A DNA stretch of 64,000 bases, from assembly GCF_003612555.1 (NCBI RefSeq), contig NZ_RAZF01000003.1, forward strand, positions 124,001-188,000, in the 5' to 3' direction. Source of the stretch: Acutalibacter sp. 1XD8-33 (GTDB taxonomy: Bacteria; Bacillota; Clostridia; Oscillospirales; Acutalibacteraceae). This document shows, piece by piece, positions 1 through 64,000 of the stretch (position 1 is its first letter; each line of letters starts with the position of its first letter). Below the pieces are notes generated by a model, which saw nothing but the letters and a program-made list of their open reading frames with translations, did no database searches and was not told where the DNA came from. The position numbers and the translations under genes were made by a program.

Positions 1-339
1 TGGAATCTTATGGGAGAATTCACGAAAAAATCTTTTGCTAGGCTTGGTATTACGGTTTCGATATACGGAACATATTCACCAACTTATGATGATATAAAGA
101 ATGCGACAACTGACTATCGCCTGATGCTTGTAAATATCAAAGGACATAATGGATATAATGGGGGGCATGCTGTTGTCGGTTATGCTTGTACTACTTTACA
201 AGAAAGCAGTACTGGACGGCAATACAAATTTTTAAAGGCTTGTGATGGAAAGTCAACTACTGCAAGGTATTTTGATGTTGATTCTATGACTGGATGTGGT
301 GACGAATATTGGGAGGTATACTTTAATGGGCTCCGATAG
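1..339 (+). CDS. C-terminal part of a C39-like cysteine peptidase-fold protein (5' partial)
   Basis: The frame is open to the first base of the window, so the N-terminus lies outside and the ATG at 10 is probably internal. About 112 residues are visible. The segment GHAVVGYACT, followed about 25 residues later by CDGKSTTARYFDVDS, fits the catalytic His and the downstream Asp/Asn region of a papain-fold C39-like domain. The catalytic Cys would be upstream and cannot be checked. The DNA is clearly more AT-rich than everything that follows, and the stop overlaps the start of the next gene, so separate acquisition is likely. The substrate is unknown. Confidence 0.5.
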   Translation, partial: WNLMGEFTKKSFARLGITVSIYGTYSPTYDDIKNATTDYRLMLVNIKGHNGYNGGHAVVGYACTTLQESSTGRQYKFLKACDGKSTTARYFDVDSMTGCGDEYWEVYFNGLR

Positions 340-1240
340 AGTTTACGGCTCTGGCCATATGTTTCAGAATCTCTCGCTCTTGGGGTGTCTTTTTGCTCTG
401 GTTTTATTCTGCTCCGGCTGCTCTGCCAGCGCTGTCCCCGAAGAGGAACCCGCCTCCTGCGCCTGCAACTGCTGGACCTGCGTCACCGCCTCCGCCGACC
501 GCCTCTTTTCCCTGACGGAGGACGACATTCTCCACGATATCCTGTACCTGTCCGACGGCGACAAGCGCGTCTACCTGGAGGGCGGTGACCTGAGCTCCGC
601 TCTTGGGCTGCTCAACAGCTTCCAGCCGGTCCGCCAGGAGGAGGCCGGGGCAGCGGAGAGGGAGGGCTGCTATCTCTTCCTGAGCCTCCTGGACTCCGAC
701 CGGGAATTCTGGATCACCCGGGACTCCATCTCCATAGGGGACACCCGCTATGTGGGGGAGGAAGACTGTCTGGGCGGCCTCCTGGACGCCTTCCTGGAGG
801 GCAAGCCCTTGGAAGCGCCCGCCACCAAGGAGCCGGAACCCGCCGCCCCCCAAAATGCTGAGGAAAATCCGGAGAACGCCTGCCCCTGCGGGTGCCAATC
901 CTGCGGATGCGAGCCCTTCGGCCGGCTCTTCGCCTATCCCCGGGACCGAGTGATCTCCGTGTGGGCCGACGATGGCGGCGGGCGGATCGTCCTGGAGGGG
1001 GACCGCGCCCGTGCCTGCGTGGACATCCTCAACGATTTCCAGCCCCAGAAGGCCGAAAAGGTGCCCGAAATGGTGGGCGGCGGGGGCTACGGGCTGATCC
1101 TCCTGCTCCCGGACAGCGACCGGAGATTTACCGTATTCCCCGACTCTGTGCTTATTGGCGATGTTCTGTATTCCGGTGAAGAGGGCTGCATGGACGAGCT
1201 GATCACCTTCCTGGGCAGGACCGCAAGCGCAGAGCGCTGA
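326..1240 (+). CDS. Cys-rich lipoprotein with two tandem copies of one domain
   Basis: Unrecognised family. The ATG at 326 is preceded by GGGAGG at 311-316 with a 9-base spacer, better than the upstream ATG at 296 or the ATG at 359. The N-terminus carries a hydrophobic signal segment ending in a lipobox (LFCSGC), so an exported, lipid-anchored protein is expected. The mature part is an internal duplication. Each half begins with a Cys cluster (CACNCWTC; CPCGCQSCGC), followed by a matching run: LF.., a strand ending in V/IVLEG, a helix with L..FQP, a segment L.L.DSDR.F, and a segment S..IGD..Y.GEE.C. The clusters could bind metal or form disulfides. The start overlaps the AT-rich upstream gene by 14 bases. 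Function unknown. Confidence 0.75.
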   Translation: MGSDRVYGSGHMFQNLSLLGCLFALVLFCSGCSASAVPEEEPASCACNCWTCVTASADRLFSLTEDDILHDILYLSDGDKRVYLEGGDLSSALGLLNSFQPVRQEEAGAAEREGCYLFLSLLDSDREFWITRDSISIGDTRYVGEEDCLGGLLDAFLEGKPLEAPATKEPEPAAPQNAEENPENACPCGCQSCGCEPFGRLFAYPRDRVISVWADDGGGRIVLEGDRARACVDILNDFQPQKAEKVPEMVGGGGYGLILLLPDSDRRFTVFPDSVLIGDVLYSGEEGCMDELITFLGRTASAER

Positions 1241-1381
1241 ACCGCCTCTGTGGGGCCATTGGTTTTCCGGCTTTGAGCGGAGGAATCCGCCACGCTGTTT
1301 ATGCTGCATTTTTATGAACAAACGATCGATTGCATAGGATTTCTCTTCTGGGGAACGATACTCCCGAATGGAGGTGGTCCT

Positions 1382-2050
1382 ATGTTTCAACATGAAAAAA
1401 TGCTTTTTCACCCTGTGGAGGTGGAAAAAGCAAATCCCCAGTATGCCGCTCTGCTCCAGGAACAACTGGGCGGCGGCAACGGCGAACTAAAAGCCGCCAT
1501 GCAGTATATGTCCCAGAGCTTCCGCATAAAGGATCCCGAAATCAAAGACCTATTTCTGGATATTGCCGCAGAGGAACTGGGCCATATGGAGATGGTGGCT
1601 CAAACCATCAATCTTCTCAATGGCCATGACCTGGACGTCTCCGCTGTGCCGGCCGGGGAAATCCAGTCCCATGTCCTGCTGGGCCTGAACCCCGGCCTGA
1701 TCAACGCCTCCGGCTATTCTTGGACCGGAGACTATGTCACTGTGACAGGCGACCTGTGCGCCGACCTGCTGTCCAATATTGCCTCAGAACAGCGGGCAAA
1801 AGTGGTATATGAATATCTGTACCGGTTGATCGGCGACAAAAAGGTGCGGGACACCATCGACTTCCTGCTAAACCGGGAAGAAGCCCACAACGCCCTGTTC
1901 CGCGAGGCCTTTAACCGGGTACAGGATACTGGCTCCAACCGAGACTTTGGAACCACAAAGGCGGCAAAAATGTACTTTAGCATGTCCCAGCCCTCTCCCG
2001 GCGGCAACAGTTTCTCCGGCACAGAGGTCACTCCCCCCGCGTTTCAATAA
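1382..2050 (+). CDS. Manganese catalase family protein (CotJC-like)
   Basis: 222 residues. The start at 1382 follows GGAGGTGG at a good distance. The ferritin-like four-helix fold of Mn catalases is recognisable from the metal ligand motifs in order: Glu in NGELKAAM, EELGHME (Glu and His), Glu in SEQRAKVVYEY, and EEAHNALF (Glu/His). The length is shorter than classical Lactobacillus Mn catalase and close to CotJC, the spore-coat member of the family. Likely role: hydrogen peroxide breakdown, possibly in the spore coat or under oxygen stress. The gene appears monocistronic and ends in a shared terminator with eda. Whether it is enzymatic or structural is not decidable here. Confidence 0.88.
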   Translation: MFQHEKMLFHPVEVEKANPQYAALLQEQLGGGNGELKAAMQYMSQSFRIKDPEIKDLFLDIAAEELGHMEMVAQTINLLNGHDLDVSAVPAGEIQSHVLLGLNPGLINASGYSWTGDYVTVTGDLCADLLSNIASEQRAKVVYEYLYRLIGDKKVRDTIDFLLNREEAHNALFREAFNRVQDTGSNRDFGTTKAAKMYFSMSQPSPGGNSFSGTEVTPPAFQ

Positions 2051-2054
2051 AAGC

Positions 2055-2082
2055 AAAAAGGCCGCATAGCAACGGCCTTTTT
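2055..2082. terminator. Bidirectional intrinsic terminator between the Mn catalase gene and eda
   Basis: Perfect stem AAAAAGGCCG / CGGCCTTTTT with an 8-base loop, with T-runs on both strands, placed between two convergent genes. Confidence 0.85.
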
Positions 2083-2096
2083 CTTTTCCCCGCAAA

Positions 2097-2747
2097 TTAA
2101 ATTCTATTGGCTCTGGCTTTTGCCGCAATTTCTCGGGACTCTCTGCACAGCCGGGTGATTTCCTCCCAGTTCTGCTCGCCGATCAACTTCGCAGTTACCA
2201 TATAAGAGCCCCCGCAGGCGGCAATGACCGGACAGGCCAGGTATTCCGCCAAATTATGGAGCCCGATTCCACCGGTAGGCATCACCTGAAACTGAGGGAA
2301 AGGAGCCGCCAGGGCCTTAATCTTTGCCAGCCCACCCGACTGTTCCGCCGGGAAAAACTTAATGACTTCCAGGCCCAATTTCAGCGCTGTATGATACTCG
2401 CTGGCCGTTGTACAGCCGGGATAGACCGGCACGCCCAGCCTCTGGCAGTACTCCACCAGCTCCGGGTCCAGCCCGGGAGACACTACAAACGCCGCCCCGG
2501 CTTCCAGCGCTTGATCAATCTGTTCCACGGCAGTGACCGTGCCCGCGCCCACAATCATGTCCGGGCAGGTCTCTTTCATGAGGGCAATGGCCTCCGGCGC
2601 TCCGGCGGCCCGAAAGGTTACCTCTGCCACCGGAACCCCGCCCGTACATAGAGCCCTTGCCAGAGGCCCGGCGTCCCGCCGGGGGGTCTCCAGCTTGATC
2701 ACCGGCACAATTCCGATCTCCGCTATTTTCTCACTGATGGGATTCAT
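2097..2747 (-). CDS. eda: 2-keto-3-deoxy-6-phosphogluconate (KDPG/KHG) aldolase
   Basis: 216 residues, class I aldolase of the KDPG/KHG family. It cleaves KDPG to pyruvate and glyceraldehyde-3-phosphate (Entner-Doudoroff or sugar-acid breakdown). Family motifs in order: VAEVTFR with the catalytic Glu and Arg, GAGTV, the PGCTTASE phosphate-binding loop, and VIKFFPAE with the Schiff-base Lys, then MPTGGI. The start at 2747 was chosen over 2819 because GAGGAAGGG sits just upstream and the extra N-terminal residues do not look like the family. No sugar-acid kinase or transporter is adjacent. The gene is isolated between two terminators, downstream of the rpsR operon. Confidence 0.93.
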   Translation of the reverse strand: MNPISEKIAEIGIVPVIKLETPRRDAGPLARALCTGGVPVAEVTFRAAGAPEAIALMKETCPDMIVGAGTVTAVEQIDQALEAGAAFVVSPGLDPELVEYCQRLGVPVYPGCTTASEYHTALKLGLEVIKFFPAEQSGGLAKIKALAAPFPQFQVMPTGGIGLHNLAEYLACPVIAACGGSYMVTAKLIGEQNWEEITRLCRESREIAAKARANRI

Positions 2748-2821
2748 GTTCCCTTCCTCTCTAGAGGGGCGTCCGCTTTCCGCGCACGCCGCCTCCTGTC
2801 GTTTAATTTTTGCCGTCATGG

Positions 2822-2860
2822 AAAAAGGCCCGTCGTTTGCAGCACAAACGACAAGCCCTT
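2822..2860 (-). terminator. Intrinsic terminator of the rpsF-ssb-rpsR operon
   Basis: On the minus strand, GGGCTTGTCGTTTG pairs with CAAACGACGGGCC around a short loop and is followed by TTTTT. It lies just downstream of rpsR. Confidence 0.88.
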
Positions 2861-2872
2861 TCAGTATTATCC

Positions 2873-3121
2873 TCAGTCGCTGGTATAAGGCAGCAGCGCC
2901 AAATGCCTGGCACGCTTAATCGCCACAGTCAGGGCGCGCTGATGATAGGCGCAAGTTCCGGTAACGCGGCGGGGCAGAATCTTTCCCCGCTCAGAAATAA
3001 ACCGGCGCAGCTTGGCCACGTCCTTATAGTCTATAAACTCCGCACGATCTACGCAGAAGCTGCAAACCTTCTTGCGGCCCTTGCGTCCGCGGCGGACTTC
3101 CCTCTCGGGTCTGTCTGGCAT
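2873..3121 (-). CDS. rpsR: 30S ribosomal protein S18
   Basis: 82 residues. S18 binds with S6 in the platform of the 30S subunit. Diagnostic sequence: [19 protein letters not shown] and [12 protein letters not shown]. It carries VCSFC plus a later CAYH, consistent with the zinc-binding (C+) form of S18. The start at 3121 follows AAGGAGG with 7 bases of spacing; the ATG at 3139 would place the ribosome site inside the gene. Third gene of rpsF-ssb-rpsR. Confidence 0.97.
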
Positions 3122-3162
3122 ATCAAAAACCTCCTTCACTTCATATAATACACAGTCCCATT

Positions 3163-3639
3163 TTAGAACGGGAGGTCGTCGTCGGTCAGAATCTCCTCAA
3201 AATCGCCTGTATCCCCGCTGGAATAAGCGGCCGCAGGCTCTTTTAAGGCCGGCTCAGAATAAGAACGGCCTTCTCCCCCATAGGAAGAGACTCCGCTGTA
3301 GTCGCCGCCCCCCTGGGTCTCCCGCTTGGACCCGGTAAAGCTCACATTGTCCGCCTGAATCTCCACGGACTTGCGCTTGTTCCCCTGCTTGTCCTCCCAG
3401 GTGCGGGTTTGAATGGAACCATTCACAGCCATCATCTGACCCTTTGTGAAATACTTGCACACAAACTCGGCGGTCTGCCTCCAGGCAACCACATCCAGAA
3501 AATCCGTCTGGCGGTCGCCGTTTCTGGAAAAAGAGCGCTCCACCGCCAGCGTGAAGGTGGTAACGGGGACATCATTGGGCGTATACCGGAGCTCCGGGTC
3601 GGCAGTCAGCCTGCCCATAATAACAGCCACGTTCAGCAT
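3163..3639 (-). CDS. ssb: Single-stranded DNA-binding protein
   Basis: 158 residues. OB-fold from [20 protein letters not shown] to about residue 105, then a low-complexity Gly/Ser-rich linker and the acidic tip DDDLPF, which in this family recruits replication and repair partners. The tetramer-forming SSB protects single-stranded DNA. The start at 3639 follows AAAGGAAGG. Its position between rpsF and rpsR is the conserved Firmicute arrangement. Confidence 0.97.
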
Positions 3640-3708
3640 ATTCAGGACGACCTTCCTTTCTTTGCGGCGGCACAAAGCCCCAAGCCTGTCCCGCGAATCT
3701 TGTTCCCT

Positions 3709-4125
3709 TTACTCAGCCTTCTGGGCTTCGCCAGCGGCCTCCACGGCTTCCACCGCGATGGCCTCTACGTCGATATCGCCGCTCTCTTCAGGCTTCTGCG
3801 CCTTTTGGGGCTTGCGCTCCACGATATGCCGGGGATCCCGCTTGACAATCAGCGTGCGCACGATTCCATCGGCAATCTGGTAGCGGCGGTCCAGCTCTGC
3901 GGTGAACTCCGGGCCACTCTCAAAATTGATGAGCGTGTAATAACCCTCGGTCTGCTTGTTGATGGGGTAGGCAAAGCGCCGCTTGCCCCAGTCGTCAACA
4001 CTCTGAACAGTTCCGTGCTCTGCAATGAGCGCCTTGAATCTCTCCACCAGAGCCGCGCTGCCCTCTTCCCCCAGTTTCGCGGAAGTGACGATGACGGTTT
4101 CGTAGAGGTTCTTTCCTTCTGCCAT
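3709..4125 (-). CDS. rpsF: 30S ribosomal protein S6
   Basis: 138 residues. The core S6 fold is marked by YETVIVTSAKLGEEG, WGKRRFAYPINK and Y.LINFES. The C-terminus has an extra acidic/Ala-rich tail of about 35 residues beyond the usual length. The start at 4125 follows GGAGG. First gene of the operon with ssb and rpsR. The leader between the promoter and the start can fold (CCGCG/CGCGG and CCTTG/CAAGG pairings), which may be the known S6:S18 autoregulatory leader, but this is unproven. Confidence 0.96.
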   Translation of the reverse strand: MAEGKNLYETVIVTSAKLGEEGSAALVERFKALIAEHGTVQSVDDWGKRRFAYPINKQTEGYYTLINFESGPEFTAELDRRYQIADGIVRTLIVKRDPRHIVERKPQKAQKPEESGDIDVEAIAVEAVEAAGEAQKAE

Positions 4126-4219
4126 TTGTATTGCACCTCCTTTTGGCCTTATGGCCCCGCGATGCCTTGGATTTTCGCGGAGCAAGGAAGTTTGAAACTC
4201 TGTCTCAAACAACTTTACT

Positions 4220-4247
4220 ATTATACCACAATCTGCCGGAAAGTCAA
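4220..4247 (-). promoter_or_regulatory. Sigma-A promoter of rpsF-ssb-rpsR
   Basis: Minus strand: TTGACT (4242-4247), 16 bp, TATAAT (4220-4225). It lies about 95 bases upstream of rpsF, leaving room for a regulatory leader. Confidence 0.85.
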
Positions 4248-4279
4248 GGGCCCGCGCCCCCAATCCGGCGGCTTTTTTC

Positions 4280-6328
4280 TCAGGCCAGCACCATGACCCC
4301 GTAGGGGGGCAGCTCCGCCTCACCCTCGCAGGGGAGCCCGGTGAGAAGGTCCGTCATGGGCCCGTGGCAGGTAAAGGGCCGGGGTGCATCCGTGTAATTC
4401 AGGAGGATATGATAGGCCCTGTCCCCCTTCTTCCGCACCGCCAATTCGATATCTTGGGGCAGGTCCAGCCACTGGGCATAGGGCTCTTCCAGCCCTGCGT
4501 AGCTCAGCAGCGCGGAGGCCATCTCCTCCGAGAAGGCAGCGCCCACGTAAATCGCCTCGCCCTTGCCGGTTCGCTTGCGCAACACGCCGGGTTGCCCGTC
4601 GTAGAACTCCCGGGTATACCACCGGCCCAGGGCCTCGCCGTCCTCCGGCTCCAGGATTTCATTGAGCCTGGGCATGGGCACGCTCCTCCCAAAGAGCACC
4701 ACCGCCGTCCGGCTGTCCTCCGGAACCAGGGTGTACTCCCGCACGGTTCCCCCCACCAGCTCTGCCGCCGGGCCGGGGGTGGGGCGCATGGGACACCGGC
4801 CGAATTCGTCCTTGAAGCCCGTCCGGGCCCCAAAAATCACCCTGCCGCCCCTTTCTACGTACTCCTTCAGCAGCCCGGCGGTTTTCTCCGGCAGCAAGGC
4901 GATGTGGGGCAGCACCAGCAGGTCGTAGGGGGCCAGCGCCTCCAGGCCCAGGTCCTCCCCCAGGCAGAGCAGATCCATGGGCGTGTGGGCCACCTGGCAA
5001 GCCGCGAACCAGTTCATGACGGAGACGCCCTCCAGTGGGCCGTGGAAAATGTCCCCCTCCCCGTCCCACTGGGTGGGGTAGTGGTAGCACACCGCCACCT
5101 TGGCCGCATACCGGCTGCCCGCCAGCTCCGCCGCCCTGGCGGTCTCGTCCCGGAGAACCCGGAGCTCCTCCAGCTGGCGGCTGTCCCGGTTGTCCCAGGG
5201 CAGGATACCGTTCCAGTAGATCTCCATGCCCACATTGCAGGTGCGCCACCGGAAGAAGCTCACGAAGTCCGCCCCGTGGGCAATGGACTGCCAGGCCCAC
5301 AGGCGCATCTGTCCCGGCCTGGGGGCGGGCTGGGGCATTCTGGTCTGCCAGCCGCCTCCCCCGGACTGCTGCTCCATGATGCCGAAATTGGGGGAGATGG
5401 ACCGCACACGAGCAAGGCTCAGGCCGCTGACCCTGTCCCGCAGACGCCCGAAGGCGGAGGCGTTGCCGTTGGCCCCGCCCAGGGAATAGGCGAAATTGGG
5501 GTAGCTGTCGTAGGTGATGAAGTCCAGGGCCCAGCGGTTCAGGTCCTGGTAGTCGATATGGCCGAACACGCCGTTGGTGGTGATGAAATCCCCCGGCTTC
5601 CGGTATTTTTTGATGATATCCGCCTGCATCTTGAAAAAGGCGACGCTGTTCTCAGAGATGAACTTCTTCTGCTCCAGAAGCAGGTGGGGGTTGGGGGAAT
5701 TGGCCAGGGTGGGCCGGGCCACGAAGATCTCCTCCCAGTCCGTGTACTCCTGGTTCCAGAACACCGTGCCCATGGCCTGGTTTAGAGCTTCCAGAGTGCC
5801 GAACTTATCCTTCAGATAGGCCCGAAAGGCAACGGAATCCGCCTCGGAATAGAACATATTGGTCTCGCAGTTGATCTCGTTGTCGATCTGCCAGCCGATG
5901 ATGGCGGGGTGGGACCCATAGTGCCCGGCGATCTCCTCCACCACCCGGGCGCACAGCTTGAGAAATACCGGGGAGGTGTGGTTGCAGTGGCAGCGCATCC
6001 CGTGGCGCACCAAGGTGCCGTCCGGGAAGGCGTTCAGAGTCTCGGGGTACTTCTCGGTGAGCCAGGCGGGGGGCGTGGCCGTGGGGGTGCAGAAGATCAC
6101 CTTCATGCCCTTCCTCTGGGCCAGGTCCAGAAAGCGCTGGAAGAAGGAGAAGTCAAAGGCCCCCTCGGTCCTCTCGAACTTGCTCCAGGCGAACTCCCCG
6201 ATCCGGCAGACGGAGATCCCCGCCTCCAGCATCCGGTCCAGGTCCTGTTCCCACAGGCTTTCCGGCCAGTGCTCAGGATAGTAGCACACCCCCAGGGTGA
6301 GCCTGTCCAAATGGATGGAATATTCCAT
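4280..6328 (-). CDS. GH42 beta-galactosidase
   Basis: 682 residues, full length for glycoside hydrolase family 42. It hydrolyses terminal beta-galactosides (galacto-oligosaccharides, arabinogalactan fragments or lactose), probably in the cytoplasm since no signal peptide is seen. TIM barrel about 1-380 with the acid/base Glu in GWQIDNEI (E151) and the nucleophile in GIMEQQSG (E319); then the trimerisation (GATase-like) domain and a small C-terminal beta domain. The Cys cluster that binds Zn in some GH42 enzymes is only partly present. Start: ATG at 6328 has proper spacing from GGAG; the ATG at 6334 is too close. It follows era by 12 bases on the same strand, an unusual partner for a housekeeping gene; no sugar transporter is adjacent. 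Confidence 0.93.
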   Translation of the reverse strand: MEYSIHLDRLTLGVCYYPEHWPESLWEQDLDRMLEAGISVCRIGEFAWSKFERTEGAFDFSFFQRFLDLAQRKGMKVIFCTPTATPPAWLTEKYPETLNAFPDGTLVRHGMRCHCNHTSPVFLKLCARVVEEIAGHYGSHPAIIGWQIDNEINCETNMFYSEADSVAFRAYLKDKFGTLEALNQAMGTVFWNQEYTDWEEIFVARPTLANSPNPHLLLEQKKFISENSVAFFKMQADIIKKYRKPGDFITTNGVFGHIDYQDLNRWALDFITYDSYPNFAYSLGGANGNASAFGRLRDRVSGLSLARVRSISPNFGIMEQQSGGGGWQTRMPQPAPRPGQMRLWAWQSIAHGADFVSFFRWRTCNVGMEIYWNGILPWDNRDSRQLEELRVLRDETARAAELAGSRYAAKVAVCYHYPTQWDGEGDIFHGPLEGVSVMNWFAACQVAHTPMDLLCLGEDLGLEALAPYDLLVLPHIALLPEKTAGLLKEYVERGGRVIFGARTGFKDEFGRCPMRPTPGPAAELVGGTVREYTLVPEDSRTAVVLFGRSVPMPRLNEILEPEDGEALGRWYTREFYDGQPGVLRKRTGKGEAIYVGAAFSEEMASALLSYAGLEEPYAQWLDLPQDIELAVRKKGDRAYHILLNYTDAPRPFTCHGPMTDLLTGLPCEGEAELPPYGVMVLA

Positions 6329-6340
6329 ATTCATGCTCCT

Positions 6341-7246
6341 TTACAGTTGAAAATCCCGCTGGGAAAATCCCAGCCCCTGCAAGGTTTCCGGGCGTTGCCG
6401 CCAGTCCTCCTTCACTTTGACCCAGAGCTGGAGGTTTACCTTGCAGCCGAAAAACCGCTCCAGGTCCGCCCGGGCCGCGGAGCCGATCTGCTTGAGCATG
6501 GCACCGCCCTTGCCGATGAGGATTCCCTTATGATTGGCTTTCTCGCAGTAGAGAGTCACATGCAGTTCCAACAGTTCTCCTCGCTCCCGCATAATCTCCG
6601 TCACAGCGGCCACCCCGTGGGGAATCTCCTGGTCCAACAGGCGCAGGACCTTTTCCCGCACAAATTCCGCCGCCAGCACCCGTTCCGGCTGGTCGGTGAG
6701 GGTGTCCTCGTCAAAGAGCCAGCCCCCAGGCTGCGTCAGCGCCTTCAGTTCGTCCGAGAGCGCGTCCATGCCGCTGCCGTCCCGGGCCGAAACCGGCACC
6801 ACCGCCCTGAAATCATACAGCCGGGAATAGGCGGCAATCTGCTCCATCAGGGGGGACTTGTCCGCCAGAAGGTCGATTTTGTTGATGGCCAGAAGAGCAG
6901 GAAGCCTCCCCCGGCGGAACCGCTGAACCAGCTCTTGGTCCGCCTTTGAGACAGGGGCTCCGGCCTCCGTCACCAACAGGCAGGCGTCCACCTCTTCCAG
7001 GGCGGCGGTGATGGAGCGCACCATATAGTCCCCCAGGGGATTCCTGGGCTTTAAGAGGCCCGGAGTGTCCAGGAACACCAGTTGGTCCTCTCCCTCCGTC
7101 AGCACACCCATAATCCGGGTGCGGGTGGTCTGGGGCTTCTTGGAGACAATGGCGATCTTCTCGCCGATGAGTTTATTGAGAAGGGTAGATTTGCCCACAT
7201 TGGGGCGGCCCACAATGGCAATGCAGGCCGATCTCTGATTATCCAT
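6341..7246 (-). CDS. era: GTPase Era, 16S rRNA maturation and 30S assembly
   Basis: 301 residues, standard for Era. GTPase motifs: GRPNVGKS (P-loop, about residues 13-20), DTPG and NKID. The C-terminal KH RNA-binding domain includes GKGGAMLKQIG and ends near WVKVKEDWR. Era binds the 3' end of 16S rRNA during 30S assembly. It lies in the classical phoH-ybeY-dgkA-era neighbourhood, but three unknown genes separate it from dgkA here. Confidence 0.97.
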   Translation of the reverse strand: MDNQRSACIAIVGRPNVGKSTLLNKLIGEKIAIVSKKPQTTRTRIMGVLTEGEDQLVFLDTPGLLKPRNPLGDYMVRSITAALEEVDACLLVTEAGAPVSKADQELVQRFRRGRLPALLAINKIDLLADKSPLMEQIAAYSRLYDFRAVVPVSARDGSGMDALSDELKALTQPGGWLFDEDTLTDQPERVLAAEFVREKVLRLLDQEIPHGVAAVTEIMRERGELLELHVTLYCEKANHKGILIGKGGAMLKQIGSAARADLERFFGCKVNLQLWVKVKEDWRQRPETLQGLGFSQRDFQL

Positions 7247-7258
7247 AATTTCTTCCTA

Positions 7259-7726
7259 TCAATAGGCCGGGATCTCCCCGGCGTAATTTTTTGCCCGTTC
7301 CAGAAGAGGGCCCCTGGCCCCCATGGTAAAGGCGATATTGCTGCTGCGGATGCACAGGAGCTCCATTCCAGGGGCCAGCTCCAGCTCCCGAAGGAGCGCT
7401 TCCCCCAGGAAAAGCCGGCCCTCCGGGGAGACCTCCAGCCAGCCATAGCGCCGGCCCTTATAGGGGACCAGCGTCCCGGCCGGCAGGGCATACACGTCCA
7501 GGTCCGGATTCTCCCGCAAAATATGCCCCAGCCGCGAGGGGGCCAGCAGCCCCTTCCGGGTGACGCAGAAGCCGCCGGTAGCCTTGGCCCCGGTGAAAAA
7601 ATAGACCCGGCCCTCCCGGCAGATCTGGTATTCCTCTATGGCCTGCTCCGGCAGGCAGAGGCTTCCGTCCTGGCGAACGCGGGACTTGCCAAACACAAAT
7701 TTTCCGCCTTTATTCAGCTGCGGCAT
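7259..7726 (-). CDS. Protein of unknown function with two AbrB-like beta repeats
   Basis: 155 residues, no named family recognised. Two segments resemble the swapped-hairpin half of AbrB/MazE-type domains. One is near residues 10-55 (KSRVRQDGSLCLPEQAIEEY, then a Phe- and Gly-rich strand). The other is near 95-145 (WLEVSPEGRLFLGEALLREL, then LAPGMELLCIRSS). Each has the pattern strand, Gly, hydrophobic strand, helix, then L.pG. This is my reading of the pattern and not a domain search. Start ATG 7726 has GGAGG nearby. It sits 12 bases upstream of era and 32 bases after the preceding gene, so it is cotranscribed. A DNA-binding or scaffold role is possible. Confidence 0.6.
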   Translation of the reverse strand: MPQLNKGGKFVFGKSRVRQDGSLCLPEQAIEEYQICREGRVYFFTGAKATGGFCVTRKGLLAPSRLGHILRENPDLDVYALPAGTLVPYKGRRYGWLEVSPEGRLFLGEALLRELELAPGMELLCIRSSNIAFTMGARGPLLERAKNYAGEIPAY

Positions 7727-7758
7727 AAAACCTCCGTTTCCTGTTCACCAAAAAAGTC

Positions 7759-8172
7759 TCATATTTCAAGCGCCTTGAGGATATTGCTCCGCTCTCCCGC
7801 CACAAACCGGCGGAACGCCGCGAACCGCTCCTCATAAACGCTTCTCTCCTCCCAGGTGATGCCGTGCTCGCCCTGGGCTGTGCGCACCATGCGATTATCC
7901 TCCGGCAGATGGGCTCCAAAATACTTGCTGTCCTCGCGCTTTTTGCACATCTTGCCCACCAGCTTCAGAAAGTCTTCGTAGGCCCGGGAAGGCGTGTCGT
8001 AATGCTTCAAGAGCAGATACTGGAACTGGTCCGAATTCATGGCGGTACAGTCAAAGATGCCGCACTCCCGGTCCTTCAGCACCAGAAGGACGCCCGCAGG
8101 ACCCTTTTCCACCACCGCATAGGCGGCATCCAGAGCCTGGTTTTCCTCCATCCTGACAACCGAGCGCACCAT
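7759..8172 (-). CDS. Conserved-looking hypothetical protein in the era operon
   Basis: 137 residues, soluble, mixed charge, no signal peptide or membrane segment. Two Cys pairs occur (CGIFDC and MCKK). A second Met at codon 8 is possible, but the first has the better purine-rich upstream region. No recognisable motif. Position between two other unknowns in the phoH-era cluster suggests cotranscription. Confidence 0.6.
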   Translation of the reverse strand: MVRSVVRMEENQALDAAYAVVEKGPAGVLLVLKDRECGIFDCTAMNSDQFQYLLLKHYDTPSRAYEDFLKLVGKMCKKREDSKYFGAHLPEDNRMVRTAQGEHGITWEERSVYEERFAAFRRFVAGERSNILKALEI

Positions 8173-8206
8173 GCCATATTTCCCCCTTACGTTCCGGCCT
8201 TTTGCC

Positions 8207-8605
8207 TCAATTCAATGAAATAATGTCACACAAATCGCTCAGATCCCATTGCAGCACCTCGCGAACGCCGCCGTTCGAGCATTTCTCCGGCTCCCTTATC
8301 TTTAAAGTCACGCCGGCGTAACCATCTCCCGGAGACGCCTTATCGTAAATATCCCGCTGGGTTTTAATAGAAATTCTGTCATAAGATAAATGATACTCTT
8401 CTATTAGCCAATCCTCTAAAGCGACCGTCAGATAATACCCATCCTCATTATGAAACTTTTCAGCAATGCTGTCAATGGAAAGAGTCGTTATCATTGCGCT
8501 CTCATCTGGTTCTCCTCTGCCCGCCACAGCAAGGTATCCCGCGCCAATTACCACACAGGCCATTACGATGATTGCGATATAGACGTGTTTCTTCTTTCCT
8601 CTCAT
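8207..8605 (-). CDS. Hypothetical membrane-anchored protein
   Basis: 132 residues. N-terminal Lys/Arg patch (MRGKKKH) followed by one hydrophobic helix to about residue 28, then a hydrophilic domain that would face outward. Base composition is somewhat more AT-rich than dgkA upstream. The start is well supported by GAGGAGGT six bases upstream, and this ribosome site overlaps the end of dgkA (12-base gap). No family recognised. Confidence 0.65.
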   Translation of the reverse strand: MRGKKKHVYIAIIVMACVVIGAGYLAVAGRGEPDESAMITTLSIDSIAEKFHNEDGYYLTVALEDWLIEEYHLSYDRISIKTQRDIYDKASPGDGYAGVTLKIREPEKCSNGGVREVLQWDLSDLCDIISLN

Positions 8606-8617
8606 GAGAGTACCTCC

Positions 8618-9109
8618 TCACTCCCGCTTGAGCGGCGCCGCAAAGATCAGCAGGGCGCAGGCCAGCGCCGAGGCCCCGAAGGCCCCCAGCTTCCAGGGAG
8701 TCCCGGCGATGTCCAGAACAGCCGCCCAGAGCTCCGGGCGCAGCAAAACCGCCCCGCCCGCCAGCGCGGCAAAAAGGGCGCTCAGGACCACCGCCCCCGC
8801 GGCCATGTCCTTCACCGCGGCGATTCTGGGGTCCCGCTTGTTCTCCACAAAGTCGCAGAGCTTTTCCACAGAGGTGTTCATGGCCTCCGCCGCCGTGACG
8901 GCTCCCATGGCCAGCAACAGGCAAGCCAGCTCTCCCCCATGGACCCCGGATTTTGCCGCGAAAAACAAGACGTATCCACAGGCGGCGGCGTGGATACGCA
9001 TGTTCCGCTCTGATTGCAGGCAGCGCCAGACGCCTTTGAACGCGTCCCGAAAGCTGTGAAACAGGCTGCGATGGCCGGCGGGGCGGGGGCTCTCATTCCT
9101 CGGGGGCAT
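8618..9109 (-). CDS. dgkA: Diacylglycerol/undecaprenol kinase, integral membrane
   Basis: 163 residues. Gram-positive DgkA family, which phosphorylates undecaprenol (or diacylglycerol) for lipid-carrier recycling. Recognisable elements: SFRDAFKGVW, RNMRIH, then the catalytic-site segment AAEAMNTSVEKLCDFV, followed by KDMAAGAVVLSAL and two further membrane helices, the last about 25 residues longer than usual. Start 9109 overlaps the end of ybeY by 17 bases with no clear ribosome site, so translational coupling is likely. Confidence 0.9.
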   Translation of the reverse strand: MPPRNESPRPAGHRSLFHSFRDAFKGVWRCLQSERNMRIHAAACGYVLFFAAKSGVHGGELACLLLAMGAVTAAEAMNTSVEKLCDFVENKRDPRIAAVKDMAAGAVVLSALFAALAGGAVLLRPELWAAVLDIAGTPWKLGAFGASALACALLIFAAPLKRE

Positions 9110-9593
9110 AGCTGCTGCTGGCGGGCAGGCCCAGCTCCCGCATGACCCGCTCCTCCTTCTCCCGCATACGCACCCGGGCCAGACCGCCTTCCTCGTGGTC
9201 GTAGCCCAAAAGGTGCAGCATGGAGTGGGCGGTGAGGTAGCCGATCTCCCGCTCCAGAGTGTGGCCATAGGTCTTTGCCTGCTCCATGGCCTTGGGTACG
9301 GAAATCACAATGTCCCCCAGGATTTTGGCCCCGGTCTCGTGGTTCACGTCGTAGTGACCGTCCTCCCCCATGGGGAAGGAGAGCACGTCCGTGACGGAAT
9401 CCTTGTCCCGGTACTGGCGGTTCATCTCCCGGATCTGGTCGTTGTCCACAAAGCTGACGCTGATTTCCGCAGGATCCGGGAAGTCCTCCATCAGGAGAAC
9501 CGCATGGCAACACCGGCGTATCAGCATACGGACTCCGGTGGGAACCCTGACCTGCTTTTGTCGGTTGGAAATGATGACCCGAATCTTCTCCAT
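9093..9593 (-). CDS. ybeY: Endoribonuclease YbeY, rRNA maturation
   Basis: 166 residues. UPF0054/YbeY family with the zinc motif H-x3-H-x5-H in HSMLHLLGYDHE and the preceding S-V-TDVLSFP strand. Single-strand-specific RNase acting in 16S rRNA 3' processing and ribosome quality control. Start 9593 is preceded by GGAAAGGGT. Sits between phoH and dgkA, the conserved order. Confidence 0.95.
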   Translation of the reverse strand: MEKIRVIISNRQKQVRVPTGVRMLIRRCCHAVLLMEDFPDPAEISVSFVDNDQIREMNRQYRDKDSVTDVLSFPMGEDGHYDVNHETGAKILGDIVISVPKAMEQAKTYGHTLEREIGYLTAHSMLHLLGYDHEEGGLARVRMREKEERVMRELGLPASSSYAPEE

Positions 9594-9666
9594 TTTCAAG
9601 ACCCTTTCCTTTCTGAAATGAAAACTGTTTCCCTTCCGGACGCGCCGGAAAGAGGCGCTTGTCCGG

Positions 9667-10629
<963 letters not shown>

Positions 10630-10789
10630 TCTTTTCCTCCCCGGCGCGAGGGCCGGTTTCTTTCTTTTGTTTCCACTGGCAAGATCCTCCACACAACACG
10701 GGGGAAAGCGAGCCTTTCCGCCCCGCCTTTATCCAACCGCACCGTATGGCGGACTTTTTTCACCATTATTACAACATAAAAATCCGCTT

Positions 10790-10871
10790 GGAGTTTTCCG
10801 GTGCTTTCGCAAAGCGAGAAGACGAAGAGTTGAGCACGCTCAACTCTCGCTGCGCAGGCGAGGGAAACTCC
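10790..10871 (-). ncRNA. Candidate multi-branched structured RNA in the phoH leader
   Basis: The leader between the promoter and phoH is about 255 bases. Within it GGAGTTTTCC (10790-10799) pairs with GGAAACTCC (10863-10871). Inside that closing stem are three hairpins: GCTTT/AAAGC (10803-10815), GAGTTGAGC/GCTCAACTC (10827-10846, 9 perfect pairs) and TCGC/GCGA (10847-10861). The shape is a closed multi-helix junction. It could be a cis-regulatory RNA, or a palindromic interspersed repeat that happens to lie here. Strand assigned from the phoH transcript. Confidence 0.45.
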
Positions 10872-10890
10872 GAATGTGCGCTCTGCGTAC

Positions 10891-10920
10891 ATTATAACAT
10901 ATCACCCCTAAAATGTTCAA
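10891..10920 (-). promoter_or_regulatory. Sigma-A promoter of the phoH-ybeY-dgkA-era operon
   Basis: Minus strand TTGAAC (10915-10920), 18 bp, TATAAT (10891-10896). It lies between yqfD and phoH and gives a leader of about 255 bases, separating the housekeeping genes from the sporulation pair upstream. Confidence 0.75.
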
Positions 10921-10968
10921 CCCCAAACCCTATGAAATTTCGCTAAAAATTTTTGCACTTTGTTTGAG

Positions 10969-12168
10969 CTATTCCACAGAGATGATCTGCAATCTGGCAA
11001 TATCCTCCAAGCACCGGCATTTTGCGTTGAGAATGCACATTCCATCCGCAAAGCCAAATTCCAATTTTTCCTCTTTGATGCTGCTCCCCTTGGGCAGGGA
11101 GGCCTTCTGGGACTCCCGCAGCTTGCGAAGCGCCGCCTCCCGCTGCTCCTCTTCCGTAAGGCTCCGGCGCTCCTCCCGCAGCAGCACCGTTTCCTCCCTC
11201 TCCAGTGCCAAAGGCAGCTCCACACCCAGCAGGCTGGCCCGGCTGACTTCCCGCCAAACCCGCGCTCCCTCCGGAGGGCGACTCCACAGGCCCAGGGGAA
11301 TCCGCAGGCCGAAAACTTCCGCCCACAGCGCCGACTGCCTGCCCTCTTCCACCCGCCGGGACTCCCAAGACCCTGCCTGCACGGTAAACTCTCGGTAGGT
11401 TTCCGCTATGACCCGCCCCCGGGCCGGTCCCGCCCGCTGAAACAGCTTCTCCGGCTGTGGGCCATAGGGGTCGGGCTTCTCCTGATAAAGCCCGGAGATC
11501 AGCAGCTGCCCTGCCACTACCGTCTCTCCCAGCTCCACCTCCGGACGGCCCTGATAGGCCTCGATCTCCACCACCTGGCCCTCCCGGTCCGCCACAATAT
11601 TGGACAATTCCCCCGCCTCTTCCACATGAGGGACGGGCTCCCCTTCCTTTACCGCAACCTGGGCAAAACATCCGTCGGTATTCACGCTCACCCAGCTCAG
11701 CTCCGGCAAATCAGAGAGGATCCCCTGTCCGGCGCTTTTAGGCCTCAGCCGGGCCTTTGGCGCACCCACGAAAACGCCCCGCTTCTCCGCCGCCTGAAAC
11801 ACCTGCCGGGGAGTGGTTCTCTCTGTGCCTGTCACTTCCACTCCCCAGAGGAAGCCGGACAAAAACACATAAAGCCCAATCCCGCAGACCGCTCCCAGCA
11901 AAAGCCCCTTGCGCTTCCACAGCCTTCCCAGCTGGAAGGGCGCCCCCCGCTTTTGGGTGATCCGGGACGTGGCCTGGCAGCGGCGGCAGGCATATCGGAA
12001 CTTTTTATAGTCCCGGGGCTTCATGCGGGCGCGGGCCTTGCCACGAACCCGACGGAATCCCCAGAGGCCCAACCCCCGCTTGGCCGCCACGGTAAACACC
12101 CGGGCCCCGTCTCCCTCCACCTGAAACTCCACATACCCGGAAAGCCAGTGAAAAACCCGCTCCAGCAT
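10969..12168 (-). CDS. yqfD: Sporulation protein YqfD
   Basis: 399 residues. YqfD family: a short cytoplasmic N-terminal domain, one membrane helix around residues 90-112 (LLLGAVCGIGLYVFLSGFLW) and a large outer domain starting VEVTGT. In Bacillus yqfD is expressed in the mother cell; the role is only partly known. Start 12168 is preferred to the GTG at 12174 for spacing from GGAGG. It follows yqfC by 12 bases. The last 70 residues are strongly charged with a Glu/Arg-rich, probably helical stretch. Confidence 0.9.
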   Translation of the reverse strand: MLERVFHWLSGYVEFQVEGDGARVFTVAAKRGLGLWGFRRVRGKARARMKPRDYKKFRYACRRCQATSRITQKRGAPFQLGRLWKRKGLLLGAVCGIGLYVFLSGFLWGVEVTGTERTTPRQVFQAAEKRGVFVGAPKARLRPKSAGQGILSDLPELSWVSVNTDGCFAQVAVKEGEPVPHVEEAGELSNIVADREGQVVEIEAYQGRPEVELGETVVAGQLLISGLYQEKPDPYGPQPEKLFQRAGPARGRVIAETYREFTVQAGSWESRRVEEGRQSALWAEVFGLRIPLGLWSRPPEGARVWREVSRASLLGVELPLALEREETVLLREERRSLTEEEQREAALRKLRESQKASLPKGSSIKEEKLEFGFADGMCILNAKCRCLEDIARLQIISVE

Positions 12169-12180
12169 GGCCACCCCTCC

Positions 12181-12414
12181 CTAATAGCTGTATTCCATCC
12201 TGTCTATGATTCCCTCTATAATGGCGGAGCTCTCCGTCAAGCGGGTCAACCGCAGCCGCCGGCCGGAAATGCGGACGGTCAGCCTGCCGGTGCGCAGGAT
12301 CACTTTTTCCTCGTCGTAGTCCAGCACGCCGTCGCAGCCGTCCACAATGGCGCTGCGGTTCCCGGTGACAGAGATCACCGCGCCTCCCCTGGGTTTTGGC
12401 TCCAATGCCAACAC
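12181..12414 (-). CDS. yqfC: Sporulation protein YqfC
   Basis: 77 residues, beginning at a GTG (12414) with AGGAGG upstream. YqfC family of small beta-rich sporulation proteins: VISVTGNRSAIVDGCDGVLD, then VILRTGRLTVRISGRRLRL and a C-terminal EGIIDRMEY. Always paired with yqfD. Slightly shorter at the N-terminus than Bacillus YqfC. Confidence 0.85.
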   Translation of the reverse strand: MLALEPKPRGGAVISVTGNRSAIVDGCDGVLDYDEEKVILRTGRLTVRISGRRLRLTRLTESSAIIEGIIDRMEYSY

Positions 12415-12428
12415 CCCCTTTCCCTCCT

Positions 12429-12457
12429 ATTTTATGCCGCCCGCGCCACATATATCA
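12429..12457 (-). promoter_or_regulatory. Candidate sigma-E-type promoter for yqfCD
   Basis: Minus strand TGATATAT (12450-12457), 13 bp, CATAAAAT (12429-12436), close to the mother-cell sigma-E pattern (ATA...CATAcaaT). yqfCD is sigma-E dependent in Bacillus. Caution: the expected start of transcription falls on or just after the AGGAGG ribosome site, which would give a nearly leaderless mRNA, so the call is tentative. Confidence 0.35.
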
Positions 12458-12477
12458 CAGCCGGGTAGCATATATAG

Positions 12478-12599
12478 TATAGTTAACGCAGTTCAAAAGA
12501 GGTAGGATACCTCTTTTGAACCAGGCGGGGAGGTCACGCCCTCCTCAGCCGCCCAGCTTGAAAATCGGTAGATACCGATTTTTAAGTGCGTTTACTATA
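12478..12599. repeat. Family B element, full length (122 bp)
   Basis: Begins TATAGTTAACGCAG and ends GTGCGTTTACTATA (imperfect terminal inverted repeats with TA ends). Two internal palindromes: GTTCAAAAGAGGTA paired with its exact complement around GGA (12491-12521), and AAAATCGGTA/TACCGATTTT (12561-12582). A GC-rich middle can also pair. Non-coding. Other copies lie at 15311, 15537, 17994, 20460, 24753, 29377 and 41369. Confidence 0.8.
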
Positions 12600-12641
12600 A
12601 ATGCCCCACAAAGACCTGCCTTTTCAAGAAAGGAGCCCCCT

Positions 12642-13754
12642 ATGAACGCCTCTCTGCCTATCCAAAAAAGAAGCCTGGCCGCCGCTGCCTGCGCCCTGGG
12701 ATTTCTCCTGTTTCTGCTGGCCCTGCTGCTCTACCCCCAGATGGTAAGCGGCGCGGTGGGGTCCAGCATCCAATATTGTCTTGCGGTGCTCACCCCTTCG
12801 CTTTTTCCCTTTATGGTCCTGTCCAGCTTCGCGGTCCACTCCTCCGCCGCCGCTTTCTTCGGTCGGCCCCTGGGCGGGCTGGTCCGGCGGGCTTTCCGCC
12901 TTCCTGGAAGCTGTGCCGTGCCGGTTCTCATGAGCTTCATTGGGGGCTATCCCGCCGGGGCCAGAGGCGTCTCCCTGCTCTTGGAAAAAGGGCGGATCAG
13001 CCGGGAACAGGCCGGGCGAATGCTGCTGTTCTGCGTGAACCCAGGCCTGGCCTTTGTTGTCACCTTCTTAGGCGGAGGTGTCTTAGGAAGCTCCAGGCTG
13101 GGGTGGGTCCTTTTCGCCTCGGTCACCCTTTCCGGCCTGGTGCTGGGCCTGGTTTCCGCTTTCCGGGCTCCCGCGCCAAAAGAGCCCCCTCCCCAGGAAT
13201 ATGAGCCCACCCGGGGAGCGCTCATGGCCTCGGTAACGGACTCTGCCAGAAGCGTCCTCATGATGTGCGCCTGCGTCGTTCTGTTTGCCGGGTTCACCGC
13301 GGTCCTGCACAGCTGCGGAGCCTACCGATTTCTGGTAAGTCTGCTCAGCCGCACCGGGATTTTCACCCCTATGGAGTGGGCGGCGGTGCTCTCCTTTCTG
13401 CTGGAGGTTACCGGAGGCGTGGGCATCAGCGCGGAAATGGCTGTTCCGCCGGTATTCTATGCCTTTGGTCTGGCTTTTGGCGGGCTTTGCGTACACATGC
13501 AGGTCCTGGCCTTCTTCCCAGATCCTCCCATAAAGCTCTGGCTCTTTTTCCTGGGCCGCTTGGTCCACGGACTGATGTCGGCGGGATGCTTTCTGCTTTT
13601 CTGCATCCTGCTGCCCCACAGAGAAATCTCCGCCTCGGCGGCTGTGGGCGCGGCGGGAAGCGCGGGTCTGTTTTCCGGCGGCTTTTTCGGCGGCGCCTCT
13701 CTCCTGCTCATGTGCGCGGCGTTCCTTCTGGCAGTGGGGGAAAAGAAGGCCTGA
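12642..13754 (+). CDS. ylbJ: Sporulation integral membrane protein YlbJ
   Basis: 370 residues, highly hydrophobic with roughly eight membrane helices and the repeated nucleoside-recognition (Gate) type fold: LTPSLFPFMVLSSFAVHS, SFIGGYPAGARGVSLLLEKGRIS and FCVNPGLAFVVTFLG are typical YlbJ sequences. In Bacillus it is a mother-cell protein needed for spore cortex formation. Start 12642 has GGAG upstream; the open frame extends back into a family B repeat, which is not coding. Confidence 0.92.
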   Translation: MNASLPIQKRSLAAAACALGFLLFLLALLLYPQMVSGAVGSSIQYCLAVLTPSLFPFMVLSSFAVHSSAAAFFGRPLGGLVRRAFRLPGSCAVPVLMSFIGGYPAGARGVSLLLEKGRISREQAGRMLLFCVNPGLAFVVTFLGGGVLGSSRLGWVLFASVTLSGLVLGLVSAFRAPAPKEPPPQEYEPTRGALMASVTDSARSVLMMCACVVLFAGFTAVLHSCGAYRFLVSLLSRTGIFTPMEWAAVLSFLLEVTGGVGISAEMAVPPVFYAFGLAFGGLCVHMQVLAFFPDPPIKLWLFFLGRLVHGLMSAGCFLLFCILLPHREISASAAVGAAGSAGLFSGGFFGGASLLLMCAAFLLAVGEKKA

Positions 13755-13759
13755 CCCCC

Positions 13760-13788
13760 TTGCCAAACCCACCGCTTTCCGCTATAAT
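13760..13788 (+). promoter_or_regulatory. Sigma-A promoter upstream of the small Cys protein gene
   Basis: TTGCCA (13760-13765), 17 bp, TATAAT (13783-13788), placed about 115 bases upstream of the start at 13903. Confidence 0.7.
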
Positions 13789-13902
13789 AGTAATATGACA
13801 GTATAGCGCAAAGCGGTCCCCTTTTCGCAAGCCTTTTTCCTTTATAGGCAAAGCCAGGGAAACGCTCCCATCAGAATGAATCCGTTTATCGGGGTGAGAC
13901 TT

Positions 13903-14124
13903 ATGAAGAAGAATTCCGCTCTATTTGGGGAAAACGTTCCTCCCAGCTGCTCTTATTGCACCTATAACGGCAATCTCGACGGCCGTCCCGCCTGCCTGCA
14001 GGGCCTGAAAATGGACGAAAAGGGCCAGTGCCGGGGGTATTTCTACAACCCCCTGCTTCGAAAGCCCCGCACCGCGCCGCCCCTGAACACCCAGGATTAC
14101 AGCCCGGAGGACTTCCAGCTGTAG
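13903..14124 (+). CDS. Small Cys-containing protein, putative zinc ribbon
   Basis: 73 residues from the ATG at 13903 (GGGGTGAG upstream); the ATG at 13876 has no ribosome site. Four Cys in the pattern CSYC-x13-C-x12-C could bind one metal ion. The C-terminal third is Pro-rich. It has its own promoter and is followed by a GC hairpin (GGCCCGG/CCGGGCC, 14135-14151). Family not recognised; small proteins of this kind are common in Clostridia. Confidence 0.65.
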   Translation: MKKNSALFGENVPPSCSYCTYNGNLDGRPACLQGLKMDEKGQCRGYFYNPLLRKPRTAPPLNTQDYSPEDFQL

Positions 14125-14170
14125 AATATCGGGAGGCCCGGCGGCCGGGCCGCGCAAAGGAAAATTCCGG

Positions 14171-14199
14171 TTGCTTTTTCCCGGATGTTACGATATAAT
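14171..14199 (+). promoter_or_regulatory. Sigma-A promoter of fba
   Basis: TTGCTT (14171-14176), 17 bp, TATAAT (14194-14199), about 60 bases before the fba start. Confidence 0.75.
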
Positions 14200-14259
14200 A
14201 GGAGTTAAGAAATGCCAAGGAATTCCTTGGATAGAATTCAAAATCGGAGGGAATCGTCT

Positions 14260-15123
14260 ATGTTAGTTTCTGCAAAAGAGATGCTTACCAAAGCCAAGGC
14301 TGGAAAATACGCCGTGGGCCAGTTCAACATCAACAACCTGGAGTGGACCAAGGCCATCCTCCTCACCGCGCAGGAGTGCAACTCTCCCGTCATTCTGGGC
14401 GTGTCCGAAGGTGCGGGCAAGTATATGTGCGGCTTCAAGACCGTGGCCGCCATGGTAAAGGCCATGATCGAGACCTTGGGCATCACCGTGCCCGTGGCTC
14501 TGCACCTGGACCACGGCAGCTATCAGGGAGCCATGGACGCCATGGACGCCGGGTTCTCCTCCGTCATGTTTGACGGCTCCCACTACGCCATTGACGAAAA
14601 CATCGAAAAGACCAAGGAGATCATCCGCCTCGCCGGAGAAAAGGGCATCTCCGTTGAGGCCGAGGTAGGCGCCATCGGCGGCGAAGAGGACGGCGTTGTT
14701 GGCGGTGGCGAGGTTGCCGACCCCAACGAGTGCAAGATGATTGCCGACCTGGGCGTCACCATGTTGGCCGCCGGCATCGGCAATATTCACGGCGTGTATC
14801 CCGAGAACTGGACGGGCCTGAACTTTGACGTGCTCGCGGAGATTCAGGAGAAAACCGGCGTTATGCCTCTGGTTCTCCACGGCGGCACCGGCATTCCCGA
14901 GGAGATGGTGAAGAAAGCCATTTCTCTGGGCGTTTCCAAGGTGAACGTAAATACCGAATGCCAGCTGTCTTTTGCCGCCGCTACCCGCAAGTATATTGAA
15001 GAGGGCAAGGACAAGCAGGGCAAGGGCTTCGACCCCCGCAAGCTGCTGGCTCCCGGCTTCGAGGCCATCAAGGCGACTGTGAAGGAAAAGATGGAGCTCT
15101 TCGGCTCTGTAGGCAAGGCATAA
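14260..15123 (+). CDS. fba: Class II fructose-1,6-bisphosphate aldolase
   Basis: 287 residues. Zinc-dependent aldolase that interconverts fructose-1,6-bisphosphate with the two triose phosphates in glycolysis. Motifs: GQFNINNLEW, HLDHGSY (metal His), EAEVGAIGGEEDGV, IGNIHGVYP (metal His), VLHGGTGIPEE (metal His) and KVNVNTECQ. Start 14260 follows GGAGGG at 8 bases; the earlier ATG at 14212 lacks a site. Single-gene unit with its own promoter and terminator, and rich in frequent codons as expected for a highly expressed gene. Confidence 0.97.
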   Translation: MLVSAKEMLTKAKAGKYAVGQFNINNLEWTKAILLTAQECNSPVILGVSEGAGKYMCGFKTVAAMVKAMIETLGITVPVALHLDHGSYQGAMDAMDAGFSSVMFDGSHYAIDENIEKTKEIIRLAGEKGISVEAEVGAIGGEEDGVVGGGEVADPNECKMIADLGVTMLAAGIGNIHGVYPENWTGLNFDVLAEIQEKTGVMPLVLHGGTGIPEEMVKKAISLGVSKVNVNTECQLSFAAATRKYIEEGKDKQGKGFDPRKLLAPGFEAIKATVKEKMELFGSVGKA

Positions 15124-15233
15124 AAGCCTTTGGGTTCCTAGAAACCGCCGGAATGGCAGAAGGAATGCCTGGGAAAACTGTTTTTCCAAGCGCGGCGGAC
15201 TGAGTTTGCAAGCAATTAAGCATCAGCGTGAAA

Positions 15234-15266
15234 ACGGACGGCGTCTTAGAGACACCGCCCGTTTTT
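15234..15266 (+). terminator. Terminator downstream of fba
   Basis: ACGGACGGCGTCT pairs with AGACACCGCCCGT (11 of 13 pairs) around TAG and is followed by TTTTT. Confidence 0.75.
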
Positions 15267-15310
15267 GCATTTTATTCGCCAATTAGAAGCTGTACCGATA
15301 GGATTTGTGT

Positions 15311-15365
15311 TATAGTAAATACACTTGAAAATCGGTATATACCTTTTTGAACTGCGTTAACTATA
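15311..15365. repeat. Family B element, short form (B2)
   Basis: TATAGTAAATACACTTGAAA to GAACTGCGTTAACTATA, 55 bp, lacking the GC-rich middle of the full form at 12478. Shares its terminal TATA with element C1. Confidence 0.75.
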
Positions 15366-15412
15366 CTTTCTGAGAGACAAGTGGCTGCGCACACGCTCTC
15401 TCAAAAAGTATA
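15362..15412. repeat. Family C element (C1)
   Basis: 51 bp palindrome-ended element: TATACTTTCTGAGAGA at one end, TCTCTCAAAAAGTATA at the other. Same unit at 24706-24756; a longer version with the same ends at 41131-41372. Confidence 0.75.
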
Positions 15413-15536
15413 CGATTTTCGAGCAAATGCAGTGGGGAAAAGCAATCTGGCGATTGGCAAGTTTTCACAACGCCGCTTCCCGGCTGAATTTGCCGGAAAG
15501 GGGAATACAAACACCGATTGGTACGGCTTCTTAACT

Positions 15537-15554
15537 TATAGTTAATTTACTATA
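15537..15554. repeat. Minimal family B element (B3)
   Basis: TATAGTTAATTTACTATA: only the two outer ends of family B joined, as expected for an internal deletion derivative or an excision footprint. Confidence 0.55.
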
Positions 15555-15570
15555 AAGTCCCAAGGCACTT

Positions 15571-16335
15571 TTACTTCACCGCAGCCCGACGCATAAGCAG
15601 CCAGGCGAGGGTGGAGAAAAGAACCGCAAGCAGGGTGCAGGTAATGGAAATTCTGGGCAGAGAGCTGCAACACATCCGGGCCGCGTCCACAATAAACTGG
15701 AGCACCTTTTCCTGAAGCGCGGGATAAGCCGCGAGATAAGAGGAAAGCAGGATGAACAGGATAGGCGTACCCGCCCAGAAGATGATCTTGCCCATTTTAT
15801 GCAGGCGATACATGAAAACCGCGATGAGATAGCCCAGCGAGCACACCGCCAGCAGGAGGAAGAAGCTGAACACCACAGACAGCAGCACGGTAGCAATGCT
15901 GCTCTGGACGTAAAAGCCATCCGCGGCGGGGGTCGAGCAATATGTCATCTCATAGAGAGAATTCCCATTAAAATTGTTGGGAAAGACAAAGTGGAGCGCT
16001 CCGACCAGCAGGGTATAGATTTCATCCGCCACAGCCATAACAGCGCAGGCCGCGCCCATGGCCCCCAGCCGCGCCAGAAACTGGCTGCGCCGGGAGACAC
16101 CGTGCTGAAGGTTCATCAGAAAGCTCTCTTTAAAGGCACATAGAGAGAGAACAAAGGCAAAGACAAGGGTTACAGCCGTCACGCCGTTGGTGGAGACAAA
16201 GTCTCCGCCTTCGGCCGAGAGAAAGGGCATGGCGGCGAGGGACACCAGGATCATACAGACCAGCACGCCATAGTAGACCAGAATAGCGCCGCGCTGATCC
16301 CGAAGCTGATAGCGGAAAGACGGATAGATTTTCAT
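15571..16335 (-). CDS. ABC transporter permease (YtrC/D type)
   Basis: 254 residues with about six membrane helices and no large outer domain; shaped like the ABC-2-type permeases that pair with YtrB-like ATPases. It opens with a cytoplasmic MKIYPSFRYQLRDQRG. Start supported by AGAGGT. Downstream of a GntR gene and an ATPase on the same strand, so the three likely form one exporter or cell-envelope stress system. A 180 bp element G separates it from the ATPase gene. Substrate unknown. Confidence 0.8.
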   Translation of the reverse strand: MKIYPSFRYQLRDQRGAILVYYGVLVCMILVSLAAMPFLSAEGGDFVSTNGVTAVTLVFAFVLSLCAFKESFLMNLQHGVSRRSQFLARLGAMGAACAVMAVADEIYTLLVGALHFVFPNNFNGNSLYEMTYCSTPAADGFYVQSSIATVLLSVVFSFFLLLAVCSLGYLIAVFMYRLHKMGKIIFWAGTPILFILLSSYLAAYPALQEKVLQFIVDAARMCCSSLPRISITCTLLAVLFSTLAWLLMRRAAVK

Positions 16336-16353
16336 AGGAATACCTCTTTTGCA

Positions 16354-16534
16354 TTAAAGCAATCCCGCACAAAGATTGTGCGCGAGTTGCGCAGTAGATT
16401 TTTTTGTCAGCTTGTACGAATCGAGCGCAGACAACCTGGCGATTGACAAGCGACATTGGTGCAAGATGATGAAAAAAGATCAAGCAAATCGTGCGCAAAG
16501 ACCGTAGGCCGGTCTTTGTGCGGGATTGCCTTAA
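16354..16534. repeat. Family G element with 17 bp terminal inverted repeats
   Basis: GCAATCCCGCACAAAGA at 16359-16375 reappears exactly inverted at 16513-16529. Flanked by TTAA on both sides. The right flank TTA at 16531-16533 is the stop codon of the ATPase gene. About 180 bp, non-coding, inside the ABC operon. Confidence 0.8.
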
Positions 16535-17382
16535 GAATTGGTGAGCTGAATAAACAACTTTTGCAGGTCCATGGGGCCAAACTCCAGGTCTTTGGCAGCC
16601 TCTCCGTCTTTTTCCGGGACGCCCTGCACATAGGCGGTGCGCAGGCCACCCAGAACATCCACGCCCAGCACGTTTTTGCCCTGGATATAAGCCTCTACGG
16701 CCGCTGCCCCGCCGGAGACGGTATAGCCCCCGGCCAGCAGGGTTTCCCGAGACTCCTGCCGCAGGATTTCGCCGTCCTTGATGATTACCACGTCTTCCAC
16801 CAGGTTCGCCACCTCTTCGATCAGGTGCGTGGAGAGCACCACGGTAAAGGGAGTTTCCGCGTATTTTTCCAGCAGGCGCTTGTAAAAGAGCTCCCGATGG
16901 TTGGCGTCCAGACCCAGCACAGGCTCATCCAGCAGCACATAGGGGACGTTCACCGACAAGGCCAGGATCAGCTTGAAGATGGAGCGGTATCCTGTAGACA
17001 GTCCGGAAATTTTTGATTTGGGAGCCAGCCCGAAGTCCGCCAGCAGCTTCTCCGCATACTCCCTGTCAAAGCCGGGGTAAAAGGCCTTTGCCCAGCGAAA
17101 AGCGCCGTTGACCCGCATCCCGTCCGGATGTAAAGCGGTCTCGCTCATCAGAAAGATCTTGGACTGGGCCCGGTCGTTTTCCAGAGCGTTTTCGCCGTCT
17201 ACCAGTACCGCCCCCTCGTCGGGGAAAATGCGGTTTGTCAGGATATTCAGCAGGGTAGATTTCCCCGCGCCGTTGCGGCCCAGCAGGCCGTAGATCCGAT
17301 TCTCCCCGAACACGGCATTGACCCCTTTCAAGGCCCGCACCTGCCCGAAATCTTTGGAAATGTTCTGCATCTGTATCGCCAT
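16531..17382 (-). CDS. ABC transporter ATP-binding protein (YtrB-like)
   Basis: 283 residues. Walker A GLLGRNGAGKST, Walker B YVLLDEP, His in STHL. The signature is the divergent LSTGYRS in place of LSGGQ, as usual for YtrB/YhcH-type ATPases controlled by GntR regulators. The last 60 residues form an extra C-terminal domain typical of this group. Start 17382 lies 4 bases after the gntR stop. Its TAA stop coincides with the end of element G. Pairs with the permease downstream. Confidence 0.92.
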   Translation of the reverse strand: MAIQMQNISKDFGQVRALKGVNAVFGENRIYGLLGRNGAGKSTLLNILTNRIFPDEGAVLVDGENALENDRAQSKIFLMSETALHPDGMRVNGAFRWAKAFYPGFDREYAEKLLADFGLAPKSKISGLSTGYRSIFKLILALSVNVPYVLLDEPVLGLDANHRELFYKRLLEKYAETPFTVVLSTHLIEEVANLVEDVVIIKDGEILRQESRETLLAGGYTVSGGAAAVEAYIQGKNVLGVDVLGGLRTAYVQGVPEKDGEAAKDLEFGPMDLQKLFIQLTNS

Positions 17383-17386
17383 TCTC

Positions 17387-17773
17387 TTATCTTCCTTTCT
17401 CGATACCGTCAAATTCCCGCGCTACCATGTCCAGCAGCTCCTGCCGGGGAATGCCCAGCCGCTTGGCCTCTGCCGCCATGGCGGCCACAAAGCGGCTGGA
17501 GAACTCTCCTCGGCGCTTCTTTTGCAACAAAGCCCTGGCCCCTTCCGCCACAAACATGCCTACGCCCCGCTTCTTATAGGCCGCGCCCTGGTCCACCAAC
17601 AGGTTGATGCCCTTCAGGGCCGTGGCGGGGTTAATGGTGTACTGCACGGAGAGCTCCGTGATGGACGGAAGCTGTCCCCCCTCCGGCAAAGCGCCGGACA
17701 GTACCGCGTCCTCCAGGCTCTCGGCGATTTGCAGGAAAATGGGCTTTTCTCCGCTTAGATCCAGCTTTTGCAT
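17387..17773 (-). CDS. GntR family transcriptional regulator, YtrA subfamily
   Basis: 128 residues, the short YtrA type: an N-terminal winged helix (PIFLQIAESLEDAVLSGALP, LPSITELSVQYTINPATALKG) and a short C-terminal helical dimerisation part, without an effector-binding domain. Regulates its own ABC operon in known cases, in response to envelope stress. Start at 17773 with a strong AAAGGGGG upstream. A matching inverted repeat lies just downstream of the promoter. Confidence 0.92.
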   Translation of the reverse strand: MQKLDLSGEKPIFLQIAESLEDAVLSGALPEGGQLPSITELSVQYTINPATALKGINLLVDQGAAYKKRGVGMFVAEGARALLQKKRRGEFSSRFVAAMAAEAKRLGIPRQELLDMVAREFDGIEKGR

Positions 17774-17794
17774 GTGTACCCCCTTTCTGAATCG

Positions 17795-17816
17795 GTTAAC
17801 TACTCAAGTAACTAAC
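17795..17816. promoter_or_regulatory. Candidate YtrA/GntR operator
   Basis: Imperfect palindrome GTTAACTACT-CAAGTAACTAAC in the short leader between the -10 box and the gntR start, where bound repressor would block transcription. Confidence 0.5.
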
Positions 17817-17825
17817 TATGCGACT

Positions 17826-17854
17826 AGTATACCACTGCTCCCGACACTTGTCAA
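17826..17854 (-). promoter_or_regulatory. Sigma-A promoter of the gntR-ABC operon
   Basis: Minus strand TTGACA (17849-17854), 17 bp, TATACT (17826-17831). Near-consensus. Confidence 0.85.
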
Positions 17855-17993
17855 GGGGAATGGAAAAATATTTCAAATTTATTTCCACGCTTCTTGCCGG
17901 GGGCGGGACCCAGGCAAGAAGCGCGCCCACCAGACCGCCGAAAAAGCCAAAGGGCCTGCCGCCCGCATTCACAGGCAGCAAACCCTTTTCGTT

Positions 17994-18086
17994 TATAGTA
18001 AACGCACTGGGCGGCTGAGGATCTCGTGGCCTCCCCCACCTGGTTCAAAAGAGCTGGAATCCCTCTTTTGAACCGCGTTAACTATA
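17994..18086. repeat. Family B element (B4)
   Basis: Ends TATAGTAAACGCACTGGGCG and GAACCGCGTTAACTATA, with the TTCAAAAGAG/CTCTTTTGAA palindrome and the GGCGGCTGAG middle but without the AAAATCGGTA hairpin. 93 bp, opposite orientation to the copy at 12478. Confidence 0.8.
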
Positions 18087-18094
18087 GTTTCGAT

Positions 18095-18279
18095 TTAGAA
18101 CCTGTATTCATAGCCGAAAATGCTGGCAAGGCGAGGATTTTTCGTGCCAATCCAGGCAAATTCGCAGAGTTGCTTGCAACTCTTAGGTATCACTTGCCGT
18201 ATGGCAAGCGGATTTAACGACGAGCGACACGAAAAAGACCGCTTTGGCAGTGTTTGCAGGCTGTGAATACAGGTTCTTA
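18095..18279. repeat. Family E element with about 20 bp terminal inverted repeats
   Basis: TTAGAACCTGTATTCATAGC at the left; the right end read inverted is TAAGAACCTGTATTCACAGC. Direct TTA on both flanks. The right TTA (18277-18279) is the stop codon of the adjacent membrane pseudogene. About 185 bp with an internal CACTTGCCGTATGGCAAG palindrome. The ends resemble those of IS5-type insertion sequences, which is an impression only. Confidence 0.8.
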
Positions 18280-18763
18280 CTTTTGGAACCGCTGCGAGAG
18301 GATGTCTCTCCTGTGCCTGAAATGAATTCCAATATGACCCACGCCCAGCACCGCCGCTGCCAGAACCATCCAGACCACCCGGCCATAGATCCCCAGAAGC
18401 AGAAACGCCACTACCGGCAACACCGCCCCCGGCACTGGTATCCCCAGAAAGGAGCCGTAGAAGTCCTCCAGCCTTCGGGGACTGCGGAAGTACCGCCCCC
18501 ACCACAGCTCATACAGCAGCATCAGCAGGACAGAACCGGCCAGCCACAAGCTCCAAGCAGACCAGGGCTTGAGGTTAAAGTCTCGGAAAAATCAGAGCGC
18601 AGCAGGTAGTCCCCGCCTCCCCGATCCGCTCCACAGCCTGAAGGAAAGGGCTTTCGCCCTGGGCGGAGTAGCCCTCCGGCTTGGCGCGCGTCCAGAAAAG
18701 GTTCGGGGCGAAGAGCATCAGAAGATAGACCAGCCCCACATAGGAAAATCCCAGGTTCCCCAT
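18277..18763 (-). pseudogene. Small integral membrane protein gene split by a one-base frameshift
   Basis: The first part (18763 to about 18585, starting MGNLGFSYVGLVYLLMLF) and the second part (from about 18590 to 18277, with LLYELWWGRYFRS and FLGIPVPGAVLPVVAFLLLG) are consecutive pieces of one conserved membrane protein of about 160 residues. Reading breaks at a run of five A (18587-18591; five T on the coding strand). Removing one base joins the frames as ALIF-RDFNLKPW. Either a true pseudogene, a slippage site, or a sequencing error in the homopolymer. Stop codon lies in element E. Confidence 0.8.
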
Positions 18764-18766
18764 GGC

Positions 18767-20392
18767 CTACTTGAAATAGAGGGCATTGTTCAGAGCCCGG
18801 TCTGTGGGCCCGTAAAGCCACTGGCCGTTTACGTACAGGTTGGTGGACCCGCCGCCGTCCAGGTTCACGGCGCTCTGGCAGCCCATGACGGCCATGATGC
18901 CGGAGAGCTCCGGCAGGCTGGCATAGGCGGTGAGGATCAGCAGGGAGCCGTCGTACCGCACGCCGATGCACACCCGGCGGGCCTGGGATTCGCCCCCGAT
19001 CCCGCCCAGGCCCTCCGCCGCGTAGGTGGAGGCGTTGCCATAGGGCCGGCCGTTTTCCACGATCTTGGGCCCCGCCGCAATGGACAGCTCCACATCCTGG
19101 GTGCTGGAGCCCGTGTACTCTGTCTCAAACCGCAGATACGCTCCGGGAGTGGCGGCCTGAATGAAGCTATCGTCCGCCCGGGGACCCCGCTGGGCCAGGA
19201 CATAGCCGTCCTTGGGAATGGACACGTCTTGGTTCTGACAGAGGGCGGTCACGCGGCCGGAGCCGTCCACCACGGCGGCGTATCTGGCCTGGAAGCCCAG
19301 GCTGCCCCCCCAGTCGCTGGTGAAGATCAGCCGGGTGCCGTCCTTGGGGTCATAGGGGAAGCGGTTGGCGCCCACGTCCTTGACGGTGAGCTCCCGGCCG
19401 TCTGCGGCGGATACCGTGGCGGAGATGTTGGTCCTGTAATTCTCCACGGAGAACCGGCCGGAGGAATCCATGACAATGGCAGACTTGGCCGGGGAGAACT
19501 GGTTGTACACGGTGATCGGACGGCCCTCATGGATGATGGTGCCGTAGGCGTCGTAGGAGCCGAACTCGAAGAAGCCCCCGTTCACGGCGATTTTGGCCCC
19601 CACGCGGCTGAAGAGGGACTTGGCCTGCTCCGCGCCCCGGACCCTGTCATTGCCCAGAGCGACCCCTGCCGTGAACTGGCCGGGGTCAAACTCTACCGCA
19701 GCAATAGGCATGCCGTTCAGGCGCTTTCGAATAATCTTGTAGCCCGCCGACTGGGCTGTCTGCAAAAAGCGGGAGTACAGCACGGCCGCCTCGCTGCGCT
19801 TCGCCACGCCCTTGGGCCGGAAGGTCATGTCGCCGTAGCCATCGATCACCCCCGCCCGCTGGCATTTGGTCACGCTGTCCACCGCATAGCTGGAAATAGA
19901 GCGGTAGTCCAGAAACAGCTTGGGGCCGTTGATGGCGGGCAGGTCCAGGCCTGTGGCCTTGGCGTATTTTACCACCATCACCGCCATGTCCTGGCGGGTC
20001 AGCTGCTTCTCCGGTTCGAATTTCCCGCCGCCAACGCCTCCTGCCACGCCGGCCTCGCTGGCCCAGTTCACATAGCGGTTGGCCCAGTGCTTCTGGGGCA
20101 CGTCAGAAAAAATCCCCCGGTAGGTATACTGGCCCAGCTCCCCTTCGCTGAGAGCGGTTCTCGCCAGCATGGTGACGAACTCCCCTCTGGTTAGTGTGCC
20201 GTTGGGCTTGAAGGTATTTGTTCCTTTGCCGTTCATGATGCCCCGGTCCACCATCTCCTGCACGGCGGAGGCGTACCAGCTTCCTGCGGACACATCGGAA
20301 AACCTCGCGGCCCCGGCATAGGCCGGAGCCAGGGCGCACAGCAGCGCTGCCGTCAAAAATAACGCCAGGCACTGGCAGAGTCTTTTTTTCAT
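18767..20392 (-). CDS. SLH-domain, secreted phosphodiester glycosidase family protein
   Basis: 541 residues. Signal peptide (MKKRLCQCLALFLTAALLCA, cleavage near AYA-GA), then three S-layer homology repeats to about residue 205 (FSDVSAGSWYASAVQEM; FSDVPQKHWANRYV; a more divergent third), then a NAGPA-type phosphodiester glycosidase domain with IAVNGGFFEF near residue 275 and the diagnostic NLDGGGST near the end. Predicted to be held on the cell wall through SLH binding and to act on phosphodiester-linked sugars in wall polymers. Start 20392 follows GGGGAGA. Confidence 0.9.
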   Translation of the reverse strand: MKKRLCQCLALFLTAALLCALAPAYAGAARFSDVSAGSWYASAVQEMVDRGIMNGKGTNTFKPNGTLTRGEFVTMLARTALSEGELGQYTYRGIFSDVPQKHWANRYVNWASEAGVAGGVGGGKFEPEKQLTRQDMAVMVVKYAKATGLDLPAINGPKLFLDYRSISSYAVDSVTKCQRAGVIDGYGDMTFRPKGVAKRSEAAVLYSRFLQTAQSAGYKIIRKRLNGMPIAAVEFDPGQFTAGVALGNDRVRGAEQAKSLFSRVGAKIAVNGGFFEFGSYDAYGTIIHEGRPITVYNQFSPAKSAIVMDSSGRFSVENYRTNISATVSAADGRELTVKDVGANRFPYDPKDGTRLIFTSDWGGSLGFQARYAAVVDGSGRVTALCQNQDVSIPKDGYVLAQRGPRADDSFIQAATPGAYLRFETEYTGSSTQDVELSIAAGPKIVENGRPYGNASTYAAEGLGGIGGESQARRVCIGVRYDGSLLILTAYASLPELSGIMAVMGCQSAVNLDGGGSTNLYVNGQWLYGPTDRALNNALYFK

Positions 20393-20459
20393 ATACAATC
20401 TCCCCTTTCCCCTTCTAGAGTCTGTCTTAAGACCTGCGGTCAGCGGGCCTTTTCAGGTC

Positions 20460-20476
20460 TATAGTTATTAACTATA
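20460..20476. repeat. Minimal family B-like palindrome (B5)
   Basis: TATAGTTATTAACTATA: a nearly perfect 17 bp palindrome with the family B ends only, in the leader of the SLH gene. Could also be chance or an operator. Confidence 0.4.
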
Positions 20477-20528
20477 AGACCGCGTCCAATTTCCTTGAAA
20501 AAAGCATTTCTGTGGAAATATAAATTCT

Positions 20529-20557
20529 ATTGTAGCATATTCTGCAAAAAATGTCTA
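20529..20557 (-). promoter_or_regulatory. Candidate promoter of the SLH glycosidase gene
   Basis: Minus strand TAGACA (20552-20557), 17 bp, TACAAT (20529-20534), about 140 bases before the start. The rest of 20393-20704 holds only B5 and the divergent promoter. Confidence 0.55.
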
Positions 20558-20621
20558 CTATCCTATAAAAATGTAAAAACTTGCCAGGAATGGCCGCTGA
20601 AAAAGGGTTCAAGAAAAAGAT

Positions 20622-20650
20622 TTGCATTTTCTGAGGTTTTCTTGTAATAT
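20622..20650 (+). promoter_or_regulatory. Candidate promoter of the zinc-ribbon membrane protein gene
   Basis: TTGCAT (20622-20627), 17 bp, TAATAT (20645-20650); an overlapping TATAAT lies at 20650-20655. Confidence 0.5.
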
Positions 20651-20704
20651 ATAATACGTGGGCTAGTTTTCGCCACGCTATCAATGATTATGGAGGGTCT
20701 TATT

Positions 20705-21724
20705 ATGATTTGTCCCAACTGCGGCCGGAATATCCCCGACGGCACCGTCTGTCCCTGCACGCTGGAAGCGCCGCCGCCCCTGCTCTCTGACAACCCGGCG
20801 GTGAACGTGGTGAAAACCATCGGTTCCTCTCCCCTCTTCCTGACCATGGCCATTCTGTTCTCCGCCTCTGCCCTGCTCACGGTATTCTCCTCTATGGGCT
20901 TGAGCGACGCGCTCTCCAACATTTACTACTATGCCTATGCCTATGGCCTGTACGATTACATAGATTCCATTGCCAACATGCTGGATATGATCCGTGCCAC
21001 ATCCGTAGCCAACGCTATCATCGGCTCCATCCCGGCCATCCTGCTGGCGGTTGCCATGTGGATCCACTTTGTCACCTGCCGCAATCGCATGTCCGGCAAC
21101 ATCTCCACCGCCGGGCTCACCATCTGCAAGGTATTCCGGTACATTTATATGGTCGCTCTCTGCCTGTGCGCCTTTCTGGTCCTGGCTGGCATTGCCCTGG
21201 TGCTGATCGTTGTTTTATCGGAAGGTGTTCCTCCCATGGCCTTTGCCGGCAGCGAGGATGAGGTGCTCCTCTCCATTATCGTCATCATGGCGATTGTGAC
21301 CTTGGTGTGCATCTTTGCTTTCGTGCTGGGGATTACCTATCAGGCCAGCCTGATCCGCATGATCAACCGCACCAAAACCGTGGCACAGTCCGGCATGGCC
21401 GATGACCGGGTCTCCAGCTATCTGGTGGGCATGACCTATTTTGTGGCGGTGTGCACGCTGATCTCCGGGGTTTTCGCGCTGTTCACCGCCCCTATCAGTG
21501 CTGTGGGCACTCTCTGCCAGGGGTCTGCCCTGATCCTCGCCGCCGTGCTCCTGGGCCGCTACCGTACCGCCATGAACCAGGTTCTGTTCCCGCCGGTGCA
21601 ACCTGCCGTGCCGCCCATGTACGCGGACCTGTTCCCCGGCCAGCAGCCTCAGCAGGCTGGTCCCGACGGGCAGCCCGTTCCCCAGGATCCGGCGGACGGC
21701 TTCCAGCAGCCTCCCCAGCAATAA
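20705..21724 (+). CDS. Zinc-ribbon integral membrane protein of unknown function
   Basis: 339 residues from the ATG at 20705 (GGAGGG upstream). Opens with a zinc ribbon, MICPNCGRNIPDGTVCPC, then about six membrane helices between residues 45 and 290, and a Pro/Gln-rich C-terminal tail (QQPQQAGPDGQPVPQ) of about 40 residues that is probably disordered. Such zinc-ribbon plus membrane proteins are common in gut Clostridia and lack a known role. Followed 8 bases later by a Nudix gene. Confidence 0.8.
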   Translation: MICPNCGRNIPDGTVCPCTLEAPPPLLSDNPAVNVVKTIGSSPLFLTMAILFSASALLTVFSSMGLSDALSNIYYYAYAYGLYDYIDSIANMLDMIRATSVANAIIGSIPAILLAVAMWIHFVTCRNRMSGNISTAGLTICKVFRYIYMVALCLCAFLVLAGIALVLIVVLSEGVPPMAFAGSEDEVLLSIIVIMAIVTLVCIFAFVLGITYQASLIRMINRTKTVAQSGMADDRVSSYLVGMTYFVAVCTLISGVFALFTAPISAVGTLCQGSALILAAVLLGRYRTAMNQVLFPPVQPAVPPMYADLFPGQQPQQAGPDGQPVPQDPADGFQQPPQQ

Positions 21725-21732
21725 GCAGCCCT

Positions 21733-22236
21733 ATGGTAGAGATTTGTTTGCAGGCGGAGGGCTTGCCTGAAAAGGGAAGCGTGTTCCGCCGCAGGGCGGC
21801 CCGGGGAATTGTGGTTAAAGAGGGAGAACTCTTGCTGATTCACACAGGCGCGGGGGATTATAAATTTCCCGGAGGGGGCGTGGAATCGGGCGAAACCCTG
21901 GAGCAGGCCCTGGCCCGGGAAATGCTGGAGGAAACCGGCTATCCGGTCCTGGAAACAGGGGAAATTCTGGCTCTGGCCCACGAGCGCCGAGCCGGGCGGA
22001 CCGCGGATATTCTGGAGATGGACTCCTACTATTTCCTGTGCCGCCTGGGCCAAGAGCAGGTGCCCCTTCATCTGGACGAATACGAGGAAGCGGAGCATTT
22101 CCGCCCGGTGTGGGTTTCTCTGGAGGAAGCTCTGGCTGCCAACCGCGCCCTGCTGGAAGGAAAATCCATTCCCTGGCTGGACCGGGAGGTCCGGGTGATG
22201 GATGCTTTGTGGGAAGTTGATTTTTCATACTTTTGA
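21733..22236 (+). CDS. Nudix hydrolase
   Basis: 167 residues. Nudix box GGGVESGETLEQALAREM followed by LEETGY (Mg-binding Glu cluster), so it hydrolyses a nucleoside diphosphate linked to another group; substrate not predictable. The start at 21733 has no good ribosome site and may be coupled to the upstream gene, so the true start is uncertain. The stop TGA lies in CATACTTTTGAGAG, which resembles an end of family C, and family A copy A2 begins 8 bases later. Confidence 0.85.
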   Translation: MVEICLQAEGLPEKGSVFRRRAARGIVVKEGELLLIHTGAGDYKFPGGGVESGETLEQALAREMLEETGYPVLETGEILALAHERRAGRTADILEMDSYYFLCRLGQEQVPLHLDEYEEAEHFRPVWVSLEEALAANRALLEGKSIPWLDREVRVMDALWEVDFSYF

Positions 22237-22243
22237 GAGATTG

Positions 22244-22394
22244 TTAGAAGCTGTACCGATAGGATTTCTATTTTGGTTTTCGAGCAAATTCAGTGGAGAG
22301 CAGCAATCTGGCGATTGGCGAGTTTTCACAACACCGCTTCCCGGCTGAATTTGCCGGAAAGGAGAATGCAAACGCCTATTGGTACGGCTTCTTA
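22244..22394. repeat. Family A element, simple form (A2)
   Basis: 151 bp. Ends TTAGAAGCTGTACCGATAGG and (inverted) TAAGAAGCCGTACCAATAGG, flanked by TTA. Interior CAAATTCAG...CTGAATTTG can extend the pairing to a long imperfect hairpin. No coding capacity. Confidence 0.85.
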
Positions 22395-22422
22395 CGGAAC
22401 AGCTTAAATCAAGGAGGAAATT

Positions 22423-24351
22423 ATGCGGAGCAAAGGCTTGCCGGTAACGGCGTTTAAAGAGGGCCGGGGATTTCTGGCCCAGCGGCAGAAACTGGTGCGG
22501 GAAACCGTGCTGCCCTATCAGTACAGCATTTTAAATGATCAGCTGTCCGGGGTGGAAAAGAGCCACGCCATCCAGAACCTGCGGCTGGCGGCCCAAAAGG
22601 TGGCCGGGGAGGAGGTCCAGGGCGAGTACTATGGTATGGTGTTCCAGGACAGCGATCTGGCCAAGTGGATGGAGGCCGCGGCCTACTCTCTGGCAGAGCG
22701 GGAGAACCCGGAGCTGGAGGCCCGGCTGGAAGAAGTGATCGGCCTGCTGGAGAAGGCCCAGCATCCGGATGGCTACCTGAATTCCTATTTTACCGTGAAG
22801 GAGCCGGACAAGCGCTGGACGAACCTTCAGGAGGCCCACGAGCTCTACTGCGCTGGGCACTTGATGGAGGCCGCCTGCGCCCATTACGAGGCCACGGGGA
22901 AGGACCGCTTTCTGCGGATCATGGAGCGGAACGCGGACTGCATCTACCAGCATTTCATGGAGGAATGCCCCCGGGGCTACTCCGGCCACCCGGAAATCGA
23001 GCTGGCCCTGATGCGCCTCTACCGCGCCAGCGGCAACGAGAAATACAAAGAGCTGGCCCTGCATTTTGTAGATGTGCGCGGCCAAGAGCCCCACTATTTT
23101 GAGGAAGAGAAGAAAAGGCGGGATTGGATTCTCTGGCAGAGGCCCGAGGAGCCCGTGGAAAAGGAGTACACCCAGAGCGCGAAGCCCGTCCGGGAGCAGA
23201 AAGACGCGGTGGGACACGCGGTACGGGCGGTCTATCTCTACACCGCCATGGCGGACCTGGCCCGGGAAACCGGGGATCCTACCCTGAAAGCCGCCTGCGA
23301 GACGTTGTGGGAGAGCATCACCCAGCGGCGGATGTACGTTACCGGGGGCATCGGCTCCACGGTGCTGGGAGAGGCCTTCACCGTGGACTACGATCTGCCC
23401 AACGACACGGTATACGCGGAGACCTGCGCCTCCATCGGCTTGATCTTCTTTGCCCGAAAAATGCTGGAGCTGAATCCTCTGGGCCAACACGGCGACGTGA
23501 TGGAGCTGGCCCTCTATAATACGGTTCTGGCGGGAATGGCCCTGGACGGCAAGCGCTTTTTCTATGTGAACCCCTTGGAGGTTGCCCCGGGTATTTCCGG
23601 CGAAGCGGCCACCCAGCGCCATGACCTGCCCCAGCGTCCCCAATGGTACGCCTGTGCCTGCTGCCCGCCCAATGTGGCCCGACTGCTGGCCTCCATTGGC
23701 AGCTACGCCTATTCCGCCGGAGAGGACGCCCTTTTGATCCATCTCTACCTGGACGGCCATGTGGATACTCCCTTCGGCTGGGGGCTGGACTGCGTAACGG
23801 GCTACCCCAACAACGGCAAGGTCACCTATACCTTTACCGGTGGAGCCAGGGAGACGGTGGCCCTGCGAATTCCCGCCTGGAGCGGCAACACTGTGCTGAA
23901 ACATAACGGCAAAACGGTGGACCTGGCTTCCGTGCTCCGGGACGGCTACGCCTGGCTCTCCGGCGGCTTCCAGGAAGGAGACATCCTGGAACTGGAACTA
24001 GACATGACCCCCCGGAAGGTCTACGCGTCCACCAGGATTCCGGCGGATACGGGCAAGGCGGCGGTGATGCGGGGGCCCCTGGTGTACTGCGCCGAAGGCG
24101 TGGACAATGACGGCGATGTGTTCTCCCTGTCTCTGGACCAAAACGGCGGGCTCAGCGCCGGGGCTTTCCAGCCGGAGTTCTTGGGCGGCGTGGTCCCCGT
24201 GGCGGCGGAGGGCTGGCGGACCCAGCCGGCAGAAGGGCTCTATACCAGCCAAAAACCCCGGCGGGAGAGAGGGGAAATCCGTCTGATCCCCTATTACGCC
24301 TGGGGCAATCGCGGACTGAACCAGATGCGGGTCTGGCTGCCGGAAAACTAA
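22423..24351 (+). CDS. GH127 beta-L-arabinofuranosidase
   Basis: 642 residues, glycoside hydrolase family 127. Releases beta-L-arabinofuranose from plant cell-wall glycoproteins such as extensin. Cytoplasmic (no signal peptide). The Zn/Cys catalytic site known from Bifidobacterium HypBA1 is present: YAETC (E333, C335) and ACACCPPN (C413, C414), so the enzyme should be active. (alpha/alpha)6 barrel to about residue 430, then beta-sandwich domains. Start with GGAGG 5 bases upstream. Stands alone between repeats; no transporter or other glycosidase nearby. Confidence 0.93.
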   Translation: MRSKGLPVTAFKEGRGFLAQRQKLVRETVLPYQYSILNDQLSGVEKSHAIQNLRLAAQKVAGEEVQGEYYGMVFQDSDLAKWMEAAAYSLAERENPELEARLEEVIGLLEKAQHPDGYLNSYFTVKEPDKRWTNLQEAHELYCAGHLMEAACAHYEATGKDRFLRIMERNADCIYQHFMEECPRGYSGHPEIELALMRLYRASGNEKYKELALHFVDVRGQEPHYFEEEKKRRDWILWQRPEEPVEKEYTQSAKPVREQKDAVGHAVRAVYLYTAMADLARETGDPTLKAACETLWESITQRRMYVTGGIGSTVLGEAFTVDYDLPNDTVYAETCASIGLIFFARKMLELNPLGQHGDVMELALYNTVLAGMALDGKRFFYVNPLEVAPGISGEAATQRHDLPQRPQWYACACCPPNVARLLASIGSYAYSAGEDALLIHLYLDGHVDTPFGWGLDCVTGYPNNGKVTYTFTGGARETVALRIPAWSGNTVLKHNGKTVDLASVLRDGYAWLSGGFQEGDILELELDMTPRKVYASTRIPADTGKAAVMRGPLVYCAEGVDNDGDVFSLSLDQNGGLSAGAFQPEFLGGVVPVAAEGWRTQPAEGLYTSQKPRRERGEIRLIPYYAWGNRGLNQMRVWLPEN

Positions 24352-24584
24352 GAATTTATCCCGAAATGATCCGCGCACAGCTTGCCAGCGGATTTTCCGC
24401 CATAACCAGTCGGTTTTCCTTGCCAATCGCGGGATTGACGGCGCTCAATCTACCGGTTCTGACGAAACATCTCCTTGACAATCTGCACACGCCTAAGCTC
24501 TAAGCGCTTGTACCAAGGGAGCTTACACTTGGCTTTTCGGAACATTCCTGTGGCCAGGTCCTCCTAAAAGCCTGGAGTCTGTTT
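24352..24584. other. Intergenic stretch with no recognised element
   Basis: Between GH127 and copy A3. Contains short inverted pieces (CCTAAGCTCTAAGC; CCAGGTCCTCCTAAAAGCCTGG) and a GCCAATCGCGGGATTGACG segment loosely like parts of families A and G, possibly a decayed copy. No gene seen. Confidence 0.4.
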
Positions 24585-24705
24585 TAAGAAGCCGTACCAA
24601 TAGGCGTTTGTATTCCCCTTTCCGGCAAATTCAGCCGGGGAGTGGCGTTATAAAAACTTGCCAATCGCCAGATTGCTTCTCCCCACTGAATTTGCTCGAA
24701 AAGCG

Positions 24706-24756
24706 TATACTTTTTGAGAGATCGTGTGCGCAGCCACTTGTCTCTCAGAAAGTATA
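24706..24756. repeat. Family C element (C2)
   Basis: TATACTTTTTGAGAGA to TCTCTCAGAAAGTATA, 51 bp, inverted relative to C1 and again joined to a B element through a shared TATA. Confidence 0.75.
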
Positions 24757-24809
24757 GTTAACGCAGTTCAAAAGAGGTAATATATCGATTTTCAAGTGTG
24801 TTTACTACA
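24753..24809. repeat. Family B element, short form (B6)
   Basis: TATAGTTAACGCAGTTCAAA to AAGTGTGTTTACTACA; matches B2 in layout. Confidence 0.7.
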
Positions 24810-24871
24810 ATACAAATCCTATCGGTACAGCTTCTAAAAGTAAAGAAAGCTGCGGGAAAAGAGGAAGAAGT

Positions 24872-25621
24872 ATGGCCCAGGAGAGCAGACTGCAAAAATT
24901 GATCGCCCAGGCGGGACTTGCCTCCCGGCGGAAGGCAGAGCAGATGATCGCGGACGGCCGGGTGACGGTGAACGGCCGTACCGCCCGGCTAGGGGACAGC
25001 GCCCGCCCGGGAAAAGACCTTGTGGCGGTGGATGGGATGCGGCTGAAGCTGCCGGAAGAGAAACTCTATCTGGCCCTCCATAAGCCCCGGGGCTTCGTCA
25101 CCACCATGGAGGACGAGCGAGGGCGGAAGTGCGTGGCCCAGCTGGTGGAGAACGTATCGGAGCGGGTGTATCCGGTGGGGCGGCTGGACAAGGATTCCGA
25201 AGGCCTGCTGCTGATGACCAACGATGGGGACTTCGCCAACGCGGTCTCCCATCCCAAAACCCATGTGGCGAAAACCTACCGGGTAACCCTACGGCCTGGA
25301 ATCAATGAGGAGCAGTTGGTGAAACTCAGCACGGGTATTTTGCTGGACGGAAAAATGACGGCTCCCGCCAAGGCACGGGTGTTGGAACAGCAGCCCGGCC
25401 GGGCGGTCGTGGAGATCATCCTCTATGAGGGCCGCAACCGGGAGATCCGCCGGATGTGCGAGGCCTTGGGGCTGGAGGTAGCCCGGCTGAAACGGACAGC
25501 CATCGGGCCGGTACGGCTGGGAATGCTGCCCCAGGGCAAGTTCCGGGAGCTGAGCAAAGAGGAGCTCCTGGGGCTTCTGGCGGAGTCCCGGAAGGGCTCG
25601 GGAAGGGGACGGCGGCTATGA
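24872..25621 (+). CDS. rluB: 23S rRNA pseudouridine synthase, RsuA/RluB family
   Basis: 249 residues. N-terminal S4 RNA-binding domain ([20 protein letters not shown]) to about residue 60, then the catalytic domain with [12 protein letters not shown] (catalytic Asp) and [14 protein letters not shown]. Family modifies a uridine in 23S rRNA helix 89; the exact site is inferred. Start 24872 follows GAGGAAGAAG. Overlaps the next gene by ATGA. Confidence 0.92.
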
Positions 25622-26001
25622 GCGGGAGGCAGGCCCGGAGAGCCTGCGGCATCGTGCTGCTGGCCGCAGCGTTCCTTTGCTTTTTCTCCATCAGGGAGAC
25701 TGGCGAATCTTCCTTGCCCATGGCCGACCAGAGAGACGCGCGAAAAGGGAGCAGCCTGACTCAGGAAGAGGAGGCTGCTCCTTCTCCGTCCCCGCCGGAG
25801 CTGGACGGGCTGGTGAATCTGAATACCGCCACCGTGGAGGAACTGGCCCTCCTGCCGGGCGTCGGTCCGGCCCTGGCCCAGCGGATTGTGGACTACCGGG
25901 AGGCCTACGGCGGGTTTGTGGCCGTGGAGGAGCTGAAAGAGGTGAGCGGCATCGGAGAGAAAAAGTTCCAGGCCATAGAGGCCTATCTCATACTGAGGTG
26001 A
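25618..26001 (+). CDS. ComEA-like helix-hairpin-helix protein with membrane anchor
   Basis: 127 residues. One N-terminal membrane segment ([13 protein letters not shown]), a linker rich in Ser, Glu and Pro, then a double helix-hairpin-helix DNA-binding domain: [20 protein letters not shown] and [19 protein letters not shown]. ComEA is the DNA receptor for transformation; short single-anchor versions like this could serve DNA binding or uptake. It starts inside the rluB stop (ATGA), so it is translationally coupled. Confidence 0.85.
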
Positions 26002-26358
26002 ACAGAGGAGTGTCCAAATCGAATATTTTTTGAAGTAGTAGGGGGGCCTCCGGCGGCTAAGAATTCGTTAGATTTCGTCTTACGAACTCTGCCCCCCCGA
26101 CCCCCACCAATTTTGAGAAAAGTAAAACGTTCGCTACACGAAGTCTACAAAACTTTTACTCTGGACGGCTTTGGCCGGTCCAGCGGTAAACTTGGCAACG
26201 CCAAGTTTACCGCTGGCGGGGTGTGGGGGGTGAGCGTCTGTCAGTGGTAGACAAGCTGCGAACCGAGCGAGGCGGCAGACGAGACTCTGTGCGCATGAAG
26301 GCCACTTCGTATTTTCAAGAACTCTTCGTTTTAGACAGTCCCGGTGAACAGCCCGCTC
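26002..26358. other. Intergenic region between comEA-like gene and feoB, containing module D1
   Basis: About 355 bases without a gene. Includes the palindrome GCGGTAAACTTGGC/GCCAAGTTTACCGC (about 26190-26215), module D1 (26217-26284), and a decayed version of the CAAAACTTTTAC motif near 26147. Convergent genes on both sides, but no clean T-tailed terminator. Confidence 0.55.
26217..26284 (+). repeat. Intergenic module D (copy D1)
   Basis: Conserved run GGGTGAGCGTCTGTCAGTGG, then TAGACAAGCTGCGAACCGAG, then CGGCAGACGAGA. A hairpin GTCTGTCAGTGGTAGAC is central. Second copy at 45465-45532, third inverted at 36619-36676. Confidence 0.7.
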
Positions 26359-28494
26359 CTACCCCAATCCCAGCAGGCGGCAGGTATTGGCGATGAGAAA
26401 GCACAGCCCCAGGCCGCAGACCGTGGGGATGGCTACCGCAACGGCGGTCCACTTCCAGCTCTGGCTCTCCTTTCTGATGGTGAGGCAGGTGGTGGAGCAG
26501 GGCCAGTGCATCAGGGAGAACACCACCACGCACAGGGCCGTGACCCAGGTCCAGCCGTTGTCCACCAGCAGGGCCCGCAGGGCGGACAGGTCCGAGAGTT
26601 CCACAAGGCTCCCCTGGGAGAGATAGGCCATGATAATCAGGGGGATGACGATTTCGTTGGCGGGCAAGCCCAGGATGAAGGCCAGAAGGATGACCCCATC
26701 CATGCCGAACATCCGGGCGAAGGGGTCCAGGAACCCGGCGCAGTGGGCCAGAAGGGACGCTCCCCCCACATGGAGGTTAGCCAGCAGCCAGATCACCAGC
26801 CCGGCCGGGGCCGCCACCGAAGCCGCCCGGCCCAGGACGAACAGGGTGCGGTCGAAGATGGAGCGCACAATCACCTTGCCGATCTGGGGCCGGCGATAGG
26901 GGGGTAACTCCAGCGTAAAGGAGCTAGGGACCCCTTTCAGCAAAGTGGAGGACAGAAATTTGGAGACGGCGAAGGTCATCAGCAGACCCAGGCCGATCAC
27001 CCCCACCAGAAGTAGGGCGGACAGCACAGAGGCCCCAAAGCCCCCGGCGGCCCCTACGAAAAACATGGCGATCAGGGAGATGAGCATGGGCAGACGGCCA
27101 TTGCAGGGGACGAAATTGTTGGTGAGCATGGCAATGAGCCGCTCCCGGGGAGAATCAATAATCCGGCAGCCCACCACCCCGGCGGCATTACATCCAAAGC
27201 CCATGCAGGTGGTCAGCGCCTGCTTTCCGCAGGCTCCGCAGCAGTGAAAGCACCGGTCCATATTAAAGGCCACCCGGGGCAGATAGCCCAGATCTTCCAG
27301 CAGGGTGAACAAGGGGAAGAAAATTGCCATAGGGGGCAGCATCACCGCCACCACCCAGGCCAGGGTCTTGTACATGCCGTCGCAGAGCAGGCCCCGCAGC
27401 CACCCAGGCCACCCGGCCCATGCCAGAAGTTCTCCCAACTGGTCCCCCAGCCAGAACAGGCCCTGGCTCAGCAGCTGGGAAGGGTAGTTGGCCCCGGCGA
27501 TGGTGAGCCAGAAAATCCCCAGCAGCATCAGCAGCATAATTGGAAAACCCGTAAGGGGGCTGGTGAGGATCCGGTCGATTTTCCGGTCCCGGGGACTGTA
27601 ACCCCCGTTTTCCGTCTTTGTCACCGCTCGGGCAATCTCCTCCGCCCGATGGACCATGCTAGCGGCCATAGAGTCCCGAAGGGCCTCCCGCTCCGGCCCG
27701 ACCTCCTCCAGAACCCGGCGGATCTCCGGGTCCTGGGAGAGGGGGAGCCTCAGCCGCTTCCCCATGGCAGACTCCAGACTGGGGTCCACGCCGTCCAGCA
27801 GCTTTGCCGCCAGCCAGCGGGAGTTGGCCACACCTCCATGCAGGGACTCCACTCTGGGCAGAAGCCGGGCAATCAAACCTTCCGCCTGGGGGGAATAGAC
27901 GACGACAGGAGGCTCTCTGGGAGGCAGAGGAGTGGCAGACAGGCGGCCGGCCTCTCTCATGAGGGCTTCCAGTCCCTTTCCCTCCCGGGCGGAGGCCCCT
28001 ACCACCGGCACGCCCAGCAGGCCGGAAAGCTCCTCCAGATCTACTCGAACTCCCTTTCGCCGGGCCTCGTCCAAAAGATTTACGCAGACCACGGTGTTGG
28101 GGGCCAGCTCCAGCACCTGCAGGACCAGGTTCAGGTTCCGCTCCAGGCAGGTGGCGTCGCAGACCACGACCACGCAGTCCGCGCCGCCAAAGCAGAGAAA
28201 GTCCCGGGCGGCCTCTTCTTCCGCGGAATGGGCCTGTAGAGAATAGCACCCCGGCAGGTCCACCAACAGATAGCCGGTTCCCTGAAACTGGCAGTAGCCC
28301 TGGGCGTTGGTCACGGTTTTCCCAGGCCAATTTCCTGTATGCTGATGCAGACCGGTAAGAGCGTTGAACACAGTGCTCTTTCCCACATTGGGGTTTCCGG
28401 CCAATGCCACCACACGGTCCTGTTCAGAACGTTTTTGCAGTATCAGCTGAGTGTTGGACGCACCCAGTCCGGTGGATGATTTCGATAGCCCCAT
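26359..28494 (-). CDS. feoB: Ferrous iron transport protein B
   Basis: 711 residues. N-terminal G domain with GNPNVGKSTVFNALTG and DLPGCYSL, then a helical GDI-like spacer, then a membrane domain of about eight helices with two Gate motifs, including GCNAAGVVGCRIIDSPRERL. Imports Fe(II) across the cytoplasmic membrane, driven or gated by GTP. Start at 28494 (GGCGGTGTGGT upstream, weak). feoA ends 10 bases upstream. Likely regulated by the divergent DtxR/MntR-type gene. Confidence 0.96.
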   Translation of the reverse strand: MGLSKSSTGLGASNTQLILQKRSEQDRVVALAGNPNVGKSTVFNALTGLHQHTGNWPGKTVTNAQGYCQFQGTGYLLVDLPGCYSLQAHSAEEEAARDFLCFGGADCVVVVCDATCLERNLNLVLQVLELAPNTVVCVNLLDEARRKGVRVDLEELSGLLGVPVVGASAREGKGLEALMREAGRLSATPLPPREPPVVVYSPQAEGLIARLLPRVESLHGGVANSRWLAAKLLDGVDPSLESAMGKRLRLPLSQDPEIRRVLEEVGPEREALRDSMAASMVHRAEEIARAVTKTENGGYSPRDRKIDRILTSPLTGFPIMLLMLLGIFWLTIAGANYPSQLLSQGLFWLGDQLGELLAWAGWPGWLRGLLCDGMYKTLAWVVAVMLPPMAIFFPLFTLLEDLGYLPRVAFNMDRCFHCCGACGKQALTTCMGFGCNAAGVVGCRIIDSPRERLIAMLTNNFVPCNGRLPMLISLIAMFFVGAAGGFGASVLSALLLVGVIGLGLLMTFAVSKFLSSTLLKGVPSSFTLELPPYRRPQIGKVIVRSIFDRTLFVLGRAASVAAPAGLVIWLLANLHVGGASLLAHCAGFLDPFARMFGMDGVILLAFILGLPANEIVIPLIIMAYLSQGSLVELSDLSALRALLVDNGWTWVTALCVVVFSLMHWPCSTTCLTIRKESQSWKWTAVAVAIPTVCGLGLCFLIANTCRLLGLG

Positions 28495-28504
28495 ACCACA
28501 CCGC

Positions 28505-28792
28505 CTATTCAGCCGCCGGAAGGGGAGAGACGGGAGACGCCAAAACTCCGGCGGCATAGGCCGGCCCAATGACGATCGTACTGGCGTCGCACTGGCGCAG
28601 GGCAATGACCGCCCCCCGGATCAGATAGGCGCAGGGATCCCCCAGGGGACCGGCCCCCAGACATTCTACTGCGGTGCCCTCAATAAGGCCCAGATCCTGG
28701 AACCTCCGGCGCATAGACCCCTGCGCTTTCAAGACGGCGACTTTGGCGGCCTGGCCCTGGCGCAGGCTGGACAGCGTTGCTTCGTGGAACAT
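28505..28792 (-). CDS. feoA: Ferrous iron transport protein A
   Basis: 95 residues, SH3-like FeoA: LSSLRQGQAAKVAVLKA, RRRFQDLGLIEGTAVECLG, GDPCAYLIRGAVIALR. The last 15 residues extend the usual end. Supports FeoB function. First gene of feoAB, divergent from the regulator at 28902. Confidence 0.92.
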   Translation of the reverse strand: MFHEATLSSLRQGQAAKVAVLKAQGSMRRRFQDLGLIEGTAVECLGAGPLGDPCAYLIRGAVIALRQCDASTIVIGPAYAAGVLASPVSPLPAAE

Positions 28793-28829
28793 ATATTCAT
28801 CAACTCCAGAATACGATGTAAAGTTAGGA

Positions 28830-28846
28830 GAAAGAAAGTTTCTTTC
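28830..28846. promoter_or_regulatory. Candidate operator between feoA and the DtxR/MntR-type gene
   Basis: GAAAGAA-AGT-TTCTTTC, a perfect 7 bp inverted repeat with a 3-base centre in the shared divergent promoter region. It does not match a classical DtxR box, so the assignment rests on position. Confidence 0.4.
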
Positions 28847-28901
28847 TTCTCTCTACTATATTCCGGTTGTCCGGACTTGTGACAGGGAGGAATCGTTCCA
28901 C

Positions 28902-29327
28902 ATGGGGACAGAGGGGTTTTACACGCTGAAAGGATACAATCTGATTGAGCACGGCCTGCTTACCTCCTCGATGGAGGACTATTTGGAGATGATTTACCGG
29001 ATGCAGAAGGATTCGGAAGGGGTGGTGCGGGTATCCACCCTGGCCCAGGCCCTGCATGTGAAACCGCCGTCGGCCTCCAAGATGGCCGGAAATCTCCGGG
29101 CTCGGGAGCTGATCCAATTTCCCCGGTATGGATACATCACTTTAACAGAAACCGGGCGGCAGGTGGGAGAGTATCTTTTGCGCCGCCACGAAATCGTCCA
29201 CAGGCTGTTATGCGCGGTAAACGGCACCCAGGACGAGCTGGAGCAGTGCGAAAAAATTGAACATTTTCTCACGCCCCGCACCGTAATGAATATTGAGAAG
29301 TTTCTGGAAAAAGTTCTGGAGGGATAG
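28902..29327 (+). CDS. DtxR/MntR family metal-dependent transcriptional regulator
   Basis: 141 residues, MntR-sized (no SH3 domain). Winged helix with SSMEDYLEMIY (metal Asp/Glu), VSTLAQALHVKPPSASKMAG recognition helix, YITLTETGRQ, then the metal-binding segment RRHEIVHRLL and EKIEHFL matching the MntR His, Glu and Glu/His ligands. Senses Mn(II) or Fe(II). Start at 28902 with GGGAGG 11 bases upstream. Divergent from feoAB, so it probably represses iron uptake. Confidence 0.9.
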   Translation: MGTEGFYTLKGYNLIEHGLLTSSMEDYLEMIYRMQKDSEGVVRVSTLAQALHVKPPSASKMAGNLRARELIQFPRYGYITLTETGRQVGEYLLRRHEIVHRLLCAVNGTQDELEQCEKIEHFLTPRTVMNIEKFLEKVLEG

Positions 29328-29376
29328 TCTTGTGGGAAATAGCGGAACCGGGCCTCGCTCTTTTCATTCCATGCGT

Positions 29377-29491
29377 TATAGTAAACGCACGTGAAAATCG
29401 GTATATACCGATTTTCACGCTGGGCGGCACAGCAGCTGTTGCGCCGTCTGGTTCAAAAGACGCATACCTCTTTTGAACTGCGTTAACTATA
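29377..29491. repeat. Family B element, full length (B7), overlapping the end of dacF
   Basis: TATAGTAAACGCACGTGAAA to GAACTGCGTTAACTATA, 115 bp. It carries the TGAAAATCGG...CCGATTTTCA hairpin, the GGGCGGC middle, and a TTCAAAAGA...CTCTTTTGAA palindrome. Its right end supplies the last two codons and the TAA stop of dacF. Confidence 0.85.
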
Positions 29492-30649
29492 TTGTGCGCC
29501 AAACCACCCCCGCACCGTCTGCCAAAGGCCTTCCCAGAAGCCGGGTTCTTCCGGCAAAAGGGCCTCCACCCCTTCCGCCGCCAGGATGGGCACGCTGTAA
29601 ATCTCCTGCCCCCCTGCCAGATACTGCACCCTGCCCACCTTCTCGCCCTTTTCCACCGGCGCGTACAGGAATTTGGGCAGCAGCACCCGCCGGACGACAC
29701 CTTCGGCCTCTTCCACCGGCACAGTGGGGGTTACGCCCTCCCCCGCCCGCAGGGGAACCTCCTCTCCCCCCGCCACGGCAAGAGAGCCCGGAATCTCCCC
29801 TCCGTCCAGCGACAGGGTTTTCACCGTCTGAAAACCGTAATCCAGCAGAGCCATGTGGTCGTTCCAGTCGTCCGGGGCGTTGAGGGTGACCGCGATCAGG
29901 GTGGTGCCCTCCCGTCGGGCGGCGGAAACCAGACAGCGCCCCGCCTTTTTGGTAAATCCGGTTTTCACGCCAACACAGCCCTCATAGATCCGCAGCAACT
30001 TGTTATGGTTGGAATAGGTGACCTTCTGGGCGGGTTCCAGGAACTCCACCTGGAGGCTGGCGCTGCCGGCAATCCGGGCAAACTCGGGATTTTCCAGAGC
30101 CTCCCGGGCCAAAATGGCCATGTCGTAGGCAGTGGAGTAGTGTTCCTCGTCGTCCAGGCCGGAGGGGGTGACGAAATGGGTATCCTTCATGCCGATCTCC
30201 CCCGCCCGGGCGTTCATCATGTCCCCAAAGGCCTCCTGGCTTCCGGCCAGATACAGGGCGGCGGAGTTGGCCGCGTCGTTGCCGGAGGCCAGAAGCATCC
30301 CCGCCGTCAAGTTTGAGAGGGTCAGCCGGTTTCCCTCCTGCAGGCCCATGGAAGAGCCCTCCACCCGCACCATCTCCCCGGTAATCTCCAACGCCGGATC
30401 GCCGGAACGGGCAGCCTCCTCCAGGGTGAGCAGGGCCGTCATAATTTTAGTGGTGCTGGCCATGGCCAGCTGCTCGTGGGCATTCTTCTCAAAGACCACG
30501 GCCCCGTCCCCGGCGGAAATCAGCACCGCGCTCTGGGCGGACACCCCGGGGGCCTGGGCCTGGGCCCCTGGGCAAAAGGCCCCCAAAATCCAGGCCGCAA
30601 GAGCCCCCCAGGCCGCTATTCGTATGGACTTTTTCAAAAAACAAGTCAC
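29483..30649 (-). CDS. dacF: D-alanyl-D-alanine carboxypeptidase, DacF type
   Basis: 388 residues. Signal peptide to about residue 31, then the S11 serine peptidase domain with SxxK (ASTTKIM), SGN and KTG motifs, and a C-terminal beta domain plus an amphipathic tail (FWEGLWQTVRGWFG) that would bind the membrane. Trims the stem peptide of peptidoglycan; DacF acts in spore cortex synthesis in Bacillus. Start GTG 30649 is tentative; a TTG at 30637 has better spacing. Last gene of the scpAB-ytfJ operon. Stop codon lies inside repeat B7. Confidence 0.93.
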   Translation of the reverse strand: MTCFLKKSIRIAAWGALAAWILGAFCPGAQAQAPGVSAQSAVLISAGDGAVVFEKNAHEQLAMASTTKIMTALLTLEEAARSGDPALEITGEMVRVEGSSMGLQEGNRLTLSNLTAGMLLASGNDAANSAALYLAGSQEAFGDMMNARAGEIGMKDTHFVTPSGLDDEEHYSTAYDMAILAREALENPEFARIAGSASLQVEFLEPAQKVTYSNHNKLLRIYEGCVGVKTGFTKKAGRCLVSAARREGTTLIAVTLNAPDDWNDHMALLDYGFQTVKTLSLDGGEIPGSLAVAGGEEVPLRAGEGVTPTVPVEEAEGVVRRVLLPKFLYAPVEKGEKVGRVQYLAGGQEIYSVPILAAEGVEALLPEEPGFWEGLWQTVRGWFGAQYS

Positions 30650-30657
30650 CCGCCTCT

Positions 30658-30694
30658 CTTAGAGCGTGTTCATACAGGGTGAACACGCTCTAAG
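30658..30694. repeat. Perfect 15 bp stem palindrome upstream of dacF
   Basis: CTTAGAGCGTGTTCA, 7-base loop, TGAACACGCTCTAAG. The arm GAGCGTGTTCA looks like the end of an IS5-type element, so this may be a minimal relic of an insertion, or a hairpin just upstream of the dacF ribosome site that affects its translation. Confidence 0.65.
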
Positions 30695-30754
30695 AATATG
30701 CGGACAGGCGGCAGGATATGCGAAGGGGCGGCTCCCCGGGGAAACGCCCTTTTC

Positions 30755-31237
30755 TCAGGATTTCCCCTCCGCTTTTGCGATGCTTGCGGCTGCTGCGGCC
30801 TCCGCCGCTTCCGCCGCAGTCGGGGACTTTTCTCCTTCCGCTCCTTCGCTCTCCTCCTGCGCGTCTTTGCCCCGGCGGAACAAGGAGTTGAGCATGTCCA
30901 CAATTTCCGGGATCTTTTCCAAGGCACGGTCCACCGGGCTGAAATAGGGCTCAATCTGGATCACCCGGGTAACACCGTTATGAATGGACAAAAAGGCGAC
31001 GGGAGCCACCGTGATCCCCGCCCCGCTGCCCCCGGCGAAGAGCCCCCCGGCGGGCTGGGCCTTGGAGGGCAGGTCCGAGCCCCCGGCGGCAAAGCCGTAG
31101 TTCACCCGGGAAATGGGGATCACGGTGGTGCCGTCCGGCGTGGAGACAGGGTCCCCTACCACCGTGTTCACATCCACCATCTGCTTAATCTTTTCCATGC
31201 TGACGCCCAGCAGTTCGTTTACCTTGTTTTCGCTCAT
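30755..31237 (-). CDS. ytfJ: Sporulation protein YtfJ (GerW family)
   Basis: 160 residues from ATG 31237 (AAGGAA upstream). YtfJ/GerW family: LLGVSMEKIKQMVDVNTVVG, PISRVNYGFAAGGSD, GGSGAGITVAPVAFL. Needed for proper germination in Bacillus. The C-terminal 35 residues are Ala/Glu-rich low complexity. Sits between the DUF2953-like gene and dacF, as in many Clostridia. Confidence 0.92.
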   Translation of the reverse strand: MSENKVNELLGVSMEKIKQMVDVNTVVGDPVSTPDGTTVIPISRVNYGFAAGGSDLPSKAQPAGGLFAGGSGAGITVAPVAFLSIHNGVTRVIQIEPYFSPVDRALEKIPEIVDMLNSLFRRGKDAQEESEGAEGEKSPTAAEAAEAAAAASIAKAEGKS

Positions 31238-31370
31238 TTTGTCCATTCCTTTCGTGTGTTTCGGTTTTGGCGCGATATTTTTATGATTGCTATACTTCTA
31301 AGTGACGGGGGCCTTTGGGACGCGACAGCCCGGCAAGCAGGCCCCAAATCCGGCCAGCGTCCCAAAGTTC

Positions 31371-32024
31371 TTAGAGAATTCGTTTCAGCGGGCGCAGGCT
31401 CTTAAAGAACAGCTTCAGTCCTTCCCAGAGGATCACCACCGGGCGGATGGAGAGCCTGGCGGAAAAATCCACCTGGGGCTCCCCTGCGCTGTAGTCCAGG
31501 TCCACCGTGACGCCCTTTTTTTTGCAGGGCAACAGGCCAAACAGCGCCCCACAGGCGGAATAGACGCCCCCGGAAACCTGCCCGTACAGGACGGCGGCCT
31601 GGGCGGCGTCCCCAGAGCCGCCCAGACAGAGGTACAGATCGAACTCCTTGAGCCGCAGCCCCCGGAGAATCCCCGCCGAGGCTCCGCCCGCCAGTCGGAC
31701 CAGCTCCCCCAAAGCCTCCAGAAATCCGGACAACCCTTCCCGCTTCAGGGCCTTCTTCATCCGCTCTCCCACGCTGGATTTCTTCTCCTGCCCCTCCCGC
31801 GGCTGTTCCGCTTCCGGTTCAGGCTCATCCTTCTCCGGCTCTTCCCGGCCGGGCAGCAGGGGAATCCGCAGAAACAGAACCCGCAGCTCCAGGGAAAACT
31901 CCCCGCGAAAGGCCAGCGAGGCCTGCACCGGGAACAGGGAAACCACCAGCAGGAGCGCCAAAAGGGCCAGAACCAAGGCCATCAGCCCACCTAAAACGCC
32001 CCCCAATACATACAGGACAATCAT
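31371..32024 (-). CDS. DUF2953-like membrane protein of the sporulation cluster
   Basis: 217 residues. N-terminal membrane helix (LYVLGGVLGGLMALVLALLA), a strand-rich part, an acidic Glu/Pro-rich linker (about residues 62-82) and a C-terminal part ending VDLDYSAGEPQVDFSARLSI, which resembles the DUF2953 proteins found next to ytfJ. Function unknown, probably sporulation. Start with GGGGAGAAG upstream; 27 bases after scpB. Confidence 0.78.
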   Translation of the reverse strand: MIVLYVLGGVLGGLMALVLALLALLLVVSLFPVQASLAFRGEFSLELRVLFLRIPLLPGREEPEKDEPEPEAEQPREGQEKKSSVGERMKKALKREGLSGFLEALGELVRLAGGASAGILRGLRLKEFDLYLCLGGSGDAAQAAVLYGQVSGGVYSACGALFGLLPCKKKGVTVDLDYSAGEPQVDFSARLSIRPVVILWEGLKLFFKSLRPLKRIL

Positions 32025-32051
32025 TGGCTTCTCCCCTTTCCCGGCTTTCCG

Positions 32052-32636
32052 CTATCCGTATAGGCTCAGCTTGGTCTGGTCTCCTTCCTCTTCCTCGCCA
32101 TCCTCCTCTTCCTCCTGACCGCTCTCTCCAGGAGGTGGGGGCAGCTGATCGATGGAGGAGAGCTGAAAGCACCGGAGAAAATTTTCTGTGGTGCCGTAAA
32201 GCAGGGGCCGGCCGGGCAGCTCCAGGCGCCCACGCTCCTCCAGAAGCCCCTTCTGCACCAGACTGCCCACCACGCCGGAGCAGTCCACCCCCCGCACCTG
32301 CTCTACAAAAGCCTTGGTCACCGGCTGGTTATAGGCCACCACCGCCAGCACCTCCATGGCCGCCTGGGAGAGAGGCGTGTTGCGCTTCAGGTCCAGGGCG
32401 GCCCGCACCGGCTCGATATAGGCCGGATTGGTGCAGAACTGGGCCGAATCCCCCAGCAACAGCAGGTGCACGCCGCTTTCCGGGGTATTATATTTTTCCT
32501 GGAGCCGAGCCACCGCCGTTTCCACCGCGTAGACACGCACCCCCAACACCTGGGCGATTCTGTCCAGCGCCACCGGCTCCCCGCCGGCGAACAGAATCGC
32601 CTCTGCCTTCCCTATCAGCTGTTCTTCCGTATTCAT
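32052..32636 (-). CDS. scpB: Segregation and condensation protein B
   Basis: 194 residues. ScpB winged-helix pair: AEAILFAGGEPVALDRIAQVL, ALDLKRNTPLSQAAMEVLAV, YNQPVTKAFVEQVRGV and LLYGTTENFLRCFQL, then an acidic tail of about 20 residues. Partner of ScpA and SMC in chromosome compaction. Starts inside the scpA stop (ATGA overlap). Confidence 0.95.
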   Translation of the reverse strand: MNTEEQLIGKAEAILFAGGEPVALDRIAQVLGVRVYAVETAVARLQEKYNTPESGVHLLLLGDSAQFCTNPAYIEPVRAALDLKRNTPLSQAAMEVLAVVAYNQPVTKAFVEQVRGVDCSGVVGSLVQKGLLEERGRLELPGRPLLYGTTENFLRCFQLSSIDQLPPPPGESGQEEEEDGEEEEGDQTKLSLYG

Positions 32637-33388
32637 ATGCCATCCTCTGCTTGTATACTTTTGGGCGCGTCCTCTTCTCTGGTCTTGTCTCTCGGGAGAA
32701 GCCGCACCCGGCAGCCGCCTCCTTCGCCCTCTACCCGAATCCGCCGGCTTTTCACCAGCTCCAGCACCGCCAGAAACACGGCGATCCGGGCGGAGCGGTC
32801 TGTCTTTTCCCGAAACAGCGCCTGATAGGCCATCGTTCCCTGCTTCCACAGCCTGCGCAGCACGTACACCGTCTGGCTGGCCACGGACACAATCCGGGCC
32901 GATACCAGCGCCGAAAAGCTCTCGGGCTTGGGGGGCAGCAGACTCTTCCCCTTGCCCCAAGCAGCCCGTAGGGCCTGTCCCAGCTCCCGGGGGTCATGGA
33001 TCCGCTTATAGATATAGTCTGCGGGGAGTTCCTCCGCCGGACGCGTCACCGTGTCAAAGGCGGCCCGTTCCCGCAAAGCTTCCGCAGCCTGCTTGCACTG
33101 TTGATATTCCAGCAGCAGCCCCGTCAGCTCCAGACGGGGGTCCTCGTCTTCCTCCTGCCTGGGCAGAAGGGAAAGGGTTTTGATGTACACCAGCCGGGCA
33201 GCCATCTCTAAAAACTCGCTGGCTATGTCCAGGTCCGCCTCCCGCATGAGCTGGATCTGCTCCATGTACTGCTCCAGAAGCTCCGCGATGGGGATGTCGT
33301 AGATGTCGATCTTGTTCTTTGCCACCAGGGCCAGGAGCATGTCCAGGGGACCCTCAAAGACCTCCAGCTTATATTGCAGCTTGTCCAT
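32633..33388 (-). CDS. scpA: Segregation and condensation protein A
   Basis: 251 residues. Kleisin: LEVFEGPLDMLLALVAKNKIDI... opening, helical middle, and a C-terminal winged helix. Bridges SMC heads and binds ScpB. Its ATG overlaps the protease stop by one base (TAATG) and its TGA overlaps the scpB start, so the three are translationally coupled. Confidence 0.95.
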   Translation of the reverse strand: MDKLQYKLEVFEGPLDMLLALVAKNKIDIYDIPIAELLEQYMEQIQLMREADLDIASEFLEMAARLVYIKTLSLLPRQEEDEDPRLELTGLLLEYQQCKQAAEALRERAAFDTVTRPAEELPADYIYKRIHDPRELGQALRAAWGKGKSLLPPKPESFSALVSARIVSVASQTVYVLRRLWKQGTMAYQALFREKTDRSARIAVFLAVLELVKSRRIRVEGEGGGCRVRLLPRDKTREEDAPKSIQAEDGI

Positions 33389-34083
33389 TACAACAGGCCA
33401 AACAGCCGGAAAGGCAGGGCGGCGATCCAGGAGATTCCCCGGGTGAGCACGTTCTCGATGGCGTAGAGAGGACCGGAGAAGGCCCCGGAGATCATCAGCA
33501 CGAACAGCACCATCACAAACAGGTTCTGGTAGCGGTAATAGGCGGCCAGGGCCCGGTCGCTGAGGAACGCGCCCAGAATGCGGGAGCCGTCCAGGGGCGG
33601 AATGGGCAGCAGATTGAAGGCCGCCAGGGTCACATTGACAGTGACATAGTAGCTGAAGACCTTGATTATGAAGCTGGTGACGCCGTTATAGGGCGCCAGG
33701 GTGAGCATGGCAAAAAGCAGCACCGCGCCCACCAGGGCCGCCAGCAGGTTGGAGACAGGCCCTGCCAGGGCCACAATGGCCATATCCCGCTTGGGCTTGC
33801 GGAAATACCGGGGGTTCACCGGCACCGGCTTCGCCCAGCCAAAGCCGAAGAGGAACAGCCACACCGTGCCCACCGGGTCCACGCTGGCAAGGGGGTTCAG
33901 AGTCAGCCGGCGCTCCAGCCTGGCCGTGGGGTCCCCCAGCTTATTGGCAACCCAGCCGTGGGCGAACTCGTGCAGGGGCAGGATGCACAAAATCACAAAC
34001 ACAATGGCCAGCACCTGGGCGCTGACCGCCGCGATATCCACCGGCTGTCCCGCCAGGATGGTTCTGATTACGCTGAAAAACAT
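33388..34083 (-). CDS. Site-2 protease family (M50) membrane metalloprotease
   Basis: 231 residues. Zinc site HEFAHGWVA in the second membrane helix and the distal NLLPIPPLDGSR motif, six or so helices. The family also includes YwhC-type proteins with this placement next to scpA. Cleaves membrane proteins within the bilayer; target unknown. Start 34083 (TGAGGGA upstream) chosen over 34152. First gene of the scpA-scpB-ytfJ-dacF operon. Confidence 0.92.
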   Translation of the reverse strand: MFFSVIRTILAGQPVDIAAVSAQVLAIVFVILCILPLHEFAHGWVANKLGDPTARLERRLTLNPLASVDPVGTVWLFLFGFGWAKPVPVNPRYFRKPKRDMAIVALAGPVSNLLAALVGAVLLFAMLTLAPYNGVTSFIIKVFSYYVTVNVTLAAFNLLPIPPLDGSRILGAFLSDRALAAYYRYQNLFVMVLFVLMISGAFSGPLYAIENVLTRGISWIAALPFRLFGLL

Positions 34084-34170
34084 GGTATCCCTCACAATCT
34101 TTCTGGAAAAGGGCTGGTTGGAGGATCCCACCCAAATCCCTTTTCGGTTCACAATCTCGTTATCCTATGG

Positions 34171-34199
34171 ATTATACCCTATTTTTGGGAAAAAGACAA
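34171..34199 (-). promoter_or_regulatory. Sigma-A promoter of the protease-scpAB-ytfJ-dacF operon
   Basis: Minus strand TTGTCT (34194-34199), 17 bp, TATAAT (34171-34176), 90 bases before the protease start. Back-to-back with the rpmB promoter. Confidence 0.8.
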
Positions 34200-34216
34200 T
34201 TCCTTTCAAAAAAAAC

Positions 34217-34245
34217 TTGCAATTTAGCCCCTCATCTGCTATAAT
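34217..34245 (+). promoter_or_regulatory. Sigma-A promoter of rpmB
   Basis: TTGCAA (34217-34222), 17 bp, TATAAT (34240-34245), 43 bases before the start. Confidence 0.82.
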
Positions 34246-34288
34246 TCATCTTGTTGACTTGAGAACTGCCTACCAAGGAGGTGCAGAT

Positions 34289-34477
34289 ATGGCAAAATGT
34301 GAATTCTGCGGCAAGGGCGTAGCTTTTGGATGTAAGGTTTCCCACTCGATGCGGCATTCCAACCGTGCCTGGAAGCCCAATATCCGTCGGGTAAAGGCGA
34401 TTGTTGACGGAACCCCCAAGCGCGTATACGCTTGCACCCGCTGCCTGCGGTCCGGCAAAGTGACCCGGGCTGTGTAA
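34289..34477 (+). CDS. rpmB: 50S ribosomal protein L28
   Basis: 62 residues. L28 with the zinc-type Cys pairs CEFCGKG and CTRCLRSGKV and the core HSMRHSNRAWKPNIRRV. Start after AAGGAGGTG. Monocistronic with its own promoter and terminator. Confidence 0.97.
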   Translation: MAKCEFCGKGVAFGCKVSHSMRHSNRAWKPNIRRVKAIVDGTPKRVYACTRCLRSGKVTRAV

Positions 34478-34500
34478 GCAAACATCATAATGGAACAAGT

Positions 34501-34542
34501 TAGGGCTTTCCGGCTTCTCCGGACAGGCCCTATTTGTTTTGT
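34501..34542. terminator. Terminator between rpmB and the convergent MscS gene
   Basis: TAGGGC...CCGG pairs with CCGG...GCCCTA with a small internal loop, followed by ATTTGTTTTG. Overlaps the last codons of the MscS gene. Confidence 0.6.
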
Positions 34543-35363
34543 TCTTTTTCCCCTTTGAGGTGTACATCCAGCTGAGGATAGGGAATCTCCACGCCCTCCC
34601 GGTCAAAGGTCAGCTTCACCGCCTCCTGCATGGAGAAATACAGGTTCCAGTATTCCTCCTGACGGCACCAGAGTTTCATCGCCAGGGTGACAGAGCTGTC
34701 TTTCATCTCCCCAACAGCCACCAGGGGCGGGGGATCGTTCAGCACCCGGCCGTCTTTCTCGGCCAGCTCCCAGAGGATTTCCTTGGCCTTTTTCAGATCC
34801 GCCCGGTAGGACACGGCATAGCTCAAGTCCAGGCGGCGGGTGCCGTTGCTGGAAAAATTCACCACCACGTCCCCGGTGATCTTAGAATTGGGCACGATCA
34901 CCTCTTTGTTGTCGAAGGTAGCCAGAATGGTATAGAGGATCTCGATGCGCTTCACGCTGCCCTCATAGCCTCCGAAGGACAGGTAGTCCCCTTGCTTGAA
35001 GGGTTTGGTGAAGATGATCTGGACCCCGCTGACAAAGTTGGAGAGGCTTCCCTGCAGGGCAAAGCTGGCGGTGAGACCCGCCGCGCCCAGGGCCGCCACC
35101 AGAGACGTGATATTGATTTGCAGCTGAGCGATAGCGCTTACCGAGGCCATCAGAATCACCAGGGACCTGACAATGGAGCCCAGAAACCCCGCCACCAGGG
35201 AATCGGTGCGGCCTTTTTCCACAGCCCGCCGGGTGAGCCTTCCGGCCAGCTTCGCCAGCCACCAGCCGCCCAGAAAAATCAAACCCGCCAAAAGCAGGTT
35301 CCCTCCAAAATCCAGCAGCCATTTGAGCAGCTGACCTGCCATGTCCTGCACGCTCTTTTCCAC
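34530..35363 (-). CDS. Small-conductance mechanosensitive channel, MscS family
   Basis: 277 residues from GTG 35363, which follows GGAGGAGGG. Three membrane helices; the pore helix is LVAALGAAGLTASFALQGSLS, then the beta domain (FKQGDYLSFGGYEGSVKRIE, VIVPNSKITGDVVVN) and the mixed C-terminal domain. Releases solutes under hypo-osmotic shock. The frame upstream of 35363 has no ribosome site. Confidence 0.93.
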   Translation of the reverse strand: MEKSVQDMAGQLLKWLLDFGGNLLLAGLIFLGGWWLAKLAGRLTRRAVEKGRTDSLVAGFLGSIVRSLVILMASVSAIAQLQINITSLVAALGAAGLTASFALQGSLSNFVSGVQIIFTKPFKQGDYLSFGGYEGSVKRIEILYTILATFDNKEVIVPNSKITGDVVVNFSSNGTRRLDLSYAVSYRADLKKAKEILWELAEKDGRVLNDPPPLVAVGEMKDSSVTLAMKLWCRQEEYWNLYFSMQEAVKLTFDREGVEIPYPQLDVHLKGEKEQNK

Positions 35364-35419
35364 AGTTCTTCCCTCCTCCGGTCCGCAGCGGGCCTGTTCT
35401 TCTTGTAATCTATGCTTTA

Positions 35420-35965
35420 TCAAAATTTCCCGGAAGTGCAGCCCAATGCCAACCGGTATATGTCCGCCGCAGCTCCCTCGTGAAGAAAGCTACGCTCGTA
35501 CACGCCGCCGTTGGCCTGGATTATCCGGACAGAGGGCAGGTTGCCCCGCTCCACAGAGATGTGCAGCTCCGGAAGCCCGGCCCGCCGGGCCTCCTCCAAC
35601 ACCAGACCCAGCATCCGCCGCCCATAGCCACTCCGCCGCCGGCTGGGCCGCACGCTGTAGCCGCAGTTGCCCAGGTCCCGGAGAAACTCGTTCAGCTCAT
35701 GACGCAGGTCGATGATTCCCACGATTTCCCCCGCGCCGTCTGTGGCGAAGAAGGTGTCCGTCAGCACCCAATTGGGGTTGACGGTCTCCGGGCTGGCGTT
35801 GCGAGTCACAGAATCCAGCCAGTCCTCGTAGCGCTCCGTCTTGTCCAGCAGCCCGCTGCCGGAGATGATCTCTTCTCCCTGGTCGAAAAACTCCCGTCGG
35901 AAAGCCAGGGCCTTCTCCCTGTGCTCCGGGCCGGGACGCGCCAGCCGGATTTCCGCCGCGTTCAT
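35420..35965 (-). CDS. GNAT family N-acetyltransferase
   Basis: 181 residues. Acetyl-CoA binding loop in YSVRPSRRRSGYGRRML, preceded by the beta-4 strand FFATDGAGEIVGIIDLRH. Resembles the YhbS/YvbK-like GNATs; substrate unknown. Its ATG overlaps the stop of the kinase gene upstream (4 bases), so the pair is coupled. Confidence 0.88.
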   Translation of the reverse strand: MNAAEIRLARPGPEHREKALAFRREFFDQGEEIISGSGLLDKTERYEDWLDSVTRNASPETVNPNWVLTDTFFATDGAGEIVGIIDLRHELNEFLRDLGNCGYSVRPSRRRSGYGRRMLGLVLEEARRAGLPELHISVERGNLPSVRIIQANGGVYERSFLHEGAAADIYRLALGCTSGKF

Positions 35966-36564
35966 AAAAATTCCTCCTTTTTCTCCTTCAACCGGGCGAG
36001 AATTCCCTGGAAAACCTGTTCCCGCTCCCGGGCCGTCTCATAGACAGGCAGGCCGTGGGCTTCACATTGGCCCCGGATCAGACGGCTCTGCTCCACCAGA
36101 TATTCGCAGCCCTCCATGCGTTCCTCGTCCGAGAGGTCATAGGTGTAGTCCTCGGGGGTGTCGAATTTTTTCTGGATGGCAAACCGCTCCTCCGGGGTCA
36201 CGTCTCCAGTGAGGAGATAGAGGATCCGGCAGGTGGAGGAGAGCCCGCAGCGGACGTAGTCCTCGGGCAGCAGTTGGTACATGTCGATGACCATGGGCCC
36301 GTTTTTGTGATCGTACTCCTCCTCGCTGGTCATGGCCCGGAGAAAGGGGGCAATTTTTCCGCTGATGATCCGCAAGATTTCCAGGGAGGATTTTCCCTTG
36401 TTGACACTTATACCGGTGTCCACGCCGGTTTCGGGAAAGCACTGCTCGAAGCCCGCGATCACCGCGTCCATACACACGTGCTGCCAGCCGAATTCTTTTG
36501 CAATCCTGCGGGAGAGGGTGCTCTTGCCGGACCGGGGCACTCCGGCCACAATCAGATGCTTCAT
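35962..36564 (-). CDS. P-loop nucleotide kinase-like protein
   Basis: 200 residues. AAVAGVPRSGKST-type P-loop at the N-terminus (IVAGVPRSGKSTLSRRIA), DMYQL and LLTGDVTPEERF further on. Looks like the adenylate/shikimate kinase fold, substrate not clear. Coupled to the GNAT downstream, so the pair may modify the same small molecule. Confidence 0.8.
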   Translation of the reverse strand: MKHLIVAGVPRSGKSTLSRRIAKEFGWQHVCMDAVIAGFEQCFPETGVDTGISVNKGKSSLEILRIISGKIAPFLRAMTSEEEYDHKNGPMVIDMYQLLPEDYVRCGLSSTCRILYLLTGDVTPEERFAIQKKFDTPEDYTYDLSDEERMEGCEYLVEQSRLIRGQCEAHGLPVYETAREREQVFQGILARLKEKKEEFL

Positions 36565-36618
36565 AGGGACACCTCTTTCTATTGCTATTGGAAAATTTTT
36601 TGGACGATTGTTATGGGG

Positions 36619-36676
36619 TCTCGCCTGCCGGCTCGGTCGGTTCGCGGCGTGTCTGCCACCGGCAGACGCTCACCCT
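36619..36676 (-). repeat. Intergenic module D (copy D3, inverted)
   Basis: Reads on the minus strand GGGTGAGCGTCTGCCGGTGG, CAGACACGCCGCGAACCGAC, CCGGCAGGCGAGA. Confidence 0.7.
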
Positions 36677-36709
36677 CCGGCGGCTGAGGGCTTTGCCCCC
36701 CGTCCCCCA

Positions 36710-36740
36710 CCACCTTTGAAAAGGTGGACGAAACTTTTAC
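36710..36740 (+). repeat. Hairpin module H
   Basis: CCACCTTTGAAAAGGTGG stem-loop followed by ACGAAACTTTTAC. Same core as copies at 41216, 45359, 56586, 58371 (inverted) and 61679, with different but compensated arms. Confidence 0.7.
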
Positions 36741-36907
36741 TCTGGTTAGTTGTGTGCGGTAAAGCCAGACACATTGCGCGGTCCAAGACTTGGCGAAGCC
36801 AAGTCTCAGGCGTCTAGGCCCCTGGCGTGGTGTGGAGCAGAGCTCCACGACCTTGCCGGAGGGCACGTGTGCCCTCCGGCCATAACATACATCAAAAACA
36901 TTTCCCA

Positions 36908-39900
36908 CTATTCCGGGGCCTTCATGCTCTCCACCATGCTGATGGCGGTGAGCTTGCGGTACATCACCAGATTTACCAGCACGCTGAAAACCACCGTGAG
37001 TAGGGCGGCCCAGATGTAGCTGGGGGCGTAGATGGCCCGGCCGAACATGATCATATCCACCTCCGCCGTGCGGATGACGAACTGGTGCAGCACCACCCCC
37101 AGCAGCAGGCCCACCCCCGTGCCGATCACCGTGAGGGCGGCGGTTTCCCGGTAGACATAGGCGGCCACCTCACCGTTGTAGAAACCCAGGACCTTGATGG
37201 TTGCCAGCTCCTTCATCCGTTCGGTAATATTGATGTTGGTGAGATTGTATACCACCACAAAGGCCAGGGCCCCGGCGGAGACGATCAGCACCACCACAAT
37301 ATAGTTGATGCTCTGAATGCTGTTGTGGAAGCTCTCCGAGAGCTCCACAGTGGAATTGGTCATGGCCACGTCCGTGCATTTCAACAGCTCCGTGGTCAGC
37401 TGGTCCTCACCTCCGGCAGGACCGTCCGGGGGAAACTGGCATAGGATGGAATTGTTTTCCGGAGGCTTGCCAAAGGCCTCCTCATAAGCCCCGGCGGAGA
37501 TGTAGAGGTAGTGGTACACGTAGTTTTCGCAGATATCCGTGACGGTGAACTCCCCCCGGATCTCGTCCTGGTTCTTCACGGTGATCACGTCGCCCACGCT
37601 CAGGTGCTGGCGCTCCGCCAGCTTTTCCGTGACGATCACCGCGTCCTCCCCGTACTCCACTGGCTCACTGCCGGTCCTGTGGCGGAAGTGGAAGAACTCC
37701 GGCAGGCGGTCTGTCTCTGAGGGCACAAAGATGGTGATGTCGTCGGCGGGGTCGTCCCCCTTGGGCACCACGGCCCCGCTCTCCTGAAGGGCAGGAAGAT
37801 ACCCGGCGATCCGGCTCTCGTCTCCCAGGATCTCCTTTAAGGCGGAGCCCTCCAAAGCGCTTTCATGCTTGAGGCCCACAATGAGCTGGTAGGAGGAGAG
37901 CTGGCTATACTGGATGCCCACAATGTCGGAGACAGAATCCCGGATGCCGAAGCCGGTGACCAGCAGGGCAGTGCATCCGGCAATGCCGGTCACTGTCATA
38001 AAGAAGCGCTTTTTATAGCGGAACAGATTTCTGGCGGTGACTTTCTGGGTGAATTTCATCCGTCTCCACAGCGGGGAGATGGATTCCAGCAGGATGCGCT
38101 TGCCGGCCTTGGGAGCCTTGGGCAGCATCAACCGGGCGGGGACTTCCCGCAGAGCGCTCCAGCAGGCATTGAGGGTGGCGGCCAGAGTGCAGAGGGTGGC
38201 GGTGACCGCAGAAAACAGGGCCAGACTCCAGCTGAAGGGGGTGACGATCTCCGGCAAGTCATACATGATGTTGTAGGCGTTGATAATCACGGTGGGGAAC
38301 AGCCACATGCCGATCAGAACCCCCGCCACGCAGCCCAGAAGGCTGGCCGCGGCGGCGTAGAACAGATATTTCCCCGCGATCTGCACGGGGGTGTAGCCCA
38401 GGGCCTTCATGGTGCCGATCTGCTGGCGCTCTTCCTCCACCATGCGGGCCATGGTGGTAAGAGCCACCAGCGCCGCCACCAGGAAGAAAAACACCGGGAA
38501 CACCTGGGCGATGGCCGCGATCTTGTCCGCGTTGGAGGCGTAGCTGGAGAAGCCCGGATTATCCTCCCGGGAAAAAACATACCATTCCCCCTCCTGGATG
38601 TCGTCGATCTCCCGCTGGGCGTCCAGGAGCTTTTCCTCCGCCTCGGAGAGCTCCTCTTCGGCCTCGGCCTCCCCCTCCCGATAGTCCTGCCAGCCGTCCG
38701 CCAGCGCCTGCTTCGCGTCCTCCAGCTGCTTTGCGCCATCGTCGTATTCCGCCTGGCCGCTGGCCAGGTCCTTCTCCGCCTGGGCCAGCCGGGCCTCTGT
38801 GTCCGCCATGGTGGAGCGCAAGGTCTCCTGAGAACTGGTCAGCTGGGATTTCTGGGCATTCAGGGTGGACTGCTGGCCTTCCAGCTCTCCCAACTGGGCG
38901 TTCAGCTGGGCCTGACTCTGGTCCAGCTGGGCCTTGGACTTTTGGAGCTGGTCCAGCCCCTGCTGATACTGGGCCAGCCCGACCTCCAGCGCCTGCCGCG
39001 CCCCAGCGGAATCCGTGCCCTGAGCGGCCAGAGCCTCCAGCCCCTGCTTCAGGGGGGCGAACTGGGCGGCGGCCTCCGGGGCCAGCTGTTCCAGCTGGAT
39101 GATGAGGCCCAAAGCCTCCTGGTCGGAGCCAGGGGCGGGAAGTCCCATCTGCTGGGCAACCCCGGCCAGCGCCGCCTTGCCCTGGTCGATGCCGTCCAAC
39201 TGGGCCTGGGTCTGGTCCAGCTGGATTTTGGACTCCGCCAGCTGGGCGGACCCGGCCTCCCACTCCCGCCGCCCGGCGGTGATCTGCCCCTGAGCGGCGG
39301 CAATCTGCTCCCGCCCGGAGTCGATCTGGCTCTGGTAGCCGTTTACCTGGGCCCAGCCGTCGTCGATCTGCTTCTGGGCGGAGGCCGTCTCCGTCCGGTA
39401 CTCCGCCCGGCCCTCCTCCAGCTCTTCTCTGCCGTCCTCCAGCTCCTGTTTGGCGTCCGCCAACTTGTCCTCATTTTCGGCGATCTCCGCCTCTCCGTCC
39501 AGGAGCTTTTTCTTTGCGTCGGCCAGCTCCTCCTCCGCCTGGGCCTTGGCGTCCTCGTATTCCTTTCGGGCGTCGGCCAGTTCCTCGTTGGCCTCGTCCA
39601 CAATCTCCCGGTAGCGCACCCCCGCTCGGTCCTCGCCCAGCACTTCCAGCAGCTCTGCTGCGGACCCCGTCAAATCCTCATACTCCTGATAGAAGGCGTT
39701 CAAGTCCGCGCCGCCGGAGAGGGTGAGGTAGGCGGTGGTGTAGTAGTTCTGGTCAAAGCTCTCCGGCACGGTGCAGAGCTTCAGGCCCAGGGTGCCGGTG
39801 CCGGCGGTGGAGCGCTCCTGCTCCAGAGAAAGATACAGGGAGCTCTGGACAGTGCCCACCACGGTGAAGGTCTTTGGCAGGGCGTCGATCTTCTCTTCCG

Positions 39901-40372
39901 GGTCCACGGTGAGGGTCTGGCCGATCCAGTCCGTCTCCCCGGTAAAGCTCTTGGAGAGGATAACGGCGCATTCCCCGGGGGCCTCCGGCAGGCGGCCTTC
40001 CTGGAGGACAGGAGTGTTCAGCTGGGGGGAGCCCGCTTCCGGCAGGCTGTGCAGGCGGGTGGTGTAGGCGTCGCCCTCCTCTGAGAGCATCACCAGATCC
40101 ATGTCATAGGCGGGCATAACCGCTTCCACGCCGGAAACCTCCGCGATTTTCTCCATATCGGCAGAGGTGAGCCCCAGGGTGGAGACCACCCGCAGGTCAA
40201 ACATGCGGGCGCTGTCATAATAGCGGTCGGCGGAGACGCGCATGTCCAGGGGAGAGGCCAGCACGCCCGCCAAAAAGCCGGATCCCAGGGCTACAATGGC
40301 AAAGATGGCGAGAAATCGAGAGAGGGTGCCCCGCACGGTGCGCAGGATGTTTTTCCGGTAACTCCGATTCAT
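36908..40372 (-). CDS. FtsX-type ABC transporter permease with a long coiled coil
   Basis: 1154 residues. First membrane helix near residues 17-38, a MacB-like outer domain to about 255, then a long coiled coil (about 257-597, rich in Glu/Lys/Gln/Leu with repeated QLDQ.QAQL motifs), FtsX domain one (about 625-745), a second outer domain and FtsX domain two (about 1014-1150). Full-size permeases like this pair with a LolD/MacB-type ATPase and work as mechanotransmitters or exporters of lipids or peptides. Start follows GGAGGTC. ATPase gene is 16 bases upstream. Confidence 0.92.
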   Translation of the reverse strand: MNRSYRKNILRTVRGTLSRFLAIFAIVALGSGFLAGVLASPLDMRVSADRYYDSARMFDLRVVSTLGLTSADMEKIAEVSGVEAVMPAYDMDLVMLSEEGDAYTTRLHSLPEAGSPQLNTPVLQEGRLPEAPGECAVILSKSFTGETDWIGQTLTVDPEEKIDALPKTFTVVGTVQSSLYLSLEQERSTAGTGTLGLKLCTVPESFDQNYYTTAYLTLSGGADLNAFYQEYEDLTGSAAELLEVLGEDRAGVRYREIVDEANEELADARKEYEDAKAQAEEELADAKKKLLDGEAEIAENEDKLADAKQELEDGREELEEGRAEYRTETASAQKQIDDGWAQVNGYQSQIDSGREQIAAAQGQITAGRREWEAGSAQLAESKIQLDQTQAQLDGIDQGKAALAGVAQQMGLPAPGSDQEALGLIIQLEQLAPEAAAQFAPLKQGLEALAAQGTDSAGARQALEVGLAQYQQGLDQLQKSKAQLDQSQAQLNAQLGELEGQQSTLNAQKSQLTSSQETLRSTMADTEARLAQAEKDLASGQAEYDDGAKQLEDAKQALADGWQDYREGEAEAEEELSEAEEKLLDAQREIDDIQEGEWYVFSREDNPGFSSYASNADKIAAIAQVFPVFFFLVAALVALTTMARMVEEERQQIGTMKALGYTPVQIAGKYLFYAAAASLLGCVAGVLIGMWLFPTVIINAYNIMYDLPEIVTPFSWSLALFSAVTATLCTLAATLNACWSALREVPARLMLPKAPKAGKRILLESISPLWRRMKFTQKVTARNLFRYKKRFFMTVTGIAGCTALLVTGFGIRDSVSDIVGIQYSQLSSYQLIVGLKHESALEGSALKEILGDESRIAGYLPALQESGAVVPKGDDPADDITIFVPSETDRLPEFFHFRHRTGSEPVEYGEDAVIVTEKLAERQHLSVGDVITVKNQDEIRGEFTVTDICENYVYHYLYISAGAYEEAFGKPPENNSILCQFPPDGPAGGEDQLTTELLKCTDVAMTNSTVELSESFHNSIQSINYIVVVLIVSAGALAFVVVYNLTNINITERMKELATIKVLGFYNGEVAAYVYRETAALTVIGTGVGLLLGVVLHQFVIRTAEVDMIMFGRAIYAPSYIWAALLTVVFSVLVNLVMYRKLTAISMVESMKAPE

Positions 40373-40388
40373 AGATATGACCTCCTGC

Positions 40389-41090
40389 TTACCATTCGAT
40401 ATCCTCTACGGGGGTGGGGCAAGGATTCACTTGATTGGAGATGGCCTTGCCGCTTTTGATGCGGATCACCCGGTCGGCCATGGCGGTCAAGGCGCCGTTG
40501 TGAGTGATGACCAGCACGGTACGGCCGGTATTCCGGCAGGTATCCTGCAAGAGCCCCAGCACCGCCTTACCGGTGTTATAATCCAACGCGCCGGTGGGCT
40601 CGTCGCAGAGGAGAATTTTCGGGTTTTTGGCCAGTGCCCGGGCGATGGCCACCCGCTGCTGTTCGCCGCCGGAGAGCTGGGCGGGGAAATTCCGCAGCCG
40701 GTCCCCCAGGCCTACCTGCCGCAGGGTCTCGGCCGCGTCCAGGGGATGGGGGCAAATCTCGCTGGCCAGCTCCACGTTTTCCAGGGCGGTGAGGTTCTGC
40801 ACCAGATTGTAGAACTGGAACACGAAGCCCACCTGCAGCCGCCGGTAGGCGGTGAGCTGCCGGGGGGAGTAGTCGCTGACTATGCCGCCGTCCAGGGTGA
40901 TGCGGCCCTCGTCGCAGGTATCCATGCCCCCCAGCATGTTCAGCACGGTGGTTTTTCCCGCGCCGGAGGGGCCCACAATCACGCAGAACTCCCCTTTTTC
41001 CACATAGAAGCTGATGTGGTCCGCGGCGGCGATTTTTTGGTCGCCCATGGTATAAAACTTGCACACGTTTTCAAACTCAATAAAATGCAT
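40389..41090 (-). CDS. ABC transporter ATP-binding protein (MacB/LolD type)
   Basis: 233 residues. Walker [10 protein letters not shown], signature LSGGEQQR, Walker [12 protein letters not shown], His in ITHNG. MacB/LolD class, partner of the FtsX-type permease that follows. Start 41090 lies at [13 protein letters not shown]; an upstream in-frame extension runs through repeat sequence and is not coding. Confidence 0.93.
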
Positions 41091-41130
41091 TTTTGAGCCC
41101 CCATCTGATTCGCGGTGTATTTTCGTAAAG

Positions 41131-41372
41131 TATACTTTTTGAGAGTAATACTGTGTGGCCTCCGCCGCAAGGGGCGCGGCTTCGGCGCTTAGGGGCGTTG
41201 CCCCTAAGAACCCCACCACTTTTGAAAAAGTGGACAAAACTTTTTCCCTGGTTAACTTTTGCGCACTCAGCTCACCAGCGTAAAAGTTTCGCCAGCCTTT
41301 TCAAAGGCTGCGGGGTTTTTTGGGGGGAACCCCTAAACCGCCGGAGGCCAAAACACACTCTCAAAAAGTATA
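41131..41372. repeat. Long family C element (C3) enclosing other repeat material
   Basis: Ends TATACTTTTTGAGAG and CTCTCAAAAAGTATA, 242 bp. The interior contains module H (41216-41245) and GC-rich inverted pieces (AGGGGCGTTGCCCCT; AGCCTTTTCAAAGGCT). Terminal TATA is shared with a partial family B element. Confidence 0.7.
41216..41245 (+). repeat. Hairpin module H
   Basis: CCACTTTTGAAAAAGTGG followed by ACAAAACTTTTT. One arm pair differs from the 36710 copy (C-G to T-A) with pairing kept. Confidence 0.65.
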
Positions 41373-41390
41373 GTTTCACACAGTTCAAAA
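41369..41390. repeat. Partial family B element (B8)
   Basis: TATAGTTTCACACAGTTCAA: one end of family B in decayed form. The TTCAAAA part holds the stop codon of the next gene. Confidence 0.5.
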
Positions 41391-41690
41391 AATGCCTTTA
41401 TTATACTTAAACTGCGCGTACAGGATGAACCCGCCTCCAACCGCAATCCCCGCCAGAATCAGGCAGAAAAGCGCTTCCACCTGGAACAGCATCAAAAGCA
41501 AAGCCGTCAAAACAATGGATAGGCCAATAATCAGCGTGCCAAGCCCCATAGCCTTTCCATAGTAGGGCACGTCCTCCGGGGCGACTCTGCGCCGGTTGTA
41601 CCGATGGACCGTGGCTGGATTGCCCCGCAAATTAGGGACGCTAACCAACGCGATGAGCAGTCCCATTGTCAGCAAGGGTAAATACTTCAT
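41385..41690 (-). CDS. Small two-helix membrane protein in the SPFH operon
   Basis: 101 residues, three hydrophobic segments (residues about 2-18, 48-70, 73-92) with a polar loop NPATVHRYNRRRVAPEDVPY. Family not recognised. Starts within the RHH gene stop (ATGA overlap) and follows the SPFH gene, so it belongs to that operon. Its TGA falls in the partial B8 element. Confidence 0.72.
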   Translation of the reverse strand: MKYLPLLTMGLLIALVSVPNLRGNPATVHRYNRRRVAPEDVPYYGKAMGLGTLIIGLSIVLTALLLMLFQVEALFCLILAGIAVGGGFILYAQFKYNKGIF

Positions 41691-41905
41691 TGGGGTTCCT
41701 CCTCATCCGGCGCCCAATCTGGCAGGGGCGCCGGCCCTTTTTTGTGTCCGCTCTTGCGTTTCCGGACACATTCCGTCAGCAGAAATTCAATCTGCCCGTT
41801 AATGGAGCGAAAATCGTCCTCCGCCCATTCCGCCAATTCTTTCCACAGGCTGGGGGAAATACGCAGCAGAATCTGCTTTTTTGACTTGTCACTTTTTTCC
41901 TCCAT
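41687..41905 (-). CDS. Ribbon-helix-helix (Arc-type) DNA-binding protein
   Basis: 72 residues. KKQILLRISPSLWKELAEWA and DFRSINGQIEFLLTECV match an Arc/MetJ ribbon-helix-helix, followed by a basic patch and Pro-rich acidic tail. Probable regulator, or a small adaptor, of the SPFH operon. 19 bases after the SPFH gene. Confidence 0.82.
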   Translation of the reverse strand: MEEKSDKSKKQILLRISPSLWKELAEWAEDDFRSINGQIEFLLTECVRKRKSGHKKGPAPLPDWAPDEEEPQ

Positions 41906-41924
41906 GGGTATCCCCCCAGTCTGC

Positions 41925-42956
41925 TTAATAGATGGACCCGCTGTTTACCACCGGCTGAGCGTCTTTGCTGCCGCAGAGCACCACCAGCAGGTTGCTTACC
42001 ATGGCCGCCTTTCGCTCGTCGTCCAGCTCTACCACCTGATCGGCGTTCAGCTGGTCCAGGGCCATTTCCACCATGCCCACGGCGCCCTCCACAATCTTCT
42101 TCCGGGCCGCCACAATGGCCTCGGCCTGCTGCCGCTGGAGCATGGCCGCCGCAATCTCCGGAGCGTAGCTCAGGTGGGTGATACGCACCTCCAGGATCTC
42201 CAGCCCCGCCATGGAAACCCGCTCCTGCAAGTCCTTGGTCATCATAGCGGCAATCTCCTGGCTGCTGCCCCGCAGGGTCTTTTCGTTTTGGTCGTCCTCG
42301 TCAAACAGGTCATAGGGGTACATCCGGGCGATGTTCCGGGTGGCGGAGTCACACTGGGTGGACAGGAAGGTCCGGTAGTTCTGTACATTGAACACCGCCT
42401 TGGTGGTGTCCACAATCCTCCAGATCACGATGGTGCCGATGATAATGGGGTTGCCCCGCTCGTCGTTGACGGTCTGCTTCTCGTTGTTCAGGGTCATGGT
42501 CTTTAGGCTGACCTTCTTGCTACCGCCCACGTAGCTCATGCTGCCGTTGGCCCCCATAGTGATGCCTGTGCGCTCTGAGCCGGGGTTGATGCCGGAGCAG
42601 AAGATGTTGGTCCAGTAGAAACCGTCCTTTTTCAGGGTGCCGTAGTATTTGCCGAACAGGGTGAGCACCAGGGCCTCGTTGGGATTCAGCACATGGAACC
42701 CGGCGCAGAGAATGCTTCCTGCCGTTACCACGAGGATGCCGCCGAACAGCAGAACCATGCCCAGGGCGCTGACAGCGTCCTCACTGCCCATCTCGGCGGC
42801 GTAGCGCACCAGTTCCATAATACCGAATACGATTCCCCCGATTCCTACTGCAATCATCAGTAGGATCACCACCAACATCGCGAAGCCACTGTAGGCCCGG
42901 GCGGTCTTTTCGGTATAGCGGTTGACAATTCTCTCCGTATTCTCATTGTTTTCCAT
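41925..42956 (-). CDS. SPFH/Band 7 domain membrane protein
   Basis: 343 residues. Two N-terminal membrane helices (about 23-50 and 64-86), then the SPFH domain beginning at [20 protein letters not shown], with the [23 protein letters not shown] segment and a C-terminal helical oligomerisation region. Flotillin-like scaffold of membrane microdomains; the group with an RHH partner is widespread in gut Firmicutes but unexplained. Promoter immediately upstream. Confidence 0.9.
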
Positions 42957-43002
42957 AGGTATTCCCCTTTCATCACCGGCTATGTTGATTGCCTTTGATA
43001 TT

Positions 43003-43031
43003 ATTATAATATCATTTCATATCATTGTCAA
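43003..43031 (-). promoter_or_regulatory. Sigma-A promoter of the SPFH operon
   Basis: Minus strand TTGACA (43026-43031), 17 bp, TATAAT (43003-43008). Near-consensus; the -10 region sits in the palindrome GATATTATTATAATATC, a possible operator for the RHH protein. Confidence 0.85.
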
Positions 43032-43061
43032 GAGAAATCTATAAAAACATTGTCCAGTGAT

Positions 43062-43641
43062 TTACGCTTTTGGAGCTATCTGTTTTAGCGCTTTTTCGAG
43101 AAAGCAACAAATTTCCTTATGAGAACGCAAAACAATGAATTTCTGAGGGTATTCTTTGCCCAGCGCCATATAAATGTCCTGATACCTTTTCCAATTTTTC
43201 GCGTCATATATCCATTTTTTGATTTGCCTTCGGCCTAATTCGTGCAAGGGGAGAACCTGATAATCCGCATATTTCTCGCTTTCTGAAGATAAATTGGTTT
43301 GCCCTCTATAAGAGCAAGATACATACCGGAAAGCGGTTTTTATGGCACGACCTATAGCCTGGCTAAGACATTTCCAGAAATTTAGATTCAAGAACACAAT
43401 CGCGTCTGCCATTTCCAGCCATTTCTTATCGACATATTCCCGTATGTACCCATCTATAACCCAGTTTTCCACATTATTCAGCTACGTTTCAAACGCTTCA
43501 TGGATTTCAGAAATTTCTCGGATTTTTAGGTCGCCTCGGATAAACAGCTTCATCCACATGGAGGAGGTTATAGCCCCTCCCTAGAGAGTTGGCCAACGTG
43601 GTTTTGCCCACACCGCTATATCCAATAATCACCATTTTCAT
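43062..43641 (-). pseudogene. P-loop kinase / FlaR (topology modulation)-like gene, frameshifted with an in-frame stop
   Basis: From ATG 43641 (GGAGGAG upstream) the frame reads MKMVIIGYSGVGKTTLANSL and LLHVDEAVYP, then ends at 43507 or so. The conserved continuation (WVIDGYIREYV, ADAIVFLNLNFWKCL, then a long basic C-terminus) is in another frame from about 43550 to 43062, interrupted by a TAG just before ENWVIDGY. So one frameshift near the HVDE segment and one nonsense codon. The DNA is AT-rich compared with its neighbours. ATG overlaps the stop of the GNAT-GGCT gene. Confidence 0.8.
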
Positions 43642-44618
43642 GCAAGCTCCTCCTTTCCTCTCTTCTTTAGCTCCGGCCCGGGCTTCAGCCCGAAATCTCG
43701 GTAGCCCGCCAGGCAGCGTTCCACATATTCCCGGCCAGGCTCCGTCTCCACATGGCCGGGAACCATCACATAGACAAAAGCCTCTGCCCGGCGGGTCCGG
43801 CCCGTGGCCAGCTCCTGAAACTCCACCTGGATTTCCTCCTTGCTATACAGCTCCGGGTAAACCTCATACTCGTCCAGGGCCAGCTCATCCTCCGGGGTTA
43901 CCGCCCAGAGGGCCATGGGGGCCACGCCTCCCTCACAGGGCTCCACAGTCAAATAGACGCCCCTGCCACCCGCCCGGAACACCAGGCGGTAGTCCCGAAG
44001 CTCTCCCACGCCAACCGCCTGGGCCTGGGGGCAGCGGACCGCCATCTCGACCCGGTTCAGGTTGCTGCCATAGGCCACATAGAGTCTGCGGCTGTCTCCC
44101 ATGGCTTTCTCCAGATCCAGCACAAACCTGCTGCCCTCCGGGGTGCGCTCCCCCTCCCGAAAGCCGCAGGAGAGGAACAGCCGCCGGGAGCCTTCGTTGT
44201 AGCGGTAGATCTCTTTCACTGTCATAGCAGGGAAATCCAGCTCCCTGGCCCGGGCGATGAGCGCACGGACCACCCGCCGTCCAATCCCCCGTCCCCGGCA
44301 CTCTTCCGGGCCGACGACAATGGGCAGGTCGCCTCCAGGGAGAAGGCACACGTCCCCGATGGGGGCGAAGCCCTGCCCCCGGTCCTCCTCTATCCAATAG
44401 AGCTCGCCGTTTTGATGGAGATAGCTGTACATTCTCTCCAGCCTCTCCGGAGTATAAGGCTTGGCGGAAGGGCTGTCCACCAGGCGGGCGGTCTCCGGGT
44501 CCCGATACCACGCAAGGGCGCTGGCGGAAAGCGCAGGGGTCAGGCCGGAAAACCGGCGCAGGCGCAGGCCTGGTCCCAAAGAGATATATTCTGGCTGAGA
44601 AATGTGATTGATCGGCAT
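43638..44618 (-). CDS. GNAT acetyltransferase fused to a gamma-glutamylcyclotransferase-like domain
   Basis: 326 residues. N-terminal GNAT domain (about 1-172) with the acetyl-CoA loop GPEECRGRGIGRRVV; C-terminal GGCT/AIG2-like domain (about 178-326) beginning LYVAYGSNLN, the diagnostic YGSNL loop, with Glu in LDEYEVYP in the catalytic position. A fusion suggests linked modification of a peptide or gamma-glutamyl amine. No family member known to me in this exact combination with an assigned role. Confidence 0.85.
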   Translation of the reverse strand: MPINHISQPEYISLGPGLRLRRFSGLTPALSASALAWYRDPETARLVDSPSAKPYTPERLERMYSYLHQNGELYWIEEDRGQGFAPIGDVCLLPGGDLPIVVGPEECRGRGIGRRVVRALIARARELDFPAMTVKEIYRYNEGSRRLFLSCGFREGERTPEGSRFVLDLEKAMGDSRRLYVAYGSNLNRVEMAVRCPQAQAVGVGELRDYRLVFRAGGRGVYLTVEPCEGGVAPMALWAVTPEDELALDEYEVYPELYSKEEIQVEFQELATGRTRRAEAFVYVMVPGHVETEPGREYVERCLAGYRDFGLKPGPELKKRGKEELA

Positions 44619-44630
44619 AGGGAAGCCTCC

Positions 44631-45020
44631 TTACTGGTGCAGGTCCTCTTTGATCTGGGTGGTGGAGATCTCCGGCGTCCTGGGCAGGTAGACTACCTGA
44701 CAGTAGTCCTTGAGGAAGTCGAACTTTCCGGTCCAGTCGTCGCCCATGACAAAGGTGTCCACATGATAGAGCTGCACGTCATTGACCTTCTGCTCCCAGC
44801 ACTCCTCGGGGATCACCAGGTCCACATAGCGGATGGCCTCCAGCAGCTGCTGGCGCTTCTGGTAGGAGAAGTAGCATTTTTTCTGCTTGCTGTTCCAGTT
44901 GAACTCATCGGTGGAAAGGGCCACGATCAGGTAGTCCCCCAGCTCCCGGGCTCGCTTGAGCAGGTTGATGTGGCCGTAATGGATCAGATCGAAGGTTCCG
45001 TAGGTGATGACACGTTTCAT
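44631..45020 (-). CDS. tagD: Glycerol-3-phosphate cytidylyltransferase
   Basis: 129 residues, TagD length. Cytidylyltransferase motifs TYGTFDLIHYGHINLL (HxGH) and RTPEISTTQIK. Makes CDP-glycerol for teichoic or other wall polymers; paralogues transfer CMP to other sugar or alcohol phosphates. No tag genes nearby. Start after GGAGAAC. Confidence 0.92.
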   Translation of the reverse strand: MKRVITYGTFDLIHYGHINLLKRARELGDYLIVALSTDEFNWNSKQKKCYFSYQKRQQLLEAIRYVDLVIPEECWEQKVNDVQLYHVDTFVMGDDWTGKFDFLKDYCQVVYLPRTPEISTTQIKEDLHQ

Positions 45021-45175
45021 GGCGTTCTCCTTTTCTTTAAATTTTGATATGGGACGCGGGAAGAAAGCCGGGCGAGCAGGCAGGCCTTACCGCCCGCGTT
45101 CCAGGCCGGGCGGGCTCGGAATTTGTCCCGCCTGCCTGCCGCACAGCGCTTGTCTACTCCGGGACCAGGGCTTTT

Positions 45176-45199
45176 GTCCCGCCTGCTCCGCAGTCGGGA
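45176..45199 (+). repeat. Intergenic module I (copy 1)
   Basis: CCCG...CGGG hairpin with the core CCTGCTCCGCAGTCGGGA, identical over 24 bases to the copy at 61530-61553. A related CCAGGGGACTTT segment is near both. Confidence 0.65.
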
Positions 45200-45358
45200 A
45201 GTTCCTGAAAGCGCTGGCTTACTCTGGTTTCCAGGGGACTTTTTTCTCTTGCAAAAAGTCCCCTCTTGGCGCTGCGCGCCAATTCACCTTCAAAAAATGC
45301 GCTTCTCAGGTGTTAAGGTCAAGGGCAAGACCGTGGGACGTTGCTAAGGCACACCCTA

Positions 45359-45388
45359 CCACCTTTGAAAAGGTGGACGAAACTTTTA
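45359..45388 (+). repeat. Hairpin module H
   Basis: CCACCTTTGAAAAGGTGG followed by ACGAAACTTTTA; identical arms to the 36710 copy. Confidence 0.7.
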
Positions 45389-45464
45389 TGGTTGTTAGGT
45401 TAGCTTGTCAAAACAATATAAAACGTTCACGACGAACGAAGTAAAGAAGCAGGATAAAAGTTTG

Positions 45465-45532
45465 TGGGGTGTGGGGGTGAGCATCTGCCAGTGGCAGACA
45501 TGCCGCGAACCGACCGAGCCGGCAGGCGAGAC
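45465..45532 (+). repeat. Intergenic module D (copy D2)
   Basis: GGGTGAGCATCTGCCAGTGG, CAGACATGCCGCGAACCGAC, GGCAGGCGAGA; central hairpin GTCTGCCACTGGCAGATG on the other strand. Confidence 0.7.
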
Positions 45533-45567
45533 CAGAGCCCCCAAGGTCTTGACCTTTGGGTGCGGTC

Positions 45568-48156
45568 TTAGCCCTTGGCGGCGTACCAGGTTTCCCCGGC
45601 GCTGGCCTCGGCGATCATAGGCACAGAGAGGGAGACAGCCTGTTCCATCTCCTCGGTGAGCAGGCGCTTCACCTGGTCCTGTTCCTCTGTCGGGCATTCC
45701 ACGATGAGCTCATCGTGGACCTGGAGGATCATCCGAGCCCGGAGGCCCTCCGCTTCCAGGCGGCGGCTCACCCGGATCATGGCGATCTTGATGATATCCG
45801 CCGCGGCCCCCTGGATGGGCATGTTCCGGGCCACCCGCTCCCCAAAGGCCCGCATGTTGAAGTTGCTGCTGCGCAGCTCCGGCAGGTACCGCCTGCGGCC
45901 AAACATGGTCTCCACATAGCCCTGCTCCCGGGCCCGCTCCGCCACGTCCTTCATATATTGGTCCACCCCGGCGTAGTTGCGCAGGTATTCCTTGATATAG
46001 GCGTCCGCCTCCTTCCGGCTGACCCCGATGTCCTTGGAAAGAGAGAAGGCCCCGATGCCGTACACAATGCCGAAATTCACCGCTTTGGCCCGGCTGCGCA
46101 TCTCAGAGGTCACCAGCTCCTGGGGCATATTGAACACCCTGGCCGCTGTGGAAGAGTGGATGTCGTGTCCCTGGAGAAAATCCTCCCGCATGGCGGGGTC
46201 GTTGGCCACATGGGCCAGCACCCGCAGCTCGATCTGGCTGTAGTCCGCGTCTACCAGGACACAGGGGCCTCCCACCTGCTCCGCCGCGAAAAACTTCCGC
46301 AGCTCCCGGCCGATGGGCGTGCGCACGGGAATGTTCTGCAAATTGGGCTCTGTGCTGGAGATCCGCCCAGTGCGGGTTTCCATCTGGTTGAAGCTGGAGT
46401 GGATCCGGCCATCGGGACCAATTACTTTCAGCAGGCCGTCGCAGTAGGTGGATTTCAGCTTGGCCACCGTGCGGTAGCGGAGGATCTCGTCCACCACCGG
46501 ATTGATATGCCGCAGGTCTTCCAGCACGTCCGCGTTGGTGGACCAGCCGCTTTTGGTCTTTTTGCCGTGGGGCAGGCCCAACTTCTCGAACAGAGCCTCC
46601 CCTAGCTGCTTGGGGGAGTTGATGTTGAATTCATAGCCTACCTGCTCAATGATGGAGTCGTGAAGCCGCTCCACCTCCTGTTCCATCTGCTGGCCGTATT
46701 CCTCTATGCTCTCCTTATCCACATAGAATCCGATATGCTCCATCTGGGCCAGCACCTGGGCCAGAGGAATCTCGATACTTTCCAGCAGTTCCCGCTGGTT
46801 ATTTCCGTCTATGGCTTTGGAGAGGGCGGCGCAGAGCCCCGGCATCGCCGCCGCGCCATTGAGGGACGGATCCTCAAAGTCCGGCAGGGCCACAGCATAT
46901 TCCGCCGCCAGGCGGGCCAGATCGTAGCTGGAAGCGGAGGGGTTCAGCAAATATCCGGCCAGAGCGGTATCCATTGCCACCCCCTCCATCCGGCATTCCA
47001 GAGAAAAGGCCAGCCGGTGCAGAGGTTTCACGTCATGGGTATATTTGCGGATCAGGGGATTGGGCAGAAAGGCCCGCAGAAAGACCCTGTCAGGTTTCAC
47101 CCGCCAAAGCTGGTCCTTGTGGGCGAAAATGAGCTCGTCCAGAACAGGCGTTTCCTCAGCTTGGACCCATTTGCAATAGAAATAGGCCTCACCCGCGTCC
47201 TCCAGCCTGGGCAGCATGGGGGCACCATCGGAGAGCTCCACCAGCTCCGGGCGGCCGGCAGCGGGGGCGGCCGACTGTCCGGACACAACGGTAAGCCCAA
47301 ACTTCTCTACCAATGAGAACAGCTCCAGGCGCACCATCAGAGCCCCGGCCTTCTGGGGGTCCCCCGCCCCAGGCACATAGCTCTGGATATCTGTGTCGAT
47401 GGGCGCGTCCCGGCGGATGGTCCCCAGGTCGTAGCTCAAAAAGGCGTTCTCCCGGGAGGCCTCCAGCTTCTTTCTGGCGGCGGGCTTGATGGCCGGGTCC
47501 TCCAGGTGGGCGTAGATATTCTCCAGGGAGCCGAAGGCCTGCACCAGCTCCCCCGCGCCCTTGGGACCGATGCCCGCCACGCCGGGGATGCAGTCTGAAC
47601 TATCCCCCTGGATGGCCTTCAGGTCGATCATCTGGCGGGGGGTAATCCCATACTCCTCCTGGATCTTGGCCTCGTCGTACAGGGTGACCTGGGGCTGGCC
47701 GAACTTGGTGGTAGCCAGGCGCACGGTGGTGCGGGGGGAGACCAGCTGGAGGCTGTCCCGGTCGCCGGTGGCAATCATGCAGTCGTGGCCGTCCTTTTCG
47801 CAGGCGGCGGCCAGGGTGCCCAGAATGTCGTCCGCCTCCCAGCCCTCGCAGGTAACAATCCGGTAGCCCAGGTCCGCAAGGAGCTCTTTGAGCAGGGGAA
47901 GCTGCTGGGCCAGTTCCTCCGGCATTCCCTTGCGGTTGGACTTGTACCCAGCGTATTTCTTGTGGCGGAAGGTGGGCGCCCGCATGTCGAAGGCAACCGC
48001 TACCGCGTCGGGCTGGGTCTCCCCGGCGATTTTTTGGAACATGGTGAGGAACCCATAGATGCCGTTGGTAAAGTCGCCGGATTTTGTGCTCAGGAGCTTG
48101 ATGCCGTAGAAGGCCCGGTTCAGGATGCTGTTGCCGTCCAGAACAAGAAGTTTCAT
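45568..48156 (-). CDS. polA: DNA polymerase I
   Basis: 862 residues. 5' nuclease domain (about 1-290, KLLVLDGNSILNRAFYGI, AVAFDMRAPTFRHK, GDRDSLQLV), then a 3'-5' exonuclease-like domain that lacks a clear DxE catalytic motif and is probably inactive as in Bacillus, then the family A polymerase domain with motif A DADYSQIELRVLAH, motif B RSRAKAVNFGIVYG and motif C QVHDELIVE. Functions in repair and lagging-strand maturation. Start 48156 follows GGAGG; the long upstream frame crosses the leader hairpin. Confidence 0.97.
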   Translation of the reverse strand: MKLLVLDGNSILNRAFYGIKLLSTKSGDFTNGIYGFLTMFQKIAGETQPDAVAVAFDMRAPTFRHKKYAGYKSNRKGMPEELAQQLPLLKELLADLGYRIVTCEGWEADDILGTLAAACEKDGHDCMIATGDRDSLQLVSPRTTVRLATTKFGQPQVTLYDEAKIQEEYGITPRQMIDLKAIQGDSSDCIPGVAGIGPKGAGELVQAFGSLENIYAHLEDPAIKPAARKKLEASRENAFLSYDLGTIRRDAPIDTDIQSYVPGAGDPQKAGALMVRLELFSLVEKFGLTVVSGQSAAPAAGRPELVELSDGAPMLPRLEDAGEAYFYCKWVQAEETPVLDELIFAHKDQLWRVKPDRVFLRAFLPNPLIRKYTHDVKPLHRLAFSLECRMEGVAMDTALAGYLLNPSASSYDLARLAAEYAVALPDFEDPSLNGAAAMPGLCAALSKAIDGNNQRELLESIEIPLAQVLAQMEHIGFYVDKESIEEYGQQMEQEVERLHDSIIEQVGYEFNINSPKQLGEALFEKLGLPHGKKTKSGWSTNADVLEDLRHINPVVDEILRYRTVAKLKSTYCDGLLKVIGPDGRIHSSFNQMETRTGRISSTEPNLQNIPVRTPIGRELRKFFAAEQVGGPCVLVDADYSQIELRVLAHVANDPAMREDFLQGHDIHSSTAARVFNMPQELVTSEMRSRAKAVNFGIVYGIGAFSLSKDIGVSRKEADAYIKEYLRNYAGVDQYMKDVAERAREQGYVETMFGRRRYLPELRSSNFNMRAFGERVARNMPIQGAAADIIKIAMIRVSRRLEAEGLRARMILQVHDELIVECPTEEQDQVKRLLTEEMEQAVSLSVPMIAEASAGETWYAAKG

Positions 48157-48195
48157 GAAGGATACCTCCTTGAAGTGTGGGGTGTTTATAAAGAA

Positions 48196-48221
48196 ACCCC
48201 GGAGAATACCGTCTCCGGGGT
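48196..48221 (-). terminator. Attenuator-like hairpin in the polA leader
   Basis: Minus strand ACCCCGGAGA pairs with TCTCCGGGGT around a short loop and is followed by TTCTTTAT. It begins about 16 bases after the predicted start of transcription and ends 40 bases before polA, so it would terminate early unless bypassed. Confidence 0.6.
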
Positions 48222-48243
48222 GAAGCCACTGCTTTACGAAATT

Positions 48244-48272
48244 ATTATAGCACAGTCCGCCGGGATTTGCAA
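48244..48272 (-). promoter_or_regulatory. Sigma-A promoter of polA
   Basis: Minus strand TTGCAA (48267-48272), 17 bp, TATAAT (48244-48249). Confidence 0.8.
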
Positions 48273-48297
48273 GAAAAAATTGGGCAAGCATTACAAT

Positions 48298-48448
48298 TTA
48301 GAAGCTGTACCGATAGGATTTGCGTTTTGGGTTTCGAGCAAATTCCGTCGGGAGCAGCAATCCGGCGATTGGAAAGCTTTCATAACGCCGCTTCCCGGCT
48401 GAATTTGCCGAAAAGAGGAATGCAAACGCCCATTGGTACGGCTTCTTA
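48298..48448. repeat. Family A element, simple form (A4), ending on the dusB stop codon
   Basis: 151 bp, TTAGAAGCTGTACCGATAGG to (inverted) TAAGAAGCCGTACCAATGGG. Same length and layout as A2. Flanking TTA at 48446-48448 is the TAA stop of dusB. Confidence 0.87.
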
Positions 48449-49429
48449 GGTTGAGGCGGCGGCACGGTACACGTCCTCCACCAGCCGGTCCAGGTCTGCC
48501 AGAGTACACAGCTCTCCGGCCCGCCGCCGGAACTCCGCCGCGCCCCGCATTCCTTTCAAATACCAGCCCACATGCTTGCGCGCCTCTCGCATGGCCCGGG
48601 GTTCCCCCTTGCATTCGCACAAAAGGCCGATATGCCTGCGCATCACCAGCAGCCGTTCTGTCAGCGTGGGACCGGGCATGATCAGACTCTCGTCTCGGAG
48701 ATGCCCGTTGATCTCCCGGAAAATCCAAGGGTTCCCCAAAGCCCCCCGGCCCACCATCACCATGTCGCAGCCGGTTTCCGCGAGCATTTTTCCAGCGGAA
48801 AGGGCCCCGTCCACGTCCCCGTTGCCGATGACGGGAATTCCAACAGCCTCCTTCACCGCCCGAATCACGCCCCAGTCCGCCCGGCCCTGGTACAGCTGCT
48901 CCCGGGTCCGGCCATGGACACAGACGGCGGCGGCTCCGGCCTCTTCACAACGCTTGGCCACCTCCACGGCATTCCGGTGGTCCCGGTCCCACCCGGCCCG
49001 GATTTTCACTGTAACCGGGATTCCCGCCCCCTCAACAGCCTTTCTCACCGCAGCCGCTACTTGACCGCACCGCCGGGGGTCTTTCATCAACGCGCTGCCC
49101 GCGCCGCCCCCGGTGATTTTTGGCATGGGACAGCCCATGTTGATATCGATTCCCGCCGGGGCATAGCGGAGGAGTTTTTCCGCCGCCCGGGCCATGCAGG
49201 CCGGATCCTCCCCGAAAATCTGGAGGAAAACCAGGCCCTCGTCTCGAGAGAGATCCGCCAACTCCGCAGTTTTCCTGTCGTCAAAATCCATAGCCCGAGC
49301 GCTGATCATCTCGCTTATCCCATAGGCGGCTCCGAAACCCTCACAGATGTTTCGGAACGCCCCATCCGTTACCCCGGCCATAGGGGCCAGCGCCGCCAGC
49401 CCCTTGATCTCTAAATTTCCTATCTTCAT
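48446..49429 (-). CDS. dusB: tRNA-dihydrouridine synthase
   Basis: 327 residues. FMN-dependent reductase of tRNA uridines. ALAPMAGVTDGAFRNIC, GIDINMGCPMPKITGGGAGS with the catalytic Cys, VKIRAGWD, VHGRTREQLYQG and GNGDV. The C-terminal helical domain binds tRNA. DusB-type by length and NMGCP motif. 14 bases after the YfbR-like gene. Stop codon is in element A4. Confidence 0.95.
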   Translation of the reverse strand: MKIGNLEIKGLAALAPMAGVTDGAFRNICEGFGAAYGISEMISARAMDFDDRKTAELADLSRDEGLVFLQIFGEDPACMARAAEKLLRYAPAGIDINMGCPMPKITGGGAGSALMKDPRRCGQVAAAVRKAVEGAGIPVTVKIRAGWDRDHRNAVEVAKRCEEAGAAAVCVHGRTREQLYQGRADWGVIRAVKEAVGIPVIGNGDVDGALSAGKMLAETGCDMVMVGRGALGNPWIFREINGHLRDESLIMPGPTLTERLLVMRRHIGLLCECKGEPRAMREARKHVGWYLKGMRGAAEFRRRAGELCTLADLDRLVEDVYRAAAST

Positions 49430-49443
49430 ATGGCGAGCCCCCG

Positions 49444-50094
49444 CTATTTATTCAGCACCTTGGAGAACACCAGTTGGGAGGACTCCCCGAACTTCAGCCC
49501 GGCCTGACGGGTGTAGTCCTGCTCCTCAATGGTGAGGCCGTAGCCGGGCATGAACTCCCGCAGAAAGGCGTTCGCTTCCGGCAGGCCCATGTCCCGGATA
49601 CTCTTTAATATGGTCTGCTCTGCCTTAGAAAAATCCCGGTTGCCGCTCTGGCGCTCCTCTACGCATTTGATCACAGCGGAGATCCGGTCAGCGGCCTTGA
49701 CAAGGGGCGTCAGCTCCTGGTCTCCGGGGGCGCTCATGGTCATCAGCGCCCGGTACTCTGGGCGCAAGTCCTCGGGTAGCATGGAAACCAGATGCTCCAC
49801 CGCCATATCCTCCACCTCGCCGTATGCCTTGCGGATCTCCTCCGAGTGGTATTTCACCGGCGTGGGCATGTCCCCGGTGATGATCTCGGAGGCGTCGTGA
49901 AGCAGGGCCAGCGCCGCTGCCCGCTGGGGATCGTAGGTTTTGCCGAAGCGCTTGTTTCCAAGCACTGCCAAAGCATGGGCCACGATGGCCACCTCCAGAC
50001 TGTGTTCGCAGAGGTTCTCCTCCCGGGTATTGCGCATCAACCCCCAGCGGTTGATATATTTCATCCGGGATAGCATGGCAAAAAAGGGGTACAT
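49444..50094 (-). CDS. HD-domain 5'-deoxynucleotidase, YfbR-like
   Basis: 216 residues. HD phosphohydrolase motifs in order: EENLCEHSLEVAIVAHAL (His), LLHDASEIITGD (HD) and KAADRISAV (Asp). YfbR removes the phosphate of deoxyribonucleoside monophosphates. Start follows GAGGATGGG. First gene of a short operon with dusB. Confidence 0.9.
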   Translation of the reverse strand: MYPFFAMLSRMKYINRWGLMRNTREENLCEHSLEVAIVAHALAVLGNKRFGKTYDPQRAAALALLHDASEIITGDMPTPVKYHSEEIRKAYGEVEDMAVEHLVSMLPEDLRPEYRALMTMSAPGDQELTPLVKAADRISAVIKCVEERQSGNRDFSKAEQTILKSIRDMGLPEANAFLREFMPGYGLTIEEQDYTRQAGLKFGESSQLVFSKVLNK

Positions 50095-50136
50095 CCCATC
50101 CTCATCCTTTCCTCAGCAGACCGCTTATTCGATAGG

Positions 50137-50165
50137 ATTATACCACAAACAGGCAGCCAAGACAA
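50137..50165 (-). promoter_or_regulatory. Sigma-A promoter of the yfbR-dusB operon
   Basis: Minus strand TTGTCT (50160-50165), 17 bp, TATAAT (50137-50142). Confidence 0.82.
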
Positions 50166-50204
50166 GAAGCGCCCAAGAATTTACACATCAAACGGAAAAT
50201 TCCA

Positions 50205-50245
50205 GAAAAAAGCCGCCGCCCCCAAGCCAAGCACCCGGGGGCGAC
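50205..50245 (-). terminator. Terminator of the Cys-rich spore-type gene
   Basis: Minus strand GTCGCCCCC pairs with GGGGGCGGC and is followed by GGCTTTTTTC. Lies just downstream of the gene at 50267. Confidence 0.75.
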
Positions 50246-50266
50246 GCGTCATATGGGAGATCTAGC

Positions 50267-51073
50267 TTAGCAGGGCTTCCCGCCGCATCCGCAGTCCAGG
50301 TCTGTGGCCCGGGGCGGGAAAAACTCGTTGGTAGGGAAGTCGATCCTCCGGAACAGTTCACAGGGGTTGTCGGAGGTGGTGACGCACTCCTTCTCCGGCA
50401 CACAGAAATCGTAGGCCGGAATCAGCATCTGCACGCTGCGCACAATCTGCACAATGGTAAACAGGCCGATCGTCACGTATACATTGTTCCGCTGGGGGGC
50501 GGAGTCGAGCTCTCCGCCATACCTCTGGCAGATGCAGTCCGGAATCCGGCAGTAGGGCTCATTGCGGCAAAGCCGGTCGCAGAGTTTTGCGGAAAGGGCC
50601 ACCGGTTCCGCCACCTGCACGGTGGCTTTGGGCAGGGCCCGGGTATCCTCGTTCCCGTCCAGCTCGTCTGTACACTGGGTGGAAGAAAAGACTTTAACGC
50701 TGCCCTCGCTGCCATAAAGCACCACTTTTTTGTTGAACACCGCCACGCCGTTAACCGGCACCGGGCAAGCGGTAGGCCCGCCGAAAAGTTCTACGGCCAC
50801 ATCAAAAAAGAACGTCATATCCACCGAATAAAATCCCTTGTTAAAGGGGATGGGCTGCAGATCCACATAGACGGTGATAACGTTCACATCCTTGATCCGC
50901 ACATTGGTGGCGCTGTCGACCATGGCTTGACTGGCCGCAGGGAACAGCACCCGTATGTCCTCTACACAATCTTTATCGCTGCAACTGTCGTAAATACGCA
51001 TTGCGTCGATACAGACCGCCTCTTTAAAGCAGTCCCGGCTGTCAAACTCGGGCATGCCTTCGTTGTCCGGCAT
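50267..51073 (-). CDS. Cys-rich protein, putative spore coat component
   Basis: 268 residues, unnamed family. About 20 Cys, including CIDAMRIYDSCSDKDCVED near the start, CDRLCRNEPYCRIPDCIC in the middle and CGCGGKPC at the end. No signal peptide or membrane helix. The upstream region has an AC-N16-CATACAAT promoter like sigma-K sites, which control late mother-cell coat genes. Together with the Cys content this suggests a spore coat or crust protein crosslinked by disulfides. Start with GGAGGAG. I recall similar DSCSDKDC proteins in other Clostridia, without a role. Confidence 0.7.
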   Translation of the reverse strand: MPDNEGMPEFDSRDCFKEAVCIDAMRIYDSCSDKDCVEDIRVLFPAASQAMVDSATNVRIKDVNVITVYVDLQPIPFNKGFYSVDMTFFFDVAVELFGGPTACPVPVNGVAVFNKKVVLYGSEGSVKVFSSTQCTDELDGNEDTRALPKATVQVAEPVALSAKLCDRLCRNEPYCRIPDCICQRYGGELDSAPQRNNVYVTIGLFTIVQIVRSVQMLIPAYDFCVPEKECVTTSDNPCELFRRIDFPTNEFFPPRATDLDCGCGGKPC

Positions 51074-51102
51074 AGTATCTCCTCCTTTGGGGTTCTTACT
51101 CC

Positions 51103-51128
51103 ATTGTATGTGCTGTGGAAATTATTGT
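51103..51128 (-). promoter_or_regulatory. Candidate sigma-K-type promoter
   Basis: Minus strand AC (51127-51128), 16 bp, CATACAAT (51103-51110), against the Bacillus pattern AC-N16-CATAnnnTA. 30 bases before the Cys-rich gene. No sigma-A alternative is visible there. Confidence 0.5.
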
Positions 51129-51214
51129 GCAGGACCCATAGATGGGACCATGGAAAAAAGCATCCGCCGGCCCGCTCCCGGGGCCAAACCTCCTCTCTCC
51201 CATCCGCCAAAAAG

Positions 51215-51226
51215 TTCTATATAGAA
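51215..51226. promoter_or_regulatory. Candidate MarR operator
   Basis: Perfect palindrome TTCTATATAGAA directly before the -35 box; a half copy TTCTATAT repeats at 51241-51248 in the promoter spacer. Position fits autorepression by the MarR protein. Confidence 0.55.
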
Positions 51227-51227
51227 C

Positions 51228-51256
51228 TTGACAAAAGTAATTCTATATGGTACTAT
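51228..51256 (+). promoter_or_regulatory. Sigma-A promoter of the marR-flavin reductase unit
   Basis: TTGACA (51228-51233), 17 bp, TACTAT (51251-51256). It covers the ATG at 51247, ruling that codon out as the start. Confidence 0.8.
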
Positions 51257-51303
51257 ATTTCTGCAAGGGCCTTTGTGATCCGCATTGTTTAGGGGGAATT
51301 TTT

Positions 51304-51735
51304 ATCGAAACCAGAACCGGCTTTCTCATCAGTCAAATTAAACAGATACAAGGGCGAGTGTTCCAGCGGCTGCTGGCGGAGAGCGGCGTGGAGGAATTTA
51401 ACGGCCCCCAGGGGCAGATTCTCTATGTGTTGTGGCAGCGGGACGGTGTGCCCATTACAGAGCTGTCCCGCCAGACAGGTCTTGCCAAAAACACTCTCAC
51501 TGCCATGCTGGGCCGAATGGAGTCCTCGGGACTGATTTACCGGGAAGCCTCCCCCTCTGACCGCCGTCTGGCGCTGATCTCCCTGACAGAAAAAGCCCGG
51601 GGCCTGGAGAAAAAGTACGACCAGGTATCCCAGCGGATGAACCAGCTTTTCTACCGAGGCATGACCCAGGCGGATGCCAGCACCCTGGACGGCCTGCTGG
51701 ACCGGGTTTTGGCGAATCTTCAGGACGTTCTATAA
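51304..51735 (+). CDS. MarR family transcriptional regulator
   Basis: Winged-helix MarR protein of about 144 residues: FNGPQGQILYVLW, ITELSRQTGLAKNTLTAMLG (recognition helix), then the beta wing with DRRLALISLTEKA. The family alignment begins near TGFLISQIKQ, so translation must start close to 51298-51307. There AGGGGGA is followed at 6 bases by ATC (51304), and no ATG, GTG or TTG is available. A rare non-AUG start or a single-base error is implied. Probably represses itself and the downstream flavin reductase gene. Confidence 0.82.
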   Translation: METRTGFLISQIKQIQGRVFQRLLAESGVEEFNGPQGQILYVLWQRDGVPITELSRQTGLAKNTLTAMLGRMESSGLIYREASPSDRRLALISLTEKARGLEKKYDQVSQRMNQLFYRGMTQADASTLDGLLDRVLANLQDVL

Positions 51736-51765
51736 ACCGTAATATACAGCGAAAGGAAAACGAAT

Positions 51766-52368
51766 ATGGCAAAAGTACAGAGCTCGGGCAATGATTTCTG
51801 CCCTCAATCTTTATTCTTATATGGAAACTACGAGGAGAACGGCACACCCCATTTCGGGCTGTTCTGTTGGTTCAGCTACTGCTGGCTGGACTCAGGCCTG
51901 GGGGTGATGGCCTGCATCGGCGAAGAAAAGACAACCAAGGACCTGATCCGCAAAACAGGGGTATTCTCCGCCAACCTGGTGAATGAGCCGCTTCTGCCCT
52001 TGGCGGACTACTACGGCAGCACCAGCGGCCGGGAAAACCCGGACAAGATGAAGCGTTTGCCGACCATAGAGCGAGGGCGGGTGCTGAACGTGCCTCTAAT
52101 CGCCGAGAGTCCGGTAAACTTTGAGCTGAAAGTGCTCAGCGAGCGGAACCTCTCCCCGGGCTGCGACCTGTTCGTATGCCGGGCGGAAAACGCGCTCATG
52201 GATGAAAGGCTCAAAGACCAGAGCCTGCCTGTGATAGAGCGGATGAAAATCGCCCAGCCGGTAAGCACCGTGGCGGAGAGCACCTATGTGAATTTCTTCG
52301 GCCAAGAGCTGGGGAAATGGGGGGGAATTGCAAAAGGGGCTGAAGCCATAAATAGGCCCCGCCCATGA
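51766..52368 (+). CDS. Flavin reductase-like (FMN-binding split barrel) protein
   Basis: 200 residues. Flavin reductase-like domain: PQSLFLYGNYEENG, a middle with GVMACIGEEKTTKDLIRKTG, FSANLVNE and SPVNFELKVLSE. Binds FMN and may reduce flavins or protect against oxygen or antimicrobials; controlled by the MarR protein 30 bases upstream. Start follows AAAGGAAAACG. The C-terminus is a short charged tail. Confidence 0.83.
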   Translation: MAKVQSSGNDFCPQSLFLYGNYEENGTPHFGLFCWFSYCWLDSGLGVMACIGEEKTTKDLIRKTGVFSANLVNEPLLPLADYYGSTSGRENPDKMKRLPTIERGRVLNVPLIAESPVNFELKVLSERNLSPGCDLFVCRAENALMDERLKDQSLPVIERMKIAQPVSTVAESTYVNFFGQELGKWGGIAKGAEAINRPRP

Positions 52369-52536
52369 TATAGAGAGGAGCGGACAACAGGAAAAATTCC
52401 GCTGCCCTCGCTGTGCGGTGTCCTATTTTGCTCAACGGTGATGAGATTTTCTGGGATAGCGCTCATAAGATGAAGTCTACCGAACTCTGAACCGCCGGAG
52501 GCCGCTCCGTATCATCTAAGAAAAGATTCAATAAAG

Positions 52537-52575
52537 AACCGGAGGCTGGGTTTTTGTCCAGCTTCCGGTTTTTGC
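52537..52575. terminator. Intrinsic terminator between the flavin reductase gene and the CBS gene
   Basis: AACCGGAGGCTGG pairs with CCAGCTTCCGGTT and is followed by TTTTTGC; on the minus strand CTTTATTG follows. The 170 bases before it (52369-52536) show no gene. Confidence 0.82.
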
Positions 52576-52643
52576 TTTCCCCACAGGCGCGGAGCCAATG
52601 GCTTGAGCGGCGCTCTATAGGAGGGAACCCCATCCCTGCGTGG

Positions 52644-53354
52644 TCAGCTTTCTCCCAGCACGTCCCAGGGGGTGAGCATTCCCAAGAGAGGCTGGTCTGG
52701 CTTTCCGTCCTGTGTAATGAAGATGACGGACACCCGCTTGTTTTTGGCCCGTACCTGCTCAAAGCGCTGGCGCACATAGATGTAAGTGGCTGTGGCGGGA
52801 ACGAATTCGTAATTCTCGATGTGCTCTTCCACCGCCAGATATCCCCGCATATCCCGGATCGTGGTTTCCGGGGTCACGCCCTTTCCTCCGTTCTTCAGCA
52901 GATACCGGAACACAGACCCAACACTGAACACCCCGTAGAACCGGTTTTCTTTCATCACGGGCACATGGGAATAGCCGTTTTTCTCCATGACTTCCATCAC
53001 ACGCAGCACCTTCTGCTTGGCGTTCACCTTCAAGACCCGCTCGCCCTTTGTGGCGTATTCCAGGGCAAGGGGCGGCCTGCGCACAAAATCCAGCACCTCC
53101 CGTAGGGCGTCCACCACCGGCTGGGAGGGCTCCACTACCGGCTCGCCGTCCATATTGGCGCTGTGGGCCATCAGGTTGCGGATGTGCCGGCACACGTCCA
53201 ATTTGTCCCGCACCGGGGCGCTCTCGTAATCCTTGATGAACTCGAACACCACGCTGGCGTAGTGTCGGCGGGCGTTGCGGTATTTGTCCTCCAGCTCGTC
53301 CTCGATCTGCTTGTAAAGGTCCAGAAACAGCTGGGCTCTGTCTTGACCGTCCAT
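52644..53354 (-). CDS. CBS-domain protein with an N-terminal HEPN-like helical part
   Basis: 236 residues. Residues 1-85 are helical with RNLMAH at 59-64, the R-x4-H arrangement of HEPN RNases; then two CBS motifs (ALEYATKGERVLKVNAKQKV... and VRQRFEQVRAKNKRVSVIFI) that bind adenine nucleotides. The HEPN reading is a pattern match only. Start after GGAGG. Follows the HAD gene by 12 bases. Confidence 0.8.
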   Translation of the reverse strand: MDGQDRAQLFLDLYKQIEDELEDKYRNARRHYASVVFEFIKDYESAPVRDKLDVCRHIRNLMAHSANMDGEPVVEPSQPVVDALREVLDFVRRPPLALEYATKGERVLKVNAKQKVLRVMEVMEKNGYSHVPVMKENRFYGVFSVGSVFRYLLKNGGKGVTPETTIRDMRGYLAVEEHIENYEFVPATATYIYVRQRFEQVRAKNKRVSVIFITQDGKPDQPLLGMLTPWDVLGES

Positions 53355-53366
53355 GCATTTTCCTCC

Positions 53367-54020
53367 TTAATCTTCCGTCAGCCGGGCGCAAAGCCGCCCC
53401 AGCTCTTCCACGCTTTCCACAATATATGCCGCCCCCGCGCCTTTCAATTCCTCCGGCGACCCGTAGCCGTAGGCCGCGCCGATGGCCTCTATGCCCCAGG
53501 CCTTGGCCCCGTCCACGTCATAGCTCCGGTCCCCGATCATCACCAGCTCCTCCACGGGCGGGTTCCCCAGCAGCCGCAGGACCTCCCCGATCACCTGGGC
53601 CTTCCCTGGCCGGGTGCCGTCGTCCCCCACTACCACGGAGAAGCGGTCCTCGATCCCCCGCATGGAGAGGATTTTCCGGGCGCCGCTCTCCCGCTTGGAG
53701 GTGGCCACGCACAGCGCCGCCCGGCGGGAAAGCGCCGCCAGCAGACCGTCCATGCCAGGGTAAAGGGGGCTCTTATAGAGGCCATGGGCGTTGTACTCCG
53801 CCCGGTAGAGCTGGATAGCCCGCTGAGCTTCGGCCTGGTCCATGCCGCAGAACTCCCGAAAGGATTCTTCCAGAGGCGGCCCCACAAACCGCCGGAGAAA
53901 GGCCTCCTCCTGGGGCGGCCACCCCAGCTGGGCCAGCGCCCTTTGCGCGCTCTCTATAATGCCCGCCCCGGTATCCGCCAGAGTGCCGTCCAGGTCGAAC
54001 AAGAAATATTTCTTCGTCAT
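53367..54020 (-). CDS. HAD superfamily phosphatase (Gph/PpaX-like)
   Basis: 217 residues. FDLDGTLADTG (nucleophile Asp), helical cap, ATSKRES (motif II), GKAQVIGEV (motif III Lys region) and GDRSYDVDGAKAWG (motif IV). Closest in style to the phosphoglycolate phosphatase/PpaX group; substrate inferred only. Start 54020 with GGGGGGA; ATGA overlap with the Toprim gene. Confidence 0.92.
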   Translation of the reverse strand: MTKKYFLFDLDGTLADTGAGIIESAQRALAQLGWPPQEEAFLRRFVGPPLEESFREFCGMDQAEAQRAIQLYRAEYNAHGLYKSPLYPGMDGLLAALSRRAALCVATSKRESGARKILSMRGIEDRFSVVVGDDGTRPGKAQVIGEVLRLLGNPPVEELVMIGDRSYDVDGAKAWGIEAIGAAYGYGSPEELKGAGAAYIVESVEELGRLCARLTED

Positions 54021-54628
54021 AGGTGATCCCCCTTCGAAAAATCTTTCAGAAGCTCCAGGGTTTCCTCCCGGGAATAGAGCGCGTTCAGGGCCTGTAAAAG
54101 CCCGTTGGCCGAAAGGCGCTCCGGCAGGCCCAGGCTTTTTTGCAGGGCCCGGCGCTTTCCAGCGCTGTCCTCTCCACCGCTGAGACCGAAAGCGTAGAGA
54201 TCCCCTTTGGTAAGGGGAGAGCCTGCCGCCCCTCCTGGGGAATCGCCGTCCTCGATGGTGGCCCCCGCCCGGCGCAGGCAGTTTTCCAGCAGCGCTGGGG
54301 TCATCCCCTCCACCCCCAGCTTGCCCTCCTTGGAGGGCCTGGACTTCCGCCGCTCCTTGCCGGGAATATCCGGGATATAGGCATGTTTCACCTGCTCTGG
54401 GGGCAGACATTGGCTGAGCCTGCTGCGGATAAGGAACCCGGCCCCATCGCTGTCTGTGAGGACAATCACCCCTCGCCGGGCGGCCAGCAACCGGATGAGC
54501 TCCATCTTTTCCCAGTCCTTGAAGATCTGGAACCCGCCTGTTTCTACCATCGTGCCTTCCAATACGGCGGCGAGCTTGGCTTTATCCGCTCTTCCCTCCA
54601 CGATCACAGCTTCCTTTACCTGGATCAT
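54017..54628 (-). CDS. Toprim-domain RNase M5-like protein
   Basis: 203 residues. Toprim fold with VEGRADK (Glu) and TDSDGAGFLIR (DxD), then a C-terminal DUF4093-like part. Resembles ribonuclease M5, which matures 5S rRNA in Firmicutes, although the classical rnmV is next to ksgA. Coupled to holA by overlap (ATGA) and to the HAD gene. Confidence 0.85.
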   Translation of the reverse strand: MIQVKEAVIVEGRADKAKLAAVLEGTMVETGGFQIFKDWEKMELIRLLAARRGVIVLTDSDGAGFLIRSRLSQCLPPEQVKHAYIPDIPGKERRKSRPSKEGKLGVEGMTPALLENCLRRAGATIEDGDSPGGAAGSPLTKGDLYAFGLSGGEDSAGKRRALQKSLGLPERLSANGLLQALNALYSREETLELLKDFSKGDHL

Positions 54629-55683
54629 CGTTTCTCCCCCCCTTGCCCGGATAGCAGCAGTTTCGCTACCAATCCTTCCAATACCAGCCGGGGATCCAGC
54701 CGGGAGCCTTTTAAGGCCAAATCCGCCTCCAGCAGGAGATCCAGGCAGTTTTTAAGAGCAGCAGAGGGGATACCCTTGCTGTTGCGTTCGGCATTGCGCA
54801 GGCGGAACGCCCGGTTTTTGTAGTCCTGGGCGTATTCCGCTGGGGCGGCGCTGGTCAGGCCGCTTTCCAACGCCGCCCGCACCCGATACATATCAATATA
54901 GGAGGCGGACATGGCCCCAAGAATGGCGATGGGCTCCTCTCCCCGGTAAAAGAGAGCGTCCAGCAGACGGTAGGCTTTTTCGTAGTTTCCGGCTACCAGG
55001 GCGTTTACCATCATGAACACCGTTGTCTCGGTACTTTTGGGGGTCAATTCCTCCACCATGGCCGGGGTGACCTCCGCCGCGCCCATCCCCTGGGCGTAGG
55101 CACAGAGCTTTTCTGTCTCTCCCAGCAACAGGCGCAGGTCACTTCCCAGGTATTCCAGAAGCCGGTCCGCCGCTCCCCGGGACAGGGGGCAGCCCAGCTT
55201 CTCCCCCTGGCGGAAAAGGGTTTTCCGCAGCTCGGAGGGCTCCATCCGGCTAAATTCCACTATGCATCCGGTTTTCCCGGCCCTTTCTCGGAACTTTTTC
55301 CATTTGGCGGACTTCTGCCCCTCTATCTCCAAGGTTGGATAAAAGAAAACCAGCGTAGCGCTCTCCGGCAGGTCCCCCAGCAGATCATAGAGCTTGTCCA
55401 GCTCTGCCTGGGGCTTTTCCTCAATATTATAGTCTGCCACGGCTACGCATTTCCGTTCCGCCATAAAGGGCAGGGCCTCCACCGCCCCGGCGATGCGCTC
55501 CATATCCGCTTCGTTGGAAAACTCGTTGCGGTTAAACTCCGGAAAATTTTCGCCAGCTTTGTCAATCAGCCTGCGGGCCGCTCGCTTTACCAGCAGCTTC
55601 TCCTCTCCATAGAGCAGGTAAAAAGAGGCGAACTTCCCCGCCGCCAGATGTCCTTTTAATTCCTGTCCGGTAATGGCAGGCAT
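54625..55683 (-). CDS. holA: DNA polymerase III subunit delta
   Basis: 352 residues. HolA clamp-loader wrench: N-terminal LLYGEEKLLVKRAARRLID, VAVADYNIEEKP, and the helical C-terminal domains. Opens the sliding clamp. Overlaps the Toprim gene and follows rnfB by 22 bases. Confidence 0.92.
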   Translation of the reverse strand: MPAITGQELKGHLAAGKFASFYLLYGEEKLLVKRAARRLIDKAGENFPEFNRNEFSNEADMERIAGAVEALPFMAERKCVAVADYNIEEKPQAELDKLYDLLGDLPESATLVFFYPTLEIEGQKSAKWKKFRERAGKTGCIVEFSRMEPSELRKTLFRQGEKLGCPLSRGAADRLLEYLGSDLRLLLGETEKLCAYAQGMGAAEVTPAMVEELTPKSTETTVFMMVNALVAGNYEKAYRLLDALFYRGEEPIAILGAMSASYIDMYRVRAALESGLTSAAPAEYAQDYKNRAFRLRNAERNSKGIPSAALKNCLDLLLEADLALKGSRLDPRLVLEGLVAKLLLSGQGGEKR

Positions 55684-55705
55684 TCCCCCGCCTCCCTTTC
55701 TTCCA

Positions 55706-56500
55706 TCATTCCCCGGCGCTCATGGTAATCACATGCCGGGGGCAGGCCTCCGCACACTTTCCGCAGCCGGTACATTTGGTTGGGTCCACCTGGGCCAGGG
55801 CGTTTTTCACCGTAATGGCCCCCGCCTCACAGATCTTCTGGCACTTCATGCAGCCGATACAGCCAACTTTGCAGGCGGCCATCACGTCCTTGCCCTTGTC
55901 GCAGCTGGAACACCGCACCACCGCCATAGGCTTCACCGGGGCCAACCGGATCAGCCCCTTTGGGCAGGCGGCGGCGCACTTGCCGCAGGCCACGCATTTT
56001 TCCTCGTGGATGACGGCCACTCCATTGCAGATCTCGATGGCGCCGTAATCACATGCGGCGGCACAGTCGCCCAGACCTAGGCACCCGAACCGACAGCTGG
56101 AGGCCCCGCCGTTGAGAAGAGAGGCGGCGGTACAGCTCTTAAGGCCGTCGTAGGCCATTTTTTCGGTGGTGTTGTCCGCGCTGCCCATGCAGTGGATGAA
56201 AGCGGCCTTGCGTTCCATCTCCACCGCGCCGGAGCCCAGAATCTCCCCGCACTGGGCGGCCACCGCCGGTCCGCCGGGAGAACAGAGCCCAGGCTGGGCC
56301 TCGCCCTTTGCCATAGCCGCCGCATAACCCGGACAGCCCGAATAGCCGCAGGCGCCGCAGTTGGCCCCGGGCAGGACGGCCTCCAGGGCCTCGGCCTTCT
56401 CATCCTTGGGCACGGCCATGACGATGGAGGCCACCGCCAGCACCACGCCGGCCAGAAGGCCGATGACCCCTACAATTACAATGGGAATGACAATGTTCAT
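55706..56500 (-). CDS. rnfB: Rnf complex subunit B, iron-sulfur protein
   Basis: 264 residues. N-terminal membrane helix, then CGACGYSGC with the following Cys (one cluster), then four ferredoxin-like motifs: CLGLGDCAAAC, CVACGKCAAACP, CIGCMKCQKIC, CTGCGKCAEACP. Accepts electrons from ferredoxin and feeds the membrane Rnf pump. Start after AAAGGAAG. Normally follows rnfA directly, but here 1.9 kb with a broken solute-binding gene lies between. Confidence 0.95.
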   Translation of the reverse strand: MNIVIPIVIVGVIGLLAGVVLAVASIVMAVPKDEKAEALEAVLPGANCGACGYSGCPGYAAAMAKGEAQPGLCSPGGPAVAAQCGEILGSGAVEMERKAAFIHCMGSADNTTEKMAYDGLKSCTAASLLNGGASSCRFGCLGLGDCAAACDYGAIEICNGVAVIHEEKCVACGKCAAACPKGLIRLAPVKPMAVVRCSSCDKGKDVMAACKVGCIGCMKCQKICEAGAITVKNALAQVDPTKCTGCGKCAEACPRHVITMSAGE

Positions 56501-56813
56501 AGTAACTGCTTCCTTTCCTAAGCAAATAATTTTGCGTATTTGTGCGCCCTACGGCAAGGCCGTGGGGTTTTGCCCCACACCCCACAAACTTTTTGAAAAA
56601 AGTTTGATCAAAAACTTCTACTTCGCAGCTTTGCTCGACCGTTCCGGAAAATATCCGCCCGGAACTGTCCTTGCTTGCGGGGGAAATAGCCCAGCCTGCC
56701 TTACCTCCAAAGGTTGGCGCGCGGTGGACCAGCTATCTCCCCGCAGTGGCGAGGGCATCGCTTTGCCCGACATCGCGACGTGTCACCGGGGGCACCCCGG
56801 GACCTGCCGTCCG
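56501..56813. other. Intergenic stretch within the interrupted rnf cluster
   Basis: 313 bases. Contains GTGGGG/CCCCAC at 56562-56578 and a copy of module H (56586-56621). The rest (56640-56813) is GC-rich without a recognised unit or gene. Confidence 0.55.
56586..56621 (+). repeat. Hairpin module H
   Basis: AAACTTTTTGAAAAAAGTTT, then GATCAAAAACTTCTAC. The arms differ from other copies and still pair. Confidence 0.65.
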
Positions 56814-58215
56814 CTAGGACTCTGCCAGCATCATCTTCATAGTGGTGTGGCATTTGTCCGTGGCCTTGCGGATGTCCTCATCGGAGAGGGCTTCGCCGTT
56901 GTCTATCCGTACGCAAAGGTCCGCAAAGAGGCTGTCCAGCTCCCTGTCAAAGTTGCTGGTAATATAGACAAAGGTGATGTTCTCCTGAGCCTCCGCCAGA
57001 GCCTGGCGCTGGGCAAGACCCAGCCGGTTGTTCCGATACCGCATCTTGCCGTTCACCAGCAGCTCCGTGTGTACGGGAATGACTCCATGGGCTGTGTCGC
57101 CCAGAAGGGGCATGTCCACAGAGGCCTCCTGCCGGTTCCAGAAGTTCATGGCGGAGAGGAGTTCCCGGCTCAGCATGATGTCCACAATGTAGAAGGCCTC
57201 CTCCGGGTGCTTGGTGTTGGCGCTGACGGCGCACCAGTGCTCCACGTCGGCGGTCACGTCCCCGGTTTCCTCCGGGGATGGTGAGCCGCCCTCCGCCTCC
57301 CGAAGCTCCTCCTGATAGTTCCACATATTCCAGATAGTCCAGGGACCAGTAGTGGGCATTGTTCTCCTCGTAGATCAGCTGTCCAGGGAATTTTTCGTAC
57401 AGGGACAGGGCCTCCCTTGTGCGCTGGAACAGGGTGTCCTTGTCCAGCAGGAGCTCCTCGCCCACATTGTCGGCGATCCGGCCAAAGGCGATCTCCCGGA
57501 ACCCCGGCACGGAAGAGGCAGCCGCCAGGGCGTACATCCTCTGGATGTCCTCCTCCTGGCTGGCAGCGGCCTCGTCCCAGCCGGAGGGCAGGTCCTCGGG
57601 CCCCGCCTCCCGGAGAAGCACCCCCATGGGAAGCCGGTAGAACATGGGCAGGATATATTGGGCCCCCTCATACCGCCCGGCCTCCATCACGGAATCCAGC
57701 AGCTTTTCAGGCTCCATGAACTGGGCCTCTTCCATGTACCTGTCCAGGGAAAGGAAGAATCCGGAGGCCATGGCGTGTTCCGGATTGGGGAACAGGGTGT
57801 CGGTGGGCAGGCTGTCCTCACAGCCGCCGAAGCCGGACAGATAGCACACGTCCGGCCCGCCCCCGGCCATGATCTCCGTGCGCATCCGGGTCAGCGCGGC
57901 CTGATAGCTTCCGTCCTCTGCAGGCAGCACCTCCAGCTGGACCTCCGTCCCACCGGGCATTCCACCGAAATAGTCCAGGATCCTGGCAAAGGTTTTCTGG
58001 CCCTGATAGGCCTGGGTCCTGCCCCTGTACCACTGGGCCATCCAGTCCATGTCGGTGACAACCTGAAGGGCGCCCTCCCCGGCCTCCGCCGCCTGGAACT
58101 CCTTCTGGGATTCAGCGGCCAGCCTGGGCGCTTCCTCTTTCCGGCAGCCCCCCAGAAACCCGCAATTCAGGCACACTAGCACAACCATCCACAACGTGTG
58201 GAATCTTCTTTTCAT
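56814..58215 (-). pseudogene. Extracellular solute-binding lipoprotein gene with a frameshift
   Basis: Starts MKRRFHTLWM with a lipobox FLGGC near residue 24, then a sugar-type solute-binding fold (VTDMDWMAQWYRG, PDVCYLSGFGG, LPMFYRLPMGVLL, YEENNAHYWSLDYLEY). The frame changes near 57262-57277; the continuation DVTADVEHWCAVSANTKHPE to AEAQENITFVYITSNFDREL is in the next frame and runs to 56814. No transporter permease nearby. Lies between rnfA and rnfB on the same strand. Either a decayed insertion or a base-call error. Confidence 0.85.
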
Positions 58216-58370
58216 CCTTACATTCCTCCTTAGTTATTTTCCGGCATAATGCCTCTACCTATAAGAAGCCGGTATTAGGAGAAATGGTTGCGCTTTTAAG
58301 AAAATTTAAAAATCAGAATAGTCCTTCGGTCGGGCGCATACCCTGCGGGCTCCCTGAGCTGGGACGCGAG

Positions 58371-58421
58371 GTAAAAGTTTTTGAGGATTGTTAAGGAACT
58401 TTTTTCAAAAAGTTCCTTAAC
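58371..58421 (-). repeat. Hairpin module H with the longest arms, covering the rnfA stop codon
   Basis: GTTAAGGAACTTTTT pairs perfectly with AAAAAGTTCCTTAAC (58390-58421) and, read on the minus strand, is followed by AATCCTCAAAAACTTTTACC. The rnfA TAA (58417-58419) is inside the stem. Confidence 0.7.
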
Positions 58422-59037
58422 CCGCCAGACGGTCCACCACGCCGTTGAAGCCCAGGAAGGACACTGCCACCAGAGACGCCGCCACCAGGGTGATGGGCAG
58501 GCCCCGGAACATCTCGGGGATGTCGCAGTCCTCCAGGCGCTCCCGCACCCCGGCGAACAGCAACATGGCTACCAGAAAACCGATGCCGGAGCCGAAGGCG
58601 TTCACCAGGGACTGCACATAGCCGAAGCTGGGGTCCGCCGCGCCCTTTTCCAGCACCAGCATGGTCACGCCCAGCACCGCGCAGTTGGTGGTGATCAGGG
58701 GCAGGTAGATGCCCAGGGAGTTGTAGAGGGGCGGCATGTACTTCTTGAGGGCCGTCTCCAGAAGCTGCACCAGGGCGGCGATCACCAGAATAAACACCAG
58801 AGTCTGCAGGTATTCCAGGCCGTTGGAGACCAGAATGTAGGTGTAGATGGGCCAGGTCACCGCCGTGGCGATCACCATCACCACGGTCACGGCGCAGCTC
58901 ATGCCAAGGGCCGTATCCAGCTTTTTGGAAACCCCCAGAAAGGGGCAGATGCCCAGGAATTTATTGAGTACATAGTTTTCCGTGAGAATCGCCGCCAGAA
59001 AAATGGCGACCAGAGAGCGGATCATTTGCGCATCCAT
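58417..59037 (-). CDS. rnfA: Rnf complex subunit A
   Basis: 206 residues, six membrane helices. ENYVLNKFLGICPFLGVSKK is the family signature with the conserved Cys near the middle of the membrane; second half repeats the fold with TNCAVLGVTMLVLEKG. Forms the sodium- or proton-pumping membrane core with RnfE and RnfD. One-base overlap with rnfE. Confidence 0.95.
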   Translation of the reverse strand: MDAQMIRSLVAIFLAAILTENYVLNKFLGICPFLGVSKKLDTALGMSCAVTVVMVIATAVTWPIYTYILVSNGLEYLQTLVFILVIAALVQLLETALKKYMPPLYNSLGIYLPLITTNCAVLGVTMLVLEKGAADPSFGYVQSLVNAFGSGIGFLVAMLLFAGVRERLEDCDIPEMFRGLPITLVAASLVAVSFLGFNGVVDRLAG

Positions 59038-59738
59038 CAGTCAGCCTCCTCCTTTCCTTTGCCCCGGTTCTTTTCCGCGATCTTCGAGCAGCTGGCCGCC
59101 AAGGGGCAGCTACCGCAGCCCATGCTCTCCGGAGCCTTGCCCTCCTTGGACAGCTTGCCCGCCAGGGCGATGAGCATCCCGAACACGAAGAAGCCCCCGG
59201 GAGGCAACAGGAAGATGATGATGGGCTCCATGAACCCGGAGAGAATGGGCAGGCCGAATACCGTGCCCGCGCCCAGCAGCTCCCGGATGATGCCCATGCA
59301 CAGCATGGCAGCGGTGAAGCCCACGCCCATGCCCAGGCCGTCAATGACAGAGGGCAGCACCTTGTTCTTGCTGGCGAACATCTCCGCCCGGCCCAGGATG
59401 ATGCAGTTCACCACGATCAGGGGCAGGAACACCCCCAGGGCCGTGTCCAGGGCCGGGGAAAAGGCCTTGATGAACATCTGCACAATAGTTACAAAGCCGG
59501 CGATTACGGTGATGAAGGCCGGGATGCGCACCTTGCCGGGGATCACGTTCCGCAGAAGGGAGATCACCGCGTTGGAGCACACCAGCACAAAGGTGGTGGC
59601 CGCGCCCATGCCGATGGCGTTGCTGGCCGCCGTGGTGACGGCCAAAGTGGCGCAACAGCCCAGCATCAGCCGCAGCACCGGGTTTTCAATGATGATGCCT
59701 TTGGTAAACTCGCCCCAAAGGCCCTTTTTCTTCTCCAT
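59037..59738 (-). CDS. rnfE: Rnf complex subunit E
   Basis: 233 residues. RnfE/NqrD family: GIIIENPVLRLMLGCCATLAV, VVNCIILGRAEMFASKNKV, then a Cys-containing cytoplasmic tail (CGSCPLAASC) that could hold an iron-sulfur cluster or is a family extension. Homologous to RnfA in opposite topology. Confidence 0.95.
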   Translation of the reverse strand: MEKKKGLWGEFTKGIIIENPVLRLMLGCCATLAVTTAASNAIGMGAATTFVLVCSNAVISLLRNVIPGKVRIPAFITVIAGFVTIVQMFIKAFSPALDTALGVFLPLIVVNCIILGRAEMFASKNKVLPSVIDGLGMGVGFTAAMLCMGIIRELLGAGTVFGLPILSGFMEPIIIFLLPPGGFFVFGMLIALAGKLSKEGKAPESMGCGSCPLAASCSKIAEKNRGKGKEEAD

Positions 59739-59740
59739 GC

Positions 59741-60304
59741 TCAGTTGCCTCCTTCCGACTGATAGGCGTCCTGGTACTGCTCAATGGCGCTGTTCACCGC
59801 GTTGGTCACGGCGGTGCTGGTGATGGTGGCCCCGGTCATGGCCTGGATCTCCCCCTCGTTGGGGGCCTGGAACTTTACCACCCGGATGCCGCCGGTCAGG
59901 TTGCCCACGGGCTGCTCCTTGTACTGGTCCCGGAAGCTCTCCTTTTCCGCGTTGGCCCCCAGGCCCGGGGTCTCGCTGTGGCTGAGGATCACCACGCCGG
60001 TGATGCTGCCCTCGGTGCTGATGCCGGTCATCACCTTCACGGTGCCGCCGTAGCCCTTGCCTTCGGTCTCGAACACATAGCCCACGGACTGCCCCGCGCC
60101 GTCCAGTCCGGCGTAATGGCCGTCCCGCTCCTCAAAGCTCTCGGCGCCGGGGAACACCACCATGCGGCTCTCCTCGGCCTTCTGGGCCGCGGCCAGAGCG
60201 ATACGGTCCTCGGTGAGCAGATTGGTGCCCGCCAAGGCGGCGGAGACCGCCACGCAGATCACAAAGAGGATTGCCGCCGGCTTTATCACTTCCTTGATAT
60301 TCAT
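59741..60304 (-). CDS. rnfG: Rnf complex subunit G, covalent-FMN protein
   Basis: 187 residues. One N-terminal membrane anchor, then the outer domain with GYVFETEGKGYGG and the flavinylation site TGATITSTAV (FMN on the second Thr). Electron carrier on the outer face of the membrane. Overlaps rnfD by ATGA. Confidence 0.95.
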   Translation of the reverse strand: MNIKEVIKPAAILFVICVAVSAALAGTNLLTEDRIALAAAQKAEESRMVVFPGAESFEERDGHYAGLDGAGQSVGYVFETEGKGYGGTVKVMTGISTEGSITGVVILSHSETPGLGANAEKESFRDQYKEQPVGNLTGGIRVVKFQAPNEGEIQAMTGATITSTAVTNAVNSAIEQYQDAYQSEGGN

Positions 60305-61269
60305 GCCGCGCCCTCCTTTTTCGCTTTTTTCTCCGGTTTTGCCTTTCCAAAGGCTGTGGGCTTCACGTACCGCTCAATGAGCGGGGTGATGATGTTCATC
60401 AGCACGATGGAGTAGCTGACGCCCTCGGGCAGGGAGCCGAACTCCCGGATGATGATGGTCAGAAGCCCGCAGCCGATGGCGAAGATCACCCGAGCCCAGA
60501 AATACAGGGGGCTGGTGGTGTAGTCCGTGGCCATAAAGAACGCGCCCAGCATCAGCCCGCCGGCCAGCAGGTCGAAGAGGGGGTTCCGGCCCAGCAGCGC
60601 CGAAAACACCGCCACGGTGGCAAGATATGTAACGGGGATCACGGGGCTGATGACCTTTCTCACGATGAGATAGATGCCGCCGATGAGGATTGCCAGGGCG
60701 CAGGTCTCCCCCAGGCACCCGCCGTGGACGCCCAGGAACATGTTCAGGTAGCCCGGCCAGCCCTCGCCACCATTATTATAGAAGGTGACCAGGGGCGTGG
60801 CGGTGGTGACGGCGTCCGCCGTGGCTCCGTAGTCGAAGGCGGCGGTCCAGTGGGTCATGGGGGCGGGGAAGGAGTTCATGAGCACGATGCGGGCGGTGAG
60901 GGCCGGGTTCACGAAGTTCTGGCCGATGCCGCCGAACATCTGCTTTACTACAACAATAGCCACCACCCCGCCGAACGCCGCCATCAGGGGGTTGATGGTG
61001 ACGGGCAGGTTCAGGGCCAGCAAAAGGCCTGTAACGATGCAGGAGAGGTCGCCCACGGTCTGGGGGCGCTTCATGGCCCTGCGGGAGAGGTATTCGCTGA
61101 GCACGCAGCTCAGGATGCAGACGGCGATCACCAGCAGGGCCCTGGGCCCGAAGATGACCACGGACGCGATGGCGGCGGGACAGAGCCCGATGATCACGTC
61201 CAGCATGATGTTCCGGGTGGTTTTCTTCCCGTTGAAATGGGGGGAAGAGGAGACGGTGAGTTTTTCCAT
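60301..61269 (-). CDS. rnfD: Rnf complex subunit D
   Basis: 322 residues, about nine membrane helices. SSPHFNGKKTTRNIMLDVIIGL opening, TTATPL resembling the RnfD flavinylation motif, and the helical core. Basic C-terminus (KPEKKAKKEGAA). First gene of rnfDGEA after a 600-base gap from rnfC. Confidence 0.95.
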   Translation of the reverse strand: MEKLTVSSSPHFNGKKTTRNIMLDVIIGLCPAAIASVVIFGPRALLVIAVCILSCVLSEYLSRRAMKRPQTVGDLSCIVTGLLLALNLPVTINPLMAAFGGVVAIVVVKQMFGGIGQNFVNPALTARIVLMNSFPAPMTHWTAAFDYGATADAVTTATPLVTFYNNGGEGWPGYLNMFLGVHGGCLGETCALAILIGGIYLIVRKVISPVIPVTYLATVAVFSALLGRNPLFDLLAGGLMLGAFFMATDYTTSPLYFWARVIFAIGCGLLTIIIREFGSLPEGVSYSIVLMNIITPLIERYVKPTAFGKAKPEKKAKKEGAA

Positions 61270-61529
61270 TCTATCAGTTCCTTTCCTTTAGAAATAGAAA
61301 GTGTACTTTTTGGGGCGCGCGCCGGGCGGAGCGCAGTCGGCCGGCCTTCCGCCCGCGAAGCTGGCACACCGCGCCAAGCAAGGCGAAATGAGCGGGGTGG
61401 GTTTCGCGGGCGTGTCAAAAAGATAAACTCTCGCGTCGCTCGGTTTATCTTTCCGTTTTGCAAAGCAAAACTCTGCCGGGGTGGGTACGGGTACTCGTCG
61501 CTGGCTGGTTCCGGTTTCCAGGGGACTTT

Positions 61530-61553
61530 GTCCCGCCTGCTCCGCAGTCGGGA
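61530..61553 (+). repeat. Intergenic module I (copy 2)
   Basis: Identical over 24 bases to 45176-45199; preceded by CCAGGGGACTTT as there. Confidence 0.65.
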
Positions 61554-61678
61554 TAAGAACCCCCCGACGAGGGTTTCTTACGGTGAACAGTACACCGGAC
61601 TGTTCACCTATCTTCCTGCGTTATTTTCTCACGTGTTTTAAGGTCAAGACCTTGAGGGCGTTGCCCTCAAACTCCTAC

Positions 61679-61711
61679 GAGCTTTTGAAAAAGCTCGAGC
61701 AAAACTTTTAC
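61679..61711 (+). repeat. Hairpin module H
   Basis: CGAGCTTTTGAAAAAGCTCG followed by AGCAAAACTTTTAC. Confidence 0.7.
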
Positions 61712-61869
61712 GGTTGTTAGGTCAGCTCGCCAAAACAATTAAAACGTTCACGACGAATGAAATGAGGAGTGACATTGCGCGGTCAAGGGGCGGAAAACTT
61801 GGCTTTGCCAAGTTTCGGCCCCATTGCAGGGGTTTGGGGACAGAGTCCCCAAGGTCTTAAAAGCGCTGC

Positions 61870-63213
61870 CTATTTCTTCTGGCTTGCCTTCTTCACGTAG
61901 GCCTTGCCCATGCGGATGCTCTGCACCAGCCTTCTTCCCGCCGGGCAGGAGAAGGCGCAGCAGCCGCACTCCATGCAGGTCATCACGTCCAACTCCAGAA
62001 GGGCCTCCACGTCCTTCTTCTGGGCGGCCTTCTCCAGCTTGGTGGGCATCAGGTTCATGGGGCAGGCCGCCACGCACCGGCCGCAACGGATGCAGTCCGT
62101 GGTCTCGTAGAGCTTGGCCTCCTTCTCGTCAAAGGCCAGAATGGCGTTGTTCTGCTTGAGAATGGGCAGCTCATCCCCCACAATGGCAATGCCCATCATG
62201 GGTCCGCCCATGAGCATCTTCTTGGGCTCTGATTTGTACCCCCCGCAGAATTCCATCACGTCCTTGATGGGGGTGCCGATGGGCACGATCACGTTCTGGG
62301 GGTTCTTCACCGCCGAGCCGTCAATGGTGACCCGCTTCTTGGTCAAGGGCATCCCCGTGCGCATGTAGCTGGCCAGGAAGGACACCGAGGCGATGTTCAT
62401 CACCAGGCACCCCACGTCGGCGGGCAGGCCTCCCGCGGGGACCTTCCGGCCGGTGCAGGCCTGCACCAGCACCTTCTCCGCCCCCTGGGGGTAGCGGCTC
62501 CGAAGGGCCAGCACCCGCACCTCGTCCCGAGGGTCCATCTGGGGGTTGTCCGCGATCTCTGTGAGCTTCTGGATCACGTCGGGCTTGTTGTCCTCCACAG
62601 CGATGAGCACCCGGTGCACGTCCAGAATCTCTTTCACCTTGTAGATGCCGTCCAGCACGTTTTTGCCGTTTTCCAGGGCCTCCCGGTGGTCTGCGGTAAC
62701 ATAGGGCTCACACTCGGCCACGTTGATGATCAGGGTGTCGATGCTTTTACCCTCGGGCACGTTGAGCTTCACATGGGCCGGGAAGCCCGCGCCACCCAGG
62801 CCCACCAGCCCCGCCGCTCGGGCCGCGTCCGCCAGGGCTTTTTTGTCTTTGATCTCCGCCGGGGGGGCAATGGCCGGATCCGGCTCCATCAGGCCGTCCG
62901 AGTCGATCACCACGGCCTCCACGGGGGCCCCGCCGGTGAGCATGACGTTCCGGATCTCCGCCACCGTACCGGAAACCGTGGCGTGGACCGGCGCACTCAC
63001 GTAGGCCTCGCTGTCGCCCACCACCTGGCCCAGGTAGACGTGGTCGCCCTTCTTCACCGTGGGCTTGCACGGTGCGCCGATATGCTGCTGCATGGGCAGA
63101 ATCACCCTCTGAGGGGGCGGCATCACCTGGCTCTCAGCCTGCCAGGTGTTCTTGTGGTGGGGCACCGGCGCGCCGCCATGGGTCCTGAAGGGGCGCTTGG
63201 GAAATTGCTCCAT
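61870..63213 (-). CDS. rnfC: Rnf complex subunit C, NADH-binding iron-sulfur protein
   Basis: 447 residues. N-terminal barrel-sandwich domain (ILPMQQHIGAPCKPTVKKGD), then the FMN/NADH domain with GLGGAGFPAHVKL and VAECEPYVTADHR, then two ferredoxin-like motifs CIRCGRCVAACP and CMECGCCAFSCP. Interfaces NAD with the Rnf pump. Start 63213 (AAAGGA upstream) chosen over 63270. First gene of the split rnf cluster. Confidence 0.96.
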   Translation of the reverse strand: MEQFPKRPFRTHGGAPVPHHKNTWQAESQVMPPPQRVILPMQQHIGAPCKPTVKKGDHVYLGQVVGDSEAYVSAPVHATVSGTVAEIRNVMLTGGAPVEAVVIDSDGLMEPDPAIAPPAEIKDKKALADAARAAGLVGLGGAGFPAHVKLNVPEGKSIDTLIINVAECEPYVTADHREALENGKNVLDGIYKVKEILDVHRVLIAVEDNKPDVIQKLTEIADNPQMDPRDEVRVLALRSRYPQGAEKVLVQACTGRKVPAGGLPADVGCLVMNIASVSFLASYMRTGMPLTKKRVTIDGSAVKNPQNVIVPIGTPIKDVMEFCGGYKSEPKKMLMGGPMMGIAIVGDELPILKQNNAILAFDEKEAKLYETTDCIRCGRCVAACPMNLMPTKLEKAAQKKDVEALLELDVMTCMECGCCAFSCPAGRRLVQSIRMGKAYVKKASQKK

Positions 63214-63287
63214 GATAGTCACAATCCTTTCTTGGACGGGAGGGGAAGGCGCCCGCCCTGATTCCTTCAAAAAAAATTCACAAATTC

Positions 63288-63316
63288 ATTTTACCGCAAA
63301 ACTTCCGTTTGTGCAA
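63288..63316 (-). promoter_or_regulatory. Sigma-A promoter of rnfC
   Basis: Minus strand TTGCAC (63311-63316), 17 bp, TAAAAT (63288-63293), 75 bases before rnfC. Confidence 0.75.
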
Positions 63317-63408
63317 CAATAAAAGATTGGATTTTCTCAAAAACCTCCGGAAACGCGGAAAGCAGCCCACCCAAAAGGATGAACTGCTCTGCTATAATTA
63401 ACGTGGTT

Positions 63409-63852
63409 CTATTTCGCGGCCCAGTGCCGGAGCTTGGGCAGCTCTTTGCTGAAATATTCCCGCGCCTGCTCCGGCGGGAAGTTCTCGTTGGACATGTGAT
63501 CCGTGAGAAACTCCAGCAGCTGGTCCATGGAGCTGTAGACAAAGGCGCCGTCTGTGTAGCACCACTTGCAGTATTCCTCGTTAAAGCTGCCGTCCGGCTC
63601 CCGGCTGGTGGTCCCGTCCTCCAGGGGCATCCCGCAGCACTGGCAGACCAGCTGCCGGGGCGAGCCCAGCAGGGTGTTGATGGACACATCGAACACTCGA
63701 GAGAGCAGCTTCAATGTTTCGGGATTGGGGACGGTATCCCCGTTTTCCCAGCGGCTCACCGCCTGCCGGGTGACAAACACCTTTTCCGCCAGCTCGTCCT
63801 GGGACAGGCCCGCTCTATTTCTCAGCTCCAAAATGACTTCTTTTGCTTCCAT
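63409..63852 (-). CDS. Xre-type HTH regulator with C-terminal zinc ribbon
   Basis: 147 residues. HTH at the N-terminus (LSQDELAEKVFVTRQAVSRW, ENGDTVPNPETLKLLS), then CQCCGMPL...EEYCKWCYTDG, the Cys pattern of the putative zinc-ribbon domain (PF12674-like), and a helical end. One of a common gut-Firmicute type that senses an unknown signal. Start 63852 with AAAGGAG. TATAAT at 63904-63909 on the minus strand may be its -10 box, with a poor -35. Confidence 0.88.
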   Translation of the reverse strand: MEAKEVILELRNRAGLSQDELAEKVFVTRQAVSRWENGDTVPNPETLKLLSRVFDVSINTLLGSPRQLVCQCCGMPLEDGTTSREPDGSFNEEYCKWCYTDGAFVYSSMDQLLEFLTDHMSNENFPPEQAREYFSKELPKLRHWAAK

Positions 63853-64000
63853 GTTTTTGCTCCTTTCCCGGCCGCGCCGGACGCTGTCTTTGGTTTCGCC
63901 CCTATTATACACCGGCCCGGGGGAAAAGAAAAGCAACTGCCTGTTGCTCCCCTACCGGCGGCTATAAATCCAGTAGGCGCCGGCCTTCAGGCAGACCGCT

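Follow-up and report, generated by a model that had tools for sequence, protein, structure and literature searches.

Foldback elements with a TNA target coincide with stop codons more often than chance predicts in two genomes of one genus

Why should short non-coding elements end exactly on the stop codons of unrelated genes? The question is raised by a 64-kb stretch of DNA (the window) from a 3.62-Mb genome in 106 contigs (99.98% complete). An earlier note on this DNA attributed the coincidence to a transposase that duplicates a 3-bp target, for which TAA stops would be a common choice. We find that observation, as stated there, partly confirmed, and below we count how often it occurs and weigh what may cause it.

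Elements and stop codons in the window

The features that bear on the question are the following (strand given where assigned).

15286-15530, plus strand: element A1, TTA flanks, off-stop, with a B element nested at 15311-15365
16354-16534: element G, 22-bp inverted repeats, TTA(A) at either end
18098-18276, plus strand: element E, 179 bp, TTA flanks, end-to-end fold
18277-18279, minus strand: duplicated target forming the TAA stop of an 81-aa called ORF (18277-18522)
22247-22391, plus strand: element A2, TTA flanks, off-stop
24588-24834, minus strand: element A3, TAA flanks, off-stop, with a B element nested at 24753-24809
29377-29491: element B7 of a TA-target family, supplying the dacF stop TAA at 29483-29485
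48301-48445, plus strand: element A4, 145 bp, TTA flanks at 48298-48300 and 48446-48448
48446-48448, minus strand: duplicated target forming the TAA stop of dusB (48446-49429, Pfam Dus)
58390-58421: 15-bp perfect hairpin holding the rnfA stop (58417-58419), outside the A/E system

All six copies of A, E and G carry the direct flanks described in the earlier note: TTA/TTA at A1, A2, A4 and E, TAA/TAA at A3, and TTA/TTA (or TTAA/TTAA) at G. Among the A copies, A4 lies on a stop, its flank being the TAA of the Pfam-supported dusB as described in the note; A1, A2 and A3 do not. The right-hand TTA of G (16531-16533) is, as proposed, the TAA that stops a Pfam-supported ABC ATPase gene on the minus strand (16531-17382); with one full copy of G in the window's genome, besides a weak match of 72% over 100 bases, no rate for G can be stated. 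The flank of E, read in the note as the TAA of a membrane pseudogene, is the TAA stop of the 81-aa called ORF, for which no Pfam match was found. Likewise the rnfA TAA does lie in a hairpin, a plain one with no TNA-flanked element at that place, and the TGA of the gene at 41385, assigned in the note to a partial B element, adjoins a different inverted-repeat element (arms at 41127-41146 and 41357-41376). These arms occur at one copy of a further repeat family, which has a 45-nt core at 36705-36749, 41211-41255 and 45354-45398.

A and E belong to the foldback MITEs and duplicate a 3-bp TNA target: they are short and non-coding, have inverted-repeat ends, occur in many copies and carry no transposase, and all four N of the TNA target are observed among them, which bears out the target type that had been proposed. 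The elements fold as long hairpins over their whole length (z -5.4 to -8.9), as expected if insertion adds a hairpin; A4 reaches -59.3 and -71.8 kcal/mol on its two strands (z -5.6 and -7.3), element E a z of -7.7 and a copy from G011, a genome of the same genus, -8.9. No Rfam family was matched in window positions 12000-50000. Not all are short: a few run to as much as 762 bp, and one encloses a gene; this 762-bp copy (L030:2983-3744) has A-type ends and TAA on both sides, and the enclosed VanZ-like gene (174 aa) is a possible passenger. At the short end, three 31-bp mini-copies (L011:3000-3030, L083:2451-2481 and L084:2470-2500), with TAA or TGA flanks, are nearly just two fused ends. Solo ends occur as well: at L020:3007-3009 an A end begins on the TGA that closes a GNAT gene, immediately ahead of a nusA-like gene, and an E end with a TGA flank follows that gene (L020:4355-4373). 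Ends 0.7-3 kb apart at L016, L020 and L038 were rejected as larger elements because the genes between them are ordinary (a pfkB-family kinase, one read as nusA and one of 343 aa), and they are taken as chance pairs of solo ends.

A candidate mobiliser was found in Oscillospiraceae bacterium isolate B95_20_FP_BP (L166), where an 830-bp element with TAA/TAA flanks carries two overlapping frames matching PF13340 (DUF4096, 4e-21) and PF01609 (DDE transposase, 2e-14); NF033580 (IS5 family transposase) matches each half, below the whole-protein cut-off. Its ends fit the end pattern seen across species, and 16 of 17 bases agree by eye with each A end of the window. Judged by this sequence evidence, an IS5-family element of the L166 type is the likely mobiliser of A and E. 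These would then be non-autonomous MITEs of an IS5-family, IS1031-like insertion sequence, whose transposase would duplicate a TNA target of 3 bp, mostly TTA/TAA, around an inserted foldback of commonly 145-180 bp with ends GAA(G/C)C; that one kind of transposase mobilises both A and E is suggested by their like ends and shared target. In the window's genome no close L166-type transposase was found, and contig gaps could hide one; its absence would bear on present mobility and not on the family to which A and E belong. An IS5 copy found there (G000:C106, L149), 29% identical, was rejected as mobiliser, since its ends differ.

The B copies sit in a TA target, unlike the TNA of A and E, and B is a different family. 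With this target in B and a single copy of G, neither can be pooled with A and E. The earlier note had placed the TAA of dacF in the end of B7; it lies there, but the target is TA and the TAA is supplied by B. The gene (29483-30544, Peptidase_S11) now ends Tyr-Ser-TAA (TAT AGT TAA) from B7 sequence; the joined empty site reads CAA-TAA on the gene's strand, and the target of B was likely dacF's own TAA. Among 23 paired B copies a gene stop lies in or at the end of four and within 15 nt of two more; of the rebuilt empty TA sites, 6/155 that overlap a stop or lie at most 30 nt from it hold B versus 13/864 further away (P = 0.055), a trend made weak by the six of 23 copies that are nested in A. 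Nested B elements occur in several A copies (15311-15365 and 24753-24809 in the window; L362-L364, L367, L370 and L375), apparently at one internal position, and the two may have travelled together as a composite of about 245 bp.

Copies at stop codons and around gene 3' ends

Copies of A and E were collected by pattern search (for A ends, 100 of 234 places were listed), which may miss weak copies, and 37 paired copies in the window's genome were among the matches listed, part of them paired with the help of matching flanks. Solo ends without a partner (e.g. C17:20686, C26:22101, C30:20275 and C61:97461) were left out. A matching TNA duplication is present in 32 of the 37 (30 TTA/TAA, one TGA, one TCA); the five with an imperfect duplication (L010, L013:8935, L035:8257, L038 and L040) were kept in the count. 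Gene calls come from a codon-score program built for the analysis and trained on the window's genome. The duplicated trinucleotide is the exact TAA stop of the adjacent called gene in 12/37 copies among the matches listed (A 6/27, E 6/10). In the same stretches, where TAA is the commonest stop (114/302), 109 of 1,874 non-coding TTA/TAA sites are TAA stops (5.8%), against which 12/37 gives P = 7e-7. Nine of the twelve stop-flanked genes have a Pfam match (dusB, a ROK regulator, a TetR regulator, DUF6144, a LuxR-type regulator with MalT-like repeats, ribosomal protein L35, an amidohydrolase, an SLH/lysozyme protein and the ABC ATPase) and the other three have none.

The sequences show two registers that preserve the stop. 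In the first, a TAA or TGA stop is itself duplicated, leaving the protein whole; in the second, which the earlier note missed, the duplicated TTA shares two bases with a TAG or TAA stop, and TAG is remade by the G that opens the element. At hprK (L017), a second-register copy, the final TA of the duplicated TTA and that opening G together spell the gene's TAG stop, and in six second-register copies the overlap of the target with a TAA or TAG stop persists in the rebuilt empty site. In L098, L111 and L320 the genes continue in the third register into the element, which now encodes their last residues.

Among relatives, 40 loci were examined, 10 of them without a pair. In G011 the duplication is the stop in 7/20 paired copies (null 8.2%) and another 5/20 are in the second register (L087, L089, L093, L097 and L094, the last with an imperfect duplication, TTA/TCA); both registers pooled give P = 3e-8 against a null of 9.6%. 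The excess of A and E copies at stops is more than chance in the window's genome and in G011, so that the genome-wide enrichment on which the earlier note's idea depended is present in both, with 0/11 copies on a stop in four further relatives (G016, G015, G014 and G005). E copies were taken from three (G011, G014 and G038; L265-L294 left out) of ten relatives with matches, and 7/38 lie on a stop (P = 0.006; among the matches listed, 40 rows less two repeats). An end-pattern scan of one genome per species over 84,980 species found at least 107 stretches. The 80 matches listed come mostly from Oscillospiraceae or relatives (Flintibacter muris, Oscillibacter, Pseudoflavonifractor, Anaerotruncus and Neglectibacter sp. 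X58), the rest from a few entries named uncultured bacterium or Clostridia and one Actinomycetota. Near-identical flanks were removed from this set and from the relatives' E set. With Neglectibacter sp. X58 left out (L248 and L250 grouped with it by flank), 8/60 non-coding TAA/TGA sides among the matches listed lie on a stop (3/37 + 5/23, P = 0.02) and 2/47 TTA sides are in the second register; the excess in these copies, found through exact ends, is weaker. The stop excess is replicated in G011, more weakly in the relatives' E copies and in other species, and is absent in the set of 11.

The surroundings of the stop were covered with 106 insertions whose empty sites were rebuilt by script (89 at TTA/TAA, 9 at TGA/TCA, 8 without a TNA flank; two repeated rows, L341 and L345, removed). 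Per 1000 TTA/TAA sites, insertions number 80 at the stop, 71 in the second register, 59 at 1-15 nt downstream, 34 at 16-30 nt, 18 at 31-60 nt, 9 at 61-120 nt, 9 beyond and 0.6 in coding sequence, with the caveat that uncalled genes would dilute the classes far from a stop. The peak comprises the stop and the next 15 nt, and density is 6- to 9-fold lower by 61-120 nt. When local A+T, flank bases and start proximity are entered into a logistic regression, odds ratios are 8.8 for the stop, 7.1 for the second register, 8.3 for 1-15 nt, 3.2 for 16-30 nt and 2.2 for 31-60 nt, and because they persist, local A+T and flank bases were rejected as the cause of the peak; sites within 100 nt of a start have a raised odds ratio of 2.3. 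Where no start lies within 100 nt, the stop and the next 15 nt have like densities (P = 0.51), with 9/167 sites hit at 1-15 nt and 1/430 at 61-120 nt. The enrichment is a gene-3'-end effect covering the stop and the next 15-30 nt.

In same-strand gaps the stop is hit more than the next 30 nt (25/240 vs 11/268, P = 0.005); in convergent gaps it is not favoured (3/97 vs 6/101). Of 32 stop-coincident copies, 28 are followed by a gene on the same strand and three by a convergent one, and one lies at a contig end; for TAA-ending genes overall (n = 259) the next gene is on the same strand in 187 and otherwise in 72. Ages could be assigned to 82/106 copies: among those of at least 100 bp, 23/58 young copies (nearest-neighbour identity at least 0.9) and 15/24 older ones are at a stop or no more than 30 nt from one (P = 0.09). 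As for orientation, A copies on stops turn the right end toward the gene in 14 cases and the left in three, with two undecided (P = 0.013), E copies in 7 and 4. For A copies 1-30 nt downstream of a stop the numbers are 4 right and 6 left, and elsewhere the right end is on the TAA side in 17 and on the other in 8 (P = 0.11), so that the lean may be partly intrinsic.

That insertion at a stop leaves the protein intact, as the earlier note had it, agrees with the usual length that the proteins keep in relatives. The window's genome has an E copy directly after the rpmI TAA. Orthologues of rpmI were readable in 19 of 20 same-genus loci, and all 19 end in TAA at one shared C-terminal motif, 45-150 nt before rplT; no element end was found in the 70 nt after the rpmI stop in 19/19 relatives. 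For dusB, hprK, the ABC gene, the MalT-like gene, DUF6144 and the GNAT gene, 28 gene-relative pairs were compared (pairs below 45% identity excluded; tetR yielded none). C-terminal ends lie 0-1 residue from those of our own proteins in 25/28 and 2-5 residues away in three dusB pairs, and six dusB orthologues end 1-5 residues further on. One pair flagged as an element by a loose pattern was rejected as a short hairpin with a T run. The compared relatives are other species and therefore show unshortened proteins rather than exact empty sites. In the empty-site trinucleotide check suggested in the earlier note, made across species, rpmI has TAA in 19/19, but in the other pairs TAA accounts for 11/28 stops (TAG 5, TGA 12); stops drift between species, which makes this no strict test of the target.

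Proposed survival at stops and its rivals

We regard survivorship at the least harmful site as the main cause of the A/E excess at stops, with a probability of about 0.5. Insertions inside genes would be lost, and what accumulates at the stop and in the first 15-30 nt would mainly be the survivors; in a same-strand gap the stop would be the one site that spares the upstream protein, the intercistronic stretch and the next ribosome site. We count in its favour the near-empty coding sequence (0.6 per 1000), the denser stop in same-strand but not in convergent gaps, and the small share of stop-coincident copies in other species (8/60, among the matches listed). The like lean of B, which has another target, gives one ground for preferring survivorship, although the weakness of this trend, with six of 23 copies nested in A, is also counted against it, as are the enrichment already present in young copies, the convergent gaps, which are not favoured, the right-end lean of A (14 to 3) and the 0/11 in four relatives. 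Sites near a start are hit more, which speaks against survivorship since it shows no loss from control regions, and plain neutrality does not predict that, with no start within 100 nt, density drops past 60 nt. A real insertion preference for gene edges may add to survivorship, and as the maker of the peak itself it is a strong rival that we consider quite possible: the transposition machinery would be drawn to gene edges, above all to the 3' end, the zone in which translation or transcription halts. This would suit the smooth decay over about 60 nt from the stop after control for A+T and flanks, the favoured start-near sites, the enriched young copies and the same-strand next gene in 28/31 stop-coincident copies with a callable neighbour vs 187/259 TAA-ending genes; it fits poorly with the few stop-coincident copies of other species, the like trend of B in a different TA-target system, the convergent gaps and the 0/11.

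That stop-side copies are kept because a long 3' hairpin helps the host, by stabilising, processing or terminating the upstream mRNA, seems improbable to us. The folding of whole elements as one hairpin, the 14-to-3 orientation of A at stops and the prevailing same-strand neighbours would be expected of such a role, but the rpmI site is empty in all 19 relatives, Rfam gave no match in the part of the window searched, and the orientation lean is missing 1-30 nt downstream, weak in E and perhaps partly intrinsic. Plain chance, with TAA stops hit merely as abundant TNA targets in a GC-rich genome, was the earlier note's own explanation and is very improbable: TAA is the commonest stop and the 0/11 would be compatible with it, but availability predicts about 2/37 where 12 are observed, and against nulls of 5.8% and 8.2% (7/20 in G011) chance was rejected for both genomes. 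A wider idea, which we hold tentatively and think rather unlikely, is that of a stop-codon-neutral lineage, in which the TNA target and the leading G would keep stops in both registers and the machinery would be drawn to 3' ends, so that it spreads through operons, even rpmI-rplT, with proteins unharmed.

Known systems

What the counts add is a case of a transposable element settling at gene ends with base precision, which raises the concrete question of insertion bias or later survival. The second register, in which the element's first base remakes the stop, offers a simple reason why G-starting TNA-target elements can be unusually harmless, and because the protein stays intact, gene annotation by itself would show nothing odd at such sites. 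REP/BIME sequences have no target duplication, REP hairpins going with a RAYT transposase; A and E differ in their clear 3-bp duplication.

Among the closest known elements are those of the IS1031 subgroup of the IS5 family. As described in parts of PMC12016507, ISLrh targets TNA, has GAACCTGT ends and carries two overlapping frames; A and E share the 3-bp TNA duplication with this subgroup, the inverted repeats of E begin GAACCTGT as the ISLrh ends do, and L166 falls within the range of about 830-860 bp with two overlapping frames. Unlike members of the subgroup, A and E are without a transposase, and no close copy was found in the window's genome. With bacterial MITEs in general (parts of PMC10969869) they share short, non-coding sequence, terminal inverted repeats, a target duplication, a foldback RNA and a mostly intergenic location; those parts describe no stop-codon excess, and the word "stop" is absent from the review's main text. 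In the titles and abstract openings of the literature among the matches listed (which included excerpts of PMC6382973, PMC5896051 and PMC5658596), a MITE excess at stop codons is likewise undescribed. The Correia and RUP elements, going by parts of PMC2229807, are also small mobile repeats with stops in many frames, but have TA at their ends or target and are in this closer to B than to A and E.

BOX of Streptococcus pneumoniae is the nearest precedent for A and E at stops in the texts compared: in the relevant parts of PMC3049150, 36 CDSs terminate within a BOX element, which provides their stop, with no strong evidence of truncation. BOX supplies the stop, whereas A and E keep or remake a duplicated host stop, and those parts describe no TNA target for BOX. 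A and E are elements of a known kind, in which the stop pattern is unusually clear.
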